Positions 1-64,000 of a stretch of DNA of 64,000 nt are shown here, in pieces; the stretch's first letter is position 1; every line of letters begins with the position of its first letter. The DNA comes from Deefgea piscis. GTDB taxonomy: Bacteria > Pseudomonadota > Gammaproteobacteria > Burkholderiales > Chitinibacteraceae. Made by a program: the position numbers and the translations under genes. The stretch lies in contig NZ_CP054143.1 in NCBI RefSeq assembly GCF_013284055.1, positions 2,108,001 to 2,172,000 on the forward strand, given 5' to 3'. The notes under the pieces were generated by a model, which had not been told where the DNA came from, did not search any database, and saw nothing but the letters and a program-made list of their open reading frames with translations.

Positions 1-62
1 TAATTGCCGCTCGGATCGGCAGTACTCGACTTATCGATAACATTGAAGTTAATCTCGACTAA
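1..62 (+). CDS. panC: Pantothenate synthetase, C-terminal end (partial)
   Basis: The window opens inside a gene. Codons from base 3 to the TAA at 60-62 give a 19-residue tail with the string TRLIDN followed by IEVNLD. An AAR-G-TRLIDN ending is typical of pantothenate synthetase, which condenses pantoate with beta-alanine in the pantothenate and CoA pathway. Only the tail is visible, so the identity rests on this signature. A strong terminator follows 20 bases after the stop. Confidence 0.65.
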   Translation, partial: IAARIGSTRLIDNIEVNLD

Positions 63-81
63 ATCGTGAATCACGAAAATT

Positions 82-118
82 AAAAAATCATCGTCACGAT
101 CACGGCGATGATTTTTTT
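82..118 (+). terminator. Rho-independent terminator after panC
   Basis: A perfect 12-bp stem (82-93 with 106-117) and a 12-base loop are followed by a run of T. The A-run on the left arm also makes it usable from the opposite strand, where it would end the Mrr-like gene. Confidence 0.85.
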
Positions 119-164
119 ATGCACAATGAAGCTGGCGATTAAATATAAATAATATCGGCTAAGT

Positions 165-938
165 TCAATTTTTTAGGCTTTCTTCATCTAGTTCAGCGCC
201 TTTGATTCTTCGCAATAAAGCCCATAATCGGCGCTGCTTTTTCTCGGTCAATAATTCTATTTGTGCTAATAAGTCATATTCGCTGCGTAATTGAATTTGA
301 TGGCTATTGGCAAATAAATGCGCCGCTTCACTGACATGACCGCGGTGCAAGATCAAACCTTCTGTTGCTCTCTCATGCACCATCACACCAAGAAAATGCC
401 GGATTTCGACGAGATCAATAATTGCGAGTGTGCTGCAATGAATCACTTTGCTAATGACTTCATTTTTCCAAATTAAAATATCAAGACTATTATTAACCCC
501 CATGGTAAATAATGAATATTTGATACCTTTAACTTGATAGTAGGCAATGCACAGCTGCTTGAATTGCTGTTCGTTTAAATTGTTAATTAAATCAATTTGC
601 CAGGTCGGTCGTTCAAGGTATTGACTGATTGCGGAGAGGGTTATTTTTTTAAACTGCGTGGTGCTTTCTTTGATTTGAGTGCGATGCCGAGATGATGGAT
701 TGGGTTTATTTTCTTTATTGATAAAAATAAATAAAATTATTGAGAAGTAACATAAGCTGACAATAAGAAAGATAGCCAAATGAAGTTGTGGCAATAGAAT
801 TTTAAAATAAAATGCATCTTCTAGAAATAAGCGAATAAAAACATAGCCGACGATAAATATCGTAGGTATGAATATAAAGAATATTGCAGTATATCGAATT
901 TGGATTAACTGACGAAAGAAAGCGTTCAGTGTTGACAT
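165..938 (-). CDS. Membrane-anchored Mrr-like (restriction endonuclease fold) protein
   Basis: This 257-residue protein has two hydrophobic membrane segments (about 14-37 and 47-73), a basic linker, and a C-terminal region (about 110-230) resembling the Mrr_cat type IV restriction domain. The family order is seen: LINNL..QQFKQLC, then an aspartate in NNSLDILIW (Asp153), a short beta strand, then EIRHFLGVMVHE and a G-ILHRG-VSEAA strand-helix. The usual catalytic Q-x-K of the third strand is replaced by IHCST (166-170), so cleavage activity is doubtful. Similar membrane-tethered Mrr-like proteins are usually annotated simply as restriction endonuclease. A heptanucleotide repeat lies about 100 bp upstream of its start. 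Its role is unknown; defence or membrane-linked DNA or RNA binding are guesses. Confidence 0.6.
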   Translation of the reverse strand: MSTLNAFFRQLIQIRYTAIFFIFIPTIFIVGYVFIRLFLEDAFYFKILLPQLHLAIFLIVSLCYFSIILFIFINKENKPNPSSRHRTQIKESTTQFKKITLSAISQYLERPTWQIDLINNLNEQQFKQLCIAYYQVKGIKYSLFTMGVNNSLDILIWKNEVISKVIHCSTLAIIDLVEIRHFLGVMVHERATEGLILHRGHVSEAAHLFANSHQIQLRSEYDLLAQIELLTEKKQRRLWALLRRIKGAELDEESLKN

Positions 939-1036
939 AGCGAATGGGAATCGTTGGTTTTGGGTATATTACTGCATGTGTTTTTTTCTATCAATGTTTG
1001 ATTGATTTTTGTAAGTTTTTGTTGGCTTTATGTGCA

Positions 1037-1076
1037 GGCTGGTGGCTGGTGGCTGGTGGCTGGTGGCTGGTGGCTG
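1037..1076. repeat. Heptanucleotide tandem repeat (GGCTGGT)5
   Basis: Five perfect head-to-tail copies of GGCTGGT are followed by a partial GGCTG. It lies between the end of the YitT gene and the start of the Mrr-like gene (both on the minus strand), about 100 bp upstream of the latter. Short tandem repeats of this kind are prone to slipped-strand copy-number change. Confidence 0.95.
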
Positions 1077-1080
1077 AGGG

Positions 1081-1118
1081 CGCATGATTCGAATACCTGA
1101 TTGCATTCGACTCATGCG
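1081..1118. other. Imperfect palindrome or hairpin beside the heptamer repeat
   Basis: Outer arms CGCATGA and TCATGCG (1081-1087 and 1112-1118) enclose inner arms TCGAAT and ATTCGA. There is no T-run, so it is not a standard terminator. It lies 34 bp past the YitT stop codon and directly beside the tandem repeat. Confidence 0.6.
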
Positions 1119-1151
1119 GATTAAGCCATATTTAACGGCCGACTCAATGGC

Positions 1152-1757
1152 TTACATGCCCATATAGCGTCCGGTTTTATGATTGCTGGTAATGACTAAA
1201 TTAAGTGCAAAAGCGCCAATGATTGAAATAATTAGTTGCTGCCAACTTACAATGGCAGCACCCACGGCTAAAATGGCTAAATCAATAATTAATTGAATAT
1301 TCCCAGCACGCCAGCCTTTGGTTTTTTGTAAATAGAGCGCCAATACCGTGACCCCAGCTAAGCTGGCTTTATGCCGAATCAACATTAATATGCCTACGCC
1401 TGCCATGAGGCCGCCCATTAAGCCGGCAAAAATAGGATTCAGATTGCCAAAACTAACCCAGTGCGGCATCCATTCTGTGATTAGGGCTAAGCTCGCTACA
1501 CAAGCAAAAGTCTTGAGGGTGAATTCTTTGCCGAATACTTTGTAAGCAAAAATATAAAACGGTACATTCAGTATAAATAAGATGAGGCCATAGGGTATAT
1601 CGCTCAAATAAAATAAAATAAAGGTAAGCCCAGTAGTACCCCCTGTAATCAGTCCGGCATGCTTAAAAAGCTGGATGGCGAGTGCGACAAAGACAACGCC
1701 GGTGAGCATGCCTTGTAAGTCATCAATTAAGGTGTGTGATAGGTGTTTTTGTGGCAT
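1152..1757 (-). CDS. YitT family membrane protein
   Basis: This 201-residue, strongly hydrophobic protein has about five or six membrane segments and the family signature AGLITGGTTGLTFIL near residues 34-48. It ends in ALNLVITSNHKTGRYMGM. YitT (DUF161) proteins sit in the inner membrane and their transported substrate is unknown. This is the short form without the C-terminal DUF2179 domain of Firmicutes members. It stands alone, with a palindrome rather than a clear terminator downstream. Confidence 0.85.
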   Translation of the reverse strand: MPQKHLSHTLIDDLQGMLTGVVFVALAIQLFKHAGLITGGTTGLTFILFYLSDIPYGLILFILNVPFYIFAYKVFGKEFTLKTFACVASLALITEWMPHWVSFGNLNPIFAGLMGGLMAGVGILMLIRHKASLAGVTVLALYLQKTKGWRAGNIQLIIDLAILAVGAAIVSWQQLIISIIGAFALNLVITSNHKTGRYMGM

Positions 1758-2274
1758 AGCAAGTCAAGAAATAATGGTGGCTTGCAGCATAGCGGCTTTT
1801 TTTGTGATTGGCTGTAATGAAATTACTTTCAGCATTTCATTTTAGGCAATTGAATTACAAATAGGTGTGAACTAGGGTGGTGAGCTGAAAGTATGCGGTT
1901 TTTGCGTTTTCAAAATGAAAAATTATTTATTATTGAAATATGGAATGCTGATTTTATGGAAATCGCTCAAGGTATTTCGATTATGGCTTTACAACTTTCT
2001 TTGTTTGTTCCTGTTATGGCTAGTACCGATAAAGTCGATAAAAACTACATTATTCTCCCGTGGTTCAGCTCCAGCTTTCTTCCACAGGCATTCAAAATGG
2101 CATTATTGATGCGAAGTATGCTGCGGCATTCAAGGAGAGCGCTATAGCAAGGCGCATGAATAGTCTTTGAATGACGATTTATGTTGTTGGCATGCCGCCA
2201 GTCATATTAGAGTTTGCCTATATTGATAATGAGCATAGTCTTAAAGTATTCAGCTTGAATGGCGGGAGATGATC
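1758..2274. other. Long intergenic region upstream of flagellin
   Basis: About 500 bp hold no gene that I can support. Several short open frames overlap (1893-2147 and 1915-2109 among others), but none has a ribosome binding site or recognisable sequence. The flagellin promoter should lie at the right end; I found neither a clean sigma-28 nor a sigma-54 consensus there. Confidence 0.5.
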
Positions 2275-3090
2275 ATGATGATCAATTCGAATGTAATGGC
2301 TTTAGGGATGCAAAGTCGAGATGCGGTCTCTCAATCGGCATCGTCCAAGGCCATGCAAAGTTTGTCGAGTGGCTCGCGAATCAATAGCGCTAAAGATGAT
2401 GCGGCCGGTAGTGCTTTAATTGAGCAATTTGCCGCCCAAATTGCCGGTAGCAATCAAGCGGTGAGAAATCTGAATGATGGTATTTCTTTGGCGCAAACCG
2501 CCGAAGGGGCTTTGAGTTCGATTTCGGATAATACAGATCGATTGCGTGAATTAACGGTGGCAGCGGGTAACGGCACTTTGTCGGCGAGTGATCGACAGGC
2601 GATGCAGGCTGAGGCCGATGCGTTGTCACAAAGCAATGCGGATATGGTTAAAAATGCGCAATTTAATGGTCAGGCGCTGTTGCAAGGGGGCTCATTTAAT
2701 TTTCAAGCCGGGCCCAATGCCAATGATTTACTCAGTTTGAATAATCCAACCTTAAATGGTGCGAATGGATTGGCAAGTGCCGCCGGATCGCTCGATTTAT
2801 CAAGCGCCAGTGCGGCCAATAGCAGTCTCTCTTTGCTCGATCGTGATATTGAGCTGATTTCTGGGCAGCGAGCGCAATTGGGCGCTTTTCAAAATCGAAT
2901 TGATAGCGGCATTCAAAATTTACAAACCAGTGCTTTAAATTTATCTGCCGCCAAGAGTCGGGTTGCCGATACCGATTACGCAGCAACAACGGCGCAATGG
3001 ACGCGGGATAAGGTGCGAAATAACGCTAATTTGGCGATGCAAGTTCAGGCGAGGGCGAATGCTGGGCAAGTCTTGAGTTTATTGCGCTAG
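2275..3090 (+). CDS. fliC: Flagellin, short form
   Basis: The product forms the flagellar filament. It opens with the conserved N-terminal D0 helix (MINSNVMALGMQ), continues through LSSGSRINSAKDDAAG and NDGISLAQTAEGAL, and ends with the C-terminal D0/D1 helix (SRVADTDYAATTAQWTRDKV and NANLAMQVQARANAGQVLSLLR). At about 270 residues it keeps only the D0 and D1 domains; the surface D2/D3 region is essentially absent. Three in-frame ATGs exist at 2269, 2275 and 2278. The GGGAG at 2264-2268 touches the first, so 2275 or 2278 is the better start. It lies about 6.5 kb from the flg operon and no chaperone or cap gene is next to it. Confidence 0.93.
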   Translation: MMINSNVMALGMQSRDAVSQSASSKAMQSLSSGSRINSAKDDAAGSALIEQFAAQIAGSNQAVRNLNDGISLAQTAEGALSSISDNTDRLRELTVAAGNGTLSASDRQAMQAEADALSQSNADMVKNAQFNGQALLQGGSFNFQAGPNANDLLSLNNPTLNGANGLASAAGSLDLSSASAANSSLSLLDRDIELISGQRAQLGAFQNRIDSGIQNLQTSALNLSAAKSRVADTDYAATTAQWTRDKVRNNANLAMQVQARANAGQVLSLLR

Positions 3091-3139
3091 GGGTATTGAT
3101 CTCTGGCTTATGTGTTTAAATTGATTTGGGGCTATACCT
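3091..3139. repeat. 49-nt inverted-repeat element, copy 1
   Basis: GGGTAT at 3091-3096 and ATACCT at 3134-3139 bound a 49-nt unit. It starts directly after the flagellin stop codon and precedes that gene's terminator. This is one of five intergenic units of identical length in the window. Confidence 0.6.
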
Positions 3140-3233
3140 CATTGTTTTTGGTGTTGAAGTTGACGTGTCGAGTCGTGATTCAGGCGATAGTGATGATACT
3201 CATCAATAACAAGCTCGCCGTAACTTACTACAG

Positions 3234-3261
3234 AAAGGGCCGATCTGAATCGGCCCTTTTT
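3234..3261 (+). terminator. Rho-independent terminator after flagellin
   Basis: An 11-bp perfect stem (3234-3244 with 3249-3259) has a CTGA loop and a T-run ending at 3261. Confidence 0.88.
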
Positions 3262-3345
3262 AATGGCTTAAATCATCAATGGTGTTTGTAACGAGCCAAA
3301 ATGAGCGTAGACAGGTAAAATTGCCGCTTCATTTGAGGAAACATC

Positions 3346-3897
3346 ATGTCCCACGCCGAAATCATTCAAACAACACAGCATTGGCTCGAGCAAGCGGTGA
3401 TTGGCTTGAATTTGTGCCCCTTTGCTAAATCCGTCTATGTCAAAAATCAAATTCGCTATGTGGTGAGTGATGCGAAGCATTTAGATGGTTTTTTGGATGA
3501 TTTGGATCGTGAGCTGGATTTTTTGCAACAAACCCCGGCCGATGAAGTAGATACCACGTTATTGATTCATCCGAGTTTATTTCCGGATTTTGCGATTTTT
3601 AATGATGTACAAGCACTGGCCGAAGATATCGTTGTTGAGCACGAACTGGATGGGATCTTACAGGTGGCGAGTTTTCACCCCGATTTCCAGTTTGCCGATA
3701 CCGAGCCTAGCGACATCAGTAACTACACCAACCGTGCACCGTATCCGATTTTGCATTTGATTCGGGAAGATAGTATTGCGAAAGCAGTGGCTGCGTTTCC
3801 AAATCCGGATGTGATTTTTGAACGTAATATCGCCACCTTGGAAAAAATCGGTCTGGCCGGCTGGTTGACCTTGGGCTTAAAAGCCAGCGGTCAATAA
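3346..3897 (+). CDS. DUF1415 domain-containing protein
   Basis: This 183-residue protein matches the DUF1415 family over its whole length: an N-terminal WLEQAVIGLNLCPFAK segment, a central DTTLLIHPSLFPDFAIFNDV segment, and the conserved QVASFHPDFQFADTEPSDISN stretch followed by NRAPYPILHLIRE. No function is established for this family. A GAGGA ribosome binding site precedes the ATG. Its TAA overlaps the ATG of the next gene (TAATG), so the two are translationally coupled. Confidence 0.88.
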   Translation: MSHAEIIQTTQHWLEQAVIGLNLCPFAKSVYVKNQIRYVVSDAKHLDGFLDDLDRELDFLQQTPADEVDTTLLIHPSLFPDFAIFNDVQALAEDIVVEHELDGILQVASFHPDFQFADTEPSDISNYTNRAPYPILHLIREDSIAKAVAAFPNPDVIFERNIATLEKIGLAGWLTLGLKASGQ

Positions 3898-4574
3898 TGC
3901 GGATTTGGATTGTTATTTTTAGTCTTTGCTTGGCCGCCTGCGGCAGTAATCCAGCTTCGGTTTCGGGGCCGACACCCGCTGGCTTTTATCGCGTTAAATC
4001 GGGCGATACCTTGTATCGAATTGCCAAAAATAATGATCAAAGCGTTGCCGAGTTGCAGCGCTGGAATCGCTTATCCAAAAGCGATGATATTCAGGTTGGT
4101 CAGCTATTGCGATTGACGCCGCCAGCGGGGAGTACGGCAACGGCTAAGCCAAGCCCGACGCAGTCAGCTCGACCGAGTTTGCCGGTGGTTAATCCGCCAA
4201 GCAGTGTGGGTATTGAGATGGTTTGGCCGGCTCAGGGGCCATTACTGTATAGCTATGCGCCGCCACGCGTTAAAGGCATTGGCATTGGTGGCAATTTAGC
4301 TGCGCCGATTGTTGCGGTTGCCGATGGTAAAGTGCTGTATTCCGGCGATGGGATTCGTGGTTATGGTTTGTTGCTGATTATTCAGCATGCGCAAGGGTAT
4401 TTAACTGCTTACGCACATAATCAAAAACTGCTGGTGAAAGAGGGCGCGCAAGTGAAGCAGGGGCAAGCCATTGCGGCGATGGGCAAAACTGGAACAGATA
4501 GTGTGAAGTTGCATTTTGAAGTGCGCTATAAAGGCAAAACAATTAATCCGCTGAGTGCGCTGCCGAGTCGTTAA
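3897..4574 (+). CDS. NlpD-like LysM/M23 lipoprotein
   Basis: The 225-residue product begins with a lipoprotein signal ending in the lipobox LAAC (Cys15). It then has one LysM peptidoglycan-binding domain (FYRVKSGDTLYRIAKNND..GQLLRL, about 29-73) and a C-terminal M23/LytM domain (about 105-225). The first zinc ligands of active M23 enzymes are missing: the HxxxD site is replaced by GIGIGGNLAAPIVAVADG. AYAHNQKLLV and LHFEVRYKGK remain. This is the degenerate pattern of NlpD, which activates septal amidases rather than cutting peptidoglycan itself. It overlaps the upstream DUF1415 gene by one base. The usual NlpD neighbours (surE, pcm, rpoS) are absent, so it may be a paralogue. Confidence 0.85.
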   Translation: MRIWIVIFSLCLAACGSNPASVSGPTPAGFYRVKSGDTLYRIAKNNDQSVAELQRWNRLSKSDDIQVGQLLRLTPPAGSTATAKPSPTQSARPSLPVVNPPSSVGIEMVWPAQGPLLYSYAPPRVKGIGIGGNLAAPIVAVADGKVLYSGDGIRGYGLLLIIQHAQGYLTAYAHNQKLLVKEGAQVKQGQAIAAMGKTGTDSVKLHFEVRYKGKTINPLSALPSR

Positions 4575-4674
4575 TGCCCGGTTTTGGGGGCGCATAAAAC
4601 GATAGAATTTCATTTAGATTAAAGATCGCTCGTCAATTTAAGGCAGCGTGTTTCTGTGTACATTGAGGTAGGAA

Positions 4675-5163
4675 ATGCAAGTAGCAGTGATTTCGGCGGT
4701 TGGCCTAAACCGAGTGATTGGCATTAATAATCAATTGCCTTGGCGCTTGCCAGAAGATTTAAAGCATTTTAAAGCGCTGACCATGGGGAGCGTGATGCTC
4801 ATGGGGCGTAAAACATTTGAATCTTTACCCGGCTTATTGCCCGGCCGAGCGCATTGGGTGATTAGCCGTAACCCGCAATGGTCTGCCGAGGGCGCAACGG
4901 TATTTGCTGGGCTGAATGAGGCCATTGATGCGGCCAAAGCGGCCGGGCATGAGCGAGTGTTTGTGATTGGTGGCGGAGAAATTTATCAACAAAGCTTGGC
5001 GCTGGCCGATACGCTGTATTTGACCGAAGTGGCATTAAGCCCCGCAGGAGACGCATTCTTTCCTGAGTTTTCTTTGCAAGAGTGGCAAGAACAAAGTCGC
5101 GAACCGGGGGTGTCGAGCAACGGGATTGAATATGCTTTTGTGTGTTATAAAAAAGTAAAATAA
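4675..5163 (+). CDS. folA: Dihydrofolate reductase
   Basis: The 162-residue length is typical of bacterial DHFR. Visible motifs are ISAVGLNRVIGINNQLPWRL (nicotinamide/Met20 loop region), PEDLKHFK with the substrate-binding acidic residue, MGRKTFESLP for NADPH, and FVIGGGEIYQQSL. It reduces dihydrofolate to tetrahydrofolate with NADPH and is the trimethoprim target. A GGTAGGA Shine-Dalgarno stretch precedes the ATG. No thyA is next to it; it appears to be a single-gene unit ended by the terminator shared with ppa. Confidence 0.96.
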   Translation: MQVAVISAVGLNRVIGINNQLPWRLPEDLKHFKALTMGSVMLMGRKTFESLPGLLPGRAHWVISRNPQWSAEGATVFAGLNEAIDAAKAAGHERVFVIGGGEIYQQSLALADTLYLTEVALSPAGDAFFPEFSLQEWQEQSREPGVSSNGIEYAFVCYKKVK

Positions 5164-5245
5164 CTCAGGCTATCTGACATGGGTATGTGCTTCTGGGGAT
5201 TTATTTGTAATGCTTGAATCTATATACCCCTAGTGTCAGCCTGAG
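5164..5245. repeat. 49-nt inverted-repeat element, copy 2, with extended arms
   Basis: The core runs 5181-5229 from GGGTAT to ATACCC and agrees with copy 3 (16052-16100) at 35 of 49 positions. Here the dyad extends outward: CTCAGGCT at 5164-5171 and AGCCTGAG at 5238-5245 are perfect arms, and CTGACA and TGTCAG follow inside. The whole 82 bp could fold as one long stem. It lies between folA and the ppa terminator. Confidence 0.7.
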
Positions 5246-5289
5246 ATGATATTTCAACTGAAGCCAAACAATGCTCGTTGTTGCTACAA

Positions 5290-5316
5290 AAAAAGCCGAT
5301 CAATGATCGGCTTTTT
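5290..5316. terminator. Bidirectional terminator between folA and ppa
   Basis: A 12-bp stem, AAAAAGCCGATC with GATCGGCTTTTT, has an AAT loop. A-rich and T-rich arms allow termination of both converging genes. Confidence 0.88.
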
Positions 5317-5333
5317 GCTGTATTAGGGCGTGC

Positions 5334-5864
5334 TTATTTTTGTTGCGCGCGTTCAAAGCTAGTCATGATCTCAGCTTCAGCTGCGGCTTTATCGCCCCAG
5401 TCTTGTACTTTAACCCATTTGCCTTTTTCGAGATCTTTATAGTGCTCGAAATAGTGTTTTACTTGTGCCAAGAGCAATTCTGGCAAGTCAGCTAAAGTCT
5501 GGATGTGTGCATACATTGCGCAAACTTTTTCAACTGGCAAAGCAATGATTTTCGCATCAAAGCCAGATTCATCTTCCATGCCCAAAACACCGATTGCACG
5601 GCATTTGATGACCATGCCTGGGGCGAGTGGGAATGGTGTGTGCACCAAAACATCAACAGGATCGCCATCGAGCGATAAAGTGTGCGGCACAAAGCCGTAG
5701 TTCATTGGGTACGACATTGAAGTGCCAACGAAACGGTCAACGATGATCGCGCCAGATTCTTTGTCAAATTCGTATTTAACGGGTGGTGCATTGGCTGGGA
5801 TTTCGATGATAACGTTAAAGTCTTCTGGCAGGTTTTTGCCGGCTGGGATCTTGCTGATGTCCAT
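5334..5864 (-). CDS. ppa: Inorganic pyrophosphatase
   Basis: This 176-residue soluble family I pyrophosphatase hydrolyses PPi to phosphate and pulls biosynthetic reactions forward. Family markers are [42 protein letters not shown], and the metal-binding DGDPVDVLV loop (about residues 65-73), followed by [21 protein letters not shown]. It is full-length and alone on its strand, converging with folA. The intergenic stretch to the divergent Pat gene (5865-6120) should carry both promoters. Confidence 0.96.
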
Positions 5865-6120
5865 GGTGGATTGTCCTGAGTAGATAAAGCGAAAGAAAAC
5901 CCTAAATCAGTCGTCAATATTACGCTAGCATAACCGGCGTTGACGGTGGGTTTTCAAGGTTGCATTGAATATAAACCCCCCGATTATATCTATCCCTTGT
6001 GGCTCTTGATAGTTTGCTGAACGGAAAATGTAGGGAAAGTACAAATATTGCACTGCAATAAGGGCATGGCATACTGCTGCACAGTATACAATTAATCATT
6101 ACTCTTTGAGGTTGCTCGCG

Positions 6121-8811
6121 ATGAAACCCCACTATCTTGCCCCTTTGTTTGATCCCAGCTCAATTGCGGTGGTGGGCGCATCGGATACGGTTGGCTCAGT
6201 TGGGTATTCGGTGACGAAAAACATTCTGGATGGTGGTTATGCTGGTGCGCTGTATGCGGTGAATCTAAAGCATAAAACGGTGCAGGGTTTACCAGCGGTG
6301 AAGACGCTCAGTAAGATCACCAATCCGGTCGATTTAGCCATTCTCACGACGCCCAGTCGTACACTACTGAAGTTAATCGAAGCCTGTGCTCAACAAAATA
6401 TTCGCCACGTCATGATTATGTCGTGCGATTTTGTTGGCCAAGATAAAGCCAGCCAAAAACTGCTGAATAAAATTTTACAGCTGGCCAAGTCGCTCAATAT
6501 TCGTATTTTAGGGCCTTCGGTATTTGGTTATTGCCGCGTCTCGAGTAAATTATTGGCGGCCAATTTTAGCGGCAAAATTAAAAGTGGCAGCTTGGCGGTG
6601 GTCTCGCAATCGTCTTCAGTCACTACGGCGATTTTAGACTGGGCAGAGTTACACGACGTTGGCTTTTCCTCGGTGGTTTCTTTAGGTACCGCATCCGATA
6701 TCGACGTGGGCGATGTGCTCGACTATTTGGTTGCTGACCCAAAAACCAAATCTATTTTGCTGTATATCGAAGAATTAAAAGACGCACGCTTATTTATGTC
6801 GGCGCTACGCGCTGCGTCACGCTCTAAAGCGGTTTTGGCGTTAAAAGTCGGGCGTTATGAGCAAGAAATTAAAGTTGGACGCACACATTCCGAACGCTTA
6901 ATTAATCACAATGATGTGTTTGATGTGGCGCTGAAACGAGCTGGGGTATTGCGTTTACGCTCGATCAATCAATTGTTCACCGCAATTCGAGTGATGGACG
7001 GTTCTTACCGTACCAAAGGTCGCCGTCTGGCGATTATTACCAACGGTATTGGTGCAGGGTTGATGGCGGTCGATCGCGCCAACGATTTACATATTGAATT
7101 GCCACAATTGGCCGACGCCACTATTGCCCAGTTGCGCGGGTTATTGCCGCTACAAAGCAGCGTTCACAATCCGGTGGATGTGTTGGGTGACGCCAATGCC
7201 GAACGCTTTAAACTTGCTACTGAGTTGGTGATTAAAGATCCAAATGTCGATGGCGTGTTGGTGGTGTTTACCCCGCAAGTTGGCACTGACGATATGGCGA
7301 CGGCCGAGGCGATGATTGCGCTGAAAAAGACCACCGATAAGCCTTTGCTATTGGCGTGGGTGGGCGGCAAGAAAATCGATGCTAGCCGAAAACTACTCGG
7401 CAAATCGCAAATGGCGTTTTTTAATGCGCCAGAAAGCGCGGTTGAAGTGTTTTATTCGCTAGCTGCATGGCAATACAATCAGCAATTGTTGCTACAAACG
7501 CCAAGTCCATTGGGCGAAATGGAGGCGCCAGATCTAGAAACTGCGCAAATGATTATTAGCACGGTATTGGCCAGTGGCCGTGAAGTGCTCGATGAAGTGG
7601 AATCAAAAGCGATTTTACGCGCGTTTCATATCCCCGTTACGCTGACCATTCGGGCGCAATCGGTTGACGAAGCTGTCTCGGCGGCAATGGGTTTGGGGTT
7701 GCCCGTGGCGATGAAAATCGACGCCAAAGGCATATTGCATAAAACCGATATTGATGGCGTTGTGCTTAACCTCAATAGCTTGGTTCAGGTGGCCACTGAG
7801 GCCAGTAAAATGCTGTCGCGCGCGCATGAACGACTCGGTGCCGAGAATGTGCGTGGCTTGGTGATTCAACCGATGCATGGCAAAAAATCCGGTCGCGAGT
7901 TAATGGTTGGCGTTGGACGTGATCGTGCGTTTGGCCCGGTGATTACCTTTGGTTATGGTGGGGTTACTGTTGAGGTATTTAATGACATCGCAGTGTCTTT
8001 GCCGCCGCTCAATGAATACCTCGCTGAAAATCTAATTAGTCGCACGCGAGTCAAAAAAATGCTCGCACCATTTCGCAATTTACCCGGCGTGGATATGGCG
8101 GCGGTTAAGGCTGTGTTGATGCGGGTTTCTGAGATGGTGTGTGAGTTTCCACAAATTCAGCAGTTGGACATTAATCCGCTGATTGCCGATGAAAATGGTG
8201 TCATTGCCGTGGATGCGCGGATTGTTTTGGCGCCATTGGCCGAGCATGCGCGTCGCTATAGCCATATGGCGATTCACCCTTATCCGGCGCATTTAGCGCA
8301 AGTGACCCAATTGAAAAATGGCCTGCCGCTAGTATTGCGCCCGATTCGTCCTGAAGATGCCGATTTGATTGCGTTGTTTGTGAGTAAGTTGTCGGATGAA
8401 AGTCGCTACAACCGCTTTATGAGCACTTTAAAATCATTACCTCAAGCGATGCTCGCGCGTTTTACTCAGCTCGATTACACCCGAGAAATGGCGATTGTGG
8501 CGACGGTTGAAACCGCGATCGGCACTGAGATCATTGGCGTCGCTCGTTTTAATGCCAATCCTGATCGAGATAGTTGCGAGTTTGCGGTGGTGATTAGTGA
8601 TCAGTGGCAAGGGATGGGCTTGGGTGGGCGCTTGATGAATGCCTTGTTTATCGCTGCGCGTGATATGGGCTTGTCGGTGATTGAAGGGGAGGTGTTAAGT
8701 AGTAATAAAACGATGCTCACCTTTATGAAACACATGGGTTTTAGTATTACGCGCCATGCTGAGGATGATAGCTTGAAGTGGGTGGTGAAGCGCTTACAAG
8801 ACCCAATTTAA
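6121..8811 (+). CDS. Pat-type protein lysine acetyltransferase (acyl-CoA synthetase-like plus GNAT)
   Basis: This product of about 896 residues has the PatZ/YfiQ layout: an N-terminal CoA-binding Rossmann domain (LFDPSSIAVVGASDTVGSVG), a succinyl-CoA-ligase-like core (VVSQSSSVTTAILDWA, RLAIITNGIGAGLMAVD), an ATP-grasp domain (LPVAMKIDAKGILHKTDIDGVVLN, GVGRDRAFGPVITFGYGG, QQLDINPLIA), and a C-terminal GNAT domain from about residue 730 (LRPIRPEDADLIALF, QGMGLGGRLMNAL). Such enzymes acetylate lysines of metabolic enzymes such as acetyl-CoA synthetase. An upstream TTG at 6106 is possible, but the GAGG at 6108-6111 is well placed only for the ATG at 6121. It is a single gene divergent from ppa. 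Confidence 0.88.
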   Translation: MKPHYLAPLFDPSSIAVVGASDTVGSVGYSVTKNILDGGYAGALYAVNLKHKTVQGLPAVKTLSKITNPVDLAILTTPSRTLLKLIEACAQQNIRHVMIMSCDFVGQDKASQKLLNKILQLAKSLNIRILGPSVFGYCRVSSKLLAANFSGKIKSGSLAVVSQSSSVTTAILDWAELHDVGFSSVVSLGTASDIDVGDVLDYLVADPKTKSILLYIEELKDARLFMSALRAASRSKAVLALKVGRYEQEIKVGRTHSERLINHNDVFDVALKRAGVLRLRSINQLFTAIRVMDGSYRTKGRRLAIITNGIGAGLMAVDRANDLHIELPQLADATIAQLRGLLPLQSSVHNPVDVLGDANAERFKLATELVIKDPNVDGVLVVFTPQVGTDDMATAEAMIALKKTTDKPLLLAWVGGKKIDASRKLLGKSQMAFFNAPESAVEVFYSLAAWQYNQQLLLQTPSPLGEMEAPDLETAQMIISTVLASGREVLDEVESKAILRAFHIPVTLTIRAQSVDEAVSAAMGLGLPVAMKIDAKGILHKTDIDGVVLNLNSLVQVATEASKMLSRAHERLGAENVRGLVIQPMHGKKSGRELMVGVGRDRAFGPVITFGYGGVTVEVFNDIAVSLPPLNEYLAENLISRTRVKKMLAPFRNLPGVDMAAVKAVLMRVSEMVCEFPQIQQLDINPLIADENGVIAVDARIVLAPLAEHARRYSHMAIHPYPAHLAQVTQLKNGLPLVLRPIRPEDADLIALFVSKLSDESRYNRFMSTLKSLPQAMLARFTQLDYTREMAIVATVETAIGTEIIGVARFNANPDRDSCEFAVVISDQWQGMGLGGRLMNALFIAARDMGLSVIEGEVLSSNKTMLTFMKHMGFSITRHAEDDSLKWVVKRLQDPI

Positions 8812-8854
8812 GTGCCTTTGGGCGGGATTTTTGGCTGAAAAAACTTGCAAATTC

Positions 8855-8875
8855 AAAAGCTTGTTGCTTTTTTTA
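8855..8875 (+). terminator. Weak terminator after the Pat gene
   Basis: A short AAAAGC/GCTTTT stem with a TTGTT loop is followed by a T-run. The stem is only 6 bp, so confidence is moderate. Confidence 0.4.
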
Positions 8876-8896
8876 GTCATTTTCTTGACATTTGCT

Positions 8897-8925
8897 TTGA
8901 CTTTTGATTTTAGGTGCCGTATATT
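8897..8925 (+). promoter_or_regulatory. Predicted sigma-70 promoter with a long leader
   Basis: TTGACT (8897-8902) and TATATT (8920-8925) are separated by exactly 17 bp. Transcription would start near 8932, leaving about 217 nt before the small gene at 9149. Confidence 0.65.
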
Positions 8926-8954
8926 TGCGGCACTAATTTGATTGAGCACATTGA

Positions 8955-9134
8955 ATGCGACTTCACCTCGACGTGATGATCGCCAAGTGTTTAGTAGTTC
9001 CTCCCCAGCAAGCCTCCTCAGCTTATCTGCAAAGTTTCCTCGAAACGTGGTGCTCTTCTATTGGTGCTTTACCGTCCGGCTTTTGGGCGGAAATTGGCTT
9101 AGCAACCGTCAACAAGGTTAGCCGAGCCCCATAG
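8955..9134 (+). CDS. Candidate small ORF (59 codons), unsupported function
   Basis: An open frame begins MRLHLDVMIAKCLVVPPQQ and ends at TAG 9132-9134. It lies wholly inside the predicted long leader, 14 bp before the next small gene. There is no clear ribosome binding site and no family I recognise. It could be a leader peptide, a real small protein or chance; an open run of this length is not rare by chance. Confidence 0.22.
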   Translation: MRLHLDVMIAKCLVVPPQQASSAYLQSFLETWCSSIGALPSGFWAEIGLATVNKVSRAP

Positions 9135-9148
9135 TTTGGATTCCATAA

Positions 9149-9367
9149 ATGACTAATCGTATGTTTGATTTTGATGTAGAAGCTCGTCCGTCCACTCGTT
9201 CTGCCGAGATGGAAGGTTGGTTTCAAATTGTAATTTGCCATGGCAATGCGCGTAAACCCGTTACCGATTGGCAGCCTGCGCCGTTAGCACAACGTGCTAC
9301 CGTGCATTCTGTTTTACAAGGTGCCGCAGCGGTTGCACGTCAGCAAATTCAATCTCAGTTTCATTAA
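9149..9367 (+). CDS. Small hypothetical protein
   Basis: This 72-residue soluble protein begins MTNRMFDFDVEARPSTRSAE and contains EGWFQIVICHGNARKPVTDW and a C-terminal alanine/glutamine-rich helix. The composition is that of a genuine folded protein, but I do not recognise the family. It lies downstream of a near-consensus sigma-70 promoter with a long leader and just upstream of the flg operon. No clear Shine-Dalgarno sequence precedes the ATG. The track has only one other, weaker small ORF next to it. Confidence 0.55.
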   Translation: MTNRMFDFDVEARPSTRSAEMEGWFQIVICHGNARKPVTDWQPAPLAQRATVHSVLQGAAAVARQQIQSQFH

Positions 9368-9505
9368 TTTGCCTTCGGCAACACTTGCCGATGCCGCTTA
9401 CATTTTTTGCCGTGCCCATTGATACATTGCCTATGTTTGGGCGCTCGGCGAGCATTATCGCGGATGAGGGTGATTTTTAATTCAATCCGCAGCCTATTTT
9501 TAATT

Positions 9506-9532
9506 AAGCCAAGCTTTTGCTTGGCTTTTTTT
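9506..9532 (+). terminator. Terminator just upstream of the flg operon
   Basis: The 9-bp stem AAGCCAAGC/GCTTGGCTT has a TTTT loop and a T-run to 9532. It separates the small orphan gene from the flagellar operon, whose sigma-54 promoter begins three bases later. Confidence 0.85.
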
Positions 9533-9534
9533 AT

Positions 9535-9550
9535 TGGCACGCTTCCTGCT
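9535..9550 (+). promoter_or_regulatory. Sigma-54 (RpoN) promoter of flgB operon
   Basis: TGGCACG-CTTC-CTGCT matches the -24/-12 consensus TGGCACG-N4-TTGCW at all positions but one. The invariant GG and GC dinucleotides are correctly spaced. The predicted start of transcription is near 9561, about 20 bp before flgB. Confidence 0.85.
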
Positions 9551-9581
9551 TGTGCTTATTCCATCTTCATGGAGTTTGAAT

Positions 9582-9995
9582 ATGCTAGGCCGTCTCGACG
9601 ATTATTTTCGCAATCAAGAAGCCGCACTGAAATTACGCAGTTACCGCCAAGAAATTTTGGGTTCAAATATCGCCAATGCCGATACGCCCAATTACAAAGC
9701 GCGGGATATTAACTTTAAAGCGGCTTTTGAGGCGGCTCGAACCTCGTCAAATACGAATACTGCGCCCTTGAAAACCAGCGATAGTCGTCATTTGCAACCG
9801 AGCAAAACAGTCGATTTATTTGCCCCAGAGCGGCTGTATCGCAATGAGCAGCAGCCGTCGATTGATGGCAATACCGTTGATATGAATACCGAAATGAAAG
9901 AATTTACCGATAACGCGATTCGCTATCAGGCAGCGGTGACGTTTCTGACGCGCCGGATTGAGTCGATGAAAACCGCGTTAACTGGTGGCCAATAA
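9582..9995 (+). CDS. flgB: Flagellar basal-body rod protein FlgB
   Basis: This 137-residue proximal rod subunit begins MLGRLDDYFRNQEAALKLRS and has the rod signature GSNIANADTPNYKARDINF (about residues 25-45). The C-terminal helix includes MNTEMKEFTDNAIRYQAAV. A GGAG 7 bases upstream fixes the ATG at 9582; the open frame itself extends further upstream. It is the first gene of flgBCDEFGHI and follows directly on the sigma-54 promoter. Confidence 0.95.
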   Translation: MLGRLDDYFRNQEAALKLRSYRQEILGSNIANADTPNYKARDINFKAAFEAARTSSNTNTAPLKTSDSRHLQPSKTVDLFAPERLYRNEQQPSIDGNTVDMNTEMKEFTDNAIRYQAAVTFLTRRIESMKTALTGGQ

Positions 9996-10006
9996 GGAAT
10001 ACATAA

Positions 10007-10420
10007 ATGTCTCTGTTTCGTGTTTTTGATGTTGCTTCATCGGCAATGAATGCGCAGTCGGCGCGCTTGAATGTGGTGGCGAGTAATTTAGCCAATGTGA
10101 ATTCTGCGACGAGCTCTGATGGGCAGCCGTATCGAGCTAAACAGGTTGTATTTCAAGCTGTACAGGGCAATACCCATAATGCTGCTTCGGTAGGGGTGAA
10201 GGTTGCTGGGGTGATCGAAGACCAATCACCGCCGCGTTTGGTTTACGATCCAAAGAGCCCTTTTGCCGATGCCAACGGTTATATCGCGATGCCTAATGTC
10301 AGTGTGATCGAAGAAATGACCAATATGATTTCAGCGTCACGCTCGTATCAAACCAATGTCGATGTAATGAATACGGCAAAAACCTTGCTGATGCGCACCT
10401 TGTCGATCGGTCAAGCTTAA
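10007..10420 (+). CDS. flgC: Flagellar basal-body rod protein FlgC
   Basis: The 137-residue proximal rod protein starts [20 protein letters not shown], followed by the rod motif [20 protein letters not shown]. The C-terminus has the conserved [20 protein letters not shown] helix. It is the normal length for FlgC. It lies 11 bp after flgB, with an AAGGA ribosome binding site between them, and is co-transcribed with the other rod and hook genes. Confidence 0.96.
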
Positions 10421-10428
10421 GGAGAATC

Positions 10429-11124
10429 ATGATGGCTACGGCACCCGTAAATAATAATTTTGATTACACATCTTTAAATACCAAAAACAATAAAGTCAAA
10501 ACCGCGGCGGAACAGCAGCAAGACAGTTTTATGAAGTTGCTGGTCAAGCAGCTGCAAACGCAAGACCCGATGAATCCAATGGATAACGCGCAAACCACCA
10601 GTCAAATGGCGCAGATTAATACGGTGACTGGGATTGGCAAGCTCAATGAAACAATGATGCAGATGCAATCGCTGTATGCCGGAACGCAAGTGATGCAAGC
10701 GGCAAATTTAATCGGCAAAGAAGTCCTTAGCCCCGGCAAAGGCTTCCATTTTGACGGTACCAACAAGGCCGATTTGCGAATGAATATTCCAGAAGGCACC
10801 ACGGGCGCTGTGCTCAGTGTATTTAATAAAGATGGGGTTGAGGTCGCCAAGATTCCTTCCAGCACTACCACGCCAGGCTTGGCGAAGGTGGAGTGGGATG
10901 GCAAAAAAGCCGATGGTACGCTATTGCCAGCAGGTGAATATACCGTTGCCGCCAAAGGGCAAAGAGATGGCAAGGAAATTGCTTTAGACACGGTAACTTG
11001 GCAAGTCGCTAAATCAGTTGAATTCGGTAGTGCTGGCGTTGGCGTGTATTTGGCCAACGGCAATAAAACGGGTTTTGGTGATGTGATTCAAATTCGCGCC
11101 GCTGGCAGCAGCACTAACGCATAA
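10429..11124 (+). CDS. flgD: Flagellar hook assembly scaffold FlgD
   Basis: FlgD caps the growing hook and is removed before the filament forms. The 231-residue protein has the N-terminal motif QDSFMKLLVKQLQTQDPMNP (about 30-50) and NAQTTSQMAQINTVTGI, then a tudor-like and FnIII-like C-terminal half with VEWDGKKADGTLLPAGEYTV. AAGGAG lies 5 bases before the first ATG; a second ATG three bases on is equally possible. Confidence 0.95.
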   Translation: MMATAPVNNNFDYTSLNTKNNKVKTAAEQQQDSFMKLLVKQLQTQDPMNPMDNAQTTSQMAQINTVTGIGKLNETMMQMQSLYAGTQVMQAANLIGKEVLSPGKGFHFDGTNKADLRMNIPEGTTGAVLSVFNKDGVEVAKIPSSTTTPGLAKVEWDGKKADGTLLPAGEYTVAAKGQRDGKEIALDTVTWQVAKSVEFGSAGVGVYLANGNKTGFGDVIQIRAAGSSTNA

Positions 11125-11139
11125 AAGTAGGGGAATATC

Positions 11140-12657
11140 ATGGGTTTTCAACAAGGTTTAAGTGGTTTGGGCGCATCGGCAAAAAGCTTGGATGTGATCG
11201 GCAATAACGTGGCCAATGCCAATACCGTTGGTTTTAAAGGTGCACGCGCTGAGTTTTCCGATATTTATGCCAGTACCTTTGGCTCTTCGTCCAATATTGC
11301 CGGTATCGGTGCTAAGAATCAGACCATTGCACAGCAATTTGGCCAAGGCAATACCACCTCGACCAATAACCCTCTGGATATTGCCATTACGGGTAATGGT
11401 TTTTTCCGGATGCAAGATCCAACTGGCACGATTAGCTATGCACGCAATGGCCAGTTCCAGTTGGATAAAAATGGCTTTATCGTCAATAACGCGCAGTTAT
11501 TAACCGGTTGGCCGGTGGATGGCGGAACGGGTCAAGTTTTGGCAGGCTCAACCCCTCGACCAATTCAGTTGCAGTTTTCTAATATCGGTGCGCGCCAAAC
11601 CGGCGGCTCTGGTGTGACCGGTGCCGGCTTGAACTTGGGTTTAAACCTGAACGCCAACGATAAAGTGATACCCGCAACCACCGCTTTTTCATCGACTGAT
11701 CCCACTACCTACAATTACTCAACGTCAGCCACGGTGTACGATTCTTTAGGCGGCACCCATACGCAAACGTTTTACTTCCGTAAAAATGTACCGCCAGCTA
11801 CGCCGACTACGCCACCAACGAGCACTTGGCAAGTGCATTACGCATTAGATGGGAAAGACGTCAATGTGGATGGTACTTTAGGTGCGCAAGCGGCAGCAAC
11901 AATGAAAGCTGGCACTACGGCGGCTGCGGTGACTGTACCACCAGCCACGGCTGCGTCGGTGAATGCTGCCATTCAAGCGGCTGTGGCGACTGACAATACC
12001 GCCGGTGCGACCGCCGTGGCGACCGCCGCTGCAACGGCAGCAGCTGCGGCAGGGGCAACGCCCGCTTCGGTCTTAGCTGCGGCACAAGCTGCGAATTCTG
12101 CGCTGTATTCATCAAGTTCAATTACCTTTGATGCCAATGGCCGCCCTGTGGGTATGCCGGTTGGTGGTACGAATTTTAATGTGACCGCTGCGGGGCTCAA
12201 TAACGGATCAAACGGTTTGAATTTTCAAATGTATTTTGATAAATCAACGCAGTTTGGTAGCCCGTATTCGGTGAGTACGCTGACGCAAGACGGTTATACC
12301 GATGGGATTTTGACTGGTATTTCAGTGAATAAAGACGGGATGGTGCAAGGTCGTTATTCCAATGGCCAAACGCGGAATGTGGCGCAGATTGTGTTGTCTT
12401 CGTTTACCAATGTGCAAGGGATGCAGCCCTTGGGGGATAATCGCTGGGCAGAGTCGTCGGCGTCAGGTCAGCCGCTCACCAATGCGCCAGGCTCAGGCAG
12501 TACTGGATTGCTGCAGTCTGCATCCGTTGAGGATTCGAATGTGGATTTAACCAGTGAATTGGTTAATTTAATTACTGCGCAGCGCAATTATCAGGCCAAC
12601 TCACAAACGATTAAAGCGCAAGATACCATTTTGCAAACCATCGTTAACTTGCGTTAA
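11140..12657 (+). CDS. flgE: Flagellar hook protein FlgE with an alanine-rich insertion
   Basis: The 505-residue hook subunit has the N-terminal D0 signature GFQQGLSGLGASAKSLDVIG and NNVANANTVGFKGARAEF. Hook domains follow, and it ends with the conserved C-terminal helix DLTSELVNLITAQRNYQANS. It is about 100 residues longer than the enterobacterial protein. Much of the excess is a low-complexity run of Ala, Thr and Val (roughly residues 248-322, bases 11881-12106) placed between HYALDGKDVNVDGTLG and ITFDANGRPVG. The insertion probably sits on the outer hook surface. Confidence 0.95.
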   Translation: MGFQQGLSGLGASAKSLDVIGNNVANANTVGFKGARAEFSDIYASTFGSSSNIAGIGAKNQTIAQQFGQGNTTSTNNPLDIAITGNGFFRMQDPTGTISYARNGQFQLDKNGFIVNNAQLLTGWPVDGGTGQVLAGSTPRPIQLQFSNIGARQTGGSGVTGAGLNLGLNLNANDKVIPATTAFSSTDPTTYNYSTSATVYDSLGGTHTQTFYFRKNVPPATPTTPPTSTWQVHYALDGKDVNVDGTLGAQAAATMKAGTTAAAVTVPPATAASVNAAIQAAVATDNTAGATAVATAAATAAAAAGATPASVLAAAQAANSALYSSSSITFDANGRPVGMPVGGTNFNVTAAGLNNGSNGLNFQMYFDKSTQFGSPYSVSTLTQDGYTDGILTGISVNKDGMVQGRYSNGQTRNVAQIVLSSFTNVQGMQPLGDNRWAESSASGQPLTNAPGSGSTGLLQSASVEDSNVDLTSELVNLITAQRNYQANSQTIKAQDTILQTIVNLR

Positions 12658-12666
12658 TAGAGAGAT

Positions 12667-13407
12667 ATGGATCGTTTAATTTACGTGGCAATGACGGGCG
12701 CTAAGCAGACTGAATATCGCCAATCGACCGTTGCGAATAATTTGGCCAATGCCAATACCACTGGTTTTCGTGCGGATTTGGCGGCATTTCGTGCGGTTCC
12801 GGTGCTTGGTGGCCCCGGTTTGGCCACGCGTGCCTTTGCGGTTGAGCAAGGTGCAGGCTCTGATTTAAGTCAGGGGTCTTTTCAGCAAACCGGTCGTGAA
12901 CTGGATGCGGCCATTAGTGGTGACGGTTGGTTTGCAGTGCAGAGTGCCTCGGGTGAGGCGTATACCCGCAATGGTAACTTTGTGGTTGATGCCAGCGGGA
13001 TGCTAAAAACCTACACCGGTTTGATTGTTGAAGGTGATAGTGGCCCGCTGACGATTCCAGAAAACACGCAAGCATCGATTGCTGCAGATGGTACGGTGTC
13101 GGCCATTGACTTGGCCAATCCTGCGCAAGCGGTGGAAGTTGGGCGTTTGAAGTTGGTGAATCCCGCTGCGGCAGAAATGGAAAAAGGCCTGGATGGTTTA
13201 TTTCGCCGCCGTAATGGTGAAGCCGGGCAGCCCGATCCAAATGTGCGCTTGTCCGTAGGCGGGATCGAGGGGAGCAATGTCAATGCGGTGGATCAGTTGG
13301 TGACCATGATTGCCACTCAGCGTCATTACGATATGCAAATTAAATTATTACAAACCGCCGAGCAGAACTCACGTTCTGCCGCTTCGATTTTATCGTTGAA
13401 CGGTTAA
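12667..13407 (+). CDS. flgF: Flagellar basal-body rod protein FlgF
   Basis: The 246-residue proximal rod protein starts MDRLIYVAMTGAKQTEYRQS, followed by the flg motif NNLANANTTGFRADLAAFRA. The C-terminus has NVNAVDQLVTMIATQRHYDM. The opening MDRLIYVAM distinguishes FlgF from FlgG. It follows flgE by 9 bp and precedes flgG by 24 bp in the same transcription unit. Confidence 0.95.
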   Translation: MDRLIYVAMTGAKQTEYRQSTVANNLANANTTGFRADLAAFRAVPVLGGPGLATRAFAVEQGAGSDLSQGSFQQTGRELDAAISGDGWFAVQSASGEAYTRNGNFVVDASGMLKTYTGLIVEGDSGPLTIPENTQASIAADGTVSAIDLANPAQAVEVGRLKLVNPAAAEMEKGLDGLFRRRNGEAGQPDPNVRLSVGGIEGSNVNAVDQLVTMIATQRHYDMQIKLLQTAEQNSRSAASILSLNG

Positions 13408-13431
13408 GTCTTCGATAAGGAATAAAGCCGA

Positions 13432-14217
13432 ATGTTTCGCTCATTATTGACCGCAAAAACTGGCATGGATGCCATGCAGTTTAATGTGGATGTGATCTCG
13501 AATAACTTAGCCAATGTGAGTACCACGGGCTTTAAGCGAGAGCGTCCCGTTTTTCAAGATTTGCTGTATCAAAACTTGCGTCAACCCGGCTCGGCCACTA
13601 GCCAATCAACTCAATTGCCAACGGGCTTGGATGTGGGAACAGGGGTGAGCCCTGTCGCTACTGCGCGTATTTTTATGCAGGGTAATATGCAGCTGACTGA
13701 TGGTCCGTTGGATATGGCGATTAATGGCGCCGGTTTTTTTCAAATTGCAATGCCAGATGGTAAAACGGCGTATACCCGAGATGGTAGCTTTCAAGTCGAT
13801 AACCAAGGTACGGTAGTGACCTCGAATGGTTATCCATTAGAGCCCGCGCTTCAAGTTCCCTTGGGGACAACCAAGGTGACGATTGCCAAAGATGGTACAG
13901 TGACGGCAATCATTAATAATGATTCTGCCGCGCCGACCCAATTGGGCAATATTCAGCTGGCTACTTTTATTAATCCGCCGGGCTTACAGGCAGTTGGCGG
14001 TAATTTGTATCTGGAAACGGCGGCCAGTGGTGCGCCAACAGTGGGTACGCCCGGTACAAATAGTCTTGGTGCCTTGAATCAAGGTTATGTTGAAGCGTCG
14101 AATGTGAATGTGACCGAAGAATTAATTAATATGATTCAAGCCCAGCGGGCGTATGAAATGAATTCTCGCTCAGTGCGAACGTCGGACGAAATGCTGCAAA
14201 AACTAGGTACTTTATAA
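13432..14217 (+). CDS. flgG: Flagellar distal rod protein FlgG
   Basis: The 261-residue distal rod subunit begins MFRSLLTAKTGMDAMQFNVD and continues with ISNNLANVSTTGFKRERPVF. The C-terminal ASNVNVTEELINMIQAQRAY helix is intact. Its length is the family norm. AAGGAAT precedes the ATG. Only one base separates its stop codon from the flgH start, which suggests coupled translation. Confidence 0.97.
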   Translation: MFRSLLTAKTGMDAMQFNVDVISNNLANVSTTGFKRERPVFQDLLYQNLRQPGSATSQSTQLPTGLDVGTGVSPVATARIFMQGNMQLTDGPLDMAINGAGFFQIAMPDGKTAYTRDGSFQVDNQGTVVTSNGYPLEPALQVPLGTTKVTIAKDGTVTAIINNDSAAPTQLGNIQLATFINPPGLQAVGGNLYLETAASGAPTVGTPGTNSLGALNQGYVEASNVNVTEELINMIQAQRAYEMNSRSVRTSDEMLQKLGTL

Positions 14218-14218
14218 C

Positions 14219-14911
14219 GTGGCAACATTGTTTAAATTGATTCCGCTTCGCAGCATTTTAGCTGGATTGCTGTTGTTGAATTTAGCGGCTTGCGTGGCGC
14301 CGCAATCGATTGTGACGCAACCGATTAGCGCGCGTCCGCAGCAAAATGTACTCACACAAAGCAATAATGGCGCAATTTTTCAAGTGGGAACGGCTAAATT
14401 GCTGTTTGAAGAGCCAGTTGCGCGCCGCATTGGCGATATTTTGATTATTACCATCGAAGAAAATTTATCTGCAGTTAACTCAGCCAATAGTGGCGCGAAT
14501 CGCTCAGGTACTCTGTCATTGGGTGGTTCAACGAGTTTGCCGTATATGCCCGGGGCGATAGAAAAGCTATTGTCGGGTAGCGCAGATATCACCTCTGAAA
14601 ACACCTTTGCTGGCAAAGGTCAAACCAATAGCAGTAATACATTTAAAGGCACAATCGCAGTCACCGTGGTTGATGTATTGGCCAATGGTAATTTAGTCTT
14701 AGGCGGTGAAAAGCAGATTGCCGTGAATGGCCAAACCAGCTTGATTCGTTTTTCAGGTGTGGTTAATCCAAACGATATAAAGGCAGGCAATACGATTTCA
14801 TCGACTCGGGTCGCTGATGCGCGTATTGAGCAAGTTGGGCAGGGTGCGATTGCTGATGCCAACACCATGGGTTGGATGCAGCGTGCTTTTATGTCGATTT
14901 GGCCATTTTAA
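14219..14911 (+). CDS. flgH: Flagellar L-ring protein FlgH (lipoprotein)
   Basis: FlgH forms the outer-membrane bushing around the rod. The 230-residue product starts at a GTG, one base after the flgG stop. It has a signal peptide ending in the lipobox LNLAAC. Family sequence includes LLFEEPVARRIGDILIITIEE, then ENTFAGKGQTNSSNTFKGTI, NGNLVLGGEKQIAVNGQTS and VNPNDIKAGNTISSTRVADA. It is normal length and followed by flgI, its P-ring partner. Confidence 0.96.
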   Translation: MATLFKLIPLRSILAGLLLLNLAACVAPQSIVTQPISARPQQNVLTQSNNGAIFQVGTAKLLFEEPVARRIGDILIITIEENLSAVNSANSGANRSGTLSLGGSTSLPYMPGAIEKLLSGSADITSENTFAGKGQTNSSNTFKGTIAVTVVDVLANGNLVLGGEKQIAVNGQTSLIRFSGVVNPNDIKAGNTISSTRVADARIEQVGQGAIADANTMGWMQRAFMSIWPF

Positions 14912-14930
14912 GTAGGTTTAAAGGAAAGTA

Positions 14931-16019
14931 ATGCGCCACTTATTGTTGGTTTTACTGTGTTGTACGTCGATGTTGAGTATGGCTGAGCCTTTAAAACAGC
15001 TCGCCAGCTTTGCCGGCGTACGAAATAATCAATTGGTGGGGTATGGCCTTGTGGTTGGCTTGGACGGTACCGGGGATCAAACCACCCAAACGCCGTTTAC
15101 AGTGCAATCGATCTTAAACATGCTGACCAATCTTGGCGTGCAAGTGCCTACGGGGGGTAATTTACAGCTTAAAAACGTGGCTACGGTGATGGTTACGGCG
15201 ACATTGCCACCCTTTGCGCGCCCGGGCCAGCCTTTGGATGTGGTGGTTTCTTCGATTGGTAATGCCAAAAGTTTGCGAGGTGGTACTTTATTAATGGCGC
15301 CGCTGAAAGGTGCTGACGGGCAAATTTATGCCATGGCACAAGGCAATTTGATTGTCGCAGGCGCTGGTGCTGCAGCGGCCGGGACCAGCGTGCAAGTGAA
15401 TCAACTCGCAACAGGTTTGGTGCCGGCAGGGGCAACGGTGGAGCGTGCCGTTCCAACTTCTTTGGGGAATGGCGAGTTTGTCCAGCTAGAGTTATTGCAA
15501 ACGGACTTTTCAACGGCAAGCCGAGTAGTGAATGCCATTAATGGCCAAATTGGCGCGGTGGCCACTGCGCTGGATGGGCGAGTCATTCAGGTGCGCGCAC
15601 CGCAAGATCCAAATCAGCGCGTGGCTTTTTTGGCGAGGCTAGAAACGCTCGATGTCACGCCAGCGCCAAGCAATCCCAAAGTGATTATTAATGCTCGAAC
15701 CGGCTCGATTGTGATGAATCAAGCGGTTACCGTGGATGCCTGTGCCATTGCGCATGGCAATTTAACGGTGACGATTTTGGCAGAAAATGCCGTGGTGCAA
15801 CCCAATGCGCTCGCCGGTGGGGCGGCCAAACGGGTTGAAAATGCCGAGATTCAAATTGAAACCGGTAAAGGCCCGATGGTGCGAGTGCCAAAGTCGACTT
15901 CGCTCAATCAAGTGGTTAGGGCACTGAATGCCGTTGGGGCAACGCCACAAGATTTGTTGGCTATTTTGCAAGCAATGAAAGCGGCGGGCGCATTAAAGGC
16001 GACCATTGAAGTGATTTAA
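14931..16019 (+). CDS. flgI: Flagellar P-ring protein FlgI
   Basis: FlgI assembles the periplasmic ring in the peptidoglycan layer. The 362-residue protein has a cleavable signal peptide (to about residue 18, ending SMAEP), then QLASFAGVRNNQLVGYGLVV and GLDGTGDQTTQTPFTVQSI, and a C-terminal domain ending in ALKATIEVI. AAAGGAAAG precedes the ATG. This gene appears to end the first flg block; a 380-bp gap and a second sigma-54 promoter separate it from flgJ. Confidence 0.97.
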   Translation: MRHLLLVLLCCTSMLSMAEPLKQLASFAGVRNNQLVGYGLVVGLDGTGDQTTQTPFTVQSILNMLTNLGVQVPTGGNLQLKNVATVMVTATLPPFARPGQPLDVVVSSIGNAKSLRGGTLLMAPLKGADGQIYAMAQGNLIVAGAGAAAAGTSVQVNQLATGLVPAGATVERAVPTSLGNGEFVQLELLQTDFSTASRVVNAINGQIGAVATALDGRVIQVRAPQDPNQRVAFLARLETLDVTPAPSNPKVIINARTGSIVMNQAVTVDACAIAHGNLTVTILAENAVVQPNALAGGAAKRVENAEIQIETGKGPMVRVPKSTSLNQVVRALNAVGATPQDLLAILQAMKAAGALKATIEVI

Positions 16020-16051
16020 TTTGTTGCTTCATAAATTTACAATGTATGTCT

Positions 16052-16100
16052 GGGTATATGCTGTTCAATCTTTTTGTATAAAGCTTGCATGTATATACCC
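16052..16100. repeat. 49-nt inverted-repeat element, copy 3
   Basis: The arms are GGGTATATGC and GCATGTATATACCC, ending at 16100. The unit is 49 nt and agrees with the copy at 5181-5229 at 35 of 49 positions, including an identical TATATACCC end and an internal GCTTG. Confidence 0.7.
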
Positions 16101-16149
16101 ATGTGGTTTTAAGTGTTTGTATCAAAATGACCTTTCTCGCGATAAAAAT

Positions 16150-16167
16150 CCCCCCCCCAAAAAAAAA
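16150..16167. repeat. Homopolymer junction (C)9(A)9
   Basis: Nine C bases (16150-16158) run directly into nine A bases (16159-16167). Tracts of this length are slippage-prone in replication and also error-prone in sequencing. It lies about 180 bp upstream of the flgJ promoter. Confidence 0.9.
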
Positions 16168-16344
16168 TACGAAACATGAAAGCAAGACGATTTTGTTGCT
16201 ATCGATGCACTCACTGCTCGTGCAGCAGTTTGCTGGTAAAGCGTTGCAGCCAATTGAGTATGCCAAGCTAACCTAACAGTGCAAGACCACTATTGCTTGA
16301 TTACTTAGCATTTTTTCCTCGCAAAATCAGTCCCCAATACCTCT

Positions 16345-16360
16345 CGGCATACTCTTTGCT
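16345..16360 (+). promoter_or_regulatory. Sigma-54 (RpoN) promoter of flgJ
   Basis: CGGCATA-CTCT-TTGCT has the invariant GG (16346-16347) and GC (16358-16359) at the correct spacing and a perfect TTGCT -12 element; the -24 half is weaker. Predicted start is near 16371, about 30 bp before the flgJ GTG. Confidence 0.7.
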
Positions 16361-16402
16361 TATGGATTAACAACTAAGCTATTGATGTGTTCGGAGCCGA
16401 CT

Positions 16403-17344
16403 GTGAATTCAGCCAGTAATGCCATTCAAAACACCCTCGCGATTGATCCTAAAGCCATGAATCAATTGCGGGTGACCAATCGCGCCGACACGGCGGCGGG
16501 GGCCAAAGCGATTGCCCAGCAATTTGAGGCGCTGTTGATGCAGCAAATGTTGTCATCGATGCGTACTGCGGCACCCACCGATAGCATGAATGACAGCAGC
16601 AGCGTTGAGATGTTTCGTGGCATGCACGATCAGCAGCTCACGCAAATGTGGGCTAATCAGGGCGGCTTGGGTTTGGCCGATGTGATTATGCGTCAGATTC
16701 AAGTGCAGCAAAATCCTGCTTTATTACAACAACCCTTGCGCCATGGCGTCAATCCATTGATTGATCAGGGTTTGGATTATCGTAATGTGAAAACGGTTCC
16801 GAATGCAGCGGTCGCGGCAAAAACTGCCGCTATACCGACTGATCTTGCCGATGGCGCAAGGTCTAGTGCTGCTGACTTTATCCATAAAATCAGCGCCGCG
16901 GCGCAAAGTACTGCCAGTGCCTTGGGCGTGGCGCCACATTTATTGCTAGCGCATGCCGCGCTAGAAACGGGTTGGGGTAAAAAAACGCTGAACGACGCTG
17001 CCGGTAATGATTCATTTAATTTATTTGGCATTAAGGCGGGAAGTAGCTGGAAGGGAAAAACGGTTGATGTATTGACGACTGAGTTTGTCGATGGCACGGC
17101 ACAAAAGAGGGTTGAAAAGTTTCGGGCTTACGATTCATATCAAGATGCATTTGCTGACTATGCCAGTGTAATGAAGCGGCGCTTTGGCGATGCTTTGGAG
17201 CAAGGTAGCGATGCGCTTGGCTTTGGTAAAGCTTTGGCCAAAGAGGGTTATGCCACTGATCCACAATATGCACAAAAATTCGCGCGTGTTGCTGACAGCG
17301 TGGTGGCGCGCTTAAGTGCTCAAAATTCAAGATTGGGCGCTTAA
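16403..17344 (+). CDS. flgJ: Flagellar rod assembly protein/muramidase FlgJ
   Basis: FlgJ is a rod cap with a peptidoglycan hydrolase domain that opens the cell wall for the rod. The N-terminal rod-binding half contains AKAIAQQFEALLMQQMLSSM and MFRGMHDQQLTQMWANQGGL. The C-terminal half is a glucosaminidase-type domain (HLLLAHAALETGWGKKTLND, FNLFGIKAGSSWKG). The GTG at 16403 follows a GGAG by six bases and gives 313 residues, the usual FlgJ length; an ATG at 16385 lacks a ribosome binding site. It has its own sigma-54 promoter. Confidence 0.95.
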   Translation: MNSASNAIQNTLAIDPKAMNQLRVTNRADTAAGAKAIAQQFEALLMQQMLSSMRTAAPTDSMNDSSSVEMFRGMHDQQLTQMWANQGGLGLADVIMRQIQVQQNPALLQQPLRHGVNPLIDQGLDYRNVKTVPNAAVAAKTAAIPTDLADGARSSAADFIHKISAAAQSTASALGVAPHLLLAHAALETGWGKKTLNDAAGNDSFNLFGIKAGSSWKGKTVDVLTTEFVDGTAQKRVEKFRAYDSYQDAFADYASVMKRRFGDALEQGSDALGFGKALAKEGYATDPQYAQKFARVADSVVARLSAQNSRLGA

Positions 17345-17374
17345 CGCCGATAGAATAAGTATAGGAGTTTCATC

Positions 17375-19396
17375 ATGGCCTCATCGGTATTTGGTATTGG
17401 CGTCTCGGGCTTAAATGCCGCTAATTTAGGTTTAACGACCACAGGGCATAATATTGCCAACGTCAATACCGATGGCTATTCTCGGCAAACGATTAAGCAA
17501 AGCGCGCCTTATCCTTTGCTAACTGGCAATGGTTTTAATGGTTTGGGCGTGCAGGTCGATTCGATTAAACGGGTTTATGATCAGTTTTTGACGCGTGCTG
17601 TCGATATTGCGCAAACCCAGTCGAGTTACCAGCAAACTCGTTTGGCGCATTTGGCCGAAGTGAATAATATTGTGGCTGATCCAACCGCAGGGGTGTCTCC
17701 GGCGCTGCAAGAATTTTTTGCTTCGGTACAAAATGTGGCGACCAATCCAAGCAATCCACCGTCGCGCCAATCGATGTTGTCAAGCGCACAAACTTTACTG
17801 AATCGCTTTCAGGTTTTTTCTCAGCGCTTAAATGAGCAGCGTGCTTCGCTCAATGGCGAGATCTCCAATACCGTGGGAACGATTAATGCCTATGCGGCGC
17901 AAGTGGCTGATTTGAACGGAAAAATTGTCGTCGCGCAAAGTAGTGGTCAGCCGCCCAATGATTTGCTGGATCAGCGTGATTTGCTGGTGAAAGATTTAAA
18001 TAAAATGATTAAAACTACGTCGTTGCCGTTAAGCGATGGGTCGATTAATTTATTTGTGGGTAATGGCCAAGGCTTGGTGGTTGGTTCACAAACCTATACT
18101 TTAGGTGCAGTCCCCAATCCTGGTAATACAGAAAGTCTCTCAATTAGTTATGAGCAAAATGGCAAGTCAATTTTACTGCCCGATAATTTAGTGACTGGTG
18201 GGCAGTTGGGCGCTTTGTTGGATTATCGCAATCAATCGCTTGATTTGGCACAAAATAGCCTAGAGCGCACTGCATTGGGTTTGTTAAGTACGTTTAATCA
18301 GCAGCATCAGGCTGGGCAAGATTTAAACGGCAATATGGGTAAAGCATTTTGGTCTTATCCAACAACCAATTTAGGCCCCGGCATTGATGCCCCGAACATC
18401 GGCTTGATTCGACCCAATACCAATAATAGCGTACCTGCGACAGCAGCATTAACGGGGTATATTCAAGATATCTCGAAGCTAACGACCAGCAATTATGAGC
18501 TTAGTTTTGACGGCACGAATTACGCCTTAGGTAATTTAAGTGATGGTACGAAATACACTTTGACGGCTGCCGAGGCGACTGCGTTAACCACACCAGCGGG
18601 ATTTACTAGCTCAACCGGTTTGTCTTTGTCGCTGAGCGCAACGCCTGCCGCGGGGGATCGCTTTACCATCATGCCTTTAAAAGGCTTGATTGATCAGGCG
18701 AAGGTTAATGTCAGTGATCCACGTGAAATTGCCGCCGCCGGTCCAGTTGCTGCCGTTGAGCCTAAAGCGCCTGCTGCAGTCAATACAGGGACTTTAAAGG
18801 TGTATCAGCCTGAAGTGAAACCACAGACTGCCGTGACGACCGATACCTCGATAGATCCAAATTTATTTACCCCTGTGACGTTGACATTTGTATCTGATCC
18901 GTCGGTGGTGCCATCGGGGATGGCATATTCAGTGACAGGCGCGGTGCCTGCTGTAACGGGCAATCTTCCGTATCAAGCGGGCGCAGAGATTAGCTATAAC
19001 GGCTGGACGATGAAGCTTGATGGTAAGCCCGCGAGTGGTGATAGTGTTACTGTGCAAAAAAATGCGGTGACCGCTAGTTCTGATAACCGGAATGCTTTGG
19101 CGCTGGGGAAATTACAAACTACCCGTGTATTGGATGGCAATACAGCGACTTATCAAGAGTCTTATGGCCGGATGGTGTCCACGGTAGGGACGCAAACCAG
19201 TGAGGCAACCATTATGGGAAAGGCACAAGGTAAGTTGTTAATTACTGCTGAAAATAATCGCAATTCAGTTTCTGCGGTCAATTTAGATGAAGAAGCGGCT
19301 AATTTATTGCGCTATCAACAGGCTTATCAAGCCTCAAGTAAAGTCATTCAAATAGCTCAAAAAGCCTTTGATGAAATCGTTAATTTAGGCCGATAA
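17375..19396 (+). CDS. flgK: Flagellar hook-associated protein 1 FlgK
   Basis: FlgK is the first hook-filament junction protein. It starts with the family motif FGIGVSGLNAANLGLTTTGH followed by NIANVNTDGYSRQ. Near residues 195-205 is GQPPNDLLDQRDLL. The end is VNLDEEAANLLRYQQAYQAS with SKVIQIAQKAFDEIV. At 673 residues it is more than 100 longer than the enterobacterial protein, the surplus lying in the central exposed region (about residues 330-560). TAGGAG precedes the ATG. Confidence 0.96.
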   Translation: MASSVFGIGVSGLNAANLGLTTTGHNIANVNTDGYSRQTIKQSAPYPLLTGNGFNGLGVQVDSIKRVYDQFLTRAVDIAQTQSSYQQTRLAHLAEVNNIVADPTAGVSPALQEFFASVQNVATNPSNPPSRQSMLSSAQTLLNRFQVFSQRLNEQRASLNGEISNTVGTINAYAAQVADLNGKIVVAQSSGQPPNDLLDQRDLLVKDLNKMIKTTSLPLSDGSINLFVGNGQGLVVGSQTYTLGAVPNPGNTESLSISYEQNGKSILLPDNLVTGGQLGALLDYRNQSLDLAQNSLERTALGLLSTFNQQHQAGQDLNGNMGKAFWSYPTTNLGPGIDAPNIGLIRPNTNNSVPATAALTGYIQDISKLTTSNYELSFDGTNYALGNLSDGTKYTLTAAEATALTTPAGFTSSTGLSLSLSATPAAGDRFTIMPLKGLIDQAKVNVSDPREIAAAGPVAAVEPKAPAAVNTGTLKVYQPEVKPQTAVTTDTSIDPNLFTPVTLTFVSDPSVVPSGMAYSVTGAVPAVTGNLPYQAGAEISYNGWTMKLDGKPASGDSVTVQKNAVTASSDNRNALALGKLQTTRVLDGNTATYQESYGRMVSTVGTQTSEATIMGKAQGKLLITAENNRNSVSAVNLDEEAANLLRYQQAYQASSKVIQIAQKAFDEIVNLGR

Positions 19397-19420
19397 GATC
19401 GCTTAAGAGGAACTCACACT

Positions 19421-20764
19421 ATGCGCATCGCAACCACGACCATATTTAGCCTTGGCAGTAATGCATTGCAAATGCATCAAAGTGATCAGGCTAAATTACA
19501 GGCGCAGCTGTCAGCCAATCGGCGGGTCTTAACCCCAGCAGATGATCCAATTGCGTCAGCGCGTATTTTGGATTTGGCGCAAGCGCAGTCAATTAATGGC
19601 CAGTATGCAACCAATAGTGCGACCGCGGATTCATTTATGCGTTTGAGTGAGTCGACTTTGCAGCAAGTGACCTCAACGATTCAAAACGTTCAAGAGCTTG
19701 CAGTGCGGGCCGGTAATCCAGCCTTAACGGCCAGTGAAAAGAAAACACTGGATGCCGAGTTGCAAGGTCGTTATCAAGAGTTATTGGGTTTGGCCAATAC
19801 CACGGATGGGCAGGGAAATTATCTTTTTTCTGGCTTTAAGGGGGATATTAAACCATTTACAGAAACATCTTTTGGCCAAGTTACTTACCAAGGTGATGAT
19901 GGAAAACGCTTGGTGCAAATTTCGGATGGCCGACAACTGCCAATCTCTGAAGCTGGTAGCGATATTTTTCAAAAAATTAAAAATGGGAATGGGACGTTTG
20001 TAACAGCGTATAACGCGAGTAATACCGGATCTGGTATTGTAGGCCCTGGTGAAGTGACGGATCCTAATAAATGGGCTTTGGCTCCTGCGCCGCGTGATTT
20101 TAGTATTCGGTTTCAAGTTTTACCTGACCCAGCCAATACCTCTAAAAATATAACCACGTATGATTTGGTCAATAACACCACCGGCGTGTCTTTGATTGAT
20201 GGTGCGGCTATGCCACGTGCTGCGGGTACGGCTTTCCCGCGAACTTATGCTGAAGGTGGGGATATTGAGTTTAAACAATTAGCCACTGATCCGGTTGCTG
20301 TGCCTCCTGTAGTAGCATGGGATTATGGCATTAAGACTAATGTGAAAGGTGTACCAGCCGCGACGGCCACCACGAACGATAGCTTTAGCGTTAAAACCAG
20401 TAGTGATGTTGGTTTATTTGCTACGTTGGGCGCTTTATCAAGTGCTTTAAATACCTATCAATCAGGTCCAACAGGGCAGGCGGCATTTCAAAATCAACTA
20501 AACACCGCCTTATCTAATTTATCGAATTCTCTGGGTAGTGTGGTGACGAGTCAGGCCTATCTTGGTGCTCGGATGAATGAAACCGATTCAGTAAAAGACA
20601 CTACTGAAGATATGAAATTGCAATACACTAAGACACGTACGGCGCTCGAGGGGCTTGATTATGCTGCGGCCATTAGTGATTTTGCCGAAAATCAAATGGT
20701 GCTTGATGCCACCCGTAAAAGTTTTGCTCAGGTGCAAGACTTGAGTTTGTTTAAATATATTTAG
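19421..20764 (+). CDS. flgL: Flagellar hook-associated protein 3 FlgL
   Basis: FlgL is the second junction protein between hook and filament and shares flagellin-like ends. The start is MRIATTTIFSLGSNALQMHQ, then NRRVLTPADDPIASARILDL. The end is YAAAISDFAENQMVLDATRK. The protein is 447 residues, well above the roughly 320 of enterobacteria, with extra central sequence (about residues 150-330). It follows flgK by 24 bp with AGAGGAA as ribosome binding site, and a strong terminator follows. Confidence 0.95.
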   Translation: MRIATTTIFSLGSNALQMHQSDQAKLQAQLSANRRVLTPADDPIASARILDLAQAQSINGQYATNSATADSFMRLSESTLQQVTSTIQNVQELAVRAGNPALTASEKKTLDAELQGRYQELLGLANTTDGQGNYLFSGFKGDIKPFTETSFGQVTYQGDDGKRLVQISDGRQLPISEAGSDIFQKIKNGNGTFVTAYNASNTGSGIVGPGEVTDPNKWALAPAPRDFSIRFQVLPDPANTSKNITTYDLVNNTTGVSLIDGAAMPRAAGTAFPRTYAEGGDIEFKQLATDPVAVPPVVAWDYGIKTNVKGVPAATATTNDSFSVKTSSDVGLFATLGALSSALNTYQSGPTGQAAFQNQLNTALSNLSNSLGSVVTSQAYLGARMNETDSVKDTTEDMKLQYTKTRTALEGLDYAAAISDFAENQMVLDATRKSFAQVQDLSLFKYI

Positions 20765-20784
20765 TAATTCTTGAGTGAGTTTTT

Positions 20785-20810
20785 AAACGGCTCGCATTGC
20801 GAGCCGTTTT
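20785..20810 (+). terminator. Terminator of the flgJKL unit
   Basis: An 11-bp perfect stem AAACGGCTCGC/GCGAGCCGTTT has an ATT loop and ends in TTTT, directly before radA. Confidence 0.85.
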
Positions 20811-20822
20811 GATTTGGATTGT

Positions 20823-22178
20823 ATGAGTAAAGTAAAAACGACTTTTGTTTGCCGAGTGTGTGGCGGTACATCTCCCAAATGGCAGGGGCAATGCCCGCAA
20901 TGTGGCGATTGGAATACGCTAGAAGAAAGTGTGGTTGAAAATAAAGCCGCCACAGGGCGTTTTCAATCATTGGCTGCCGATGGCGCAATTAAAAATCTTT
21001 CGGAAGTGAATGCCGAAGAGGTGCCGCGCATTCCAACACAAATGGAAGAGCTCGATCGTGTGTTGGGCGGCGGCTTGGTGCCCGGTGGTGTGGTATTGAT
21101 TGGCGGCGATCCGGGTATTGGTAAGTCAACTCTGTTATTGCAAGCTTTAGCCAAGCTCTCGGAAACTCAGGCCGTTTTGTATGTCAGCGGTGAGGAATCA
21201 GCACAGCAAATTGCTTTAAGGGCGCGTCGATTAGGAGTGCCAACGGCAAAGGTACGGCTTTATCCTGAGATCAGTTTGGAAAAAATATTATTAGCCCTGA
21301 CTGCCGAAATCCCTAAAGTTGTGGTGATTGATTCGATTCAAACCATGTTCACTGAAGCATTGACGAGTGCGCCAGGTAGTGTGGCGCAAGTCAGAGAATG
21401 TTCATCGCAGTTGACTCGTTTTGCCAAGCGGCATGGGACGTCAGTGCTCTTGGTTGGTCATGTAACCAAAGATGGTGCCATTGCTGGCCCACGCGTGCTT
21501 GAGCATATTGTCGATGCAGTGCTGTATTTTGAGGGTGATACCCATTCTAGTTTTCGTTTGATTCGAGCCATTAAAAACCGATTTGGCGCAGTCAATGAAT
21601 TGGGTGTTTTTGCGATGACCGATAAAGGTTTGCGCGAAGTCTCTAATCCATCGGCGATGTTTTTAAGTCAACACGCTGAACCTGTCGCTGGATCTTGTGT
21701 CATGGTGACACAAGAAGGAACTCGGCCGATGCTGGTGGAGGTGCAGGCTTTGGTGGATGATGCGCATTCACCGCAGGTAAAGCGTTTGGCTGTTGGCGTA
21801 GAGCAAAATCGATTGGCTTTATTGCTGGCTGTATTGCATCGCCACGCTGGTATTGTCGCCTTTGATCAAGATGTGTTTATTAATGCCGTTGGTGGGGTAC
21901 GGATTTCAGAGCCTGCTGCCGATTTAGCAATGTTGCTCGCGATTGTCTCGTCGTTAAAAAATAAACCCTTGCCTGCAAAGATGGTTGTTTTTGGAGAAGT
22001 TGGCTTGGCAGGTGAGGTGCGTCCCGTGCAGCGCGGTCAGGAGCGCCTTAAAGAGGCCGCTAAATTGGGGTTTACCCATGCGATTGTGCCGAAAGCCAAT
22101 CGACCTCGGCAGCCCATCGACGGTATGACTGTGATTTCTGTTGAGCGTTTGGATGAGGCAGTTGCTGCTGCTTTCTGA
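20823..22178 (+). CDS. radA: DNA repair protein RadA
   Basis: RadA/Sms helps process recombination intermediates. The 451-residue protein has an N-terminal C4 zinc finger (CRVCGG...CPQCG, residues 10-30), a RecA-like ATPase with Walker A GGDPGIGKSTLL, the RadA-specific KNRFG motif (in AIKNRFGAVNELGVF), and a Lon-like C-terminal domain with PLPAKMVVFGEVGLAGEVRP. The ATG at 20823 gives the usual MSKVKTTFVC start; the frame extends to a TTG at 20814 that is less likely. It lies between two terminator-like structures as a single gene. Confidence 0.96.
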   Translation: MSKVKTTFVCRVCGGTSPKWQGQCPQCGDWNTLEESVVENKAATGRFQSLAADGAIKNLSEVNAEEVPRIPTQMEELDRVLGGGLVPGGVVLIGGDPGIGKSTLLLQALAKLSETQAVLYVSGEESAQQIALRARRLGVPTAKVRLYPEISLEKILLALTAEIPKVVVIDSIQTMFTEALTSAPGSVAQVRECSSQLTRFAKRHGTSVLLVGHVTKDGAIAGPRVLEHIVDAVLYFEGDTHSSFRLIRAIKNRFGAVNELGVFAMTDKGLREVSNPSAMFLSQHAEPVAGSCVMVTQEGTRPMLVEVQALVDDAHSPQVKRLAVGVEQNRLALLLAVLHRHAGIVAFDQDVFINAVGGVRISEPAADLAMLLAIVSSLKNKPLPAKMVVFGEVGLAGEVRPVQRGQERLKEAAKLGFTHAIVPKANRPRQPIDGMTVISVERLDEAVAAAF

Positions 22179-22288
22179 TAAAAATGCTTGAAATAATGAC
22201 TTTCGACCACATTAACTAAAGAATCGATTGCTGTTATTTGTTACTATTTTACTTAGCTTAAATGCTTTTATGAAATTGGAGAATCCTA

Positions 22289-22615
22289 ATGAGTGAAAAT
22301 ATCTTACACGTTACTGATGCAAGTTTTGATGTTGAAGTGCTGCAAGCTCAAGAACCAGTGTTGGTTGATTACTGGGCAGAATGGTGTGGCCCTTGCAAAA
22401 TGATTGCGCCGATTTTGGATGACATCGCGCTTGAGTATGCTGGGAAGTTGAAAGTGGCCAAATTAAATATCGATGAAAATCAAGCAACACCACCTAAGTT
22501 TGGTATTCGCGGTATTCCAACGTTGATGCTTTTTGTCGGCGGGGAAGTGAAGTCAACTAAGGTTGGCGCGTTGTCTAAATCGCAGTTGACTGCATTTATT
22601 GATAGTAATATTTGA
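22289..22615 (+). CDS. trxA: Thioredoxin
   Basis: The 108-residue cytosolic disulfide reductase has the redox active site WCGPC (in [16 protein letters not shown], about residues 32-36) and the cis-proline loop [17 protein letters not shown] precedes the ATG. It sits upstream of rho, the same trxA-rho order found in enterobacteria. A hairpin and 130 bp separate the two. Confidence 0.97.
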
Positions 22616-22652
22616 CACTGCAGTTAAATACATATACGCTTCAAAAAAGTAG

Positions 22653-22683
22653 CAGTGATGTGTTAAATCTGATCACATCACTG
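22653..22683 (+). terminator. Hairpin between trxA and rho
   Basis: The stem CAGTGATGTG/CACATCACTG has an 11-base loop. The downstream T-run is short (TTT), so it is a weak terminator or part of the rho leader, where attenuation is known in other bacteria. Confidence 0.5.
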
Positions 22684-22745
22684 TTTACCCCTTCTAGAAC
22701 TTCCGTAATACCTCCCCTTTTATATTATTTTAAGCGTAATTATTT

Positions 22746-24002
22746 ATGCATTTGTCTGACCTAAAACATCTGCACGTCACTGAATTAGTCGAAATGGCGA
22801 TTAGTTTTGAAATTGACGGTGCCAACCGCATGCGTAAGCAAGATTTGATTTTTGCTTTACTTAAAAATCGTGCAAAAAAAGGGGAGAGTATCTTCGGTGA
22901 AGGTACGCTCGAAGTGTTGCCAGATGGTTTTGGCTTCTTGCGCAGTCCAGATACATCTTATTTGGCAGGGCCTGATGATATTTATGTCAGCCCGAGTCAA
23001 ATTCGTCGCTTTAACTTGCATACGGGCGATTCGATTGAAGGCGAAATTCGAATTCCTAAAGACGGCGAACGTTACTTTGCTTTGGTTAAGGTTGATCGCG
23101 TCAATAGCGATGCACCAGAAGCCTCTAAGCATAAAATTCTGTTTGAAAATCTGACCCCTTTATTTCCGACTGAACGTTTGAAGTTAGAACGCGATATTAA
23201 AGCGGAAGAGAATATCACTGGTCGTGTTATCGACTTGATGGCCCCGATTGGTAAAGGGCAGCGTGCCTTATTGGTGGCGCCGCCTAAAACCGGTAAAACG
23301 GTTATGCTGCAGCATATTGCACATGCAATTACCGCAAATCACCCTGAAGTGGTGATGATTGTATTGCTGATTGACGAGCGTCCTGAAGAAGTGACAGAGA
23401 TGTTGCGCTCAGTGAAAGGCGAAGTGGTTTCATCTACGTTTGATGAGCCAGCGACACGCCACGTGCAAGTTGCTGAGATGGTGATTGAAAAAGCGAAACG
23501 TTTGGTAGAGCACAAAAAAGACGTTGTGATTTTGCTCGATTCGATTACCCGGTTAGCGCGTGCTTATAATACGGTCGTTCCGTCATCAGGCAAGGTATTA
23601 ACCGGTGGTGTCGATGCCAATGCTTTACAGCGACCAAAGCGATTCTTTGGTGCGGCTCGAAATATTGAAGAAGGTGGTAGTTTGACCATTATCGCGACGG
23701 CTTTGGTTGATACCGGTAGTCGTATGGACGATGTGATCTACGAAGAGTTTAAAGGTACGGGTAATAACGAGATTCAACTTGATCGCCGAATGGCAGAAAA
23801 GCGAATTTTCCCTTCGATTAATATCAATAAATCGAGTACGCGTCGTGAAGAACTGCTGATTAAGCCTGAGCAGTTGCAGCGTATTTGGGTGTTACGTAAA
23901 TTACTTTATCCTATGGATGATTTGGAAGCGATGGAGTTTTTGATGGATAAACTCAAGTCAACAAAAACGAATTTAGATTTTTTTGACTCGATGCGTCGTT
24001 AA
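22746..24002 (+). CDS. rho: Transcription termination factor Rho
   Basis: Rho is a hexameric RNA helicase that terminates transcription. The 418-residue protein has an N-terminal domain starting [18 protein letters not shown], the cold-shock-like RNA-binding fold ([13 protein letters not shown].. [14 protein letters not shown]), Walker [30 protein letters not shown], and the Q/R loops near [20 protein letters not shown]. It is full-length without insertions and stands upstream of rpmE. Confidence 0.98.
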
Positions 24003-24091
24003 TTCTTGCAGATTGGGGATTGTTTTGCGATAATCCCATGCTTTGCAGCGTCGGCAAAACCCCGGCGCCCGATAACCTAAGGAAAAAAATT

Positions 24092-24301
24092 ATGAAAGCT
24101 GGTATCCACCCTAATTACGAAGAAATCAACGTGACTTGCTCTTGCGGCAATGCATTTAAAACTGAGTCTACTTTATGCAAAGACTTGCACGTTGAGGTTT
24201 GTGCTGAATGCCATCCATTCTACACTGGCAAGCAAAAAATCGTTGATACGGCAGGCCGTATTGAGAAATTCAATTCTAAATTTGCTCGTTTTACGCGCTA
24301 A
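24092..24301 (+). CDS. rpmE: 50S ribosomal protein L31, zinc-binding type
   Basis: The 69-residue protein begins [18 protein letters not shown]. It has the four-cysteine pattern CSCGN...C...[10 protein letters not shown] of the zinc-containing (C+) L31, so zinc should bind and no zinc-independent signature is seen. TAAGGA precedes the ATG at 24092; the open frame runs further upstream without a start of its own. A terminator follows. Confidence 0.96.
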
Positions 24302-24316
24302 TTTAGATTTAGAAAT

Positions 24317-24348
24317 AAAAAAAGGCAGCTTTTCAGCTGCCTTTTTTT
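24317..24348 (+). terminator. Terminator after rpmE
   Basis: A 14-bp stem AAAAAAAGGCAGCT/AGCTGCCTTTTTTT has a TTTC loop and a T-run. Confidence 0.9.
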
Positions 24349-24394
24349 ATTGGTTTATGCCAAAATTATTTCGAATAAATTGATTGAATATGAC

Positions 24395-26020
24395 ATGCTG
24401 ACCTATCAAGCGAATCTAAAATCGGCACCCCAAGCAGGACAAACTCAAGATAAACCTTGGCTTTTGCTGTTACTTTGTTTGTTCTGGCTTATCCCCGGAC
24501 TCGTTGGGCACGACCCTTGGAAGCCGGATGAAAATACCAGCATGGCCATTGTGGCCTATTTTATGCGCCATTCAAATTGGACCATTGCGTCGATTGCTGA
24601 GATTCCGCAATTTAGCCAAGCACCACTTTATTATTGGGTGGCCACACTATTGGCCAATGCTTTGTCCTGGTTTGGTATTGCAGCCCACGATGCGGCTCGA
24701 TTGAGTACTGGCTTATGGATGGGACTTGGCATGTGGGGAACGGGCTTAGCTGCTCGTGACTTGTTTGGTCGACGTTTTGGCCGTATGGCCGTTATTATTT
24801 TATTGGGTTGCTTGGGCTTACCTTTGTGGGGGCATCATGTGTCACCTGCGGTCGTGGTATTGGCTGCATTTGCATGGCTGGCCTATGCCTTAACCTTGGC
24901 GATGAAGCGTCCATTGCGAGCGGGCGTGATCTTGGCGTTGGTGTTTTTAGTTTTGTTGACGGGTGCTAGTTGGGCCGATGCATTATTGGCAGTTTGTATC
25001 TCATCTCTTTTATTGCTGTTTTCGCAGTGGCGAAAAATGAGTTATCTGGTAACGCTGATTACCGCGCTGATTATTGCGCTGCCTTTTGCTGCGTTGTGGG
25101 GGTATTCGCTGCAAAATGTCTCTGGCGAATTATTTCAAACGTGGTGGCGTTATTATGCATGGGGTGTCTTTGGTGGCGCTCGCTCATTTGCAATTGGGCA
25201 TGAGTTTGGCTTTTTGCCGGCAGTGTTGGTGTGGTTTGCTTGGCCTGCATTGCCACTAGCGGCATGGTCGATTTATTTATTTCGACATGAAATGCTGCAG
25301 CCGCGCTGGCAATTATTATTAACCATGTTGATTGCCCAGCTGGCATTTATTGTTTTATCGGGTAAGACCAGTGAACCATTGATCTTGCCGCTCTTGGTTA
25401 CCTTAGCCTTGATTGCAAGTGCTGGTGTTGATGAACTAAGGCGAGGTGCTGCTGCAGCATTAAATTGGTTTAGCTTGCTCACATTGGGGCTCGCGGCACT
25501 CATTGTGTGGATGGCTTGGCTGGCTTTGGCGACTGGATTTCCAGTGGGCTTGGGTGACTATTTGCAAAAATACAGCTCGGCGCCAATGCCTGCATTGGGC
25601 TTGGGTTTAGTATTTGCGATTGTCGTCACTCTGCTTTGGGGGCGTATGCTGTTTCGCAAACGGCCAATTGGCCGTCGTGCCTTAGTCAATTGGACTTGTG
25701 GTTTAACGCTGGTAATTGGTTTGATGGTTGGCTTATTTCAGACTTGGATCGATGCGGGCAAATCCTATCGTCCGGTGGCTGAAAGTCTAGTTAAAGCCAT
25801 GAAGCCTTATCCACAGGCTTGTATTGATGTTTCTCAGCTATCAAAAGATCCGATTGCAGCGATGGTCTATTTTACTGATCTTCAGTTTGATGCGAGAGCA
25901 GGTAATCTTTGTTCATTTACTTTGCAGCAAAATGACGCCAAACAGAATGTTAAAGATTTGGTTTGGACGGGGCATCGTTTGGGTGAGCATCGCGAAATTT
26001 TTTCGCTCTACGCACGCTGA
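24395..26020 (+). CDS. ArnT-like integral membrane glycosyltransferase
   Basis: This 541-residue polytopic protein has about 12 hydrophobic segments and fits the PMT/ArnT-type GT-C superfamily. After the first segment comes GHDPWKPDENTSMAIVAYFM, the acidic loop expected of the catalytic site, followed by PQFSQAPLYYWVATLLANAL. Enzymes of this type move a sugar from a polyprenyl-phosphate donor to lipid A or another acceptor on the periplasmic side; the acceptor here cannot be told. The ATG at 24395 is chosen over a TTG at 24350 that lies at the rpmE terminator; neither has a strong ribosome binding site. Confidence 0.78.
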   Translation: MLTYQANLKSAPQAGQTQDKPWLLLLLCLFWLIPGLVGHDPWKPDENTSMAIVAYFMRHSNWTIASIAEIPQFSQAPLYYWVATLLANALSWFGIAAHDAARLSTGLWMGLGMWGTGLAARDLFGRRFGRMAVIILLGCLGLPLWGHHVSPAVVVLAAFAWLAYALTLAMKRPLRAGVILALVFLVLLTGASWADALLAVCISSLLLLFSQWRKMSYLVTLITALIIALPFAALWGYSLQNVSGELFQTWWRYYAWGVFGGARSFAIGHEFGFLPAVLVWFAWPALPLAAWSIYLFRHEMLQPRWQLLLTMLIAQLAFIVLSGKTSEPLILPLLVTLALIASAGVDELRRGAAAALNWFSLLTLGLAALIVWMAWLALATGFPVGLGDYLQKYSSAPMPALGLGLVFAIVVTLLWGRMLFRKRPIGRRALVNWTCGLTLVIGLMVGLFQTWIDAGKSYRPVAESLVKAMKPYPQACIDVSQLSKDPIAAMVYFTDLQFDARAGNLCSFTLQQNDAKQNVKDLVWTGHRLGEHREIFSLYAR

Positions 26021-26044
26021 CTTTTTATGGTTTTTTTCTGAAAT

Positions 26045-26081
26045 AAATAATGCCGAGTTCTCATAGAGCTCGGCATTATTT
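26045..26081. terminator. Bidirectional terminator
   Basis: A 13-bp stem AAATAATGCCGAG/CTCGGCATTATTT has an 11-base loop. It lies between the converging glycosyltransferase and small membrane protein genes. Confidence 0.75.
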
Positions 26082-26106
26082 ATTTGTGTGACAAAAATCG
26101 AGTCAT

Positions 26107-26271
26107 TTAGACTTGATCTTGTTTGGAATTTTGTTCGGCAATTTCAGCATTGATATGGCGTTGCACATAAATATAGAGGTAAATCGCCATGGCAATGATA
26201 AAGCCGATGGTAAACAGGCTCAATATACCAATAGTTGAGGTTAGGATATTGGCAAGCGGGGTATTTTCCAT
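26107..26271 (-). CDS. Small membrane protein (54 aa), DUF3149-like
   Basis: On the minus strand an AGGAGA ribosome binding site precedes an ATG at 26271. The 54-residue product begins MENTPLANILTSTIGILSLF, has one membrane segment (about residues 8-33), and ends with a charged tail RHINAEIAEQNSKQDQV. Size, layout and the IGILSL stretch recall DUF3149 proteins, a family of unknown role; this match is tentative. A bidirectional terminator lies just downstream. Confidence 0.7.
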   Translation of the reverse strand: MENTPLANILTSTIGILSLFTIGFIIAMAIYLYIYVQRHINAEIAEQNSKQDQV

Positions 26272-26402
26272 AGTGTTCTCCTAGTGATGAACACTATCTA
26301 ATCTTATTGCCTTGTCATTGATGTTGATAAAGGTCAAATGTGGCTTGTTTTGATTGGGTTTTCTCGACAAGCCACCGTTTTTACCACAACTTACTTGGCA
26401 AA

Positions 26403-26897
26403 TTAGTCACGGAAATTTTGGTATTGCAAAGGAAAGTCGCTGATCGATTGGCGCATTAAAGCAATAACACCTTGTAGCGCATCGCGATCTTTGCCGGTAA
26501 TACGGACTTCGTCGCCTTGAATCGCCGCTTGCACTTTCAGTTTTGAATCCTTAATGATGCGAATAATTTTCTTGGCTAATTCTTGGTCAATGCCATCTTT
26601 GATGGTGAGTGTTTGTTTGACTTTATTACCCGATACTTTTTGCACATCGCCTTGTTCTAGGCGTTTGCTGCTATCGGCTTCTTTTTTCTCTAGGGCTGGG
26701 AAAACAATATCTTTAATTTGATCGAGTTGGAAATCTGAATCACCGTGTAGTGTGATGAGTTTATCTTTCTCGTTCAGTTCAACTTTGGCGCTGGTGCCTT
26801 TAAAGTCGTAACGATTAATAATGGTTTTTGCCGCCACGTCAATCGCATTTTTTAGCGCGACCATATCGGTGGCAGAGGTAATGTCGAAAGAAGGCAT
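26403..26897 (-). CDS. YajQ family nucleotide-binding protein
   Basis: The 164-residue protein begins MPSFDITSATDMVALKNAID and shows RYDFKGTSAKVELNEKDKLI and KQTLTIKDGIDQELAKKIIR, the two ferredoxin-like halves of YajQ. Family members bind nucleotides, and some act as cyclic di-GMP receptors. The frame extends upstream to 26999, but the ATG at 26897 gives the normal N-terminus. The HD-GYP gene at 51.5 kb shows that cyclic di-GMP is turned over in this organism. Confidence 0.93.
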   Translation of the reverse strand: MPSFDITSATDMVALKNAIDVAAKTIINRYDFKGTSAKVELNEKDKLITLHGDSDFQLDQIKDIVFPALEKKEADSSKRLEQGDVQKVSGNKVKQTLTIKDGIDQELAKKIIRIIKDSKLKVQAAIQGDEVRITGKDRDALQGVIALMRQSISDFPLQYQNFRD

Positions 26898-26983
26898 AAT
26901 GAGGCTCGCAGTATGATGAATAAATAAAATAGGTTTGAAGTTCAAGTGAATCAAGTGTGGATTCACTTGAAGCTTGCAATTAA

Positions 26984-27295
26984 TTAGGCGAAATGACAAA
27001 CGTAATGCAATGTTTCGATGGTTTCAATATCAAAGCTTGAGTTAGCTGGAACGCTAAATGATTGCCCAGCAGAGTATGTAGTTGCAGTGCTTTCATTGGC
27101 TAGTTTAACTGAACATACCCCAGCAATAATTTCCATGATTTCAGCTGCGCCGGTATTGAAAGTAAGTGCTGATGGCTGAATGACACCGATGGTTTTTTTG
27201 CTGCCATCGGCAAACAAAACAGTATGGCTCACGCATTTGCCATCAAAATAGACATTGCCTTGCTTTAATACAGAAACTTGATCAAATTGGCTCAT
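26984..27295 (-). CDS. ppnP: Pyrimidine/purine nucleoside phosphorylase PpnP
   Basis: The 103-residue cupin (DUF1255, formerly YaiE) begins [20 protein letters not shown]. It has [20 protein letters not shown] and [20 protein letters not shown]. PpnP phosphorolyses a wide range of nucleosides. AAGGAAG precedes the ATG at 27295; the longer open frame overlaps the gene upstream. It lies 22 bp downstream of the DUF2788 gene and is probably co-transcribed with it. Confidence 0.93.
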
Positions 27296-27317
27296 AGTAA
27301 CTTCCTTGGTAAGCGGT

Positions 27318-27539
27318 TTATTTGAGTAATACTTTAGATAGGATTTCTTTGGCAATAAAACCGAGCATGCCAAAACCAAGCACAAAAAACAGCACAATGG
27401 TGCCGTATTTACCTGCTTTGGATTCTTTGGCCAGATTGTAAATGATAAAGCCCATATAGATGATCAAAGCACTGCATAAAATGGTCACCGATAAAGTGGT
27501 GAATTGCTCTTCATCCATTGCTAATAAGGCGTCTAGCAT
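27318..27539 (-). CDS. DUF2788 domain-containing membrane protein
   Basis: This 73-residue protein has two membrane segments (about 15-35 and 47-66) and the DUF2788 pattern [13 protein letters not shown]..., [20 protein letters not shown] and [11 protein letters not shown]. Function is unknown. It is read in the same direction as argG upstream and ppnP downstream; a hairpin between argG and this gene may separate the units. Confidence 0.88.
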
Positions 27540-27564
27540 GTGTAATCTCGATTCAGGGAATGCA

Positions 27565-27590
27565 AACGGCTCAGAATTTTCCGAGCCGTT
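27565..27590 (-). terminator. Hairpin downstream of argG
   Basis: The stem AACGGCTC/GAGCCGTT has a 10-base loop and on the minus strand is followed by TTTGC. Weak T-run; possible terminator of the arginine operon, although argG ends about 90 bp earlier. Confidence 0.45.
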
Positions 27591-27681
27591 CAGTCGATAA
27601 GTAATTGTGTTGCGCTGTTGTACTACTTATTGCATCTACGCCGTACTGGGTTTTAAGCAAGATCGGCGTAGTAAACGAGCA

Positions 27682-28905
27682 TTATTTTTGATTTAAACGG
27701 CCGGCAATTCGCATCCGCAGGGCATTCAATTTAATAAAGCCACCGGCATCCACTTGATTGTAAGCGCCGCCGTCATCATCAAAAGTAGCGATATTCATAT
27801 CAAATAGCGAATTGGTTTTTGAGTCGCGACTCACCACAATCACATTGCCTTTATACAATTTCACGCGCACCCAGCCATTGACGGTTTCTTGCGTGGCATC
27901 GATCAATGTTTGCAAGACTTTGCGCTCAGGAGCCCACCAGAAACCGTTGTAAATCATGCTGGCGTAACGTGGCATGAGGTCGTCTTTCAAATGGGCCACT
28001 TCGCGGTCGAGCGTGATTGATTCAATCGCGCGATGCGCTTTCAGAATGATGGTGCCGCCAGGTGTTTCGTAGCAACCACGTGATTTCATGCCGACGTAGC
28101 GGTTTTCTACCAAGTCCAAGCGACCAATGCCATGCTTGCCGCCGAGTTCATTCAGTTTGGTTAACACCGTCGCTGGCGACATACGCACGCCATTGAGTGC
28201 CACGATATCGCCTTTTTCAAATTCAATATCAAGGTATTCAGCCGCATCTGGCGCAGCTTCTGGGCTAACACTCCAGCGCCACATCGTTTCTTCGGCTTCA
28301 GCCGATGGATTTTCGAGGTGACGGCCTTCAAAGCTGATGTGCAGCAAGTTGGCGTCCATTGAGTACGGTGCGCCGCCGTTTTTGTGTTTCATATCCACTG
28401 GGATATTGTTTTTTTCTGCGTAAGCCAGCAGTTTTTCGCGCGACAACAAATCCCATTCACGCCAAGGTGCAATCACTTTAACGTCGGGTTTCAGGCCGTA
28501 ATAACCCAATTCGAAACGAACTTGATCGTTGCCTTTGCCTGTTGCGCCATGTGATACCGCATCGGCATTGGTTAGATTAGCGATTTCAATTTGACGTTTG
28601 GCAATCAATGGACGGGCAATTGAAGTGCCAAGTAGGTATTCGCCTTCGTACACGGTGTTGGCACGAAACATTGGGAAAACAAAGTCACGAACAAATTCTT
28701 CGCGTAAGTCATCGATAAAAATATTTTCTGGCTTAATTCCAAATTGCAGCGCTTTTTGGCGGGCAGGTTCTAGCTCTTCACCTTGGCCGAGATCGGCAGT
28801 AAAGGTGACAACTTCACATTGATAAGTGTCTTGCAGCCATTTCAAAATCACAGAAGTATCAAGGCCGCCGGAATAAGCGAGAACTACTTTATTAATATCG
28901 GACAT
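27682..28905 (-). CDS. argG: Argininosuccinate synthase
   Basis: The enzyme joins citrulline and aspartate with ATP, the step after ornithine carbamoyltransferase. The 407-residue protein has the PP-loop ATP site [15 protein letters not shown] near its start, [20 protein letters not shown], and [20 protein letters not shown]. It is full-length. It is the last gene of argF-lysE-argG, about 43 bp after the LysE-type exporter gene. Confidence 0.97.
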
Positions 28906-28948
28906 ACATATTGCCTTAGTCTTTAGTTCAAGAAAGATAATTGCTCAA

Positions 28949-29572
28949 TCAGTTCAGTGCGAGGCGCAAGCCAAAGCTGACAAACAAAGTGCCTACTAAT
29001 TTATTTAACAATGTTTTCAGCCAGATTTTAGCTGAAAGTCGGCGTGCTAGGCTGCTACCGACCAAGATTAAAGTGGTCAAATAGCTGATGCTGACCAATT
29101 GCACGATGAGCCCGAGTGCGGCAAAAGTATGCCAAACATGTGGGTAACTCGGGTTCACAAACTGCGGGAAAAACGCCATAAAAAATAAAATGGCTTTTAC
29201 ATTGACTAGTGAAATGCCGAGTGCAGAGCGAAAGGCTTTTTTTGCTGAATGCTGAGGGCGAGTGGCCTCTGGGGTATCTTTCTGCGATTTAGCAAATAAA
29301 GCGCGTATACCGATATACGTCAGATAAGCAGCGCCTAAATAACGCACAATATCAAAGGCAATCGGATTGGCCTTCATTAAAGAGGCAACCCCTAAACTGG
29401 CCGCCAGCATTAAAATTAAATCGCCAACCACAATGCCGGCTGCCGCCGCAAAGCCCGCTTTGCGACCACGAGTACTGGCCATGGTGAGCGCAAATAAGGA
29501 ATTAGGGCCCGGTACTAAAATAATCAGTACCGTTCCCAATACATACGCCCAAAGATCGGTGATGCCTAACAT
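28949..29572 (-). CDS. LysE family amino acid exporter
   Basis: This 207-residue inner-membrane protein has the usual six hydrophobic segments. The family signature is near the N-terminus: VLGTVLIILVPGPNSLFALT, then GRKAGFAAAAGIVVGDLILM. LysE/RhtB proteins export basic or neutral amino acids. Its ATG directly follows the argF stop codon and argG comes next, so it is translated from the arginine biosynthesis operon. Export of arginine or a related intermediate is a reasonable inference from position only. Confidence 0.88.
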   Translation of the reverse strand: MLGITDLWAYVLGTVLIILVPGPNSLFALTMASTRGRKAGFAAAAGIVVGDLILMLAASLGVASLMKANPIAFDIVRYLGAAYLTYIGIRALFAKSQKDTPEATRPQHSAKKAFRSALGISLVNVKAILFFMAFFPQFVNPSYPHVWHTFAALGLIVQLVSISYLTTLILVGSSLARRLSAKIWLKTLLNKLVGTLFVSFGLRLALN

Positions 29573-30487
29573 TTAGTCGTTCACACGGCCAAGTAGTAAG
29601 AATTCAATCACGGCTTTTTGGGTGTGCATGCGATTTTCTGCTTCTTGCCATACTACCGATTGCGGGCCATCAATGACTTCAGGGTCGACTTCTTCGCCGC
29701 GATGCGCTGGTAAGCAATGCATAAATAGCGCATTAGGCTTAGCTTGCTGCATTAAGCTTTCAGAAACTTTGTAGTTAATAAAATCTTTTTTACGCTGCAG
29801 GGTTTCGCGTTCATAGCCCATCGACGTACACACGTCGGTGGTGACAATATCAGCACCAATGGCGGCTAAGTAAGGGTCGTTAAAGGTTTCGAAGTTGTCG
29901 GTGCTGTAGCTTTCACCATCAAGCACTGTCATTTCATAGCCGCGTGGACAGGCTAAATTGAGTTTGAAGTTGAAGATTTTTGCCGCTTGTAGCCAAGTGC
30001 GGCTGATATTATTACTGTCACCAATCCAGCAAACGGTTTTCCCTTCAATCGAGCCATGGTGTTCGATATAAGTGAAGATATCCGCCATGATTTGGCAAGG
30101 ATGGTATTCATTGGTTAAACCATTGATGACGGGAACTAATGAGTTTTCGGCAAAGCGATCAATAATGCTTTGCTCGAAAGTTCTCACCATGACGATGTCC
30201 ACCATTCGGCTCATGACTTTAGCGACGTCTTCGATCGGTTCGCCGCGCCCGAGTTGCGTGTCCTTAGATTGCAAGAACATCGCATGGCCGCCTAGTTGAT
30301 ACATGCCTGCTTCAAATGAAACGCGGGTTCGAGTTGATGATTTTTCAAAAATCATTCCCAAGACTTTGCCAGGTAGTGGCTGATAAAGCGCACCTGATTT
30401 GAGGCGAGCTTTTAATTTTGCCGTGCGTTCAAAGAGGTATTGATATTCTTCTAGAGTAAAATCGCTGAACTTGAGGTAGTGGCGCAT
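29573..30487 (-). CDS. argF: Ornithine carbamoyltransferase
   Basis: The enzyme makes citrulline from ornithine and carbamoyl phosphate. Motifs are the carbamoyl-phosphate loop EKSSTRTRVSFE, the HPCQ motif in NEYHPCQIMADIF, and the C-terminal ornithine loop FMHCLPAHRGEEV. The ATG at 30487 gives MRHYLKFSDFTLEEYQYLFE and 304 residues, the usual short anabolic form; an ATG at 30520 is also open. It is the first gene of argF-lysE-argG. Confidence 0.96.
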   Translation of the reverse strand: MRHYLKFSDFTLEEYQYLFERTAKLKARLKSGALYQPLPGKVLGMIFEKSSTRTRVSFEAGMYQLGGHAMFLQSKDTQLGRGEPIEDVAKVMSRMVDIVMVRTFEQSIIDRFAENSLVPVINGLTNEYHPCQIMADIFTYIEHHGSIEGKTVCWIGDSNNISRTWLQAAKIFNFKLNLACPRGYEMTVLDGESYSTDNFETFNDPYLAAIGADIVTTDVCTSMGYERETLQRKKDFINYKVSESLMQQAKPNALFMHCLPAHRGEEVDPEVIDGPQSVVWQEAENRMHTQKAVIEFLLLGRVND

Positions 30488-30543
30488 CAGATTTTGTCCT
30501 GGTCGATTAGCACTTAGCATGTGACCAAATGGCTGAAAAAACG

Positions 30544-30559
30544 AACATTATTCAATGTT
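30544..30559. promoter_or_regulatory. Candidate operator (dyad) upstream of argF
   Basis: AACATT-ATTC-AATGTT is a 6+4+6 dyad about 57 bp upstream of the argF start. The ATTATTCA stretch resembles half of an ArgR box. Assignment to ArgR is speculative. Confidence 0.35.
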
Positions 30560-30698
30560 TTTCCCTATAAAGGCAAGTCATTTGCTGGATCTGTTGGCTG
30601 TGTACTTATTCAGCATGGTGCTACATTTTCATGCGCTGGAGTCTAGGTGGAGTGTTATACTGATAACAGTTCTCGAATTAAATAAAGCATTCGCCCAC

Positions 30699-30998
30699 AT
30701 GATCTGCAATCCCTACGAAATCATTATTCAAGGCATTACCAGTAACGGGCGCGAATTTCGCCCTAGTGATTGGGCTGAGCGCCTCTCAGGTATCCTCTCT
30801 ACTTTTGGTGTCGATCAAAAGCTGTCTTACGCCCCGTTTGTTCGGCCTATGGTGCATAACAATGTGCGCTGTGTGGCGGTTGACAAGCAATTAGAAAAAA
30901 TCGATCCACGCGTGTTTGAATTTATTATGACTTTCGCCCGCGACAATGATTTGCGAGTGGTCGATTGTCGTTCCCTGATCCAAGAGAGTGATCTCTAA
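30699..30998 (+). CDS. DUF3579 domain-containing protein
   Basis: The 99-residue protein begins MICNPYEIIIQGITSNGREF and continues RPSDWAERLSGILSTFG, VRPMVHNNVRCVAVDKQLE and an acidic end DCRSLIQESDL. This is the DUF3579 family, common in betaproteobacteria and without a known function. It is divergent from argF; in many betaproteobacteria the gene also neighbours argF or argD, which fits. No strong ribosome binding site; the frame is open to 30555 upstream. Confidence 0.88.
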   Translation: MICNPYEIIIQGITSNGREFRPSDWAERLSGILSTFGVDQKLSYAPFVRPMVHNNVRCVAVDKQLEKIDPRVFEFIMTFARDNDLRVVDCRSLIQESDL

Positions 30999-31057
30999 CG
31001 CCAAGTCGTGCGATCGGCACTGATTTACAATCAATTGACGTAAATCCTGTTGTTGCG

Positions 31058-31082
31058 ATGCAGCATTTGTTCTATGCTGCAT
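31058..31082. other. Perfect 9-bp dyad upstream of the SDR gene
   Basis: ATGCAGCAT and ATGCTGCAT are separated by seven bases. There is no T-run, so an operator or mRNA hairpin is more likely than a terminator. It lies about 43 bp upstream of the SDR start codon. Confidence 0.5.
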
Positions 31083-31124
31083 AAGTAACCCGTATGGGTA
31101 TCTGACAGCGTGTAGGGGTATGTT

Positions 31125-31865
31125 ATGAGATTGAAAGATAAAGTAGCGATCATTACGGGCTCTGCGAGCGGTATCGGCGAAGCCACGGCGATTAAATTCG
31201 CCGCCGAAGGTGCAAAAGTCGTGGTGTGTGACGTTAATCCAGCTGGCGTAGCTGCTGTGGTGGCGGCATTAACTGCCGGTGGCGCTGATGCAGTGGGTTA
31301 TGTGGTTGATGTCACGAAGACTGATACCATTGCTGCGATGGTGGCCGCGGTGAAGGATAAATATCAGCGAATTGACGTCTTGGTAAATAATGCGGGCATC
31401 GTTATGGATGCGCAGTTATTTAAAATGACTGAAGATCAGTTTGATCGCGTGATTGATATTAATTTAAAAGGTGTTTACAACTGCACTAAAGCGGTTGTGG
31501 ATACTATGATTGAGCAAAAATCTGGTGTGATTCTAAACGCATCCTCAGTGGTGGGTATTTACGGCAATTTTGGCCAAACCAATTATGCCGCATCCAAGTT
31601 TGGCGTGATTGGCTTTGTAAAAACATGGGCGAAAGAACTCGGTAAAAAAGGCATTCGTGCCAATGCCATTTGTCCTGGATTTGTAGCAACGCCAATTTTG
31701 AATGATATGCCAGAAAAAGTCATTCAAGCGATGGAAGAAAAAGTCCCAATGCGCCGTTTGGCACAGCCCGCTGAAATTGCGAACGTTTACGCATTTTTAG
31801 CATCGGATGAAGCCAGCTATATCAATGGCGCGGTGATTGAAGTTACCGGTGGCCTGACCTTGTAA
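31125..31865 (+). CDS. SDR family oxidoreductase, FabG/PhaB-like
   Basis: The 246-residue short-chain dehydrogenase has the NAD(P) motif [18 protein letters not shown] in [15 protein letters not shown], and the catalytic set Asn, Ser (NASSVVGI), Tyr and Lys (NYAASKFG). Family relatives are 3-oxoacyl-ACP reductase FabG and acetoacetyl-CoA reductase. The genomic context is not a fab cluster, so the substrate is open. GTAGGGG precedes the ATG and a strong terminator follows. Confidence 0.85.
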
Positions 31866-31880
31866 ATACACATGTTTGCC

Positions 31881-31916
31881 AATAAAAAACCCGCGATTAA
31901 TTGCGGGTTTTTTATT
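31881..31916. terminator. Terminator after the SDR gene
   Basis: A 14-bp stem AATAAAAAACCCGC/GCGGGTTTTTTATT has an 8-base loop. It works for the plus-strand gene and could serve the converging L,D-transpeptidase gene. Confidence 0.9.
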
Positions 31917-31965
31917 GGGTATATGTTTGCAAGCGATTGCTGGTTTGAGATTGAAGTAAATACCC
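31917..31965. repeat. 49-nt inverted-repeat element, copy 4
   Basis: GGGTAT at 31917-31922 and ATACCC at 31960-31965 bound exactly 49 nt, immediately after the SDR terminator and before the end of the L,D-transpeptidase gene. Confidence 0.65.
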
Positions 31966-31977
31966 CTGATCGCCTAA

Positions 31978-33252
31978 TTAATTGAGCGCATTACCTTCCC
32001 AAACGATTTTCCAGCCTGCGGCATCTTGTTGCCAATACAAGCGTTTTTTCATTTGATTATTCAAATTGTTACTGCGGTAATTTTGATTAAAGGTGGCTAC
32101 CATTTGGCTGGCTTGAGGGCCCGCAGCAAAAATGGATACATCATTTAACTGAACTTTACTCCAAGTTTTTCCAGCGTTGACGGCCGCTTTTTGCTCACGC
32201 CAAGTGCTGATGTCTTGTCCTTCGCCGCTGCGAAAATCGGGCGAATAAAAATTCAAATATTGCTGGGTATTGAGCGTTTCCCAGCTGCTTTTCCATTGCT
32301 CCAGCAGGGCCAGTCCGGCATTGTGTTGTTGTTGCCATTGCTCGGCATTAACCCATTTGATAGCGGGTACCGAAATGACTGGCGTATTGCCCGGTTGCAA
32401 ATATTGGGCGACATCGAGCATTTCTTCATTAGTGAGTACGACGCAGCCATTGGAGGCTTGTGGTGCTCGGGCATACGTGGCCGCTGGGCTGCCATGTAGC
32501 CAGATGCCGTGTCCGGTGCGGCTTTGACTGCGATCGAGTTCATTCGGATAAGAAATCGGCCAAGCCCCAACACCATATAGATCCGCCAGTGAACCATAGG
32601 TTTTATCGAGTTGCTCGCGAGGTAGGTGGCTGGTAACAAAGTAAACGCCCAGTGGTGAGCGTTGGTCACCTTCTATTTTTTTATCAACACCCAATAAACC
32701 GACGGTAACGTAATGATCTCTGACTCGTTTGGGTTGTCCATTGTCATTGGCAAACACATACAGTCGAGAGGTGGCGGCATCGATTAAGATGGCGAATTTT
32801 TGCTGCGGCGCAAAAGCCACAATATTGGCCGGTAAACGATCAGCATAAATCTTATCGTTGCGGTGCGCGATTCGCACTAAGGCTTCTTTGCGTAAATCAT
32901 CGAGCACATTGCTCGGTGCGCTGGCGACGCCGCCGCCGATGGTCGATAGCGGCATCACGCGCATGGCGTAGAGGTCGGCACGTAATAATTGGGCGAGACG
33001 ATAGTTGGGTTGCTCGGCAATCAGCGCGTCGACGGTGGCGCGAGCGTCGGCCATATTGCCACTGCGAATCGCATCCAATGCGGCGATGATTCGCTCTTCA
33101 TGACTGCCGGTATGCGCCACGCCTTTCGCTTCGCTGCTCAGCTCAAACGAAGCATCACTAAATTCAAAAAAACGTGGGGTAGCGGCGGGTGCCAAGCAAA
33201 GCAGCGCAGCCAAGCAAAGTAGACGCTTGGTCCAAGGGGATAAACGTAGCAT
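31978..33252 (-). CDS. L,D-transpeptidase (YkuD) with C-terminal NTF2/Cds6-like domain
   Basis: This 424-residue exported protein has a signal peptide (to about residue 24), a short helical repeat region (50-100), and a YkuD catalytic domain (about 152-297). The active-site segment is HGSPAATYARAPQASNGCVV, with His253 and Cys270. A C-terminal domain (about 310-424) has the NTF2/Cds6-like pattern of a tryptophan-rich helix, a YSPDF motif and alternating strands. Such enzymes make 3-3 crosslinks in peptidoglycan or attach proteins to it. The stop codon of the TPR gene lies 8 bp further upstream, so both form one operon. Confidence 0.87.
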   Translation of the reverse strand: MLRLSPWTKRLLCLAALLCLAPAATPRFFEFSDASFELSSEAKGVAHTGSHEERIIAALDAIRSGNMADARATVDALIAEQPNYRLAQLLRADLYAMRVMPLSTIGGGVASAPSNVLDDLRKEALVRIAHRNDKIYADRLPANIVAFAPQQKFAILIDAATSRLYVFANDNGQPKRVRDHYVTVGLLGVDKKIEGDQRSPLGVYFVTSHLPREQLDKTYGSLADLYGVGAWPISYPNELDRSQSRTGHGIWLHGSPAATYARAPQASNGCVVLTNEEMLDVAQYLQPGNTPVISVPAIKWVNAEQWQQQHNAGLALLEQWKSSWETLNTQQYLNFYSPDFRSGEGQDISTWREQKAAVNAGKTWSKVQLNDVSIFAAGPQASQMVATFNQNYRSNNLNNQMKKRLYWQQDAAGWKIVWEGNALN

Positions 33253-33260
33253 ACTGATTT

Positions 33261-34376
33261 TTAGCCGCCGATCCGTTCTTCAAGAATCAACCAGCGATTG
33301 CCACTTTTTTGCATGATCAGTGTTTTGGTGGTGTTGCTGGATAAGCGATCAGATTTATACGATTGACGCAGTGTGACTTTGGCGTTGTTTTCGTCAATCA
33401 TGCTGACTTTAAATTTGCTGAGTTTGACGTCAATCGATTTAGGTCCGGCAATTTTGCTTTGACGATCTTTCTCCCACGCGGCACGTCCGCCAGGGGCTTT
33501 GAATGCTTTGGCATAGCTGTTGACGTAAGCGCCGACATTTTGCTTGCTCCACGCATTGGCCCAATCTTCAACGCTGGCAATGACTTGCTGTTGCTGACGT
33601 TGATCTTTGTCTTTATCAGCGTTAGGCGTACTTGTCGCCTTTGGCGTCGTCGTTGGCGTGCTCTTTGGTGTTAGGCTCGGGCTGATGCTGGCCAGTGCTG
33701 TTGCTTTGGGCGCAGCGGTTTTACTTGGGGCAATGGCCGGTAACGTTGGCTGTGGCGTAATAATGCCAATATTGGCCGCAGCGCTCACTTGGGGTTTGTT
33801 GGCCGCAGGTAGTACTTTGGCGGCTAATGGTATGGTTGTTGGTTGCGCCGCAGCGATTCGCGTTGCCGGGGCTTGATTTGGATTGAATAGGGTGCCAACT
33901 AATTTGAGTTTGGTTTGTAGCTGCGGATTGCTGTTTTCAATTTGCAATGCCTTGTCATACGCTTGCGAGGCAAGGCGTGCATATAAATCACCCATGTTTT
34001 CATGGGCGATGGCATAGCTTGGATTGGTTTGAATCGCCATTTGCAATGCGGTACGGGCTTTGTCAAATTGCTTGGTATTGGCGTACAGCACAGCAAGATT
34101 ATTGTAGGGCTCAGGCAGGTGCGGATAGTCTTCAGACAGTTTATTAAACGCCTTAATCGCTTCTTCATTGCGCCCCATTTCGGTTAACGCAATGGCGCGT
34201 AAAAATCGAACTTGCGCATCTTTCGGGGTTTTGGCGAGAAACTTATCCGCACGCTCTACCGCTTGCCCAAATTGTCGTGCACGTAAGAGTTGCTGCAGAT
34301 CTTCTGCTTCACCGGCATAGGCCATGCAGGTCATAACAGAAAAAACAGCGGCGAAAGTAATACGAGCTACAGACAT
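33261..34376 (-). CDS. TPR-repeat periplasmic protein with NTF2/Cds6-like C-terminus
   Basis: The 371-residue protein has a signal peptide (to about residue 21) and three to four TPR units (about 24-150; for example EPYNNLAVLYANTKQFDKAR). A long low-complexity Ala/Pro/Thr linker (about 165-265) follows, then a C-terminal domain (SVEDWANAWSKQNVGAYVNS ... SGNRWLILEERIG). That last domain resembles the one ending the neighbouring L,D-transpeptidase. The two genes are 8 bp apart, so the proteins probably work together at the cell wall. Confidence 0.8.
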   Translation of the reverse strand: MSVARITFAAVFSVMTCMAYAGEAEDLQQLLRARQFGQAVERADKFLAKTPKDAQVRFLRAIALTEMGRNEEAIKAFNKLSEDYPHLPEPYNNLAVLYANTKQFDKARTALQMAIQTNPSYAIAHENMGDLYARLASQAYDKALQIENSNPQLQTKLKLVGTLFNPNQAPATRIAAAQPTTIPLAAKVLPAANKPQVSAAANIGIITPQPTLPAIAPSKTAAPKATALASISPSLTPKSTPTTTPKATSTPNADKDKDQRQQQQVIASVEDWANAWSKQNVGAYVNSYAKAFKAPGGRAAWEKDRQSKIAGPKSIDVKLSKFKVSMIDENNAKVTLRQSYKSDRLSSNTTKTLIMQKSGNRWLILEERIGG

Positions 34377-34724
34377 TTTGATTCCATGCGGTGAGGAACT
34401 GCGATAAATTGGCGCAATTCTACCAAATATTTAGTGATTTGGCCTTGATGAACTGAGCTGTAACGACGTTACAGGTGTTATTTCACAATGCTGCGAAATT
34501 TGAGCGGTCATTGTCATTGTGTGTCGACGTTTTCAAGCTGCGAACTGTAGCTTGTTGAGCGAAGTACCTCATCGGTGATGCAGCAAGGTACTGATGTTGC
34601 GATTTATTGGGTGATTGTCATCATCATGTTTTGTATTATGGGTATTGCCTCATTACGGTTGTAAGTTATTCTTTAAGGGTATTGCTCTAAGCGTCATATG
34701 CAATATGAGCTAGGTGGCAATACC
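34377..34724. other. Intergenic region between the TPR and nuclease genes
   Basis: About 350 bp hold no gene. The left end should carry the TPR gene promoter. The right end holds a 49-nt inverted-repeat element and an extra GGGTATTGCCTCATT half-element at 34640. Confidence 0.7.
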
Positions 34725-34725
34725 T
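34677..34725. repeat. 49-nt inverted-repeat element, copy 5
   Basis: GGGTATTGC at the left and GCAATACCT at the right form nine-base arms with one mismatch, again 49 nt in total. A third, direct half-copy (GGGTATTGCCTCATT) begins at 34640, 37 bp upstream, and ATACCTCATT is shared with copy 1. Confidence 0.65.
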
Positions 34726-35309
34726 CATTCACTGCGCTTGGCTTTACGCCAATCCCATGGCGGCATGGCTTGAGGGTCTTGCCATAAACCGAGTCGTGCC
34801 GATTTTGCTGCGTGTTGCGCATTGGCGTAGTCAGCAAAGTCGGCTGTTGGTTGCGCTTTTTTGGCGTAGGTCGTGTAGTGCCAAGCAAAACCTGCATTCA
34901 CTTGTGCCAAATTAATATCTTGTTGATTTTTACTAATTCTGGCGACGCCACGTCCATAGCGATCAACATCATCAATTTGTGCGCTGACATTTTGTTTGAA
35001 TACCAGATCAGACAAGTGGATTTTGGCGGCTTGGCCAAAAGGCATTGCCTTTTCGGGCGCATCAATATAGGCCAAGCGCAGTTTGTATTGCTGCTTATTG
35101 GCATCCAGTAGCGTGATGGTATCGCCATCGGCAACGGCAACCACTTGGCCTTCGATACTGCTGCCTTTGGCGAGCTGACCAGGCGAAACCGTGCTTTCAT
35201 TCCACCATGTGACAGCGGCAATGCTCAGAATGACAATGGCTGAAATGCGTGCGGGCCATGAGCGAGCAGTCAATAAATTGATTAAGGCACGTTGATTTTT
35301 TTGTTTCAT
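34725..35309 (-). CDS. Membrane-anchored staphylococcal-type nuclease (thermonuclease family)
   Basis: The 194-residue product has an N-terminal membrane anchor (about residues 17-36), then an SNase fold: VVAVADGDTITLLD with the calcium-site aspartates, LRLAYIDAPEKAMPFGQAAK, VDRYGRGVARI, and the end WYTTYAK-like WHYTTYAKK. The family cuts DNA or RNA outside the cytoplasm. Its ATG overlaps the TGA of hpnC (ATGA), giving translational coupling with an unrelated lipid gene. Confidence 0.88.
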   Translation of the reverse strand: MKQKNQRALINLLTARSWPARISAIVILSIAAVTWWNESTVSPGQLAKGSSIEGQVVAVADGDTITLLDANKQQYKLRLAYIDAPEKAMPFGQAAKIHLSDLVFKQNVSAQIDDVDRYGRGVARISKNQQDINLAQVNAGFAWHYTTYAKKAQPTADFADYANAQHAAKSARLGLWQDPQAMPPWDWRKAKRSE

Positions 35310-36160
35310 TTGGCGGTTTTTTTCGTGATTCCTGTTTTCAGTGCTTGCCATAAAATGGCGGGCCAATCGCCTCGGCTTAAGGTCGGCCTGGCATTAAACA
35401 CATCGTATTGTGCCGTTTGTATTTTACTTAAGACCCGATCTGCGGCGAGAACGATGGTGCGAATTTCTAAGCCGACTCGACCTGGCAATTGTACGCCCAG
35501 CGGCGATCCGGCGCGCAGCATGCGTCGAGTTCGATCACATTGAAAGTGCATCAATTGTTTGAAGGCCGGAGTTGCAATGCCATTGGCTAGATCTTGCTCA
35601 GTCACGGCAAAGCGAAGTAAGTCATCTTGCGGTAAATAAACGCGATCTTTTTGCCAATCAATCGCCACATCTTGCCAAAAATTGACCAGTTGCAGTGCCG
35701 AACAAATGCCATCTGACAACGCCAATTGGCGTGCATCAGTTTGATCAAATATATGTAGCAAAATGCGCCCAACAGGATTGGCGGAGCGGCGGCAGTAATC
35801 AATGACTTCACCAAAGTTTTGGTATCGATTTTTAACCACATCTTGGCGAAAGGCTGAAAACAAGTCTTCAAACAGTTGTAATGGAATTTGGTAGCGTTGC
35901 ACGACTGGAGCGAGCGCTTGAAATCGCGCAGTGAGCGCCATCTCGCCACGTTCAATTCGTTGCAGTTCTGCGCTGCATTCATCAAGCGCTGCAAGGCGCT
36001 CGCTGGCACTGGCATGGCCTTCATCGGCGAGATCATCAGCATATCGAGCAACGTGATAAACCACCGCAACCGCAGGGCGGTATTGTTTTGGCAGCAAAAA
36101 AGAACCCACAGGGAAATTCTCATAATGCTCAACAGTGTGCTGCGATGTGATGCCCTTCAT
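35306..36160 (-). CDS. hpnC: Squalene synthase HpnC (hopanoid type)
   Basis: The 284-residue member of the squalene/phytoene synthase family has the HpnC-type start EHYENFPVGSFLLPKQYRP and two aspartate-rich sites: ARYADDLADEG (about residues 38-48) and NFWQDVAIDW (about 160-169). HpnC, HpnD and HpnE together convert farnesyl diphosphate to squalene; no hpnD, hpnE or shc is in the window. A phytoene synthase role is possible but the N-terminus favours HpnC. AAGGAAA precedes the ATG. It overlaps the nuclease gene. Confidence 0.82.
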   Translation of the reverse strand: MKGITSQHTVEHYENFPVGSFLLPKQYRPAVAVVYHVARYADDLADEGHASASERLAALDECSAELQRIERGEMALTARFQALAPVVQRYQIPLQLFEDLFSAFRQDVVKNRYQNFGEVIDYCRRSANPVGRILLHIFDQTDARQLALSDGICSALQLVNFWQDVAIDWQKDRVYLPQDDLLRFAVTEQDLANGIATPAFKQLMHFQCDRTRRMLRAGSPLGVQLPGRVGLEIRTIVLAADRVLSKIQTAQYDVFNARPTLSRGDWPAILWQALKTGITKKTAK

Positions 36161-36279
36161 ACGGTTTCCTTGTTGCTGGCTGACAAAATATGGAATTATT
36201 GAGATGGCCTGCTATAGTTGCCACACGTATCCAATGATACGCAATGATGCTATTTTTCAAACTTGATTGGGATTAGATT

Positions 36280-36624
36280 ATGCTGAAAAAACTTTTTCTT
36301 GCGGTATTTGCCAGTTTTGCCTTGATGAGTATGGCTTTTGCGGCGGTTGACTTAAATACGGCAAACCAAGCGCAATTGGAGGCATTGTCGGGGATTGGTC
36401 CGAGTAAAGCCAAAGACATTATTGATTTCCGTACTAAAAATGGTCCTTTCAAAACGACGGAAGACATCATGAAAGTGCCGGGTATTAAAGAAGGTACTTA
36501 CACTAAAATCAAAGGTGAGATTTCAGTTGGCGGTAAAATGGCTGCGCCTGCGGCACCTGCTAAAATGGATAAATCCATGAAAGCCAGTATGCCAATGAAA
36601 GCCAGTGCACCAGTTAAAAAATAA
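36280..36624 (+). CDS. ComEA-like helix-hairpin-helix DNA-binding protein
   Basis: This 114-residue exported protein has a signal peptide (to about residue 21, ending MAFAA) and a double helix-hairpin-helix: VDLNTANQAQLEALSGIGPS, KAKDIIDFRTKNGPF, then KVPGIKEGTYTKIK. ComEA-type proteins bind incoming DNA in the periplasm during natural transformation. The unusual C-terminal tail (about 90-114) is low-complexity, with repeated MKAS and PMKAS units rich in lysine. It stands alone; no other competence gene is here. Confidence 0.88.
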   Translation: MLKKLFLAVFASFALMSMAFAAVDLNTANQAQLEALSGIGPSKAKDIIDFRTKNGPFKTTEDIMKVPGIKEGTYTKIKGEISVGGKMAAPAAPAKMDKSMKASMPMKASAPVKK

Positions 36625-36638
36625 TATTCGCAGTGAAT

Positions 36639-36669
36639 AAAAAAACCGGATCATTGATCCGGTTTTTTT
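36639..36669. terminator. Bidirectional terminator
   Basis: A 15-bp self-complementary stem centred on CCGGATCA/TGATCCGG has A-rich and T-rich ends. It lies between the converging comEA-like and parvulin genes. Confidence 0.9.
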
Positions 36670-36684
36670 ATGGCCTTTCAATGC

Positions 36685-37473
36685 TTAGTCGATTTTGGCT
36701 TTTTTAACCAATTCGTTCACATAGTTTTGCACTTCTTGCGCTTGCATTTGCTGCATTAATTCGCCTTTGGCTTCTTCAAAGCTTGGGCCTTTGGCTTCAC
36801 GTACATCGTCAAGCTTGATGATGTGGAAACCAAATTGAGTTTTAACTGGTTTATCCGTCATTTTGCCTTTTGGCAAAGCAGCTAAAGCAGAGCCAAATTC
36901 TTTCACGAAGTTATTTGGGTTTGCCCAGCCTAAATCGCCGCCATTGGTTGCGCTGCCTTTATCCATTGATTTGGCTTTAGCCAATTCATCGAATTTTTTG
37001 CCTTTTTTCAGGTCAACAATGATGGCGTTGGCTTCAGCTTCAGTTGGAACCAAGATGTGGCGTGCTTTGAATTCTTTGCTAGCAAAGTTGACTTTGATTT
37101 TGTCGTATTCTTTGCGTAATTCAGAGTCGGTAATTGGATTGGCTTTTACAAATGCGTTGATATCAGCGCCGATCAAAATCCGTTGTTTCATCATATCCAT
37201 TTGCATTTGAACTTCTGGGTTTTTAGCCAGATCTTTTTTCAATGCATTTTGATAGATTACTTCATTTTTAATGAGTTCATCTTTCACTTGAGCACGCAAT
37301 TCAGGCGTATCTTTTTGGCCGCGCGCGGTTAATTCTTTGATGAATAGTTCCGCTTTGCTACTTGGAATGGCAACGCCATTCACTGTGGCTAAAGTGCCGG
37401 CAGGTGCGGCGAAAACGCTTGTGGTTAGAGTGGCTGCGGCAATTGCCAAAACCAAACGGTTTGCTTTAAACAT
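36685..37473 (-). CDS. Parvulin-type peptidyl-prolyl isomerase
   Basis: The 262-residue periplasmic protein has a signal peptide (to about residue 22, VFAAPA), an N-terminal SurA-like helical region (GVAIPSSKAELFIKELTARG), and a parvulin domain (about 137-230: ARHILVPTEAEANAIIVDLK, GGDLGWANPNNFVKEFGSAL, TQFGFHIIKLDDVREAKGPS). It probably helps fold outer-membrane or secreted proteins. GAGGAAA precedes the ATG. bolA, yciI and yciB follow upstream on the same strand with short gaps. Confidence 0.9.
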   Translation of the reverse strand: MFKANRLVLAIAAATLTTSVFAAPAGTLATVNGVAIPSSKAELFIKELTARGQKDTPELRAQVKDELIKNEVIYQNALKKDLAKNPEVQMQMDMMKQRILIGADINAFVKANPITDSELRKEYDKIKVNFASKEFKARHILVPTEAEANAIIVDLKKGKKFDELAKAKSMDKGSATNGGDLGWANPNNFVKEFGSALAALPKGKMTDKPVKTQFGFHIIKLDDVREAKGPSFEEAKGELMQQMQAQEVQNYVNELVKKAKID

Positions 37474-37509
37474 GTGCAGTGTTTCCTCTATGAATCGGCT
37501 AATTCTATT

Positions 37510-37776
37510 TTAAAATTCATCCGGCGTTAACGCTCGAATACTGAGTGCATGTATTTGTGTTGGAATTAAGTCAGCTAAATACTGGTACACCATACGGTGT
37601 CTCTGTAGCGATTTCTTACCCGCAAATACAGGTGAAACGATGGTCACTTCAAAATGACCGCCGCCATTGGCGGCTCCGGCATGTCCTGCATGCGCCGAAC
37701 TATCGTCGAAAATATCAATGTTTTCGGGCTCTAGCACAGCTAAACGCAGGCGGATTTCTTCGGTAATGCTTATCAT
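37510..37776 (-). CDS. BolA family protein
   Basis: The 88-residue protein has the BolA fold sequence: IRLRLAVLEPENIDIFDDSS, AHAGHAGAANGGGHFEVTIV with the conserved histidines, then LQRHRMVYQYLADLIPTQIH and IRALTPDEF. BolA-like proteins partner monothiol glutaredoxins in iron-sulfur trafficking and affect cell shape. It is 9 bp downstream of the yciI-like gene and upstream of the parvulin, an order often seen in betaproteobacteria. Confidence 0.93.
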   Translation of the reverse strand: MISITEEIRLRLAVLEPENIDIFDDSSAHAGHAGAANGGGHFEVTIVSPVFAGKKSLQRHRMVYQYLADLIPTQIHALSIRALTPDEF

Positions 37777-37785
37777 ACCAGACTC

Positions 37786-38088
37786 TTAGGGTAGTACATG
37801 TCGGAAGGGCTTGACTGACACATCGGTAAAAATTCCACTTGTTACATAAGGATCCGCTGACGCCCATGTTTTAGCGTCTGTCAGGGACTCAAATTCAGCA
37901 ACAATCAAGCTACCACTAAAACCAGCGGGACCTGGGTCCACACTGTCAATGGCGGGGAATGGACCGGCCAGGACTAAACGTCCTTCCGCTTTAAGTAGTT
38001 CCATGCGCGCTAAATGTGCTGGTCGAACAGCAAGTCGATCGGCGAGTGAATCTGCTTTATCGGTACCGATGATGGCGTATAAAGGCAT
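37786..38088 (-). CDS. YciI family protein
   Basis: The 100-residue protein has a ferredoxin-like YciI fold: [40 protein letters not shown], and [20 protein letters not shown] with the conserved [11 protein letters not shown] histidine-aspartate pair in this family is proposed to be catalytic but no reaction is known. AAGGA precedes the ATG. It sits between yciB and bolA in one operon, matching the yciB-yciI neighbourhood of other proteobacteria. Confidence 0.92.
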
Positions 38089-38113
38089 TTAAACAATCCT
38101 TGCGATGGTTTAA

Positions 38114-38656
38114 TTAATCTTTTTCTTCGGGCTGAATATGTTTGGATAAATAAACACTTTGTGCCACGACAAAAACGAGCGTGAGTACTAAGGTGCCAAA
38201 CACTTTAAATTTGACCCAAATGGCTTCGTCAAAGCTATGAAATATGAAGATATTAAGTGCGCCCATCGCGAGAAAAAACAAGGCCCAAGCGTACATTAAT
38301 CGAGTCCAAATCGAGCGCGGTAAATTCATTTGTGCGCCCATGAGTTTTTCAATTAAATTATTTTGCTTCAGATGCCAAGCGCCAACGAGTACCAAGGTAA
38401 ATAGCCAATATAAAACAGTTGGCTTCCACATAATAAATTGTTTGTTGTGAAAGACAATGGTGAGTCCGCCCATGATGGTAATCAATACCAGACTAATCCA
38501 CAGCATTTTGTCGACATGTCGATGGCGAATCCAGCTGTAGACCACTTGTGCAAAAGTGGCTGCAATGGTGACGCCCGTGGCTAGAAAAATATCGTTGGTA
38601 TAGCTATAAGCGCCGAAAAACAACAGGATAGGAAATAGATCAAAAAGAAATTTCAT
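38114..38656 (-). CDS. yciB: Inner-membrane septation protein A (YciB)
   Basis: The 180-residue protein has five predicted membrane segments and opens MKFLFDLFPILLFFGAYSYT. Further markers are KPTVLYWLFTLVLVGAWHLK and WTRLMYAWALFFLAMGALNI. The family (IspZ/YciB) is involved in cell envelope synthesis and septation. It is the first gene of yciB-yciI-bolA-parvulin on the minus strand, with 25 bp to yciI. Confidence 0.94.
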   Translation of the reverse strand: MKFLFDLFPILLFFGAYSYTNDIFLATGVTIAATFAQVVYSWIRHRHVDKMLWISLVLITIMGGLTIVFHNKQFIMWKPTVLYWLFTLVLVGAWHLKQNNLIEKLMGAQMNLPRSIWTRLMYAWALFFLAMGALNIFIFHSFDEAIWVKFKVFGTLVLTLVFVVAQSVYLSKHIQPEEKD

Positions 38657-38888
38657 GCTGTGCGCCCAAAATGGATTTGCGCGATTATGCAGGGGAGTGG
38701 GCAGGGATTCAAGGTGAAAAAAACGCCATTCAACCGTTTTTGGTGAATGGCGCTAAAATACCACTGGAGATACACGAAGCATCAGCTTGCGAAACCCATT
38801 ATGTTTTTTTTCGTGAAGACGTGCGTTGATGTCGATCAAAGTCTGGCGGACTTTGATTGTTAATTTGGCAATAGCGTATGGGTGAGGT

Positions 38889-38983
38889 GGCGAGCCCGAC
38901 CCCCGGCACTAGCATCAAAAGCTGTGGCTGCTTCCTTCCGGACCTGACCAAGTTCACCTTCTAGCTATGCGGGGAGGCCCGCC
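38889..38983 (-). ncRNA. ffs: Signal recognition particle RNA (4.5S)
   Basis: Read on the minus strand, the segment contains the universal SRP core GGTCAGGTCCGGAAGGAAGC and AGCC, with the GGAA tetraloop. The ends (GGCGGGCC... and ...GGGCTCGCC) pair to close a 95-nt hairpin. This is the short bacterial 4.5S form that binds Ffh. It lies in a 366-bp gap between yciB and the asparaginase gene; exact ends are estimated from pairing. Confidence 0.95.
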
Positions 38984-39022
38984 GTCGAGTATTTTGGCAT
39001 GCAAAATAACGATAGGGCGCAA

Positions 39023-40000
39023 CTATACCATATGTGTTGCAGTTTGCCATGCCTTACGTAATGAATCATGGTCAGTTTTTTGGGCTAGTGCCGTGTAGAG
39101 CCATGTGGTTGCCGCTTCTACGCTTAAGCGATCGGCAGCTAATGCATTGATTTCTTGTAAAAAACTACCTGCTGCGTAATGCCCTTGGCGCACTTGACCT
39201 CGAATGCACTGACTACAATTTATAATTAGGCTTCCTGCTTGAACTGCATTTTTTAATGCACTTTTTAATAAAAAATGGTCGGGTATGTTGCCACTACCAT
39301 AGGTTTCTATGGCAATACCAGCAAATACCTGCGAATTTATACTCGATGCTAACCAAGTCTCACAGCCTGGGTAAAGTTTAACACTGAGAATGTTTAGGCT
39401 TGGATTGAGCGGGTAAAACTGGTAGTTGCCAGCCTGAATAGTTGGCCATTCCCCTTGCCAGTTTGGCGCTGCAAATGCGGCATCGGCGTCAGCGTCGAGT
39501 TTTTTTACGGCATGCCCAGGTAGTAACAAACCACTAAATGCCACCATCACCGCGCGGCGTTGACTTTGCACGCCCTCAAGTGCCAGTTGAAAATTCGCCG
39601 GCGCATCGCTACCCAACTCCAGCCACGGGCGCTGAGAACCGGTGATGACGACGGGTTTATCGATTTGACTCAGTTGCCAGTGGAGTGCGGCAGCGGTCCA
39701 AGCTAAGGTGTCGGTGCCGTGCAATATAATGAATCCATCAAATTGATGATAGGCAGCGTCAATATCTTGGGCGATTCTTAGCCAATCTAAGGGTTGCATA
39801 CTTGATGAGTCGAGTGCCTCAGGGTACTCGCGTAAAGTGAGTGAAATGCCGAGGTTATGCTGTTGTGCGAGTAAGTCGGTAATTACTGGACTTAAAATCC
39901 CTGCTTTAGGCGCTAAACCTAAAGGGCTTGGCGCGCAGCCTATGGTACCGCCGGTATAGAGGCAAAGAATGCGTTGAGGTGCTTTGTACTGCGCTGGCAT
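39023..40000 (-). CDS. L-asparaginase, type I-like
   Basis: The 325-residue enzyme has both active-site signatures: LCLYTGGTIGCAP with the nucleophilic threonine (about residue 16) and FIILHGTDTLAWTAAAL (about residues 90-106). VVITGSQRPWLELGSDAPAN and a C-terminal domain follow. There is no signal peptide, so it is cytosolic and resembles AnsA rather than periplasmic AnsB. It converts asparagine to aspartate and ammonia. It is divergent from smpB, with under 40 bp between starts. Confidence 0.92.
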   Translation of the reverse strand: MPAQYKAPQRILCLYTGGTIGCAPSPLGLAPKAGILSPVITDLLAQQHNLGISLTLREYPEALDSSSMQPLDWLRIAQDIDAAYHQFDGFIILHGTDTLAWTAAALHWQLSQIDKPVVITGSQRPWLELGSDAPANFQLALEGVQSQRRAVMVAFSGLLLPGHAVKKLDADADAAFAAPNWQGEWPTIQAGNYQFYPLNPSLNILSVKLYPGCETWLASSINSQVFAGIAIETYGSGNIPDHFLLKSALKNAVQAGSLIINCSQCIRGQVRQGHYAAGSFLQEINALAADRLSVEAATTWLYTALAQKTDHDSLRKAWQTATHMV

Positions 40001-40038
40001 GCTAGAATCCTTTCTTTTTTCCGTACAGGAGACGCATC

Positions 40039-40494
40039 ATGGTTATCGTCGATAATCGTAAAGCGTTTCACGACTTCTTTATTGAAGAAAAGCTAGAAGC
40101 GGGCATTATGCTCGAAGGGTGGGAAGTTAAGTCCATCCGAGCTGGCCGCGTGCAAATCAAAGAAGCTTATGTGATCCATAAAAATGGTGACTTTTATTTA
40201 TTTGGTTGCCATATTTCACCGCTGCTTAATGCATCATCGCATGTCGTTCCCGATGTGGTCCGTACGCGCAAATTATTGCTCAAACAACGCGAAATCGATA
40301 AGTTGGCGATGAAAGTGGATCGCGCGGGTTATACCGTGGTGCCGGTCAATATGCATCTGAAAAATGGTTTTATCAAAGTTGAGATTGGTCTGGCAAAAGG
40401 TAAAAAACAACATGATAAACGCCAAACAGAAAAAGATCGTGAATGGGTGCGTGAAAAAGCCAGAATCGTTCGGGATGCGACCAAACAAGGTTGA
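40039..40494 (+). CDS. smpB: SsrA-binding protein SmpB
   Basis: SmpB brings tmRNA to stalled ribosomes. The 151-residue protein has [36 protein letters not shown], and a basic C-terminal tail [15 protein letters not shown]...[12 protein letters not shown] that enters the mRNA channel. AGGAGA precedes the ATG. No ssrA gene was recognised in the window. A strong terminator follows. Confidence 0.97.
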
Positions 40495-40511
40495 TTGAAT
40501 TTTTAGCGATA

Positions 40512-40540
40512 AAAAAGCCGAATTTATTATTCGGCTTTTT
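40512..40540. terminator. Bidirectional terminator between smpB and plsY
   Basis: A 12-bp stem AAAAAGCCGAAT/ATTCGGCTTTTT has a TTATT loop and lies between converging genes. Confidence 0.9.
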
Positions 40541-40560
40541 GGTTTCTGTTGACTGAAAAC

Positions 40561-41199
40561 TTAAGACTTGCTGTTATCACCGATTTTGCTTTCTTTACCC
40601 TTCATTAGACCGATGATGTTTTGTTTGTGCCGTTGAATCAGTAACACTGCAATCACCGTGACCGCACCAAGATAAACGGTTTGATTTGGCAATAATAAAG
40701 CGGTCAGCAACGGCGTTGCTGCGGCTGCGATTAATGCCGATAGCGATGAGATCTTGAGGACTTTGGCCACAAAGATCCAAATTGCGAGTGTGGCTAAGCC
40801 AAGCCATAGATTGAGCGCCAATAAAATCCCTGCCGCAGTGGCAACACCTTTACCCCCTTTGAATTTAAAGAAAATCGGCCACATATGACCAATGGTCACG
40901 GCAATCATGACGGCGGCAATGGCGAGGGTGTAGCTGGGTGAGCCGGCTTCTCCAAGCCCGATCAGGGGGGCAATCCATTGGGCGGCAAAGACGGCGATCC
41001 AGCCTTTTAATGCATCACCAAGTAAGGTGAGTGCAGCCGCTTTTTTATTGCCTGAGCGTAAAACATTGGTAGCGCCTGGATTGTTTGAGCCATAGGTGCG
41101 TGGATCAGCTAAGCCCATCGTTTTCGAGACAATCACGGCAAAAGACAGCGATCCGAGTAAATAGGCGGCGATAATCAGCAATGACATTGGCAGCGACAT
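40561..41199 (-). CDS. plsY: Glycerol-3-phosphate acyltransferase PlsY
   Basis: This inner-membrane enzyme uses acyl-phosphate to acylate glycerol-3-phosphate, the first step of phospholipid synthesis. The 212-residue protein has the three PlsY motifs: YLLGSLSFAVIVSKTMGLAD with PRTYGSNNPGATNVLRSGNK, KFKGGKGVATAAGILLALN, and a membrane-embedded C-terminal half. It has about five membrane segments. It is divergent from folB, as in many proteobacteria. Confidence 0.96.
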   Translation of the reverse strand: MSLPMSLLIIAAYLLGSLSFAVIVSKTMGLADPRTYGSNNPGATNVLRSGNKKAAALTLLGDALKGWIAVFAAQWIAPLIGLGEAGSPSYTLAIAAVMIAVTIGHMWPIFFKFKGGKGVATAAGILLALNLWLGLATLAIWIFVAKVLKISSLSALIAAAATPLLTALLLPNQTVYLGAVTVIAVLLIQRHKQNIIGLMKGKESKIGDNSKS

Positions 41200-41291
41200 C
41201 TAAATTTCCACTACAATTGGGGGGTTTTGATTCTAAGCTAAACCGGCTTCATCCTCAAACCGGTTACGTACACCGACGGTAAACAGATTAC

Positions 41292-41648
41292 ATGGATATT
41301 ATTTATTTGCAGCAAGTGCGTGCCAGCACGGTATTGGGTTGGTACGACTGGGAACGCACACAGTCACAAGTCGTCGAATTGGATTTAGAAATCGGCCTGC
41401 CTTCGGCGCGCGCCTGTGTTTCTGATCATTTAAACGACACGATTGATTATGACAAAGTGGTCACGCAGATTCGGCAAGATTTAACCGCCAAGCATTTTCT
41501 TCTACTCGAAGCTTTGGCTGAGCATATTGCCAATATTGTGCTGAATGATTTTGGTGCCCCTTGGATTAAAGTTTCGGTCACTAAATTGGGTATTTTGCAA
41601 GAAGTTGCTCGCGTTGGGGTTACGATTGAGCGTGGACAGCGTGCTTAA
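41292..41648 (+). CDS. folB: Dihydroneopterin aldolase
   Basis: FolB cleaves dihydroneopterin in folate synthesis. The 118-residue protein begins MDIIYLQQVRASTVLGWYDW and has the DHLNDTIDYDKVVTQIRQDL segment and LLEALAEHIANIVLNDFGA with the catalytic lysine region VSVTKLGILQEVARVGVTIE. It is full-length. The folA gene for the same cofactor lies far away at 4.7 kb. Confidence 0.95.
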   Translation: MDIIYLQQVRASTVLGWYDWERTQSQVVELDLEIGLPSARACVSDHLNDTIDYDKVVTQIRQDLTAKHFLLLEALAEHIANIVLNDFGAPWIKVSVTKLGILQEVARVGVTIERGQRA

Positions 41649-41801
41649 GTGGGTAGTTTAAAGTAACTGGTGTTGAAGATAACACTTTGATTTTATGGCA
41701 ATAGACTTTGTTTTTTTAGTAAATATTTTTAAATGGATTGAACTTATTACTCTTTGACCCAACTAACTAAACAAAGTTACTAATTAACCAAGGATTTTAA
41801 A

Positions 41802-42728
41802 ATGGCGCGTTTTGCGAACACTTTAATGGTCGTCATGATGAGTACTGCTTTGTTTACTGCCAATATGGCAGAAGCAAAACGGGTTGGCGGTGGCCGCTCA
41901 GGTGGAATGCAGCGTCAAGCCGCGCCAGCGCCACAGCGCAATAATATGCAGCAACAACAAGCACCAAAACAGCAACCCGCACCTGTGCAGCAAAAATCAG
42001 GCGGCATGGGCATGATGGGCGGTGTATTGGGTGGATTGGCTGCGGGCTCATTATTGGGTTATATGTTTGGCAATAGCGGCAATGCATCGGGTTCTGCTCA
42101 AGGTGATGGCGGTATTCCATGGGGTACTTTGCTATTACTCGGCGCTTTAACTGCGGGTGGTGTGATGTGGATGCGTCGTCGTCAACAGGCTCAAGCGCAA
42201 GCCGTACGCCCTAATGCAATGAATTATGCCGGTATGTCACCAATGCCAGCGGCATCAACGGCACCTGTTGAGCAAGATCGTGTGTTTCGAATTGGTGAAG
42301 GCGCTGCAGCACCAACGGCAGCATGGGGTGGGGCAGCACCATTAAGTGCAGCACCAATCACTCGTTTGCCAGATGGCACTGAAGTTGCGGCCTTTTTACG
42401 CCAAGCGCGTGCAAGCTTTATGCACATGCAGTCGCTGAATTCGCCGTCGCAAGCTGAAGAAATGCGCCGCTATATGACGCCTGAGTTGTTTGCTGACTTG
42501 AAAGATGAGATTGGCAGCAATACAGATGTCGCAGAGTTCCCTGTGTTGAATCTGCAAGTACTTGAAGCGGTCAATGAAGGGGGTCGTATGATCGCCAGCG
42601 TTGAGTTCTCTGGTACGGTGAGTGAAAGTTTGCATGCAGCACCTGTGGCATTCCGTGAAATCTGGCACTTTGTTCGCCCGATTGATGGTGATCCACGGTG
42701 GATGTTGGCTGGAATTCAGCAGGCGTAA
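41802..42728 (+). CDS. Tim44-like domain membrane protein
   Basis: The 308-residue product has a signal peptide (ending about residue 25, MAEAKR), a Gln/Pro/Gly-rich stretch (30-65), a glycine-rich hydrophobic segment GGVLGGLAAGSLLGYMFG, a second membrane segment ending in MRRRQQ, and a C-terminal Tim44-like domain (about 190-306: EVAAFLRQARASFMHMQSLN, RRYMTPELFADLKDEI, EIWHFVRPIDGDPRWMLAGI). Bacterial Tim44-domain proteins of this layout have no settled role. AAGGA lies upstream of the ATG. Confidence 0.87.
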   Translation: MARFANTLMVVMMSTALFTANMAEAKRVGGGRSGGMQRQAAPAPQRNNMQQQQAPKQQPAPVQQKSGGMGMMGGVLGGLAAGSLLGYMFGNSGNASGSAQGDGGIPWGTLLLLGALTAGGVMWMRRRQQAQAQAVRPNAMNYAGMSPMPAASTAPVEQDRVFRIGEGAAAPTAAWGGAAPLSAAPITRLPDGTEVAAFLRQARASFMHMQSLNSPSQAEEMRRYMTPELFADLKDEIGSNTDVAEFPVLNLQVLEAVNEGGRMIASVEFSGTVSESLHAAPVAFREIWHFVRPIDGDPRWMLAGIQQA

Positions 42729-42843
42729 GCTCCCAATTTATCGTAAAATGCGCAATTAAGTAGGTCAGCCCGTTATGTCTTTGCGACGTGATGGGCTTTT
42801 TCACATACAATTTGGCTTGACTGAAAATTACGGGCCCTTGCTT

Positions 42844-43206
42844 ATGAAGTCAGTAAAAACCCTAGCGCTGGTTTTGCCATTGATGATGATGCTCAGTGGC
42901 TGTGATCAGATGCTAGAAATGTTGAATAAACAAAAAGCCAATGGTAAAGCGATTGGCGCATCATGTCGGCATAGTGGCCGTTCTTTAGAGGACTGTTTTC
43001 GGCGCAATGGCAAAGTGGCCAAAGCTGATATTTTTGCTGGCTGGAAAGAAATGAATGAATATATGCAGTCGAAAAAAATTAATGAGGTCGCACCACCTCC
43101 GGATGTAAAAACTGGCTCATTGTCGCCAATTGCCGACCTTGATTCGTCAATGCCGGCCTCACAAGCCGCAGAAGCATCAGCAACTGAAAAAGCTGCAAAA
43201 CATTAA
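42844..43206 (+). CDS. Small lipoprotein of unknown function
   Basis: The 120-residue product begins MKSVKTLALVLPLMMMLSGC, a lipoprotein signal with lipobox LSGC. The mature part has a cysteine pair in GASCRHSGRSLEDCFRRNGK followed by ADIFAGWKEMNEYM and an acidic, proline-rich end. I do not recognise the family. The ATG at 42844 is preferred over the upstream frame start at 42775 because only it gives a signal peptide. The first Crp/Fnr gene starts 10 bp downstream. Confidence 0.72.
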   Translation: MKSVKTLALVLPLMMMLSGCDQMLEMLNKQKANGKAIGASCRHSGRSLEDCFRRNGKVAKADIFAGWKEMNEYMQSKKINEVAPPPDVKTGSLSPIADLDSSMPASQAAEASATEKAAKH

Positions 43207-43216
43207 TGGATGATGA

Positions 43217-43870
43217 ATGCGTTCAATATTGGCACAAACACAATTATTTTGTTCTTTAACTGATGCAGAACTCGCACAGGTTGAATCCTTAGGTATTTTG
43301 CGTAATATTGCAAAAGGCACAATTTTATTTTATGAAAACGACGTGGTCGAATGCATGTATGTGTTATTGGAAGGGCGTTTAAAGCTTTACTCCAGTAATG
43401 ACAGTGGGCGAGAGTTTGTTTATCACGTTGCTGAGCCCGGTATTTCTTTTGGTGAGTTGGCTTTGTTTTGCGATGAGCGTCGTTCAATTTGTGCTGAAGC
43501 CGAAACCGATTGCGTGGTGATGAGTATTCATAAAGCGGACTTTATGAGTTTATTACTCACTACGCCAGAATTGAAAGACCAAATGCTCAATAGTGCAATG
43601 AAGATTATTTTTTCTTTGACAAATATGGTCAGAGATTTTGCACTCAAAGATGTTTATGGACGAATTCGAGTTTTGTTCGAGCGTTTAGCCCAACCTACAG
43701 CAGAAGGTTTGTTGATTGACGAGCAAATGAGTCAACAAGATATCGCTGATCGTGTTGGCGCTTCGCGTGAAATGATTGCTAAAATTATGCGAGAACTGGT
43801 AGCGGGCGGCTACGTAGAGACCGGACGTAAGCGATTGGTGATTTTGAAAAAATTACCAGAGCAATTTTAA
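43217..43870 (+). CDS. Crp/Fnr family transcriptional regulator (first paralogue)
   Basis: The 217-residue regulator has an N-terminal cyclic-nucleotide-type beta barrel (FYENDVVECMYVLLEGRLKL, GISFGELALFCDERRS), a long dimer helix (about 110-140) and a C-terminal helix-turn-helix (MSQQDIADRVGASREMIAKI, about 171-190). FNR-type N-terminal cysteine ligands are not arranged as in FNR, so oxygen sensing through a 4Fe-4S cluster is unlikely. ATG lies 10 bp after the lipoprotein gene. A second paralogue of equal length follows. Confidence 0.88.
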   Translation: MRSILAQTQLFCSLTDAELAQVESLGILRNIAKGTILFYENDVVECMYVLLEGRLKLYSSNDSGREFVYHVAEPGISFGELALFCDERRSICAEAETDCVVMSIHKADFMSLLLTTPELKDQMLNSAMKIIFSLTNMVRDFALKDVYGRIRVLFERLAQPTAEGLLIDEQMSQQDIADRVGASREMIAKIMRELVAGGYVETGRKRLVILKKLPEQF

Positions 43871-44022
43871 TTTATAAAAATTGAAGTATTTGTAGCTAAA
43901 CAGATTTAACCCGTTTTAACTGTATTATTTTTTGCCATTGAGTAAAAAAAGTAACTGGCTGAAATTCTTTTACACTGATGCTGATTTGATAAGGCGCGAT
44001 ACGCGTCATTTACAAGGCTTTT

Positions 44023-44676
44023 ATGCTATCTATTTTACAAAATGTACCGTTGTTACAAGGTTTTTCTGAGGAACAACTTGAATATATGGTTCAAGTTGGC
44101 GTGAAACGTAGCATGCCCAAAGGGGCTTTTGTTTTCCGCGAAGGTGATCCTGCAGAAGGCATGTATGTGTTACTTGAAGGCCAGACTCGCTATTTTAGTA
44201 GCGATAATCAAGGCAAGGAATTTGTCTTTTTGATTGCTGAGCCGGGTGATGCGATGGGTGAAATTTCTTTACTTGATGACGAGCCACGCGGCTGGTCGGT
44301 ACAGTGTGAAGAAAACTGCACCTTTTTAATGTTTTCTAAGCAAGAGTTTCGCGAGGCACTCAATCGTGAGCCGCAAGTTAAGGATGTTGTCATTCTTAAT
44401 TTGGCGCGTATGGTGCGGATTTTATCGACCACGATGAAAAATTTAGCATTGCTCGATGTATACGGCCGAGTGCGGGCCTTATTTGAATCCATGCTAGAAA
44501 CCGTTGATGGGCAGGAAATGATTTCTCAGCCATTAACACAGCAAGCGATTGCTGATCGTGTTGGCTCATCGCGTGAAATGATTGCACGGATTTTAAAAGA
44601 ATTGGTTTTTGGCGGTTATATTCGCTTAGAAAACAAAAAAATCATTATTATTCAAAAGCTGCCTGAGCGTTTTTAA
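44023..44676 (+). CDS. Crp/Fnr family transcriptional regulator (second paralogue)
   Basis: This is again 217 residues and collinear with the preceding regulator: VFREGDPAEGMYVLLEGQTR, GDAMGEISLLDDEPRGWSVQ, a dimer helix with LALLDVYGRVRALFESML, and helix-turn-helix LTQQAIADRVGSSREMIARI followed by LKELVFGGYIRLENKKIII. Recognition helices are nearly identical (GxSREMIAxI), so the two may compete for related DNA sites. The pair probably arose by tandem duplication. A 152-bp gap separates them, enough for its own promoter. Confidence 0.88.
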   Translation: MLSILQNVPLLQGFSEEQLEYMVQVGVKRSMPKGAFVFREGDPAEGMYVLLEGQTRYFSSDNQGKEFVFLIAEPGDAMGEISLLDDEPRGWSVQCEENCTFLMFSKQEFREALNREPQVKDVVILNLARMVRILSTTMKNLALLDVYGRVRALFESMLETVDGQEMISQPLTQQAIADRVGSSREMIARILKELVFGGYIRLENKKIIIIQKLPERF

Positions 44677-44692
44677 CACCATATTTAGGCAT

Positions 44693-44723
44693 AAAAAAGG
44701 CGATCTTCTGATCGCTTTTTTTT
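44693..44723. terminator. Bidirectional terminator between crp-like gene and lptM
   Basis: A stem centred on GCGATC/GATCGC with a TTCT loop is flanked by A-run and T-run arms. It serves the plus-strand regulator and the minus-strand lptM. Confidence 0.85.
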
Positions 44724-44764
44724 ATGCCTGAAAAAGATTCAATTGGGCTTGCAAGCGTGATGTT

Positions 44765-44944
44765 TTATTTTTGTAAACTCACGGCGCTTGCTGCCGACGC
44801 TGACGGGCTGCTGGCTCGCGTCATATTGTCATTGCTGGTGTTGGTTGACGTCGCACTCGTTGCGGTAGGTAAATACAGCGGACCTTTAAAGCCACAGGCG
44901 GTGAGGAATAAAGCAGTCAGTAAAAAGGCAAATAGGGAGCGCAT
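44765..44944 (-). CDS. lptM: LPS translocon lipoprotein LptM (YifL-like)
   Basis: This minus-strand ORF of 59 codons encodes MRSLFAFLLTALFLTACGFK followed by GPLYLP. The lipobox LTAC and the CGxKGPLYLP start of the mature lipoprotein are diagnostic of LptM, which assists oxidative maturation of the LptDE translocon. The rest is Ser/Thr/Ala-rich. It is divergent from cyaY, the arrangement also seen in enterobacteria. A longer plus-strand frame (44724-44981) over the same bases has no family features and is an artefact. Confidence 0.87.
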   Translation of the reverse strand: MRSLFAFLLTALFLTACGFKGPLYLPTATSATSTNTSNDNMTRASSPSASAASAVSLQK

Positions 44945-45037
44945 AGTCGCTTGGCTGTCGGTGGTAGAATGGTTATTTTAGCATGCTAGTCCTTGATGAA
45001 GGACTGTTCGTCGTGCGAATGATGCAAGGAATATGCA

Positions 45038-45349
45038 ATGACAGAATCAGAGTTTTTAACGGTGAGTGATGCAATTTTTCGTCAAATTGAAGTCGCTTTA
45101 GATGAGGTTGATTTTGATGTCGACACGCTATGCACTGGCAATGTATTAGAAATTGAATTTGAAGACGCGAGCAAAGTGATTGTGAATCGCCATGCGGCCA
45201 ATCAAGAAATCTGGCTGGCAGCGCGTTCTGGTGGCTATCACTATCGCTTAGTCGATGGGCAATGGCGCAATACGCGTGGCGAAGGTGAATTATTCAGTGA
45301 TGTTGCTGCTGCAATTAGTGCGCATGCGGGTGAGGCATTTCATTTTTGA
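45038..45349 (+). CDS. cyaY: Iron donor protein CyaY (frataxin)
   Basis: The 103-residue bacterial frataxin has acidic helix 1 (TESEFLTVSDAIFRQIEVAL, DEVDFDVDTLCTGNVLEIEF), then VIVNRHAANQEIWLAARSGG and YHYRLVDGQWRNTRGEGELF. It binds iron and modulates iron-sulfur cluster assembly. It is divergent from lptM. Its TGA overlaps the TTG start of the following yqaA-like gene. Confidence 0.95.
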   Translation: MTESEFLTVSDAIFRQIEVALDEVDFDVDTLCTGNVLEIEFEDASKVIVNRHAANQEIWLAARSGGYHYRLVDGQWRNTRGEGELFSDVAAAISAHAGEAFHF

Positions 45350-45759
45350 TTGAGTTGTCTTTATGGTTAGCGGGTTTATTTGCCACGGCTTTTTTATCGG
45401 CAACAATATTACCGGGTAATTCTGAGGCTGCATTAGTGGCCGCTTTGCATTTTAAACCCGACTTAGGTTGGTTGGCGGTTGCTGTTGCCTCTTTGGGGAA
45501 TGTGCTTGGTGGCTTGCTGACGGTGTATTTAGGGCGCCGTTTGCCTAAGGCGCCCGAAGCAAAGTGGTTGCCGCGCTTACAGCGTTTAGGACCCGTCAGT
45601 TTATTATTGTCTTGGGTGCCCTTGATGGGCGATGTGTTGTGTGGTGTTGCCGGTTGGCTGCGTTGGCCTTGGCGCCCAGTGATGCTTTACCTGATTTTGG
45701 GTAAAGTGCTGCGCTATTTGGTCATTTATGCATTGATGCTGCAGTGGTTTTCAGTTTAA
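45346..45759 (+). CDS. YqaA family inner-membrane protein (DedA-like)
   Basis: The 137-residue polytopic protein has LWLAGLFATAFLSATILPGN followed by SEAALVAAL, the short YqaA form of the SNARE-associated/DedA superfamily. GWLAVAVASLGNVLGGLLTV and RLGPVSLLLSWVPLMGDVLC are also typical. DedA relatives flip lipids across membranes; YqaA substrates are not established. It starts at a TTG overlapping the cyaY stop codon by four bases; no in-frame ATG is available. Confidence 0.86.
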   Translation: MIELSLWLAGLFATAFLSATILPGNSEAALVAALHFKPDLGWLAVAVASLGNVLGGLLTVYLGRRLPKAPEAKWLPRLQRLGPVSLLLSWVPLMGDVLCGVAGWLRWPWRPVMLYLILGKVLRYLVIYALMLQWFSV

Positions 45760-45796
45760 ATCGTTGATTCTGGGTGTCATTAAGAAGTAGGGCGTA

Positions 45797-47239
45797 GTGA
45801 AACAAAAATTAATTGCTTTGTTGATCGCCGCTTGCGGCATAACACCACTTCAAGCTGGCGAGATGCCAGATTTTGGCGATATTTCGCAGCAAGGTTTGAG
45901 TACGCAACAAGAGCGTGAAATCGGTGAAAATGCGATGCGGCAAATTCGCCGTAGCGGTGCAATGATCGAAGACCCTGAAATCGTTGCCTATCTGAATCAA
46001 GTCGGCTATCGCCTGACTGACGCCGCTGAAATTAGCCAGCCTCAATTTACTTTTTTCCCCTTACTCGATGCCAGCGTCAACGCCTTTGCGATGCCGGGTG
46101 GCTTTGTCGGCGTGCATACCGGTTTATTGGTGCAAGCACAGCATGAGTCTGAAGTCGCCAGCGTGTTGGCGCATGAAATCGCCCACGTCAGTCAGCGACA
46201 TATTGCCCGTTTAATTGATGGTACAAAATCCAGCCCGTGGATTTCATTGGCATCGATTGCGGTGGCTTTATTGGCGTCGCAAGCCGGTCGAGGTGACGCT
46301 GCAGTTGCAGCCATTGCTGCGGGAACGGGCGTTGCGGTGCAAAGACAGCTTGATTTTACCTACTCGTTTGAACAAGAAGCCGATCGCATCGGCATGCAAA
46401 CCTTAAAAAAATCCGGCTACGATCCCAGTGCGATGGTGGTGTTTTTTGAGCGCTTGCAAAAACATAATCGATTGTATGAAAACAATGCCCCGGATTTTTT
46501 ACGTACTCACCCCGTTACATTCAAGCGTATTTCTGATGCCCAAGCGCGCTTGGGTGAAATTAAATTTAAGGCGGTTCCCGATAGCCTTGAATTTTTATTA
46601 ATTCGAGAAAAGTCGCGGGCGATGCAAATGGGTGGGCGTGATGGGGTGCCTTATTATCAAGGCATCATTCAAGAAAAACGCTACGCCAATGAAACTGCGC
46701 AGCACTATGGTTTGGCGTATTCGTATTATTTATTACAGCAATATGATTTGGCGTGGCAGTCTCTGCAAACGGCCAAAGCCAGTTTATCTAAAGCTAAAAA
46801 TCATCCAATGTTGGCATTTTTGGCTGGCAATATTAAATTGGGGCAAGGCAAAAACGCTGAAGCCGTGCAAATCATGAGTGATGCGGTGCAGGCTTTTCCG
46901 GCCAATCGCGCATTACTTTATGGTTTGATTGATGCTTATATTGCCAGTGGTCAATTTGCTGAAGCTAAATCGAGTTTGAATGATGCTTTGGAGTTTTATC
47001 CTTCGGATGCTTGGTTGTACCAAAGGCAGGCGAAGATGTATGCCAAGCAAGGTGATTTAATGCGGCAGTATCAGTCTCAAGGCGAATACTACGTTAGGCT
47101 ACAAGAATATACCGCTGCATTTGAACAGTTTGAATTGGCGCTGAAACAGCCTGGAAATGATTTTTACCTGCTCTCTGGGATTGAGGCAAGGCTCAATCAA
47201 TTGCGGCAAGAGCAGCAAGATGCACGAAAGAAAAAATAG
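45797..47239 (+). CDS. M48 family metalloprotease with TPR tail (BepA-like)
   Basis: The 480-residue periplasmic protease/chaperone has a signal peptide (to about residue 20), the M48 zinc motif HEIAH in VASVLAHEIAHVSQRHIARL (about 125-145), and the downstream glutamate in FEQEADRIGMQTLKKSGYDP. The second half is built of TPR helices (about 300-470). BepA acts in outer-membrane protein assembly, degrading stalled LptD; the LPS-related lptM gene is one kilobase away. Translation starts at a GTG with a GTAGGG ribosome site upstream. Confidence 0.92.
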   Translation: MKQKLIALLIAACGITPLQAGEMPDFGDISQQGLSTQQEREIGENAMRQIRRSGAMIEDPEIVAYLNQVGYRLTDAAEISQPQFTFFPLLDASVNAFAMPGGFVGVHTGLLVQAQHESEVASVLAHEIAHVSQRHIARLIDGTKSSPWISLASIAVALLASQAGRGDAAVAAIAAGTGVAVQRQLDFTYSFEQEADRIGMQTLKKSGYDPSAMVVFFERLQKHNRLYENNAPDFLRTHPVTFKRISDAQARLGEIKFKAVPDSLEFLLIREKSRAMQMGGRDGVPYYQGIIQEKRYANETAQHYGLAYSYYLLQQYDLAWQSLQTAKASLSKAKNHPMLAFLAGNIKLGQGKNAEAVQIMSDAVQAFPANRALLYGLIDAYIASGQFAEAKSSLNDALEFYPSDAWLYQRQAKMYAKQGDLMRQYQSQGEYYVRLQEYTAAFEQFELALKQPGNDFYLLSGIEARLNQLRQEQQDARKKK

Positions 47240-47417
47240 TTAATTGCGCATTTAAGTACGATATTTTTATCTCAGTACCGCTTTGCGTCGCCAAATAGAT
47301 AGGGTTAGATCGTCAGGATCAGCCGCGTGTATCACGGCAGACTAAGGTGCTTTGCGACTTGTTATTGCTGCGCCAAGCACGGTACTCTTACCCAGACAAC
47401 AACATGGTGAAAGTAAT

Positions 47418-48323
47418 ATGCAAAATCCCCGTTTATTGGTGTTTGGTGAAGCGCTGACTGACATGATTCGGCTTGATGATTCGCATTGGCTAACACGCGC
47501 AGGCGGTTCTTGTTGGAATGTGGCCCGAGTTGCGGCCCGCCTTGGGATTGCGACGGGGTTTGCCGGCAGCATTTCCAATGAATGTTTTGGTGAAGAAATC
47601 GCTCAGCAGTCGGCTGCCGCCGGGCTGGATCTGCGCTTTTTGCAGCGCAGTGACAAAAATCCCTTCATGGCCGTTGTGCATCAAACTCAACCGCCGGCGT
47701 ATTACTTTTTGGGCAATGATACGGCGGATCTTGCCTTTCAGATTGAGCTGCTGCCTCCCCATTGGCGTGAATCATTGCATGTTGCGCATTTTGGCTCACT
47801 TGGTTTGGTTCGAGAGCCATTAGCCAGTCAGTTGCTCGCTTTGGCGATGGAGTTAAAGCAAGCAGGCGTTCAAATTAGCTATGACCCCAATTGGCGCAAT
47901 GTAATGGGGCCAGATTATCGGCAACGGTTTGAAACTTTCTTAAGCATTGCCGATTGGATTAAGATTTCTGACGAAGACCTCGCCCATTTATTGCCCGAGT
48001 TACCTTTAGATTTAGCGCTTGAACAAGTGATTGCATGGGCTGGCGACGCGCAAATTTTGTATACCCAAGGCGCGCAGGGTCTGCGTTTATATCACAATGG
48101 TCAGGTCGATTTCATTGCCGCATTACCAGTGACCGTGGTCGATACCGTTGGGGCGGGTGACGCCAGTATGGGCGGTTGGCTCTCCAGTTTATTGGCATTT
48201 CCGGCGCGTAGCCCGCAAGAGCATGCCCAATTTGCTGCCGCTACTGCAGCGACCGTGTGTCAATATCCGGGCGCGTATGCACCACAATTGGCTGAGGTAA
48301 ATAGCACCTTAGCAGGGCATTGA
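47418..48323 (+). CDS. PfkB-family sugar kinase (probable fructokinase)
   Basis: The 301-residue ribokinase-family protein begins MQNPRLLVFGEALTDMIRLD, with the first signature GGSCWNVARVAARLGIATGF. The second signature with catalytic aspartate is VVDTVGAGDASMGGWLSSLL (about residues 245-264). Substrate is not certain; fructose is inferred because an AGE-family ketose isomerase gene follows 80 bp downstream. A long upstream frame to 47352 exists, but the ATG at 47418 gives the canonical N-terminus. Confidence 0.85.
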   Translation: MQNPRLLVFGEALTDMIRLDDSHWLTRAGGSCWNVARVAARLGIATGFAGSISNECFGEEIAQQSAAAGLDLRFLQRSDKNPFMAVVHQTQPPAYYFLGNDTADLAFQIELLPPHWRESLHVAHFGSLGLVREPLASQLLALAMELKQAGVQISYDPNWRNVMGPDYRQRFETFLSIADWIKISDEDLAHLLPELPLDLALEQVIAWAGDAQILYTQGAQGLRLYHNGQVDFIAALPVTVVDTVGAGDASMGGWLSSLLAFPARSPQEHAQFAAATAATVCQYPGAYAPQLAEVNSTLAGH

Positions 48324-48405
48324 TTGCGCTCGATTACTAGCGCATCGACATTAGATTGACATTAGATTAATCGCGCAGCAGTTTGTGCTCATCAGGGACT
48401 CTGGT

Positions 48406-49629
48406 ATGGCCGACTTTCGCAGTTCTGAATTTTTACTCAAGCATATTCGTCACACGATGGCCTTTTACGATCCTAGATCGGTGGATGCATCGGGAGGTTT
48501 TTTTCATTTTTATCTCGATGATGGCACGGTGTATGACTCGCACACTCGGCATTTAGTCTCGTCAACGCGCTTTGTTTTTAATAATGCGATGGCGTATCTG
48601 CAGTTTGGCGAAGCGCAATACCGGGAACGCGTGCAGCACGGCATTGATTTTATTCGGCAGGTTCACCGTAATCCGCAGACCGGCGGCTATGCATGGGAAC
48701 TCGTCGATGGGCAGGTGAGCGATACCACCAATCATTGTTATGGCTTAGCGTTTGTGATGTTGGCTTATGCCTGCGCGCTGCGTTGCGGCATCGACGAAGC
48801 ACGGCAATGGCTCGCTGAAATCTTTGACTTAATGGAGCAGCATTTTTGGTTGATTGATTATGGTGCTTACGCCAGTGAGGCCAACGCGGATTGGCAGTTA
48901 ACGGCATATCGCGGGCAAAACGATAATATGCATGCCTGCGAGGCCATGTTGGCCGCGTTTGAAGCCAGCGGCGAAGAGCGTTATTTGCAAAGAGCTAAAT
49001 TACTGGCTGAGCGTTTTACTTTGCGCCAAGCCGCACTCACCAATGGCCAAGTGTGGGAGCATTTTCACCCCGACTGGACGCCGGATTTGCTTTATAACAA
49101 AGGCGATAAAAGTAATATTTTTCGACCTTGGGGCTTTCAAACTGGGCATCAAACAGAATGGGCAAAATTATTGCTGATTTTAGATCGGCATGATCCACAA
49201 GCTTGGCATTTGGCACGCGCTCGCGCCTTATTTGATGCCGCAATGGCATCGGGCTGGGATCAGATTCATGGTGGCTTAATGTATGGCTACGACTTAGACG
49301 GGCGCGCTTACGATGAAGACAAATATTTTTGGGTGCAAGCCGAATCATTCGCTGCCGCTGCATTATTAGCAGATCGCACTGGCGAGGCGCGCTACTGGCA
49401 GTGGTATGAACAAATCTGGGCGTATAGCTGGCAATATTTTGTTGATCATGAATATGGTGCGTGGTACCGCGTACTGAGCCCAAATAATCAGAAACTAGAC
49501 CATTGCAAATCTCCAGCAGGTAAAACGGATTACCACACGATGGGGGCTTGTTACGAAGTGCTCAAAGTGTTGAGTGCGCCATTAAATAATCAAACAACGT
49601 CGCCAAGACATAAATACCAACTGCTATGA
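48406..49629 (+). CDS. AGE family epimerase/isomerase (probable mannose isomerase)
   Basis: The 407-residue alpha6/alpha6-barrel protein matches the N-acylglucosamine 2-epimerase family: SSTRFVFNNAMAYLQFGEAQ, TTNHCYGLAFVMLAYACALR, RGQNDNMHACEAMLAAFEAS, RPWGFQTGHQTEWAKLLLIL and EDKYFWVQAESFAAAAL with the conserved histidines. Relatives isomerise D-mannose to D-fructose (YihS and mannose isomerases). With the adjoining kinase this gives mannose to fructose to fructose-6-phosphate. AGGGA eight bases upstream supports the ATG at 48406. Confidence 0.86.
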   Translation: MADFRSSEFLLKHIRHTMAFYDPRSVDASGGFFHFYLDDGTVYDSHTRHLVSSTRFVFNNAMAYLQFGEAQYRERVQHGIDFIRQVHRNPQTGGYAWELVDGQVSDTTNHCYGLAFVMLAYACALRCGIDEARQWLAEIFDLMEQHFWLIDYGAYASEANADWQLTAYRGQNDNMHACEAMLAAFEASGEERYLQRAKLLAERFTLRQAALTNGQVWEHFHPDWTPDLLYNKGDKSNIFRPWGFQTGHQTEWAKLLLILDRHDPQAWHLARARALFDAAMASGWDQIHGGLMYGYDLDGRAYDEDKYFWVQAESFAAAALLADRTGEARYWQWYEQIWAYSWQYFVDHEYGAWYRVLSPNNQKLDHCKSPAGKTDYHTMGACYEVLKVLSAPLNNQTTSPRHKYQLL

Positions 49630-49682
49630 TGCGCCATCGAGCATTGCTTGATACGCTCAATTTAAATTAAAAAGGATTTAGT

Positions 49683-50090
49683 ATGAAACATTTACTCACT
49701 GCGATGGTCTTACTTGGCAGTGCCTTGACTGCAAACGCTGCAACTGCGCCAGCCAGCGTTGAAACCACCCCGAGCGGGATTCAAATTACCACTTTAAAAG
49801 CGGGTACTGGGCCGGCACCTAAAGCCAGCGATACTGTGAGCGTGCATTATCGAGGCACTTTAGAAAACGGCACTGAATTTGATAGCTCATATAAACGCGG
49901 CAAACCAGCAACGTTTCCTTTGAGTGGTGTCGTTCCGTGTTGGACTGAAGGTGTACAAAAAATCAAAGTGGGTGGTAAAGCTAAATTAGTTTGCCCGCCA
50001 CAATTGGCCTACGGTAGCCGTGGTATTGCCGGCGTGATTCCAGCTAATGCCACCTTGATTTTTGAAGTAGAAGTTTTAGAAATTAAATAA
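49683..50090 (+). CDS. FKBP-type peptidyl-prolyl isomerase, exported
   Basis: The 135-residue protein has a signal peptide (to about residue 19, ANAATA) and one FKBP domain: VSVHYRGTLENGTEFDSSYK, PATFPLSGVVPCWTEGVQKI, PPQLAYGSRGIAGVIPANAT, LIFEVEVLEIK. It should act in the periplasm on proline peptide bonds of exported proteins. AAAAAGGA precedes the ATG. It is a short single-domain form without the FkpA dimerisation region. Confidence 0.93.
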   Translation: MKHLLTAMVLLGSALTANAATAPASVETTPSGIQITTLKAGTGPAPKASDTVSVHYRGTLENGTEFDSSYKRGKPATFPLSGVVPCWTEGVQKIKVGGKAKLVCPPQLAYGSRGIAGVIPANATLIFEVEVLEIK

Positions 50091-50134
50091 TCCGTGTCGG
50101 CGACGTGTCGACATTTGAAATCATTGGAGTTGCT

Positions 50135-50737
50135 ATGTTCAAATTTGTTCTTCCCGTCGCCTTGGTTTTAGGTTTAGGTGCTTGTGATCAAGGCGCGCAA
50201 TTGGCGCAGCAAGCCGCTTCATCCGTAGGCGCTATCGTTGGTCAAGAAATTAAAAATCAAGCCAATGCGGTGATTGACCAAACCGTGGGTGAAGCCAGTG
50301 AAGCATTGGCGCCGTTTGGTATCAATGCCAGTCAAGTAAGTGGCGCGATTAAAGATAAAACCAGTAGTTTAATTAGCCAAGCCATGCCATCGAATGTGAA
50401 TTGGACCGGTTTAAATTCATTAGCCGGTAAAACGCCCAATGAAATCGGCTTATTCACCGCCGTAAGTCCGATTGATGGCCAGTTAAATACCTTGCTCGGT
50501 GAGCAAGCGACAGCGATTAAAGCCGCGTTAGCCGGTGCCGTGCTCAAGCAAGACAAGGTATTGTATTTACTCAGTGATCAGCCAGATCAAGCCACTTGGT
50601 TGCTGATTGACACCGCCAATCGCAAGCTAGCCGCAGGGCAAATTGTGAATGGTCAATTGAAAAACCTTCCTTCTGCAGGCGAGGCGATTCAATTGCCAAG
50701 TGAAATTAGTGCGCTACAAAGTAAATTGCTGAAATAA
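50135..50737 (+). CDS. Hypothetical lipoprotein
   Basis: The 200-residue product begins MFKFVLPVALVLGLGACDQG, a lipoprotein signal with lipobox LGAC. An Ala/Gln-rich helical region follows (LAQQAASSVGAIVGQEIKNQ), then a segment ending VLYLLSDQPDQATWLLIDTA. I do not recognise the family. GGAG precedes the ATG at 50135; the upstream frame start at 50105 would destroy the signal peptide. It lies 44 bp after the FKBP gene. Confidence 0.72.
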   Translation: MFKFVLPVALVLGLGACDQGAQLAQQAASSVGAIVGQEIKNQANAVIDQTVGEASEALAPFGINASQVSGAIKDKTSSLISQAMPSNVNWTGLNSLAGKTPNEIGLFTAVSPIDGQLNTLLGEQATAIKAALAGAVLKQDKVLYLLSDQPDQATWLLIDTANRKLAAGQIVNGQLKNLPSAGEAIQLPSEISALQSKLLK

Positions 50738-50760
50738 ACAGCGATCCATAATCGCCTAAA

Positions 50761-50788
50761 AAACTGCCGAGCTAAGCCTCGGCAGTTT
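50761..50788. terminator. Terminator overlapping the end of ykgJ
   Basis: An 11-bp stem AAACTGCCGAG/CTCGGCAGTTT has a 6-base loop and T-rich right flank. Its right arm lies inside the last codons of the converging YkgJ-family gene. Confidence 0.85.
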
Positions 50789-51227
50789 GTTTTTGTGCTG
50801 TTTGCAAAGTGGGTAATGGCATCAATGGCTTTAATTGATGCGCGGCTCTGGCGGTTTGGCAGGCTGGGTTCGGTTGACCGGCTTCGTCATACACATAAAA
50901 TTCACGGCAAGTGCTAGAGCGCTGGCGGTAAATACTGCAATAGCTGCTTTTGCCAACTTCACCTTTAAAACTGATGCACGTCACTTGTTGCTGATTGGTG
51001 CCTTTCATCGCGGCGTACACCGGCGAGATCATAATGATTTTATCGCTAGGAACGGCAAACGCACTGTCAGTAAAACTTCCGGCAACTTCTCCGGCGTAAA
51101 ACGAAACTCGAAAATGATTGCAACACGCACCACAGCTGGCGCAAACATGGGTATTGTCATCGGGCATATCGACAAAAACTCGGCCGTCTTCTTGCGGTAT
51201 TTTAATTTGTTGGTCTTGGCTGTTCAT
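50772..51227 (-). CDS. YkgJ family cysteine cluster protein
   Basis: The 151-residue protein has the CxxCxxCC-type cluster motif in HVCASCGACCNHFRVSFYAG (about residues 27-46), CISFKGEVGKSSYCSIYRQR and STCREFYVYD, the layout of YkgJ/YkgJ-like zinc or iron-sulfur proteins. The biochemical role is unknown. The start codon region is preceded by a degenerate copy of the 49-nt element. No partner gene is visible. Confidence 0.88.
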   Translation of the reverse strand: MNSQDQQIKIPQEDGRVFVDMPDDNTHVCASCGACCNHFRVSFYAGEVAGSFTDSAFAVPSDKIIMISPVYAAMKGTNQQQVTCISFKGEVGKSSYCSIYRQRSSTCREFYVYDEAGQPNPACQTARAAHQLKPLMPLPTLQTAQKQTAEA

Positions 51228-51240
51228 GGTGGCTTTATAA

Positions 51241-51289
51241 GGGTATGACCATCCAGCGCATAATGGCTGTGGTTTTGCTGATTATACTG
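51241..51289. repeat. Degenerate copy of the 49-nt inverted-repeat element
   Basis: GGGTAT begins at 51241 and ATACTG ends at 51289, again 49 nt; the right end deviates from ATACCY at two bases. It is the weakest of the six and could be chance, but it too is intergenic. Confidence 0.35.
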
Positions 51290-51502
51290 TCGTCATGCGG
51301 GTTCAGGTTGAGGGCTTAAGTTACCAATTGCACGAAATGAGCCGAGCATCAAATAGCCGTCAATCGCCATTGCGCAGTGCAATATTGCTTGTTGATTGGT
51401 AAAGGATTTTTTTTCGACTAAAGTTATATTTAACGATTGAAGTCAGATTTTTGGAAGGTTTTGTTGGTTTTGTAACTTAAGCATTGGGAGCACATCGCCA
51501 TC

Positions 51503-52675
51503 ATGCCTCAAGTCAATCATCATTTTAATAACCCAGTGTTTGAGCATAGCGATAAGCTCAACCAAAAATTAGTGCAGCTGCATGATCAAATTTTAGTGCG
51601 CATTCCCAATATTGATCGCATTGCCTGTGCAATTTATGAAGAAAAAGAAGACTTACTAAAAACATTTATCAATAGCACTCGTAATGGGGAAGCCATTAAT
51701 AATTATCAATGTAAATTATCGACCAGCCATGAATTAAACTTGTTGGCTAAAAATTCAGAGTATCGAGTATTAAGTGAAATATCCCAAACGATTGGCATCG
51801 GTACAGCGCATTCCGATTGGCTATTAAAGCAGGGGTACCGTTCATCATTTACCGTACCAATGTATGACGAAGGGGTGTTTTTAGGATTTATTTTTTTTGA
51901 TTCATTACAACCATCGGCATTTACGACCGCAGTACAGCGCGATTTAATCTTGTACTGTAATTTGATCAATATGTTGATTTCAAATGAGCTGGCTATTGTG
52001 CGTATTACGCTGGCATCAGCGCATATGGCGCGCGATTTTGCCAATTTACGTGATTTTGAAACCGGAGCGCATTTGGAAAGAATGGCGCGTTTCTCGCGAA
52101 TGATTGCCAAAAAAATTGCCGAAAAACATCACTTAAGCGATGAAACGATTGAGCATATTTTTTTATTTGCACCGCTGCATGATATTGGCAAAATTGGCAT
52201 TCCTGACCATGTGTTACTCAAGCCTGGGAAACTGACTAGTGATGAAAAATACATTATGCAAAGTCATGTACAAAAAGGCGTTGCCGTGGTGCAAAAAATT
52301 ATCGGTGATTTTGGCTTGCAGAAATTATCTGATTCACAAATTTTATTAAACATTGTGCAATGCCATCATGAATATTTAGACGGCAGTGGTTATCCCCAGC
52401 AATTAACTGCGATTGATATTCCAATTGAAGCGCGCATTGTCACGGTGGCGGATATTTTTGATGCCTTAATTAGTCCGCGTCCCTATAAAACAGCATGGAC
52501 AATGGAAAAGGCGTGTGATGAATTAAATCGGATGGTGCAAGTGGGGCAACTCGATGCCGATTGCGTGGCGGCTTTAGTTGAATTAAGCCACGAGTTCAGC
52601 GAGATTGCACTCAATTTCCAAGACGATTTGTCGGTGGAAACATCACCCACAATACCGCAATTTTCAACGTTGTGA
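51503..52675 (+). CDS. GAF plus HD-GYP domain cyclic di-GMP phosphodiesterase
   Basis: The 390-residue cytosolic signalling protein has an N-terminal GAF-like sensor (about 30-165, with GYRSSFTVPMYDEGVFLGFI) and a C-terminal HD-GYP domain (about 175-365). The catalytic residues are intact: HDIGKIGIPD (His226, Asp227), a downstream HHEYLDGSGYP (about 288-298), and VADIFDALISPRPYK. HD-GYP enzymes hydrolyse cyclic di-GMP and often promote motility. This fits the flagellar genes here. No membrane segment is seen, so the signal is cytosolic. Confidence 0.9.
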   Translation: MPQVNHHFNNPVFEHSDKLNQKLVQLHDQILVRIPNIDRIACAIYEEKEDLLKTFINSTRNGEAINNYQCKLSTSHELNLLAKNSEYRVLSEISQTIGIGTAHSDWLLKQGYRSSFTVPMYDEGVFLGFIFFDSLQPSAFTTAVQRDLILYCNLINMLISNELAIVRITLASAHMARDFANLRDFETGAHLERMARFSRMIAKKIAEKHHLSDETIEHIFLFAPLHDIGKIGIPDHVLLKPGKLTSDEKYIMQSHVQKGVAVVQKIIGDFGLQKLSDSQILLNIVQCHHEYLDGSGYPQQLTAIDIPIEARIVTVADIFDALISPRPYKTAWTMEKACDELNRMVQVGQLDADCVAALVELSHEFSEIALNFQDDLSVETSPTIPQFSTL

Positions 52676-52687
52676 TTTTATGCGAAA

Positions 52688-52718
52688 CCAGCCGGTTGCA
52701 GTCCTAGCAACAGGCTGG
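52688..52718. other. Hairpin between converging HD-GYP and rph genes
   Basis: Arms CCAGCC-G-GTTGC and GCAAC-A-GGCTGG pair with one internal mismatch. There is no T-run on either strand, so it is at best a weak terminator. Confidence 0.4.
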
Positions 52719-52727
52719 CGCAATAAC

Positions 52728-53444
52728 TTAAGCGGCGAGCGCTGCGTTTTGTTTTTCGATCAATTGCTGGATGCCCAGTTCAGCCAAATCCAGTAATGCA
52801 TTCATTTCTGCACGACTAAACGCCTCACCTTCGGCAGTGCCTTGGATTTCAATAAATTGACCAGCGGCCGTCATCACCACATTCATATCGGTTTCACAGC
52901 CCGAATCTTCGATGTAATCCAAATCAAGCACTGGCGTGCTACCAACAATACCCACTGAAATGGCCGCTACCGATTCACGAATCGGGCTTGCAGCTAATTT
53001 ACCTTCGGCAATTAAGCCATTGATCGCATCAGTCAATGCAACAAATGCACCGGTAATACTGGCCGTGCGTGTGCCGCCATCGGCTTGAATCACATCGCAA
53101 TCAATCGTAATTTGGCGCTCACCCAACGCTTTTAAATCCACCACCGCGCGCAATGAACGGCCGATTAAGCGTTGGATTTCTTGGGTGCGACCGCTTTGTT
53201 TGCCACTTGCGGCTTCACGGCGCATCCGACTACCGGTGGAGCGCGGCAACATACCGTATTCGGCCGTTACCCAGCCTTCGCCTTTGCCTTTTAAAAACGG
53301 CGGTACTTTTTCTTCAACGCTAGCGGTACACAGTACTTTGGTCGCGCCAAACTCAATCAACACACTGCCTTCGGCATGGCAGGTGTAATTGCGGGTTAAA
53401 GTGACAGTACGAAGCTCGTTCGGTTGGCGTTGTGAAGGGCGCAT
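52728..53444 (-). CDS. rph: Ribonuclease PH
   Basis: RNase PH trims tRNA 3' ends phosphorolytically. The 238-residue protein begins [20 protein letters not shown], with [40 protein letters not shown], and QTRTIxxDCDV-like [20 protein letters not shown]. The ATG at 53444 is the conserved start; the frame is open to 53561. It is full-length, not the truncated E. coli K-12 form. Confidence 0.96.
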
Positions 53445-53592
53445 GGGATTTCCTAAAGACGGATTAAATTGCGCGCCAGTATACCGCAGCGCGTTGCCTT
53501 GGCGCAGACGCATCGCGGGCATTTTGGCGCGGTATGACAGCCAACTGGATTCAGCTATCATGACTTACGATCAATACATGGAGATAGCAACA

Positions 53593-53736
53593 ATGAAAAA
53601 CGTTATCGGTGGATTTAGTCTTGGCACGCTCATCGCCGTCGCGCTGTCATGGAGCGCCAATCACTCCATTTTATGGGCGATTATTCACGGCTTTTTGAGC
53701 TGGTTTTATGTGATTTATTATTTCTTGTTCCGCTGA
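53593..53736 (+). CDS. Small hydrophobic protein (47 aa)
   Basis: A GGAG nine bases upstream precedes an ATG whose 47-residue product begins MKNVIGGFSLGTLIAVALSW and ends AIIHGFLSWFYVIYYFLFR. Nearly the whole protein is hydrophobic, with two short membrane segments. Similar tiny proteins ending in a WFYVIYY motif occur in other proteobacteria, without known function. It is divergent from rph. A longer frame in the same phase starts at 53389 but lies inside the rph leader. Confidence 0.68.
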   Translation: MKNVIGGFSLGTLIAVALSWSANHSILWAIIHGFLSWFYVIYYFLFR

Positions 53737-54022
53737 TCGGGATGCTGTTGTGGGGTGTCAAAAGCTACGCGCATTGCCACTTTGAGTTGCAGTGCAATTC
53801 GTTATAAGCATTGACCCCCGAATGCGAGTGACGTGTTGTATTTTTTCGCAGTTTCTTATCTGTGCTGTGTAATGCTTTGTATTGTAAAAAATGTAATTTT
53901 AATTAGAGTTTTTGTAAACTAGCTTGTATAAACAGCAATACAAGTAAACTTATATGTCATTTTTCTTGCTATATATTTACGACTTAATAAATAATGGCAT
54001 TTTTATTTATTGAGTTGTCATC

Positions 54023-54847
54023 TTGAAATCACTTCTGATCCTTTTCGCGCTACTTCTGGCTACAGCTTGCACCACGGTGCCGCCGCAAACGAATCTGCAA
54101 ATGGAGGCCATGATTGAGCAGCAATTGACGCAAATTCCAGCGGGTGTTGAAGGTAAGAAAGAAGCCTTTTTATTGGTGATCGCTGGATTTGATCAGCCTG
54201 CCGTGTTTAGCAATGAAATGAAATTGGCGGCTAAGCAGTTGGGCAAGGTTTTTAATGCGCAATCGCGGACTTTGCTGCTGAGTAATTCGACACAAGACGC
54301 CGAGTTAATGTCGCAAGTAACACCATTTCGATTACAGAAGGCGATTGATAAGTTCTCACAAAAAATGAATGGTGAGGAAGATTTGTTGGTGGTCTACATC
54401 GTTTCGCATGGTAGTAAAGATGGCGTGGCCTTAAAGCAGAGTGGCGTTCCATTGGTTTTGCTTTCTCCTTATCAGATGCAACTGGCCTTACTTGAAGCGC
54501 CGACACCGTGGAAAGCGGTTTTTATCTCGGCCTGTTATTCAGGTGTATTTATGGACACCTTAAAAACCAGCAAATCGATGGTGATGACAGCGGCAGATGC
54601 CACGCACCCTTCATTTGGCTGTAATTTTGGTCAGAAATATACCTATTTTGGCAATGAGTTACTCAATGATCGCAATTTTGCTGCTCCAGTGGATTGGTAT
54701 TCGATTTTTCAAGATACCGTTAAAAATGTGAAAGACAGAGAGCAAGGCCGAGGCTTTGAGCATTCGAATCCACAGTTTTGGATGGGACCGGACTTTGCGG
54801 CGTATTTGGCGAGCTTTAATGCTGAATCAATCACGTCGTCACAGTAA
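54023..54847 (+). CDS. C13 (legumain-like) family peptidase, lipoprotein
   Basis: The 274-residue protein has a lipoprotein signal (LLLATAC, Cys16) and a caspase-fold C13 domain (about 48-265). The dyad is visible: LLVVYIVSHGSKDGV with His129 and VFISACYSGVFMDT with Cys171. Bacterial C13 lipoproteins of this type are common in beta- and gammaproteobacteria with unknown substrates; eukaryotic C13 enzymes cut after asparagine. It opens a cluster of secreted lipoproteins. ATG has no strong ribosome site, and a terminator follows. Confidence 0.87.
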   Translation: MKSLLILFALLLATACTTVPPQTNLQMEAMIEQQLTQIPAGVEGKKEAFLLVIAGFDQPAVFSNEMKLAAKQLGKVFNAQSRTLLLSNSTQDAELMSQVTPFRLQKAIDKFSQKMNGEEDLLVVYIVSHGSKDGVALKQSGVPLVLLSPYQMQLALLEAPTPWKAVFISACYSGVFMDTLKTSKSMVMTAADATHPSFGCNFGQKYTYFGNELLNDRNFAAPVDWYSIFQDTVKNVKDREQGRGFEHSNPQFWMGPDFAAYLASFNAESITSSQ

Positions 54848-54945
54848 ATCCATAAATAGCTTGAACTACGTGTTTGCTGATATCCCGAGCTGAAAATTGA
54901 TGGCCTTCGCTTCGCTGCGCCCACTTTAGATTTTCGCTGGATATG

Positions 54946-54976
54946 AAAAAGCCACCAAAATTGGGTGGCTTTTTTT
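54946..54976 (+). terminator. Terminator after the C13 peptidase gene
   Basis: An 11-bp stem AAAAAGCCACC/GGTGGCTTTTT has a 7-base loop and long T-run. Confidence 0.88.
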
Positions 54977-55379
54977 ATGCTTCAAATTCAGCATATTTTT
55001 TTGTTAAACCGCAGAGTTGACTGTCGCTTACACATCGGCAAAATCAATCGATGCTTAGAGTTCCACCAAATGTTTGCGCTTGTGAGTGGCGATTTATGAC
55101 AAATAAAAGTAAATAGTTGCGTTAAATTTGGTGAAAAGTGTGAAAGTGTAAAAGTACACATTTGATAGAATTCGGCTCATTGATTGGCATATTTAGCCTT
55201 TGATGTTGAGTTTAATTGGCAGCTAGCGCGGCTTTTAAGGCCCGTATCCCCTTAGAAAAGATTGGTTTTTCAGGGCGGTTTTGGCTGCTTTATACGCCTT
55301 ATTGGTGTTTTAACGGCCCATATTTGGCTGGAACTCCAGTAAGTCATATCACTTATTTTTAAATATAAAGCTAAAACTG
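54977..55379. other. Intergenic region with no recognised gene
   Basis: About 400 AT-rich bases precede the next lipoprotein gene. A purine-rich, partly repetitive stretch (GTGAAAAGTGTGAAAGTGTA around 55133-55152) stands out. No gene, tRNA or known riboswitch could be supported. Confidence 0.5.
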
Positions 55380-56225
55380 ATGAAAAACATATCTCGTTTT
55401 AAGTGGCCAGGTGTCACTGCAAGTGTGGTCTTAGTCGCGCTACTGTCTGCTTGTGGCGGCGGTGGAGGGCTCGACTTGGTGATTAATCCTACGCCAACAC
55501 CCGTGCCACCGTTAAAAGCTTGGACTGGACCAAGTCAATTTGTGCTTACTCAGCCCGAAACCGGCCTTCGCACGACCGCATTATTTGTTGCGAGTGCCGA
55601 TGGTGCTATTGACCTAGATGGCACTCGACGATATTTCCAAGCCGCAGCTATGCCAGAGGGTCAATTGGCTTTTAGTGCAGGACAACCATGGCAGGAAGAC
55701 GCGAATAGAATCTCGCGTGCGATGCAGGAAATCAATGGTAAAAAATTATTCACGGTGGAATATCCAGACGAGAAATCGCTCAGTTTGATCGGTGGCGGCT
55801 TGGCCAATCAGGCGACGGCGGTTCGCGATTTTATTGCGCTATGCACGCCGGGTAAGCGATATTTTCTGCTGAATGCGGATGCACGAAGGGTGTTTGCAGA
55901 CAGCTTGGCCCAGTTTAAAAACCAAACTTTGCAAGCTAAGAATTTTACTGCAAGTCAGTGTTCAGCAGCATTGAGTGTTATGCAATTTGATGCCTCGGGC
56001 AATGTGACTTTGAATACCACTCAAAGTGGCAGCTTGCCAGAAGCGATGAGCGCTAGCCAAATGCAATTGCTGGCAAATGGTGGCCATGTCTTAACGGCTG
56101 ATGGTATCGGCAAACGCAGCTTCATGTTTTATTCGCTGACTGATACTGCTGGTACTCGTATGTTGATTCAGGAATTTGTGGTTTACCCAAATGAGCAACA
56201 GAATTACATCCGTATCTGGTATTGA
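55380..56225 (+). CDS. Hypothetical secreted lipoprotein
   Basis: The 281-residue product has a lipoprotein signal ending VALLSAC followed by GGGGG, then a proline/threonine spacer (NPTPTPVPP) and a beta-rich domain (LRTTALFVASADGAIDLDGT, VRDFIALCTPGKRYFLLNAD, EFVVYPNEQQNYIRIWY). I do not recognise the domain. The SACGGGG start and P/T spacer are shared with the two S41 lipoproteins downstream, pointing to the same export route and possibly related roles. A terminator follows. Confidence 0.75.
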   Translation: MKNISRFKWPGVTASVVLVALLSACGGGGGLDLVINPTPTPVPPLKAWTGPSQFVLTQPETGLRTTALFVASADGAIDLDGTRRYFQAAAMPEGQLAFSAGQPWQEDANRISRAMQEINGKKLFTVEYPDEKSLSLIGGGLANQATAVRDFIALCTPGKRYFLLNADARRVFADSLAQFKNQTLQAKNFTASQCSAALSVMQFDASGNVTLNTTQSGSLPEAMSASQMQLLANGGHVLTADGIGKRSFMFYSLTDTAGTRMLIQEFVVYPNEQQNYIRIWY

Positions 56226-56243
56226 TTAAACCTCGCAGAAAAT

Positions 56244-56272
56244 GGATGGGTATTGTTTCGCTCCACCCATCC
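56244..56272. repeat. REP-like hairpin
   Basis: Arms GGATGGGT and ACCCATCC enclose a TTTCGCTCC-type loop and are followed by TACGG. The motif resembles a palindromic repeat widespread in proteobacterial intergenic DNA. A degenerate relative (TTCGCTTCGCTGCGCCCAC) lies at about 54904-54922. Confidence 0.5.
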
Positions 56273-56290
56273 TACGGTTTCGCGCGATAC

Positions 56291-56321
56291 AAAAAAACCA
56301 CCAAATATTTGGTGGTTTTTT
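56291..56321. terminator. Bidirectional terminator
   Basis: The self-complementary stem AAAAACCACCAAAT/ATTTGGTGGTTTTT has an A-run before and a T-run after it. It lies between the converging lipoprotein and yebC genes. Confidence 0.88.
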
Positions 56322-56459
56322 ATATGCTGCAATTTCACGACGCTTTAACGCCGCCTATGTCCAGTTATGAATCAAAGCTGACACGAAGGTGAGCCGTAGA
56401 TAGTGCTGTAGCACGGCAAGGTGCTGCCGACAAAGTCAGGTTTGAATTCAGAACTGGAA

Positions 56460-57188
56460 TTATTCTTCGTCAAATACCGCCGTGGTATACACCTCTTGCA
56501 CATCGTCTAGGCTTTCGAGCGCGTCGATCAATTTTTGCATTTTGATCGCATCATCGCCTTCAAGCTCCGTCTCGGTTTGTGGTTTCATCGTTGATTCGCC
56601 CATTTCGGCTTTAAAACCGGCCGCTTCGAGCGTTTCTTTGATGGTGACAAAATCGTAAGGTGGGGTGATCACTTCGATTGAGCCGTCGTCATTGGTTGTT
56701 ACATCATCAGCACCGGCTTCGAGCGCGGCTTCCATTAACGCATCTTCATCCGTGCCCGGCGCAAAAATCAAATAGCCGCAATGCTTAAATTGGAACGACA
56801 CGCAGCCGTCCGAACCCATATTGCCGCCGTATTTGGCAAAAGCGTGGCGAACGTCGGCGACGGTGCGCACTTTATTGTCAGTCAGACAATCGACCATCAC
56901 CGCTGCGCCGTTGAGACCGTAACCTTCGTAGCGTGTTTCGAGGTAGTCCACACCATCGAGTGCGCCTGAGCCGCGTTTAACCGCGTTTTCGATATTGTCT
57001 TTTGGCATCGATTGCGCTTTGGCTTTATCAATGGCCAAACGCAAACGTGGATTCATCAGTACATCGCCGCCGCCCATTTTGGCGGCAACGGTGATTTCTT
57101 TGATCAATTTGGTGAAAACTTGGCCGCGCTTGGCGTCTTGACGGCCCTTGCGGTGTTGAATATTTGCCCACTTGCTATGACCTGCCAT
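56460..57188 (-). CDS. YebC/PmpR family transcriptional regulator
   Basis: The 242-residue protein begins [20 protein letters not shown] and has [40 protein letters not shown] and [20 protein letters not shown]. YebC proteins are DNA-binding regulators and some act on ribosomes at polyproline stalls. The ATG at 57188 gives the universal start; the frame is open to 57371. In many genomes it precedes ruvC, but here it stands alone among lipoprotein genes. Confidence 0.95.
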
Positions 57189-57552
57189 GCTGCACCTGTA
57201 TTTTTCATTGAGTCGATAGGACGATATTCTAGCACGGTCGTCGATGGCAAAAAATATCCGCAGACAGTCATTGCTCGCCATTTGATTGGGCGCAGAGTTT
57301 ATGACGCGGTATTGTCTTGAATGAAGTGGCATTGTCGTCTTTATGCGACGCTGAGCGCGGTGATGCTGCATTGGATATTGTCAGCCGTTGTCGGCATTTC
57401 GTCGCTGAAAGTGCGTATTTGCCTTGGAATTAACGCACTAGGGTTTTTATTTACATATCAGCGTTTTATGATTTATTTGTTTCAATGTTTGTCAGCTTGA
57501 TGTTTTGTAATTATCTGTCTAGCATCTTCCAAAATTACATTTAAAAGCGAAT
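57189..57552. other. Divergent intergenic region yebC / S41 gene
   Basis: About 360 bp carry the promoters of two divergent genes. I see no gene or strong structure in it. Confidence 0.5.
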
Positions 57553-59088
57553 ATGATGCGAGTTAATCAGGGGCAAAAATGGGCATTGCGTTGTTCGGCA
57601 ATGGGTTTGACTGCGTTATTGAGTGCTTGCGGTGGTGGCGGTGATGGCCCGGGGATTTTTGATGGCCCACAACCCGATTTTGGGAATAAGCCAGTTGTCA
57701 CACCTGCACCCAGCACGGCGGTCGTGGCGCAAAAATGTTCAGTGAATAACCCATATCGCTATGACGATACGCCATTGAGTACCAGCGGCACGTTGAATGA
57801 TGAAAAAGCGTGGCTTAAAGACAATATGAATAAAAATTACCTTTGGTATAAAGATATGCCAACGGTGAATGCAGCGACACCGGCCTTTAGTAATGAATCC
57901 CAAGTGTATGGTTCTTTGTCGGCGTATTTTGAGGCACTAAAAACGCCGACGCTGACCGCCACGGGTGCTAAAACCGATAAATTTAGCTTTATGCAAATCA
58001 CCCGCGAATGGAATGGTTTATTCGAGTCTGGCAAGGTACTGGACTACGGTATTCAGTGGCACTACACCGGCGACGCGCCGCCGCTGGCAATACGGGTGGC
58101 TTATGTTGAACCGAATTCACCAGCAGCACTGGCTGGTATTTTGCGCGGTGATGTATTGAAGTCGGTAGATGGTATAGCGGGTGACGGTACTGTGACCGGT
58201 TTATCGGCCTTACTTTATCCACGTAATAGTGCGACGCATCAATTTGTTTTTGATCGGGCTGGCAATGTACAACCCGTGAGCATGGCAGCCGCCGACATCA
58301 CCATTTCTCCGGTGCCGATGAATAAAGTCATCGATGTGGCCGGTAAAAAAACTGGGTATTTATTATTTAATTCGCATATCTCAACCGCTGAGCAGCCTCT
58401 AATTAATGCGGTGCAAGGATTTAAAGATAATAATGTCAGCGAATTAATTTTGGATTTACGCTATAACGGCGGTGGTTATTTATATATTGCCAGTGAATTG
58501 GCCTATATGATTGCAGGGGAAACGGCAACGAGAAATAAAGTGTTTGAGCGTTTGCAATACAATGATAAACGCCCAGTCGACACCGCCAATGGCGTGATGC
58601 CGTTTTATAATTCCACCGAGAAAAGCCAATTCCTACCAACTTTAAACCTAAAACGGGTTTATATTTTGGCATCCGGTAATACTTGCTCGGCTAGTGAATC
58701 AATTATTAATAGCTTGCGCGGTATTGATATTGATGTACAAATTATTGGCAATACCACGTGTGGTAAACCTTATGGCTTTATGGGTAAATCCAATTGCGGT
58801 ATTTCTTATTTCCCGATGGAATTTAAAGGGGTGAATGACAAAGGCGTGGGTGACTTTGCCGATGGTTTTGCGCCTCAATGTAGCGCCAATGATGATTTTA
58901 CTAAACCGTTAGGTGATAGCAGCGAAGGTCTACTTGCTGCTGCGATTTATCGTCAAGCCAATCCGAACTCATGTAAACCTGCCGCAGCCATGGCTTATTC
59001 AGGTACCGCCCGATTTGGGCAAGGCGCTGCGCAAGGCTTGGTGATCAAGCCTGAAATGCAAAACAATAAATATTGGACTGTTCGTTAA
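57553..59088 (+). CDS. S41 family peptidase with PDZ domain, lipoprotein (first copy)
   Basis: The 511-residue product has a lipoprotein signal (ALLSAC, then GGGG), a proline-rich spacer, an N-terminal helical region with NDEKAWLKDNMNKNYLWYKD, a PDZ domain (about 165-245, YVEPNSPAALAGILRGDVLK), and an S41 protease domain (about 265-470). The catalytic serine lies in NTCSASESIINSLRGIDIDV (about residue 379) and the lysine in TTCGKPYGF (about 405). This is the tail-specific protease family in its secreted, lipid-anchored form. A paralogue of the same length follows after a terminator. Confidence 0.9.
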   Translation: MMRVNQGQKWALRCSAMGLTALLSACGGGGDGPGIFDGPQPDFGNKPVVTPAPSTAVVAQKCSVNNPYRYDDTPLSTSGTLNDEKAWLKDNMNKNYLWYKDMPTVNAATPAFSNESQVYGSLSAYFEALKTPTLTATGAKTDKFSFMQITREWNGLFESGKVLDYGIQWHYTGDAPPLAIRVAYVEPNSPAALAGILRGDVLKSVDGIAGDGTVTGLSALLYPRNSATHQFVFDRAGNVQPVSMAAADITISPVPMNKVIDVAGKKTGYLLFNSHISTAEQPLINAVQGFKDNNVSELILDLRYNGGGYLYIASELAYMIAGETATRNKVFERLQYNDKRPVDTANGVMPFYNSTEKSQFLPTLNLKRVYILASGNTCSASESIINSLRGIDIDVQIIGNTTCGKPYGFMGKSNCGISYFPMEFKGVNDKGVGDFADGFAPQCSANDDFTKPLGDSSEGLLAAAIYRQANPNSCKPAAAMAYSGTARFGQGAAQGLVIKPEMQNNKYWTVR

Positions 59089-59109
59089 GCAAACCAGCGA
59101 CAACGAGAG

Positions 59110-59142
59110 AACGCCAAGACTGTGAGGTCTTGGCGTTTTTTT
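59110..59142 (+). terminator. Terminator between the two S41 genes
   Basis: An 11-bp stem AACGCCAAGAC/GTCTTGGCGTT with a TGTGAG loop is followed by a T-run. The two paralogues are therefore separate transcription units. Confidence 0.87.
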
Positions 59143-59247
59143 ATGCTGGCTTTGCGATGCATTTGCCGAGATTTAAGCGCTGACGCCGCTTGTGTTTTGT
59201 CGCTTGCCCACTAGCATGGAATATGTATTTCCATCGGTGAAAGCTAA

Positions 59248-60783
59248 ATGAAATTTAAGAATGTGTTTTCGGCTGGCGCTCTGCTTCTTTTACTTGCCGC
59301 TTGCGGTGGCGGTGGTGGCGGTTCAACATCGGCAACACCGAGCCCAACGCCAAGTCCGGGTACGGCGATTGCGCAAAAATGCTCCCCCAATAATCCCTAT
59401 CGGTTTGACGATACCGCTTTTAGTACCACCGGCACTTTAAACGATGAAAAGGTATGGCTAAAAGCCAATATGCAGGAAAAATACTTATGGTATGCCGAAA
59501 TACCCAATGTCAATCCTGCTTTGGCGCAATTTAGCCAAGAAGCCAATCCTTATGCATCGCTGGATAATTATTTTGAGGCGCTGAAATCACCCTATTTAAC
59601 CGCGTCGGGAGCAAAAAAAGATCAATTTAGTTTCACGGCTTTAACGCGCGATTGGCAGGGTTTTTTAGAAAGTGCCGCCGTATTAAATTACGGTATTGAA
59701 TGGCATTACAGTCGCAGCAGCGCGCCGTGGCAAATGACGGTGGCGTATGTGTCACCCGGCTCACAAGCGGCACTCGTGGGGGTGTTGCGGGGAGATCAAT
59801 TAATCACTATCGATGGCCTGCCGGCCGACGGTACGGCCAGTAATCAAGCGGCGGTGAATGCTGCGCTGTATCCCAAAGCGGCGAGCTCACACGCGATGGT
59901 GTTTCAGCGCGGCGCGAATGTAGTGAGTTTTAATGTTTTGGCCGATAGTACCAAAACCATGCCAGTATTGCCGGCACAAATTATTAATACCGCCAATGGG
60001 CCTGTGGGTTATTTGGTGTTTAATTCGCATATCAGCAGTGCTGAAAAACCACTGATTGATGCAATTCGCTTATTTAAAAACAATAATGTTCAATCTTTGA
60101 TTTTAGATTTACGTTATAACAGTGGCGGTTATTTATATATTGCCAGTGAATTGGCATATATGATTGCGGGGCCGAATCAAATTCAAAATCGGGTATTTGA
60201 TCGTTTGCAATTTAGTGACCAGCGGCCAGCGCAAACGGCGTTAAATGTCATTCCATTTTATGCCACGGCGCAATCCACGCAATCGGGCATGGCGGGACAA
60301 TTATTGCCCAATTTGAATTTAAAGCAGGTGTTTATTTTAGCCACAGAAAACACTTGTTCAGCCAGTGAAGCGATTATTAATGGTTTGCGTGGGATTGATG
60401 TTGATGTGCAAATCATTGGTAAAACTACCTGTGGCAAGCCGTATGGTTTTATCGGGCAATCCAATTGTGGGATTTCTTATTTTCCGATTGAATTCATTGG
60501 CAGTAATGCCAAAGGTTTTGGTGATTTTAGCGATGGTTTTGCGCCGCAATGCATCGCCAATGATGATTTTAGCCGGCCTTTAGGCGATATCAACGAAGGC
60601 ATGCTGGCGGCGGCTTTATATCGGCGCAGCAACCCCAATTCGTGTAAGCCATTGCTTGCGCTCAATCGCCCATTGGCGTCGGGTGCCGCGCTCGGTATGG
60701 GGGGGACTGCGATTGCCGATCCAACGGCGTATATTGCCAAACCGGAAATCCATAAAAATCAATACTTGGCATGGCCGAAATAA
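59248..60783 (+). CDS. S41 family peptidase with PDZ domain, lipoprotein (second copy)
   Basis: This 511-residue paralogue of the preceding gene has the same layout: lipobox LLAAC then GGGGGG, a Thr/Pro spacer, NDEKVWLKANMQEKYLWYAE, PDZ (YVSPGSQAALVGVLRGDQLI) and S41 with NTCSASEAIINGLRGIDVDV and TTCGKPYGFIGQSNCGISYF. Catalytic Ser and Lys are kept, so both copies look active. The spacers and PDZ surfaces differ most, which suggests different substrates. The open frame ends 27 bp before the converging GST gene. Confidence 0.9.
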   Translation: MKFKNVFSAGALLLLLAACGGGGGGSTSATPSPTPSPGTAIAQKCSPNNPYRFDDTAFSTTGTLNDEKVWLKANMQEKYLWYAEIPNVNPALAQFSQEANPYASLDNYFEALKSPYLTASGAKKDQFSFTALTRDWQGFLESAAVLNYGIEWHYSRSSAPWQMTVAYVSPGSQAALVGVLRGDQLITIDGLPADGTASNQAAVNAALYPKAASSHAMVFQRGANVVSFNVLADSTKTMPVLPAQIINTANGPVGYLVFNSHISSAEKPLIDAIRLFKNNNVQSLILDLRYNSGGYLYIASELAYMIAGPNQIQNRVFDRLQFSDQRPAQTALNVIPFYATAQSTQSGMAGQLLPNLNLKQVFILATENTCSASEAIINGLRGIDVDVQIIGKTTCGKPYGFIGQSNCGISYFPIEFIGSNAKGFGDFSDGFAPQCIANDDFSRPLGDINEGMLAAALYRRSNPNSCKPLLALNRPLASGAALGMGGTAIADPTAYIAKPEIHKNQYLAWPK

Positions 60784-60809
60784 GCGCAGCGCTTAGTCTA
60801 ATGGCGCGC

Positions 60810-61454
60810 TTACCCCTTAGCGGGAAAATAGCGTGGGGCATCACCCGCTTGCCAGCGGGGGTATTTTTGCATGCCGGCGGCAAAAAAATCGTCTTGCAAG
60901 ACACGCGTGAGCCATTGCTGTAGCAGTGGATTGGCATGCTGTAAAAACCAATCTGGCGCAACTGCTGCAAATTGCCGAATAAACGGCGCAATGGCGGCAT
61001 CGCTAAGGCGAAACTCGGCGTCGATCAAATAGGTATGTGCTGCTAGCCGATTGCAGATATTAGCTTCAAGCCAATACATGGCATTGTCTTGATGCTGCTG
61101 CGGGCTGAGTGCCAGATGTCGCTCGGGGTATTTGTAGGCGTCGAGCAAGGGCTTAAATTCGGTGTCGTGCTGCAAAATCAACGCCATTTGCTGCGCAGCC
61201 AAGTGACTGGGGTGCCAAGCATCTTGGCTCAGCGCCCACAGCATAATCTCTAAGCTCTCCGTGATCACTTGGCCATCCGGTAGACATAACACCGGCACCG
61301 TGCCTTTGGGCGACACCGCCCATAGTTCAGTCGGTTTATCGCGTAACACCACTTCACGGATTTCAACGCGAAGTTGCGTATGCCAAATCGCCCAACGGGC
61401 GCGCATCGCGTAGGGGCAGCGGCGAAATGAATACAAAATCGGGGTGTGCGACAT
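60810..61454 (-). CDS. Glutathione S-transferase family protein
   Basis: The 214-residue protein has an N-terminal thioredoxin-like domain with TPILYSFRRCPYAMRARWAI, a CPYAMRAR active-site motif of the Grx/omega type, and KGTVPVLCLPDGQVITESLE (the SxE glutathione-binding signature is here ESLE). The C-terminal helical domain has AEFRLSDAAIAPFIRQFAAV. The exact substrate is unknown. The ATG at 61454 lies 2 bp after the stop of the preceding membrane-protein gene, so it is the last gene of the ubi operon. Confidence 0.87.
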   Translation of the reverse strand: MSHTPILYSFRRCPYAMRARWAIWHTQLRVEIREVVLRDKPTELWAVSPKGTVPVLCLPDGQVITESLEIMLWALSQDAWHPSHLAAQQMALILQHDTEFKPLLDAYKYPERHLALSPQQHQDNAMYWLEANICNRLAAHTYLIDAEFRLSDAAIAPFIRQFAAVAPDWFLQHANPLLQQWLTRVLQDDFFAAGMQKYPRWQAGDAPRYFPAKG

Positions 61455-61456
61455 GC

Positions 61457-62281
61457 TTAAATCCAGTGCGTAAGTTGCGCTAATAGCCCACAAGTGAGCC
61501 AACTGATTGCCAACAACGCCAATGGTTTGGCGCTGCGGTGAATGCCGTAGGCCAACAGTAGTAGCAGCACTAACACGGTGATGCCGCCCCAAATCGGCGG
61601 CAATGCGCCGATGATGGCGCTACTGGTGGTGCCAATGAGCAACCACGGTAGCGCACTGCAATAGTATTGCTGCGCGCGGCTGGGTTGGCTCGCGGGAGCG
61701 AGTTCGGGTAGGTTGACCAGTAACGGCGCTAAAAATTGTTGTGGCGCTTGAATCAGCCCTTTGATCAAGGCTGTCGACACCGCCGGTGAAACGCCCGCAG
61801 TGATCAGTAGGCCTTGTAACCCTAGGCTATCCTCCGCACCGACAGCTTCGCTGCTTGGCGCAGGTGCCGGGGTGCGAATAATGCGCGCAATTTGCCAAAA
61901 TGCGCCGCCGATGGCCAAACACCATGCGGCCAATTGCTGGCTGGCAGGCAGGCGATTAAAGCCGATGAGCAGCGCCAATACCCCGCCGATGATCAAGATG
62001 GCGTCATTGGTTTTGTGTTGTACCAAGCGCCAAAAAGTATCGCTAGCGGTTTGATAGAGCGCCAAGCCGGTTAGACCTAATCTTTGCAGTATCGCTTGGC
62101 AGGCATTAATACCAAATATCTGCAGGGCAATACCAAGGATTTTTTCTTTTTTACTTGCCGTACCGTGCGGGTAATTTTGCGCGATTTCTAGCCAATACCA
62201 TTGCCGCGCCGAACCCGATTCTAAATCTGAAATCCGCCGCATTAAGCCGCCTTGCTCTGCTGCTGTCAGCGCGGTGTTCAT
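61457..62281 (-). CDS. Hypothetical multi-pass membrane protein
   Basis: The 274-residue product begins [20 protein letters not shown], with a soluble N-terminal part (about 1-85) and then six or so hydrophobic segments ([40 protein letters not shown], and a C-terminal run of leucines). I do not recognise the family. Its ATG overlaps the ubiA TGA (ATGA), so it is translationally coupled to ubiquinone synthesis. A role in quinone metabolism is possible but rests only on position. Confidence 0.72.
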
Positions 62282-63174
62282 AGTGCAATCGGCCAAGCGT
62301 AATCGAGTACTAAGGCGGCAAAAATCAGCGCACCGATGCGATTATTGGCCAAAAAAGCCGCAAAGCAGGCATCGCGCTGCCGGCCACGAATCCGCCGATA
62401 CTGATCAATCACGGCCAGCATCACCAAGGCCAAACCGGCAAAGTAAATCAGCCCACGGCCAGTGGCATAACCAATGCCCAGCATGCACAGCACAAATGCG
62501 CCAAAGCACAGCATCACCGCTGCCACGTCAAAGCGGCCAAAGGTAATGGCTGAGGTTTTGATGCCGATTTTTAGATCGTCGGGCTTATCGACCATGGCGT
62601 ATTCGGTATCGTAAGCCACGGTCCAGAGTAGATTGGCTGCGACCAGTGCCCAAGCAATCAAGGGCACGCTGCCCGTTTGGGCGGCAAACGCCATTGGAAT
62701 GCCAAAACTAAACGCAATGCCTAAATACGCTTGTGGGATGGCTAAAAAGCGCTTGGTAAAAGGGTAAGATCCCGCCAAAAATACCGCAGGAATGGTGAGT
62801 AATAAAGCCAAATGGTTCAGCGGCAACGCCACCAATAAAGCCAGCAACGCCAAGGCTGCGGCAAAATACAGCGCGGCTTTGGGCTTAATCTCGCCAGTGG
62901 CTAAAGGCCGATTTTGGGTGCGCTCAACATGGCCATCAAAATCACGATCGGCCCAATCATTCATCACGCAGCCACTGGAGCGCATCAGCCAAGTGCCAAG
63001 GCAAAAAATCAATAACAAAGACCAATCCGGCCGACCTTGCGCGGCAATCCATAAGCCCCAGAGCGTGGGCCAGAGCAGTAATAAAGTGCCGATGGGTTTG
63101 TCCATACGGGCTAAACGAATATACGCCGGAATATACGCCGACCAGCGCTGCGGTTTGAAATAGGGCGTTGGCAT
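62278..63174 (-). CDS. ubiA: 4-hydroxybenzoate octaprenyltransferase
   Basis: UbiA attaches the polyprenyl tail to 4-hydroxybenzoate in ubiquinone synthesis. The 298-residue membrane enzyme has the two Asp-rich motifs: [20 protein letters not shown] (NDxxDxxxD, about 70-80) and the second site in [20 protein letters not shown]. About eight or nine membrane segments are present. The ATG overlaps the ubiC stop (TAATG), so ubiC and ubiA are coupled. Confidence 0.96.
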
Positions 63175-63722
63175 TAAATGGGTTCGCAAGGTGAAGGCAA
63201 AAGAAAATCACTTAAAAAAACTTCGGTGACCAACAGCTGCGCCGCGCCAGAATAAAACACTGAACGCCGCGCCCATAAAGTCGCGGCTTGCCCGCCGACG
63301 GCGGCTTGGGCTTTTTGCCATAAAGGATGGCGCGGGCTGAGCTTACACCAGGCCAATGTCGAGCGACGAATGCACGGATCGGCAAACAGCAGCGCACCTA
63401 AAGGGCGGCTGCCGGAGCGTTCAAACAAATGAAAGCCGGCTTGTAAGTGCTGTCGACAGGTAATGCTATGGGCAAATACCAAGGGGCGCTCTTGGCTACA
63501 CAGTAAAACTTCGCGTGTTGCGACGTGGCTGGCGCTTGGCAGCTGCAAAATTTGCGTTTCATCTGGGTGTGGGCGGCGAAAGCCTTGTTGTAAAACGCGC
63601 ACGGTTAATTGCGGAAAATGCGCGATTAAACGTTGGGTTAATGAGCCGCGTTCGCTCAACCAAGGTCGCAACGACCACGGCGCCAAGGCCAAGGGCGTAT
63701 GCCAAAAAGCGGTATGCAGCAT
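63174..63722 (-). CDS. ubiC: Chorismate--pyruvate lyase
   Basis: UbiC removes pyruvate from chorismate to make 4-hydroxybenzoate, the substrate of the UbiA enzyme encoded next. The 182-residue protein has [20 protein letters not shown] near the start, [20 protein letters not shown] and [20 protein letters not shown] at the end, with the Arg and Glu residues known from UbiC. It is the first gene of the coupled unit ubiC-ubiA-membrane protein-GST. Confidence 0.93.
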
Positions 63723-63980
63723 AGGGCACAGAAGGGGTTCATCAAAACCGAGCCATTATGCCATAAAAGCCCAGTTAGCCTGTCGGGCCAGCATTGCGTT
63801 GCTGGATTTGTTCACGAGCAAGCACATCGGGCGAATAAGGGCGTCTGCCGTGTGATTGAGACAAATCGCCGGTTGATTGGGACATTTAATCCATGTAAGG
63901 AAGTCCGTATGCTCTGAGCTGAGTATCAATTGCTGTATCGCTGATCGTAATGCCCCTTTTTAACCCCTTCGAGCTGCATC
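63723..63980. other. Intergenic region upstream of ubiC
   Basis: About 260 bp between ubiC and the window end. Plus-strand open frames here run through the ubiC coding region and have no family features. Nothing else is recognised. Confidence 0.5.
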
Positions 63981-64000
63981 ATGATGAAATTACCGGTGTT
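63981..64000 (+). CDS. Possible start of a next gene (partial)
   Basis: ATGATGAAATTACCGGTG at the end of the window reads MMKLPV and could begin a gene, with only a weak upstream GAGCTG. Twenty bases are too few for identification. Confidence 0.2.

Follow-up and report, generated by a model that had tools for sequence, protein, structure and literature searches.

To our knowledge, few sequence-specific marks that run chromosome-wide are known in bacteria. The parts of Tong, Schliekelman and Mrazek (2017; PMC5217627) considered here describe spaced palindromic motif pairs with a variable spacer and unknown function, among them CCTAC(N)19TAGGT in Desulfatibacillum alkenivorans and GAATCCAT(N)23ATGGATTC in Bradyrhizobium japonicum. 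A second point of reference is SlmA, whose sites lie mainly in coding regions and which, according to parts of two reports (PMC3116907, PMC4726725), appears not to regulate gene expression. The element described here is a pair in the sense of Tong et al., with motifs at a fixed distance, dissimilar spacers and an abundance above chance: GGTAT-N37-ATACC occurs 105 times in an 864-kb sample of the genome, against 1.1 expected, and ranks top even with similar interiors removed (two subsamples gave 14 and 15 per 100 kb).

In the window, the 64,000-nt stretch of Deefgea piscis DNA that was analysed, the initial annotation had reported five places with GGGTAT and ATACCC or ATACCT in inverted order (3091-3139, 5181-5229, 16052-16100, 31917-31965 and 34677-34725), and these are as claimed, each spanning 49 nt, with 35 of 49 positions identical between the copies at 5181 and 16052. 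At the sixth reported place, 51241-51289, the GGGTAT left end is present, but the right end has two mismatches, and the place is not counted as a site. The copies, which carry no strand, are listed with their counterparts in the relative G001.

1593..1641, one-mismatch site (right end GTACCC) inside a called gene; letter-identical in G001, whereas the aligned stretch in the relative G003 has both ends degraded
3091..3139, site with ATACCT right end (one mismatch), immediately following the stop codon that ends a flagellin gene (2269-3090, plus strand); G001 has a 49-nt site whose ends are the same
5181..5229, exact site flanked by convergent genes for dihydrofolate reductase (4675-5163, plus strand) and inorganic pyrophosphatase (5334-5864, minus strand); exact 49-nt site with changed interior in G001
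16052..16100, exact site between flgI (14931-16019, plus strand) and a gene encoding rod-binding and glucosaminidase domains (16382-17344, plus strand), labelled coding by the first gene calls (101-aa minus-strand ORF) and tandem intergenic by later ones; exact 49-nt site in G001
27072..27120, one-mismatch site (left end GAGTAT) within a 137-aa ORF; G001 retains both ends
31917..31965, exact site in the gap between converging genes for a short-chain dehydrogenase (31125-31865, plus strand) and a protein with a YkuD L,D-transpeptidase domain (31978-33252, minus strand); site with one mismatch in G001
34677..34725, site with ATACCT right end (one mismatch), its final base being the final stop-codon base of a minus-strand ORF (34725-35366), with a context that is tandem in one set of gene calls and divergent in the other; 49-nt site in G001
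39281..39330, 50-nt variant (N38) carrying one mismatch (right end ATACCT) within a 325-aa ORF; kept in G001
51241..51289, GGGTAT...ATACTG, two mismatches, not counted; same GGGTAT and ATACTG in G001

By eye, separate terminator-like hairpins lie near the sites at 3091, 5181 and 31917, the last of them having a T run and standing just ahead of 31917..31965. Rfam covariance models at gathering score matched only the SRP RNA in the window and gave no match for the 49-nt element. When the window was shuffled 100 times, GGGTAT-N30..45-ATACCY matched 0.07 times on average and twice at most, against 10 real matches, which amount to seven places (five of 49 nt, one of 50 nt and one of 56 nt), since three palindromic places were scored on both strands.

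Counts over larger samples confirm that the dispersed, fixed-length element is real. The genome of the window holds 158 exact GGGTAT-N37-ATACCC copies, with none in the reversed-sequence control. In the 864-kb sample, the comparison with neighbouring spacings, named beforehand as a check, gave 39 exact convergent pairs at N37, four at N38 and none at the other 18 spacings from N28 to N47; with at most one mismatch the counts were 103, 13 and 0-4, respectively. Exact divergent pairs were absent at all 20 spacings, and exact direct pairs numbered one in total. Among the first 100 of 248 places listed for the genome (N30-45), 89 were N37, nine N38, one N36 and one N31. Sites of 49 or 50 nt with at most one mismatch numbered 116 in the 864 kb, from which we estimate about 450 (453) per chromosome, or one per 7-8 kb. 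Side peaks also appear at N33 (11 direct pairs with one mismatch, against 0-5 at other spacings; 72 with two mismatches) and at N35 (69 convergent pairs with two mismatches), and these probably reflect inner letters of the same 49-bp site.

Phylogenetically, the element is confined. All 15 genomes searched from Deefgea, Chitinibacter and Chitinilyticum hold 100-291 exact copies, as against 0-2 in the 28 other genomes of the same family and 0-3 in 24 genomes from 24 other families. The order-level relative G051 has three exact matches (control, none), and the one inspected lacked the inner motif by eye. A scan of sister genera for a version of the site built on different hexamers (100-kb samples from seven genera, 40 kb from an eighth) gave no comparable spaced palindrome; the top scores in groups g7 and g3 were runs of G, C or A, and low-count results such as AAATCC-N34 in G013 (five observed before similar interiors were excluded), with a few others at three to five, were taken for repeats. 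Three viral stretches carry an 18-letter form, two of them with one identical copy in common.

The sites are not exclusively intergenic; intergenic enrichment is real, yet 60 or 53 of the 103 49-nt sites lie inside genes, depending on which of our two heuristic gene-call sets is used, as coding and intergenic labels differ between them. That the initial annotation picked up intergenic copies alone is probably because the window copies called coding either have a mismatch or measure 50 nt. Per kb, there are 0.97 sites in convergent gaps, 0.43 in tandem and 0.11 in divergent ones, and 0.088 in genes, so that intergenic sites favour gene 3' ends and shun promoter gaps. Neighbouring sites repel each other, the smallest of 75 gaps being 595 bp where 6.5 gaps under 500 bp were expected (from 99 of the first 100 of the 248 listed places, a 43-nt one being omitted). 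Long-range even spacing is not supported, with a gap coefficient of variation of 1.17 and long gaps present; eight stretches chosen in two such gaps held 10 sites over 160 kb (of which 4 kb entered twice), with one stretch empty. Sites with at most one mismatch occur in 40 of 40 stretches drawn evenly around the chromosome. Within 350 kb of ori there are 3.62 sites per 20 kb versus 2.47 (p 0.09), and within 350 kb of ter 20 sites in nine stretches (2.22 per 20 kb) versus 2.84 elsewhere (p 0.36); exclusion from ter is ruled out, and mild depletion near it remains compatible with these counts. Two plasmid-like contigs (58 kb) hold no site, against 7.8 expected, and may simply be recent arrivals.

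At orthologous places, the ends of the element are kept while its interior drifts. In G001 (91% identity), a site with no more than one mismatch is present in 33 of 37 orthologous regions, one with two mismatches in three and one with three mismatches in a single region, and the best match is unchanged in length in all 37, with no clean empty site; 10 of 47 sites were dropped for want of a usable orthologous region, and where matches tie, the search prefers the original length. As a length control, a net change in length was seen in 253 (38%) of 669 overlapping intergenic windows that hold no site and are less than 85% identical. Identity to G001 is 95% for site pentamers, 76% for flanks, 71% for interiors (a mean of 72% in 14 kept intergenic sites) and 93% for lone pentamers in aligned DNA, many of these pentamers presumably being inside conserved genes. 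Against G003 (77% identity; six sites), identity is 92% for site pentamers, 74% for lone pentamers and 69% for flanks, so that the contrast of site with lone pentamers, slight in G001, is clear only in this more distant genome. Seven of 12 site pentamers are fully intact in G003, showing that sites do decay. We rejected hypervariable interiors, as the flanks are nearly as diverged and the pattern is that of ordinary drift between conserved ends. One coding site has both half-sites in each of the seven g1 genomes (seven species), with no more than one mismatch per half-site, and both exact in the g6 genome G011, whereas five aligned orthologues from g2, g4 and g7 have only one to three of the six letters of ATACCC; at least one coding copy appears to have originated within a gene of this lineage. 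The regions compared show sites kept in position by purifying selection.

The geometry of the motif, built from the 89 49-nt places among the first 100 of the 248 listed, offers a reading of these patterns. Outer half-sites GGGTAT, rarely preceded by C, oppose each other over 37 bp, a weaker inner half-site (consensus TSYAGSC, around positions 12-18) lies about one helical turn inward, and the centre is A/T-rich. On the simplest reading, a symmetric dimer of dimers or a tetramer would grip four major-groove faces and would probably bend the A/T-rich centre, a four-contact model that leans on the weak inner consensus and is predicted accordingly. The estimated 450 or so sites, in genes and at 3' ends, away from promoter gaps and under selection in the regions compared, would therefore most likely serve the whole chromosome, as docking points of a clade-specific nucleoid protein that organizes or marks it. 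From their distribution, we infer with roughly even confidence that the 49-bp unit is a predicted protein recognition site marking or organizing the whole chromosome, and not one for single-gene control. Points that speak against this reading include the absence of a clear ori or ter pattern, unlike published matS, SlmA and Noc sites, an excess of arm matching, which a simple protein site does not predict, the slight contrast of site with lone pentamers in G001, and the decay of sites in G003. More tentatively, and at less than even confidence, we posit a previously undescribed chromosome-marking system, in which a lineage-specific, probably tetrameric putative protein would read an unusually long, symmetric bipartite site that is spread chromosome-wide with a minimum spacing, is lacking from plasmid-like contigs and was gained by point mutations in the ancestor of Deefgea, Chitinibacter and Chitinilyticum at hundreds of coding and intergenic places.

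Among the protein families searched, none that binds the 49-bp site was found, and MatP, MukB, extra ParB and REP-type transposases do not account for the sites. MatP (PF06303) had no match in 23 genomes, including eight carriers (all seven of g1, one of g6, none of g11), while the E. coli control was positive. Weak MukB matches in 14 of 43 genomes (best 24.3 bits, with 10 genomes above the family cut-off of 23) were not counted as MukB and came from four carriers and 10 non-carriers, leaving the groups unseparated. H-NS occurs in all 43 genomes and does not set carriers apart, and ParB_N (Noc superfamily) was present in 37 of 37 with no excess in carriers.

An alternative is that the palindrome folds in mRNA at transcript 3' ends, as a terminator, stabilizer or processing signal. 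Over 158 copies (65 from G036 and 50 of the 65 listed from G011, coding and intergenic mixed, with 43 intergenic copies of our own sample), arm-to-arm matching was 0.429 versus 0.351 for shuffled partners, a value reached in none of 2000 shuffles, and in intergenic copies it was clearest at positions 7-12, beside the outer hexamers; this excess, the preference of intergenic copies for 3' ends and a constant length that fits a measured double strand all argue for folding. Against it, about half of the sites lie in genes, where matching does not exceed expectation (0.277 versus 0.286; n = 60), any one inner position is paired in just 30-70% of intergenic copies, the average over 43 intergenic sites (86 flanks) shows no T run after the site, and three window sites have separate terminator-like hairpins nearby. 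An RNA hairpin, already suggested in the initial annotation, is possible for intergenic copies and, as an account of the whole family, rather improbable.

Sites in genes and at 3' ends, short-range repulsion, clade specificity, shared orthologous places and absence from the two plasmid-like contigs would also suit a signal for DNA uptake in natural transformation, remotely equivalent in function to the DUS of Neisseriaceae and both spread and kept by biased uptake and recombination, and the DUS, as given in parts of PMC3630211, likewise occur in genes and as inverted terminator pairs. However, the same parts describe DUS as 10-12-mers and DUS or USS as numbering thousands per genome, whereas the present site is a 49-bp pair with exact spacing in about 450 copies. 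We consider an uptake signal unlikely.

Fixed-spacing palindromic half-site pairs are typical of oligomeric regulators, and the geometry of two protein sites at a fixed distance, as first proposed, is supported; promoter control by such a regulator is not, with 0.11 sites per kb in divergent gaps versus 0.97 in convergent ones. The later gene calls label three sites divergent (window 34677, L067 7969 and L090 11268), of which the window one touches an ORF 3' end; among the three given that label by the first gene calls, two resemble tandem gaps when read closely, and no DNA-binding candidate, as an autoregulated gene would offer, was apparent by eye among the flanking proteins. A regulon of some 450 coding and 3' sites is implausible, and a gene regulator with many operators is very unlikely. 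Least of all do we favour a miniature mobile element, as the initial annotation also proposed, or a REP-type repeat, for although the sites are dispersed, palindromic and partly extragenic and the Y1 transposase family (PF01797) matches in six of 10 carriers searched (G001, G002, G004, G005, G006 and G020), the copies are alike in motif only, no clean empty site appears in the 37 orthologous regions of one relative, many copies lie in genes, including conserved coding sequence, and carriers G000, G003, G011 and G016 have no such match; the 49-bp unit is not a mobile element. As a whole, the earlier interpretation is partly supported.

REPs lie outside genes and are linked to a Y1 transposase. 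The 49-bp sites resemble REP/BIME with RAYT as palindromic dispersed repeats near gene ends, and differ in having coding copies and in four of 10 carriers without a Y1 transposase match. With the Neisseriaceae DUS they share the character of a core-genome motif found in genes, and with matS that of sequence-specific chromosomal marks proposed to work by position (parts of PMC3116907); MatP, however, binds in the Ter domain only, whereas these sites are chromosome-wide and the 23 genomes searched gave no MatP match. SlmA and Noc sites (SBS, NBS) are likewise palindromic chromosomal sites of a DNA-binding protein, here a putative one, but in the parts of PMC3116907 and PMC4726725 considered they are 12 and 14 bp long, have about 24-52 and 70 copies and are under-represented near ter, unlike a bipartite 49-bp site in about 450 copies with no significant ter depletion. 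To the pairs of Tong et al. (parts of PMC5217627) the likeness is in inverted short motifs at a fixed distance, often in convergent gaps or near gene 3' ends, and the differences are a longer spacer of 37, about 450 estimated copies against 57 and 52, and about half of the sites falling within genes, with conservation over three genera; the parts of that paper considered here name no motif pair from Deefgea, Chitinibacter or Chitinilyticum. A literature search, with subscription journals mostly outside its scope, yielded no description of the GGGTAT-N37-ATACCC motif.

Because three genera carry the site and 28 genomes of the same family do not, the protein can be looked for by gene-content comparison and with a single 49-bp duplex as bait, making the question directly testable. 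The coding copies may represent a case of selection on DNA overlaid on the protein code. Among the site families compared, none shows such length, number or rigid spacing, and three related genera have hundreds of copies, which the species compared mostly keep at the same places though the inner letters drift, a positional keeping that looks like the mark of a putative protein acting on the whole chromosome.

The 49-nt inverted pair GGGTAT-N37-ATACCC is an exact, symmetric, numerous and clade-specific site that is mostly retained between species. Across the 3.43 Mb of the Deefgea piscis genome (one chromosome-sized contig and two small contigs of 42.7 and 15.6 kb), the exact pair occurs 158 times and its backward-read control not once, while a wider form (N30-45, ending in ATACCY) gives 248 forward and 243 reverse matches, with 1 and 0 for the control; we estimate the chromosome total at ~453 sites. 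Spacing was counted in 864 kb, comprising 40 stretches of 20 kb drawn around the chromosome with the window added. Exact pairs there numbered 39 at N37, 4 at N38 and 0 at the 18 other spacings from 28 to 47, bearing out the constant length proposed in the initial annotation, and with one mismatch allowed the counts were 103 at N37, 13 at N38 and 0 to 4 at the remaining spacings. Within the same 864 kb, the divergent arrangement of half-sites yielded no exact pair and the direct arrangement a single one, at N31; direct pairs with one mismatch reached up to 11 at N33, a peak that we read as the inner letters of the same 49-nt site. In a scan of every spaced palindrome of 5 or 6 letters with a spacer of 12-69, the GGGTAT/ATACCC pair ranked first, and most of the next ranks were shifted versions of it (GGTAT-N37 palindrome: 105 observed versus 1.1 expected).

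Re-reading of the window, which spans positions 2108001-2172000 of contig C1, recovered five of the places annotated initially, each 49 nt long, along with the identity of the copies at 5181 and 16052 at 35/49 positions. The sixth proposed place, 51241-51289, ends on the right in ATACTG and was excluded as a site. The five are:

3091-3139, site behind the flagellin stop codon
5181-5229, site between convergent genes
16052-16100, site behind flgI
31917-31965, site between convergent genes
34677-34725, site whose outermost base is the last base of the adjoining ORF's stop codon

The mismatch at the right end of the last site (ATACCT) is consistent with its overlap of the stop codon, which other one-mismatch sites adjoining stop codons may share. 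Separately, the window carries the gene for the bacterial small SRP RNA at 38886-38983 on the minus strand.

Chromosomally, the sites lie in genes and at 3' ends, are rare in promoter gaps and are absent from two plasmid-like contigs. With gene context labelled from our own gene calls, density per kb was 0.97 in convergent gaps, 0.43 in tandem gaps, 0.11 in divergent gaps and 0.088 in genes. Of the tandem-gap sites, 20/31 are closer to the stop codon upstream. The intergenic setting first described holds as an enrichment, highest between convergent genes, and not as a restriction. Contigs C2 (42,722 bp; stretches L249-L251) and C3 (15,571 bp; L252) had 0 sites in 58 kb versus 7.8 expected; both appear plasmid-like from their size and from a reading of the C3 ORFs (relaxase-like, ParA-like, replication-initiator-like and exporter-like). 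Neighbouring sites avoid each other, with 0/75 gaps under 500 bp within stretches (6.5 expected) and 2/98 under 2 kb in the first 1.45 Mb (12.5 expected), and counts per 20 kb appear less variable than Poisson (variance/mean 0.61, 40 stretches); long gaps were found too. By GC skew, ter falls near 2.87 Mb and ori near 1.24 Mb, the latter in line with the position of a ParB gene (1.308 Mb); sites are neither restricted to nor barred from either region. One stretch (L063) holds near-identical sites at 8349-8397 and 9678-9726, 1,329 bp apart and both in called convergent gaps; in the 91%-identity relative G001, the second copy has the same ends and a very different interior, a combination that suggests local duplication or conversion. 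Elsewhere, a DNA search found many further occurrences, across the genus and the family, of a ~63-bp segment (L065, 15797-15859), possibly tRNA genes.

Taxonomically, every genome searched of Deefgea (7/7), Chitinibacter (6/6) and Chitinilyticum (2/2) carries 100-291 exact copies, versus 0-2 in each of 28 other genomes of the family. Outside the family, one genome from each of 24 families was searched: 22 had 0 copies, one had 1 (control 1) and one, G051, had 3 (control 0). Matches in 273 further genomes drawn from the class are at chance level, since 23 genomes had them (one with 2, the others with 1) versus 19 with backward-control matches. An 18-letter form scanned across genome_contigs was found in 83 stretches, 80 titled Deefgea, Chitinibacter or Chitinilyticum and one each in Saprospiraceae, Lachnospiraceae and Emergencia. 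One non-carrier genus of the family gave 8 exact matches in 9 genomes (including G013, G022, G030 and G063-G066; control 0), and the G013 match (L044) looks to have the inner motif of a true site. Another member of the class, unrelated to the carriers, has a single match (G271:C121:9960-10008), a 49-nt near-perfect palindrome with the same ends.

Evolutionarily, of 47 sites in the stretches compared with G001, 37 had a usable orthologous region; all 37 kept the same length, and mismatches were at most one in 33, two in 3 and three in 1, versus at most one in 87/4000 random regions. Interior identity of kept sites was 91% in genes (n=19) and 72% between them (n=14). Length changed at 0/17 intergenic sites versus 459/2502 site-free intergenic windows (253/669 of those below 85% identity), a contrast slightly flattered by overlapping control windows and by a best-match search that prefers the old length on ties. 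Column identity with G001 (13 sites) was 95% for pentamers, 71% for interiors and 76% for flanks, with lone GGTAT/ATACC at 93%, presumably because many of these sit in conserved genes. Against the more distant G003 (77% overall; 6 sites), the values were 92%, 74% and 69%, with lone pentamers at 74%, and pentamers were fully intact in 7/12 cases at sites versus 17/76 lone. In one 552-bp gene, both half-sites have at most one mismatch each in 7/7 Deefgea genomes and are exact in the Chitinibacter genome G011, while five orthologues from three non-carrier genera have 5 or 6/6 letters of the left half-site and 1-3/6 of the right (two orthologues from a fourth failed to align over the site); from this pattern, the site seems to have arisen within the carrier lineage through a few point changes.

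Structurally, a weak symmetric motif lies inward of the outer hexamers, clearer in the 43 intergenic copies of the sample than in 89 listed 49-nt copies. Its consensus, with percentages from the intergenic copies, is T/G at position 8, C at 9, T at 12, G/C at 13, T/C at 14, A at 15 (78%), G at 16, C at 18 and T at 21 (83%), then A/T; in 86 flanks of intergenic copies, C directly precedes GGGTAT in only 2%. Followed outwards from the centre, this inner motif is similar to the outer hexamer (G..TA), so the site may comprise two inverted pairs whose centres lie 31 bp from each other. Two Chitinibacter genomes, G036 and G011, have much the same inner pattern, although the preferred letters are shifted. 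Most likely, in our reading, a candidate protein would bind both halves simultaneously and act across the whole chromosome as an architectural or marking factor.

What a plain protein site chiefly fails to predict is that the two arms match. Over 158 copies (43 intergenic from the sample, 65 from G036 and 50 from G011), inner positions of the two half-sites agreed at 0.429 versus 0.351 for shuffled partners (0/2000 shuffles; 2, 0 and 1 of 2000 for each set alone), most clearly at positions 7-12, and coding copies of the sample were not above expectation (0.277 versus 0.286). These results fit a role as a hairpin for the intergenic copies, or mutation that perfects palindromes.

Among known systems, SlmA and Noc sites are palindromes of 12 and 14 bp with ~24-52 and 70 copies, under-represented near ter, and MatP sites are restricted to Ter; for all three, in the excerpts consulted, what counts is considered to be where the sites lie, not gene expression (PMC4726725, PMC3116907). 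Like these, the 49-bp site spans coding and non-coding DNA; of their defining features tested other than ter depletion it has none, and near ter it may at most be mildly depleted. Many distribution features are held in common with uptake sequences, as excerpted, although the motif form differs (PMC3630211). No published description of the motif was found in the literature searched. Tong and colleagues scanned spaced motif pairs in 569 genomes and, in the portion consulted, report several palindromic pairs, as yet unexplained, close to the 3' ends of genes (PMC5217627); on that portion, we file the 49-bp site with them, as a variant of greater length, higher copy number and deep conservation.
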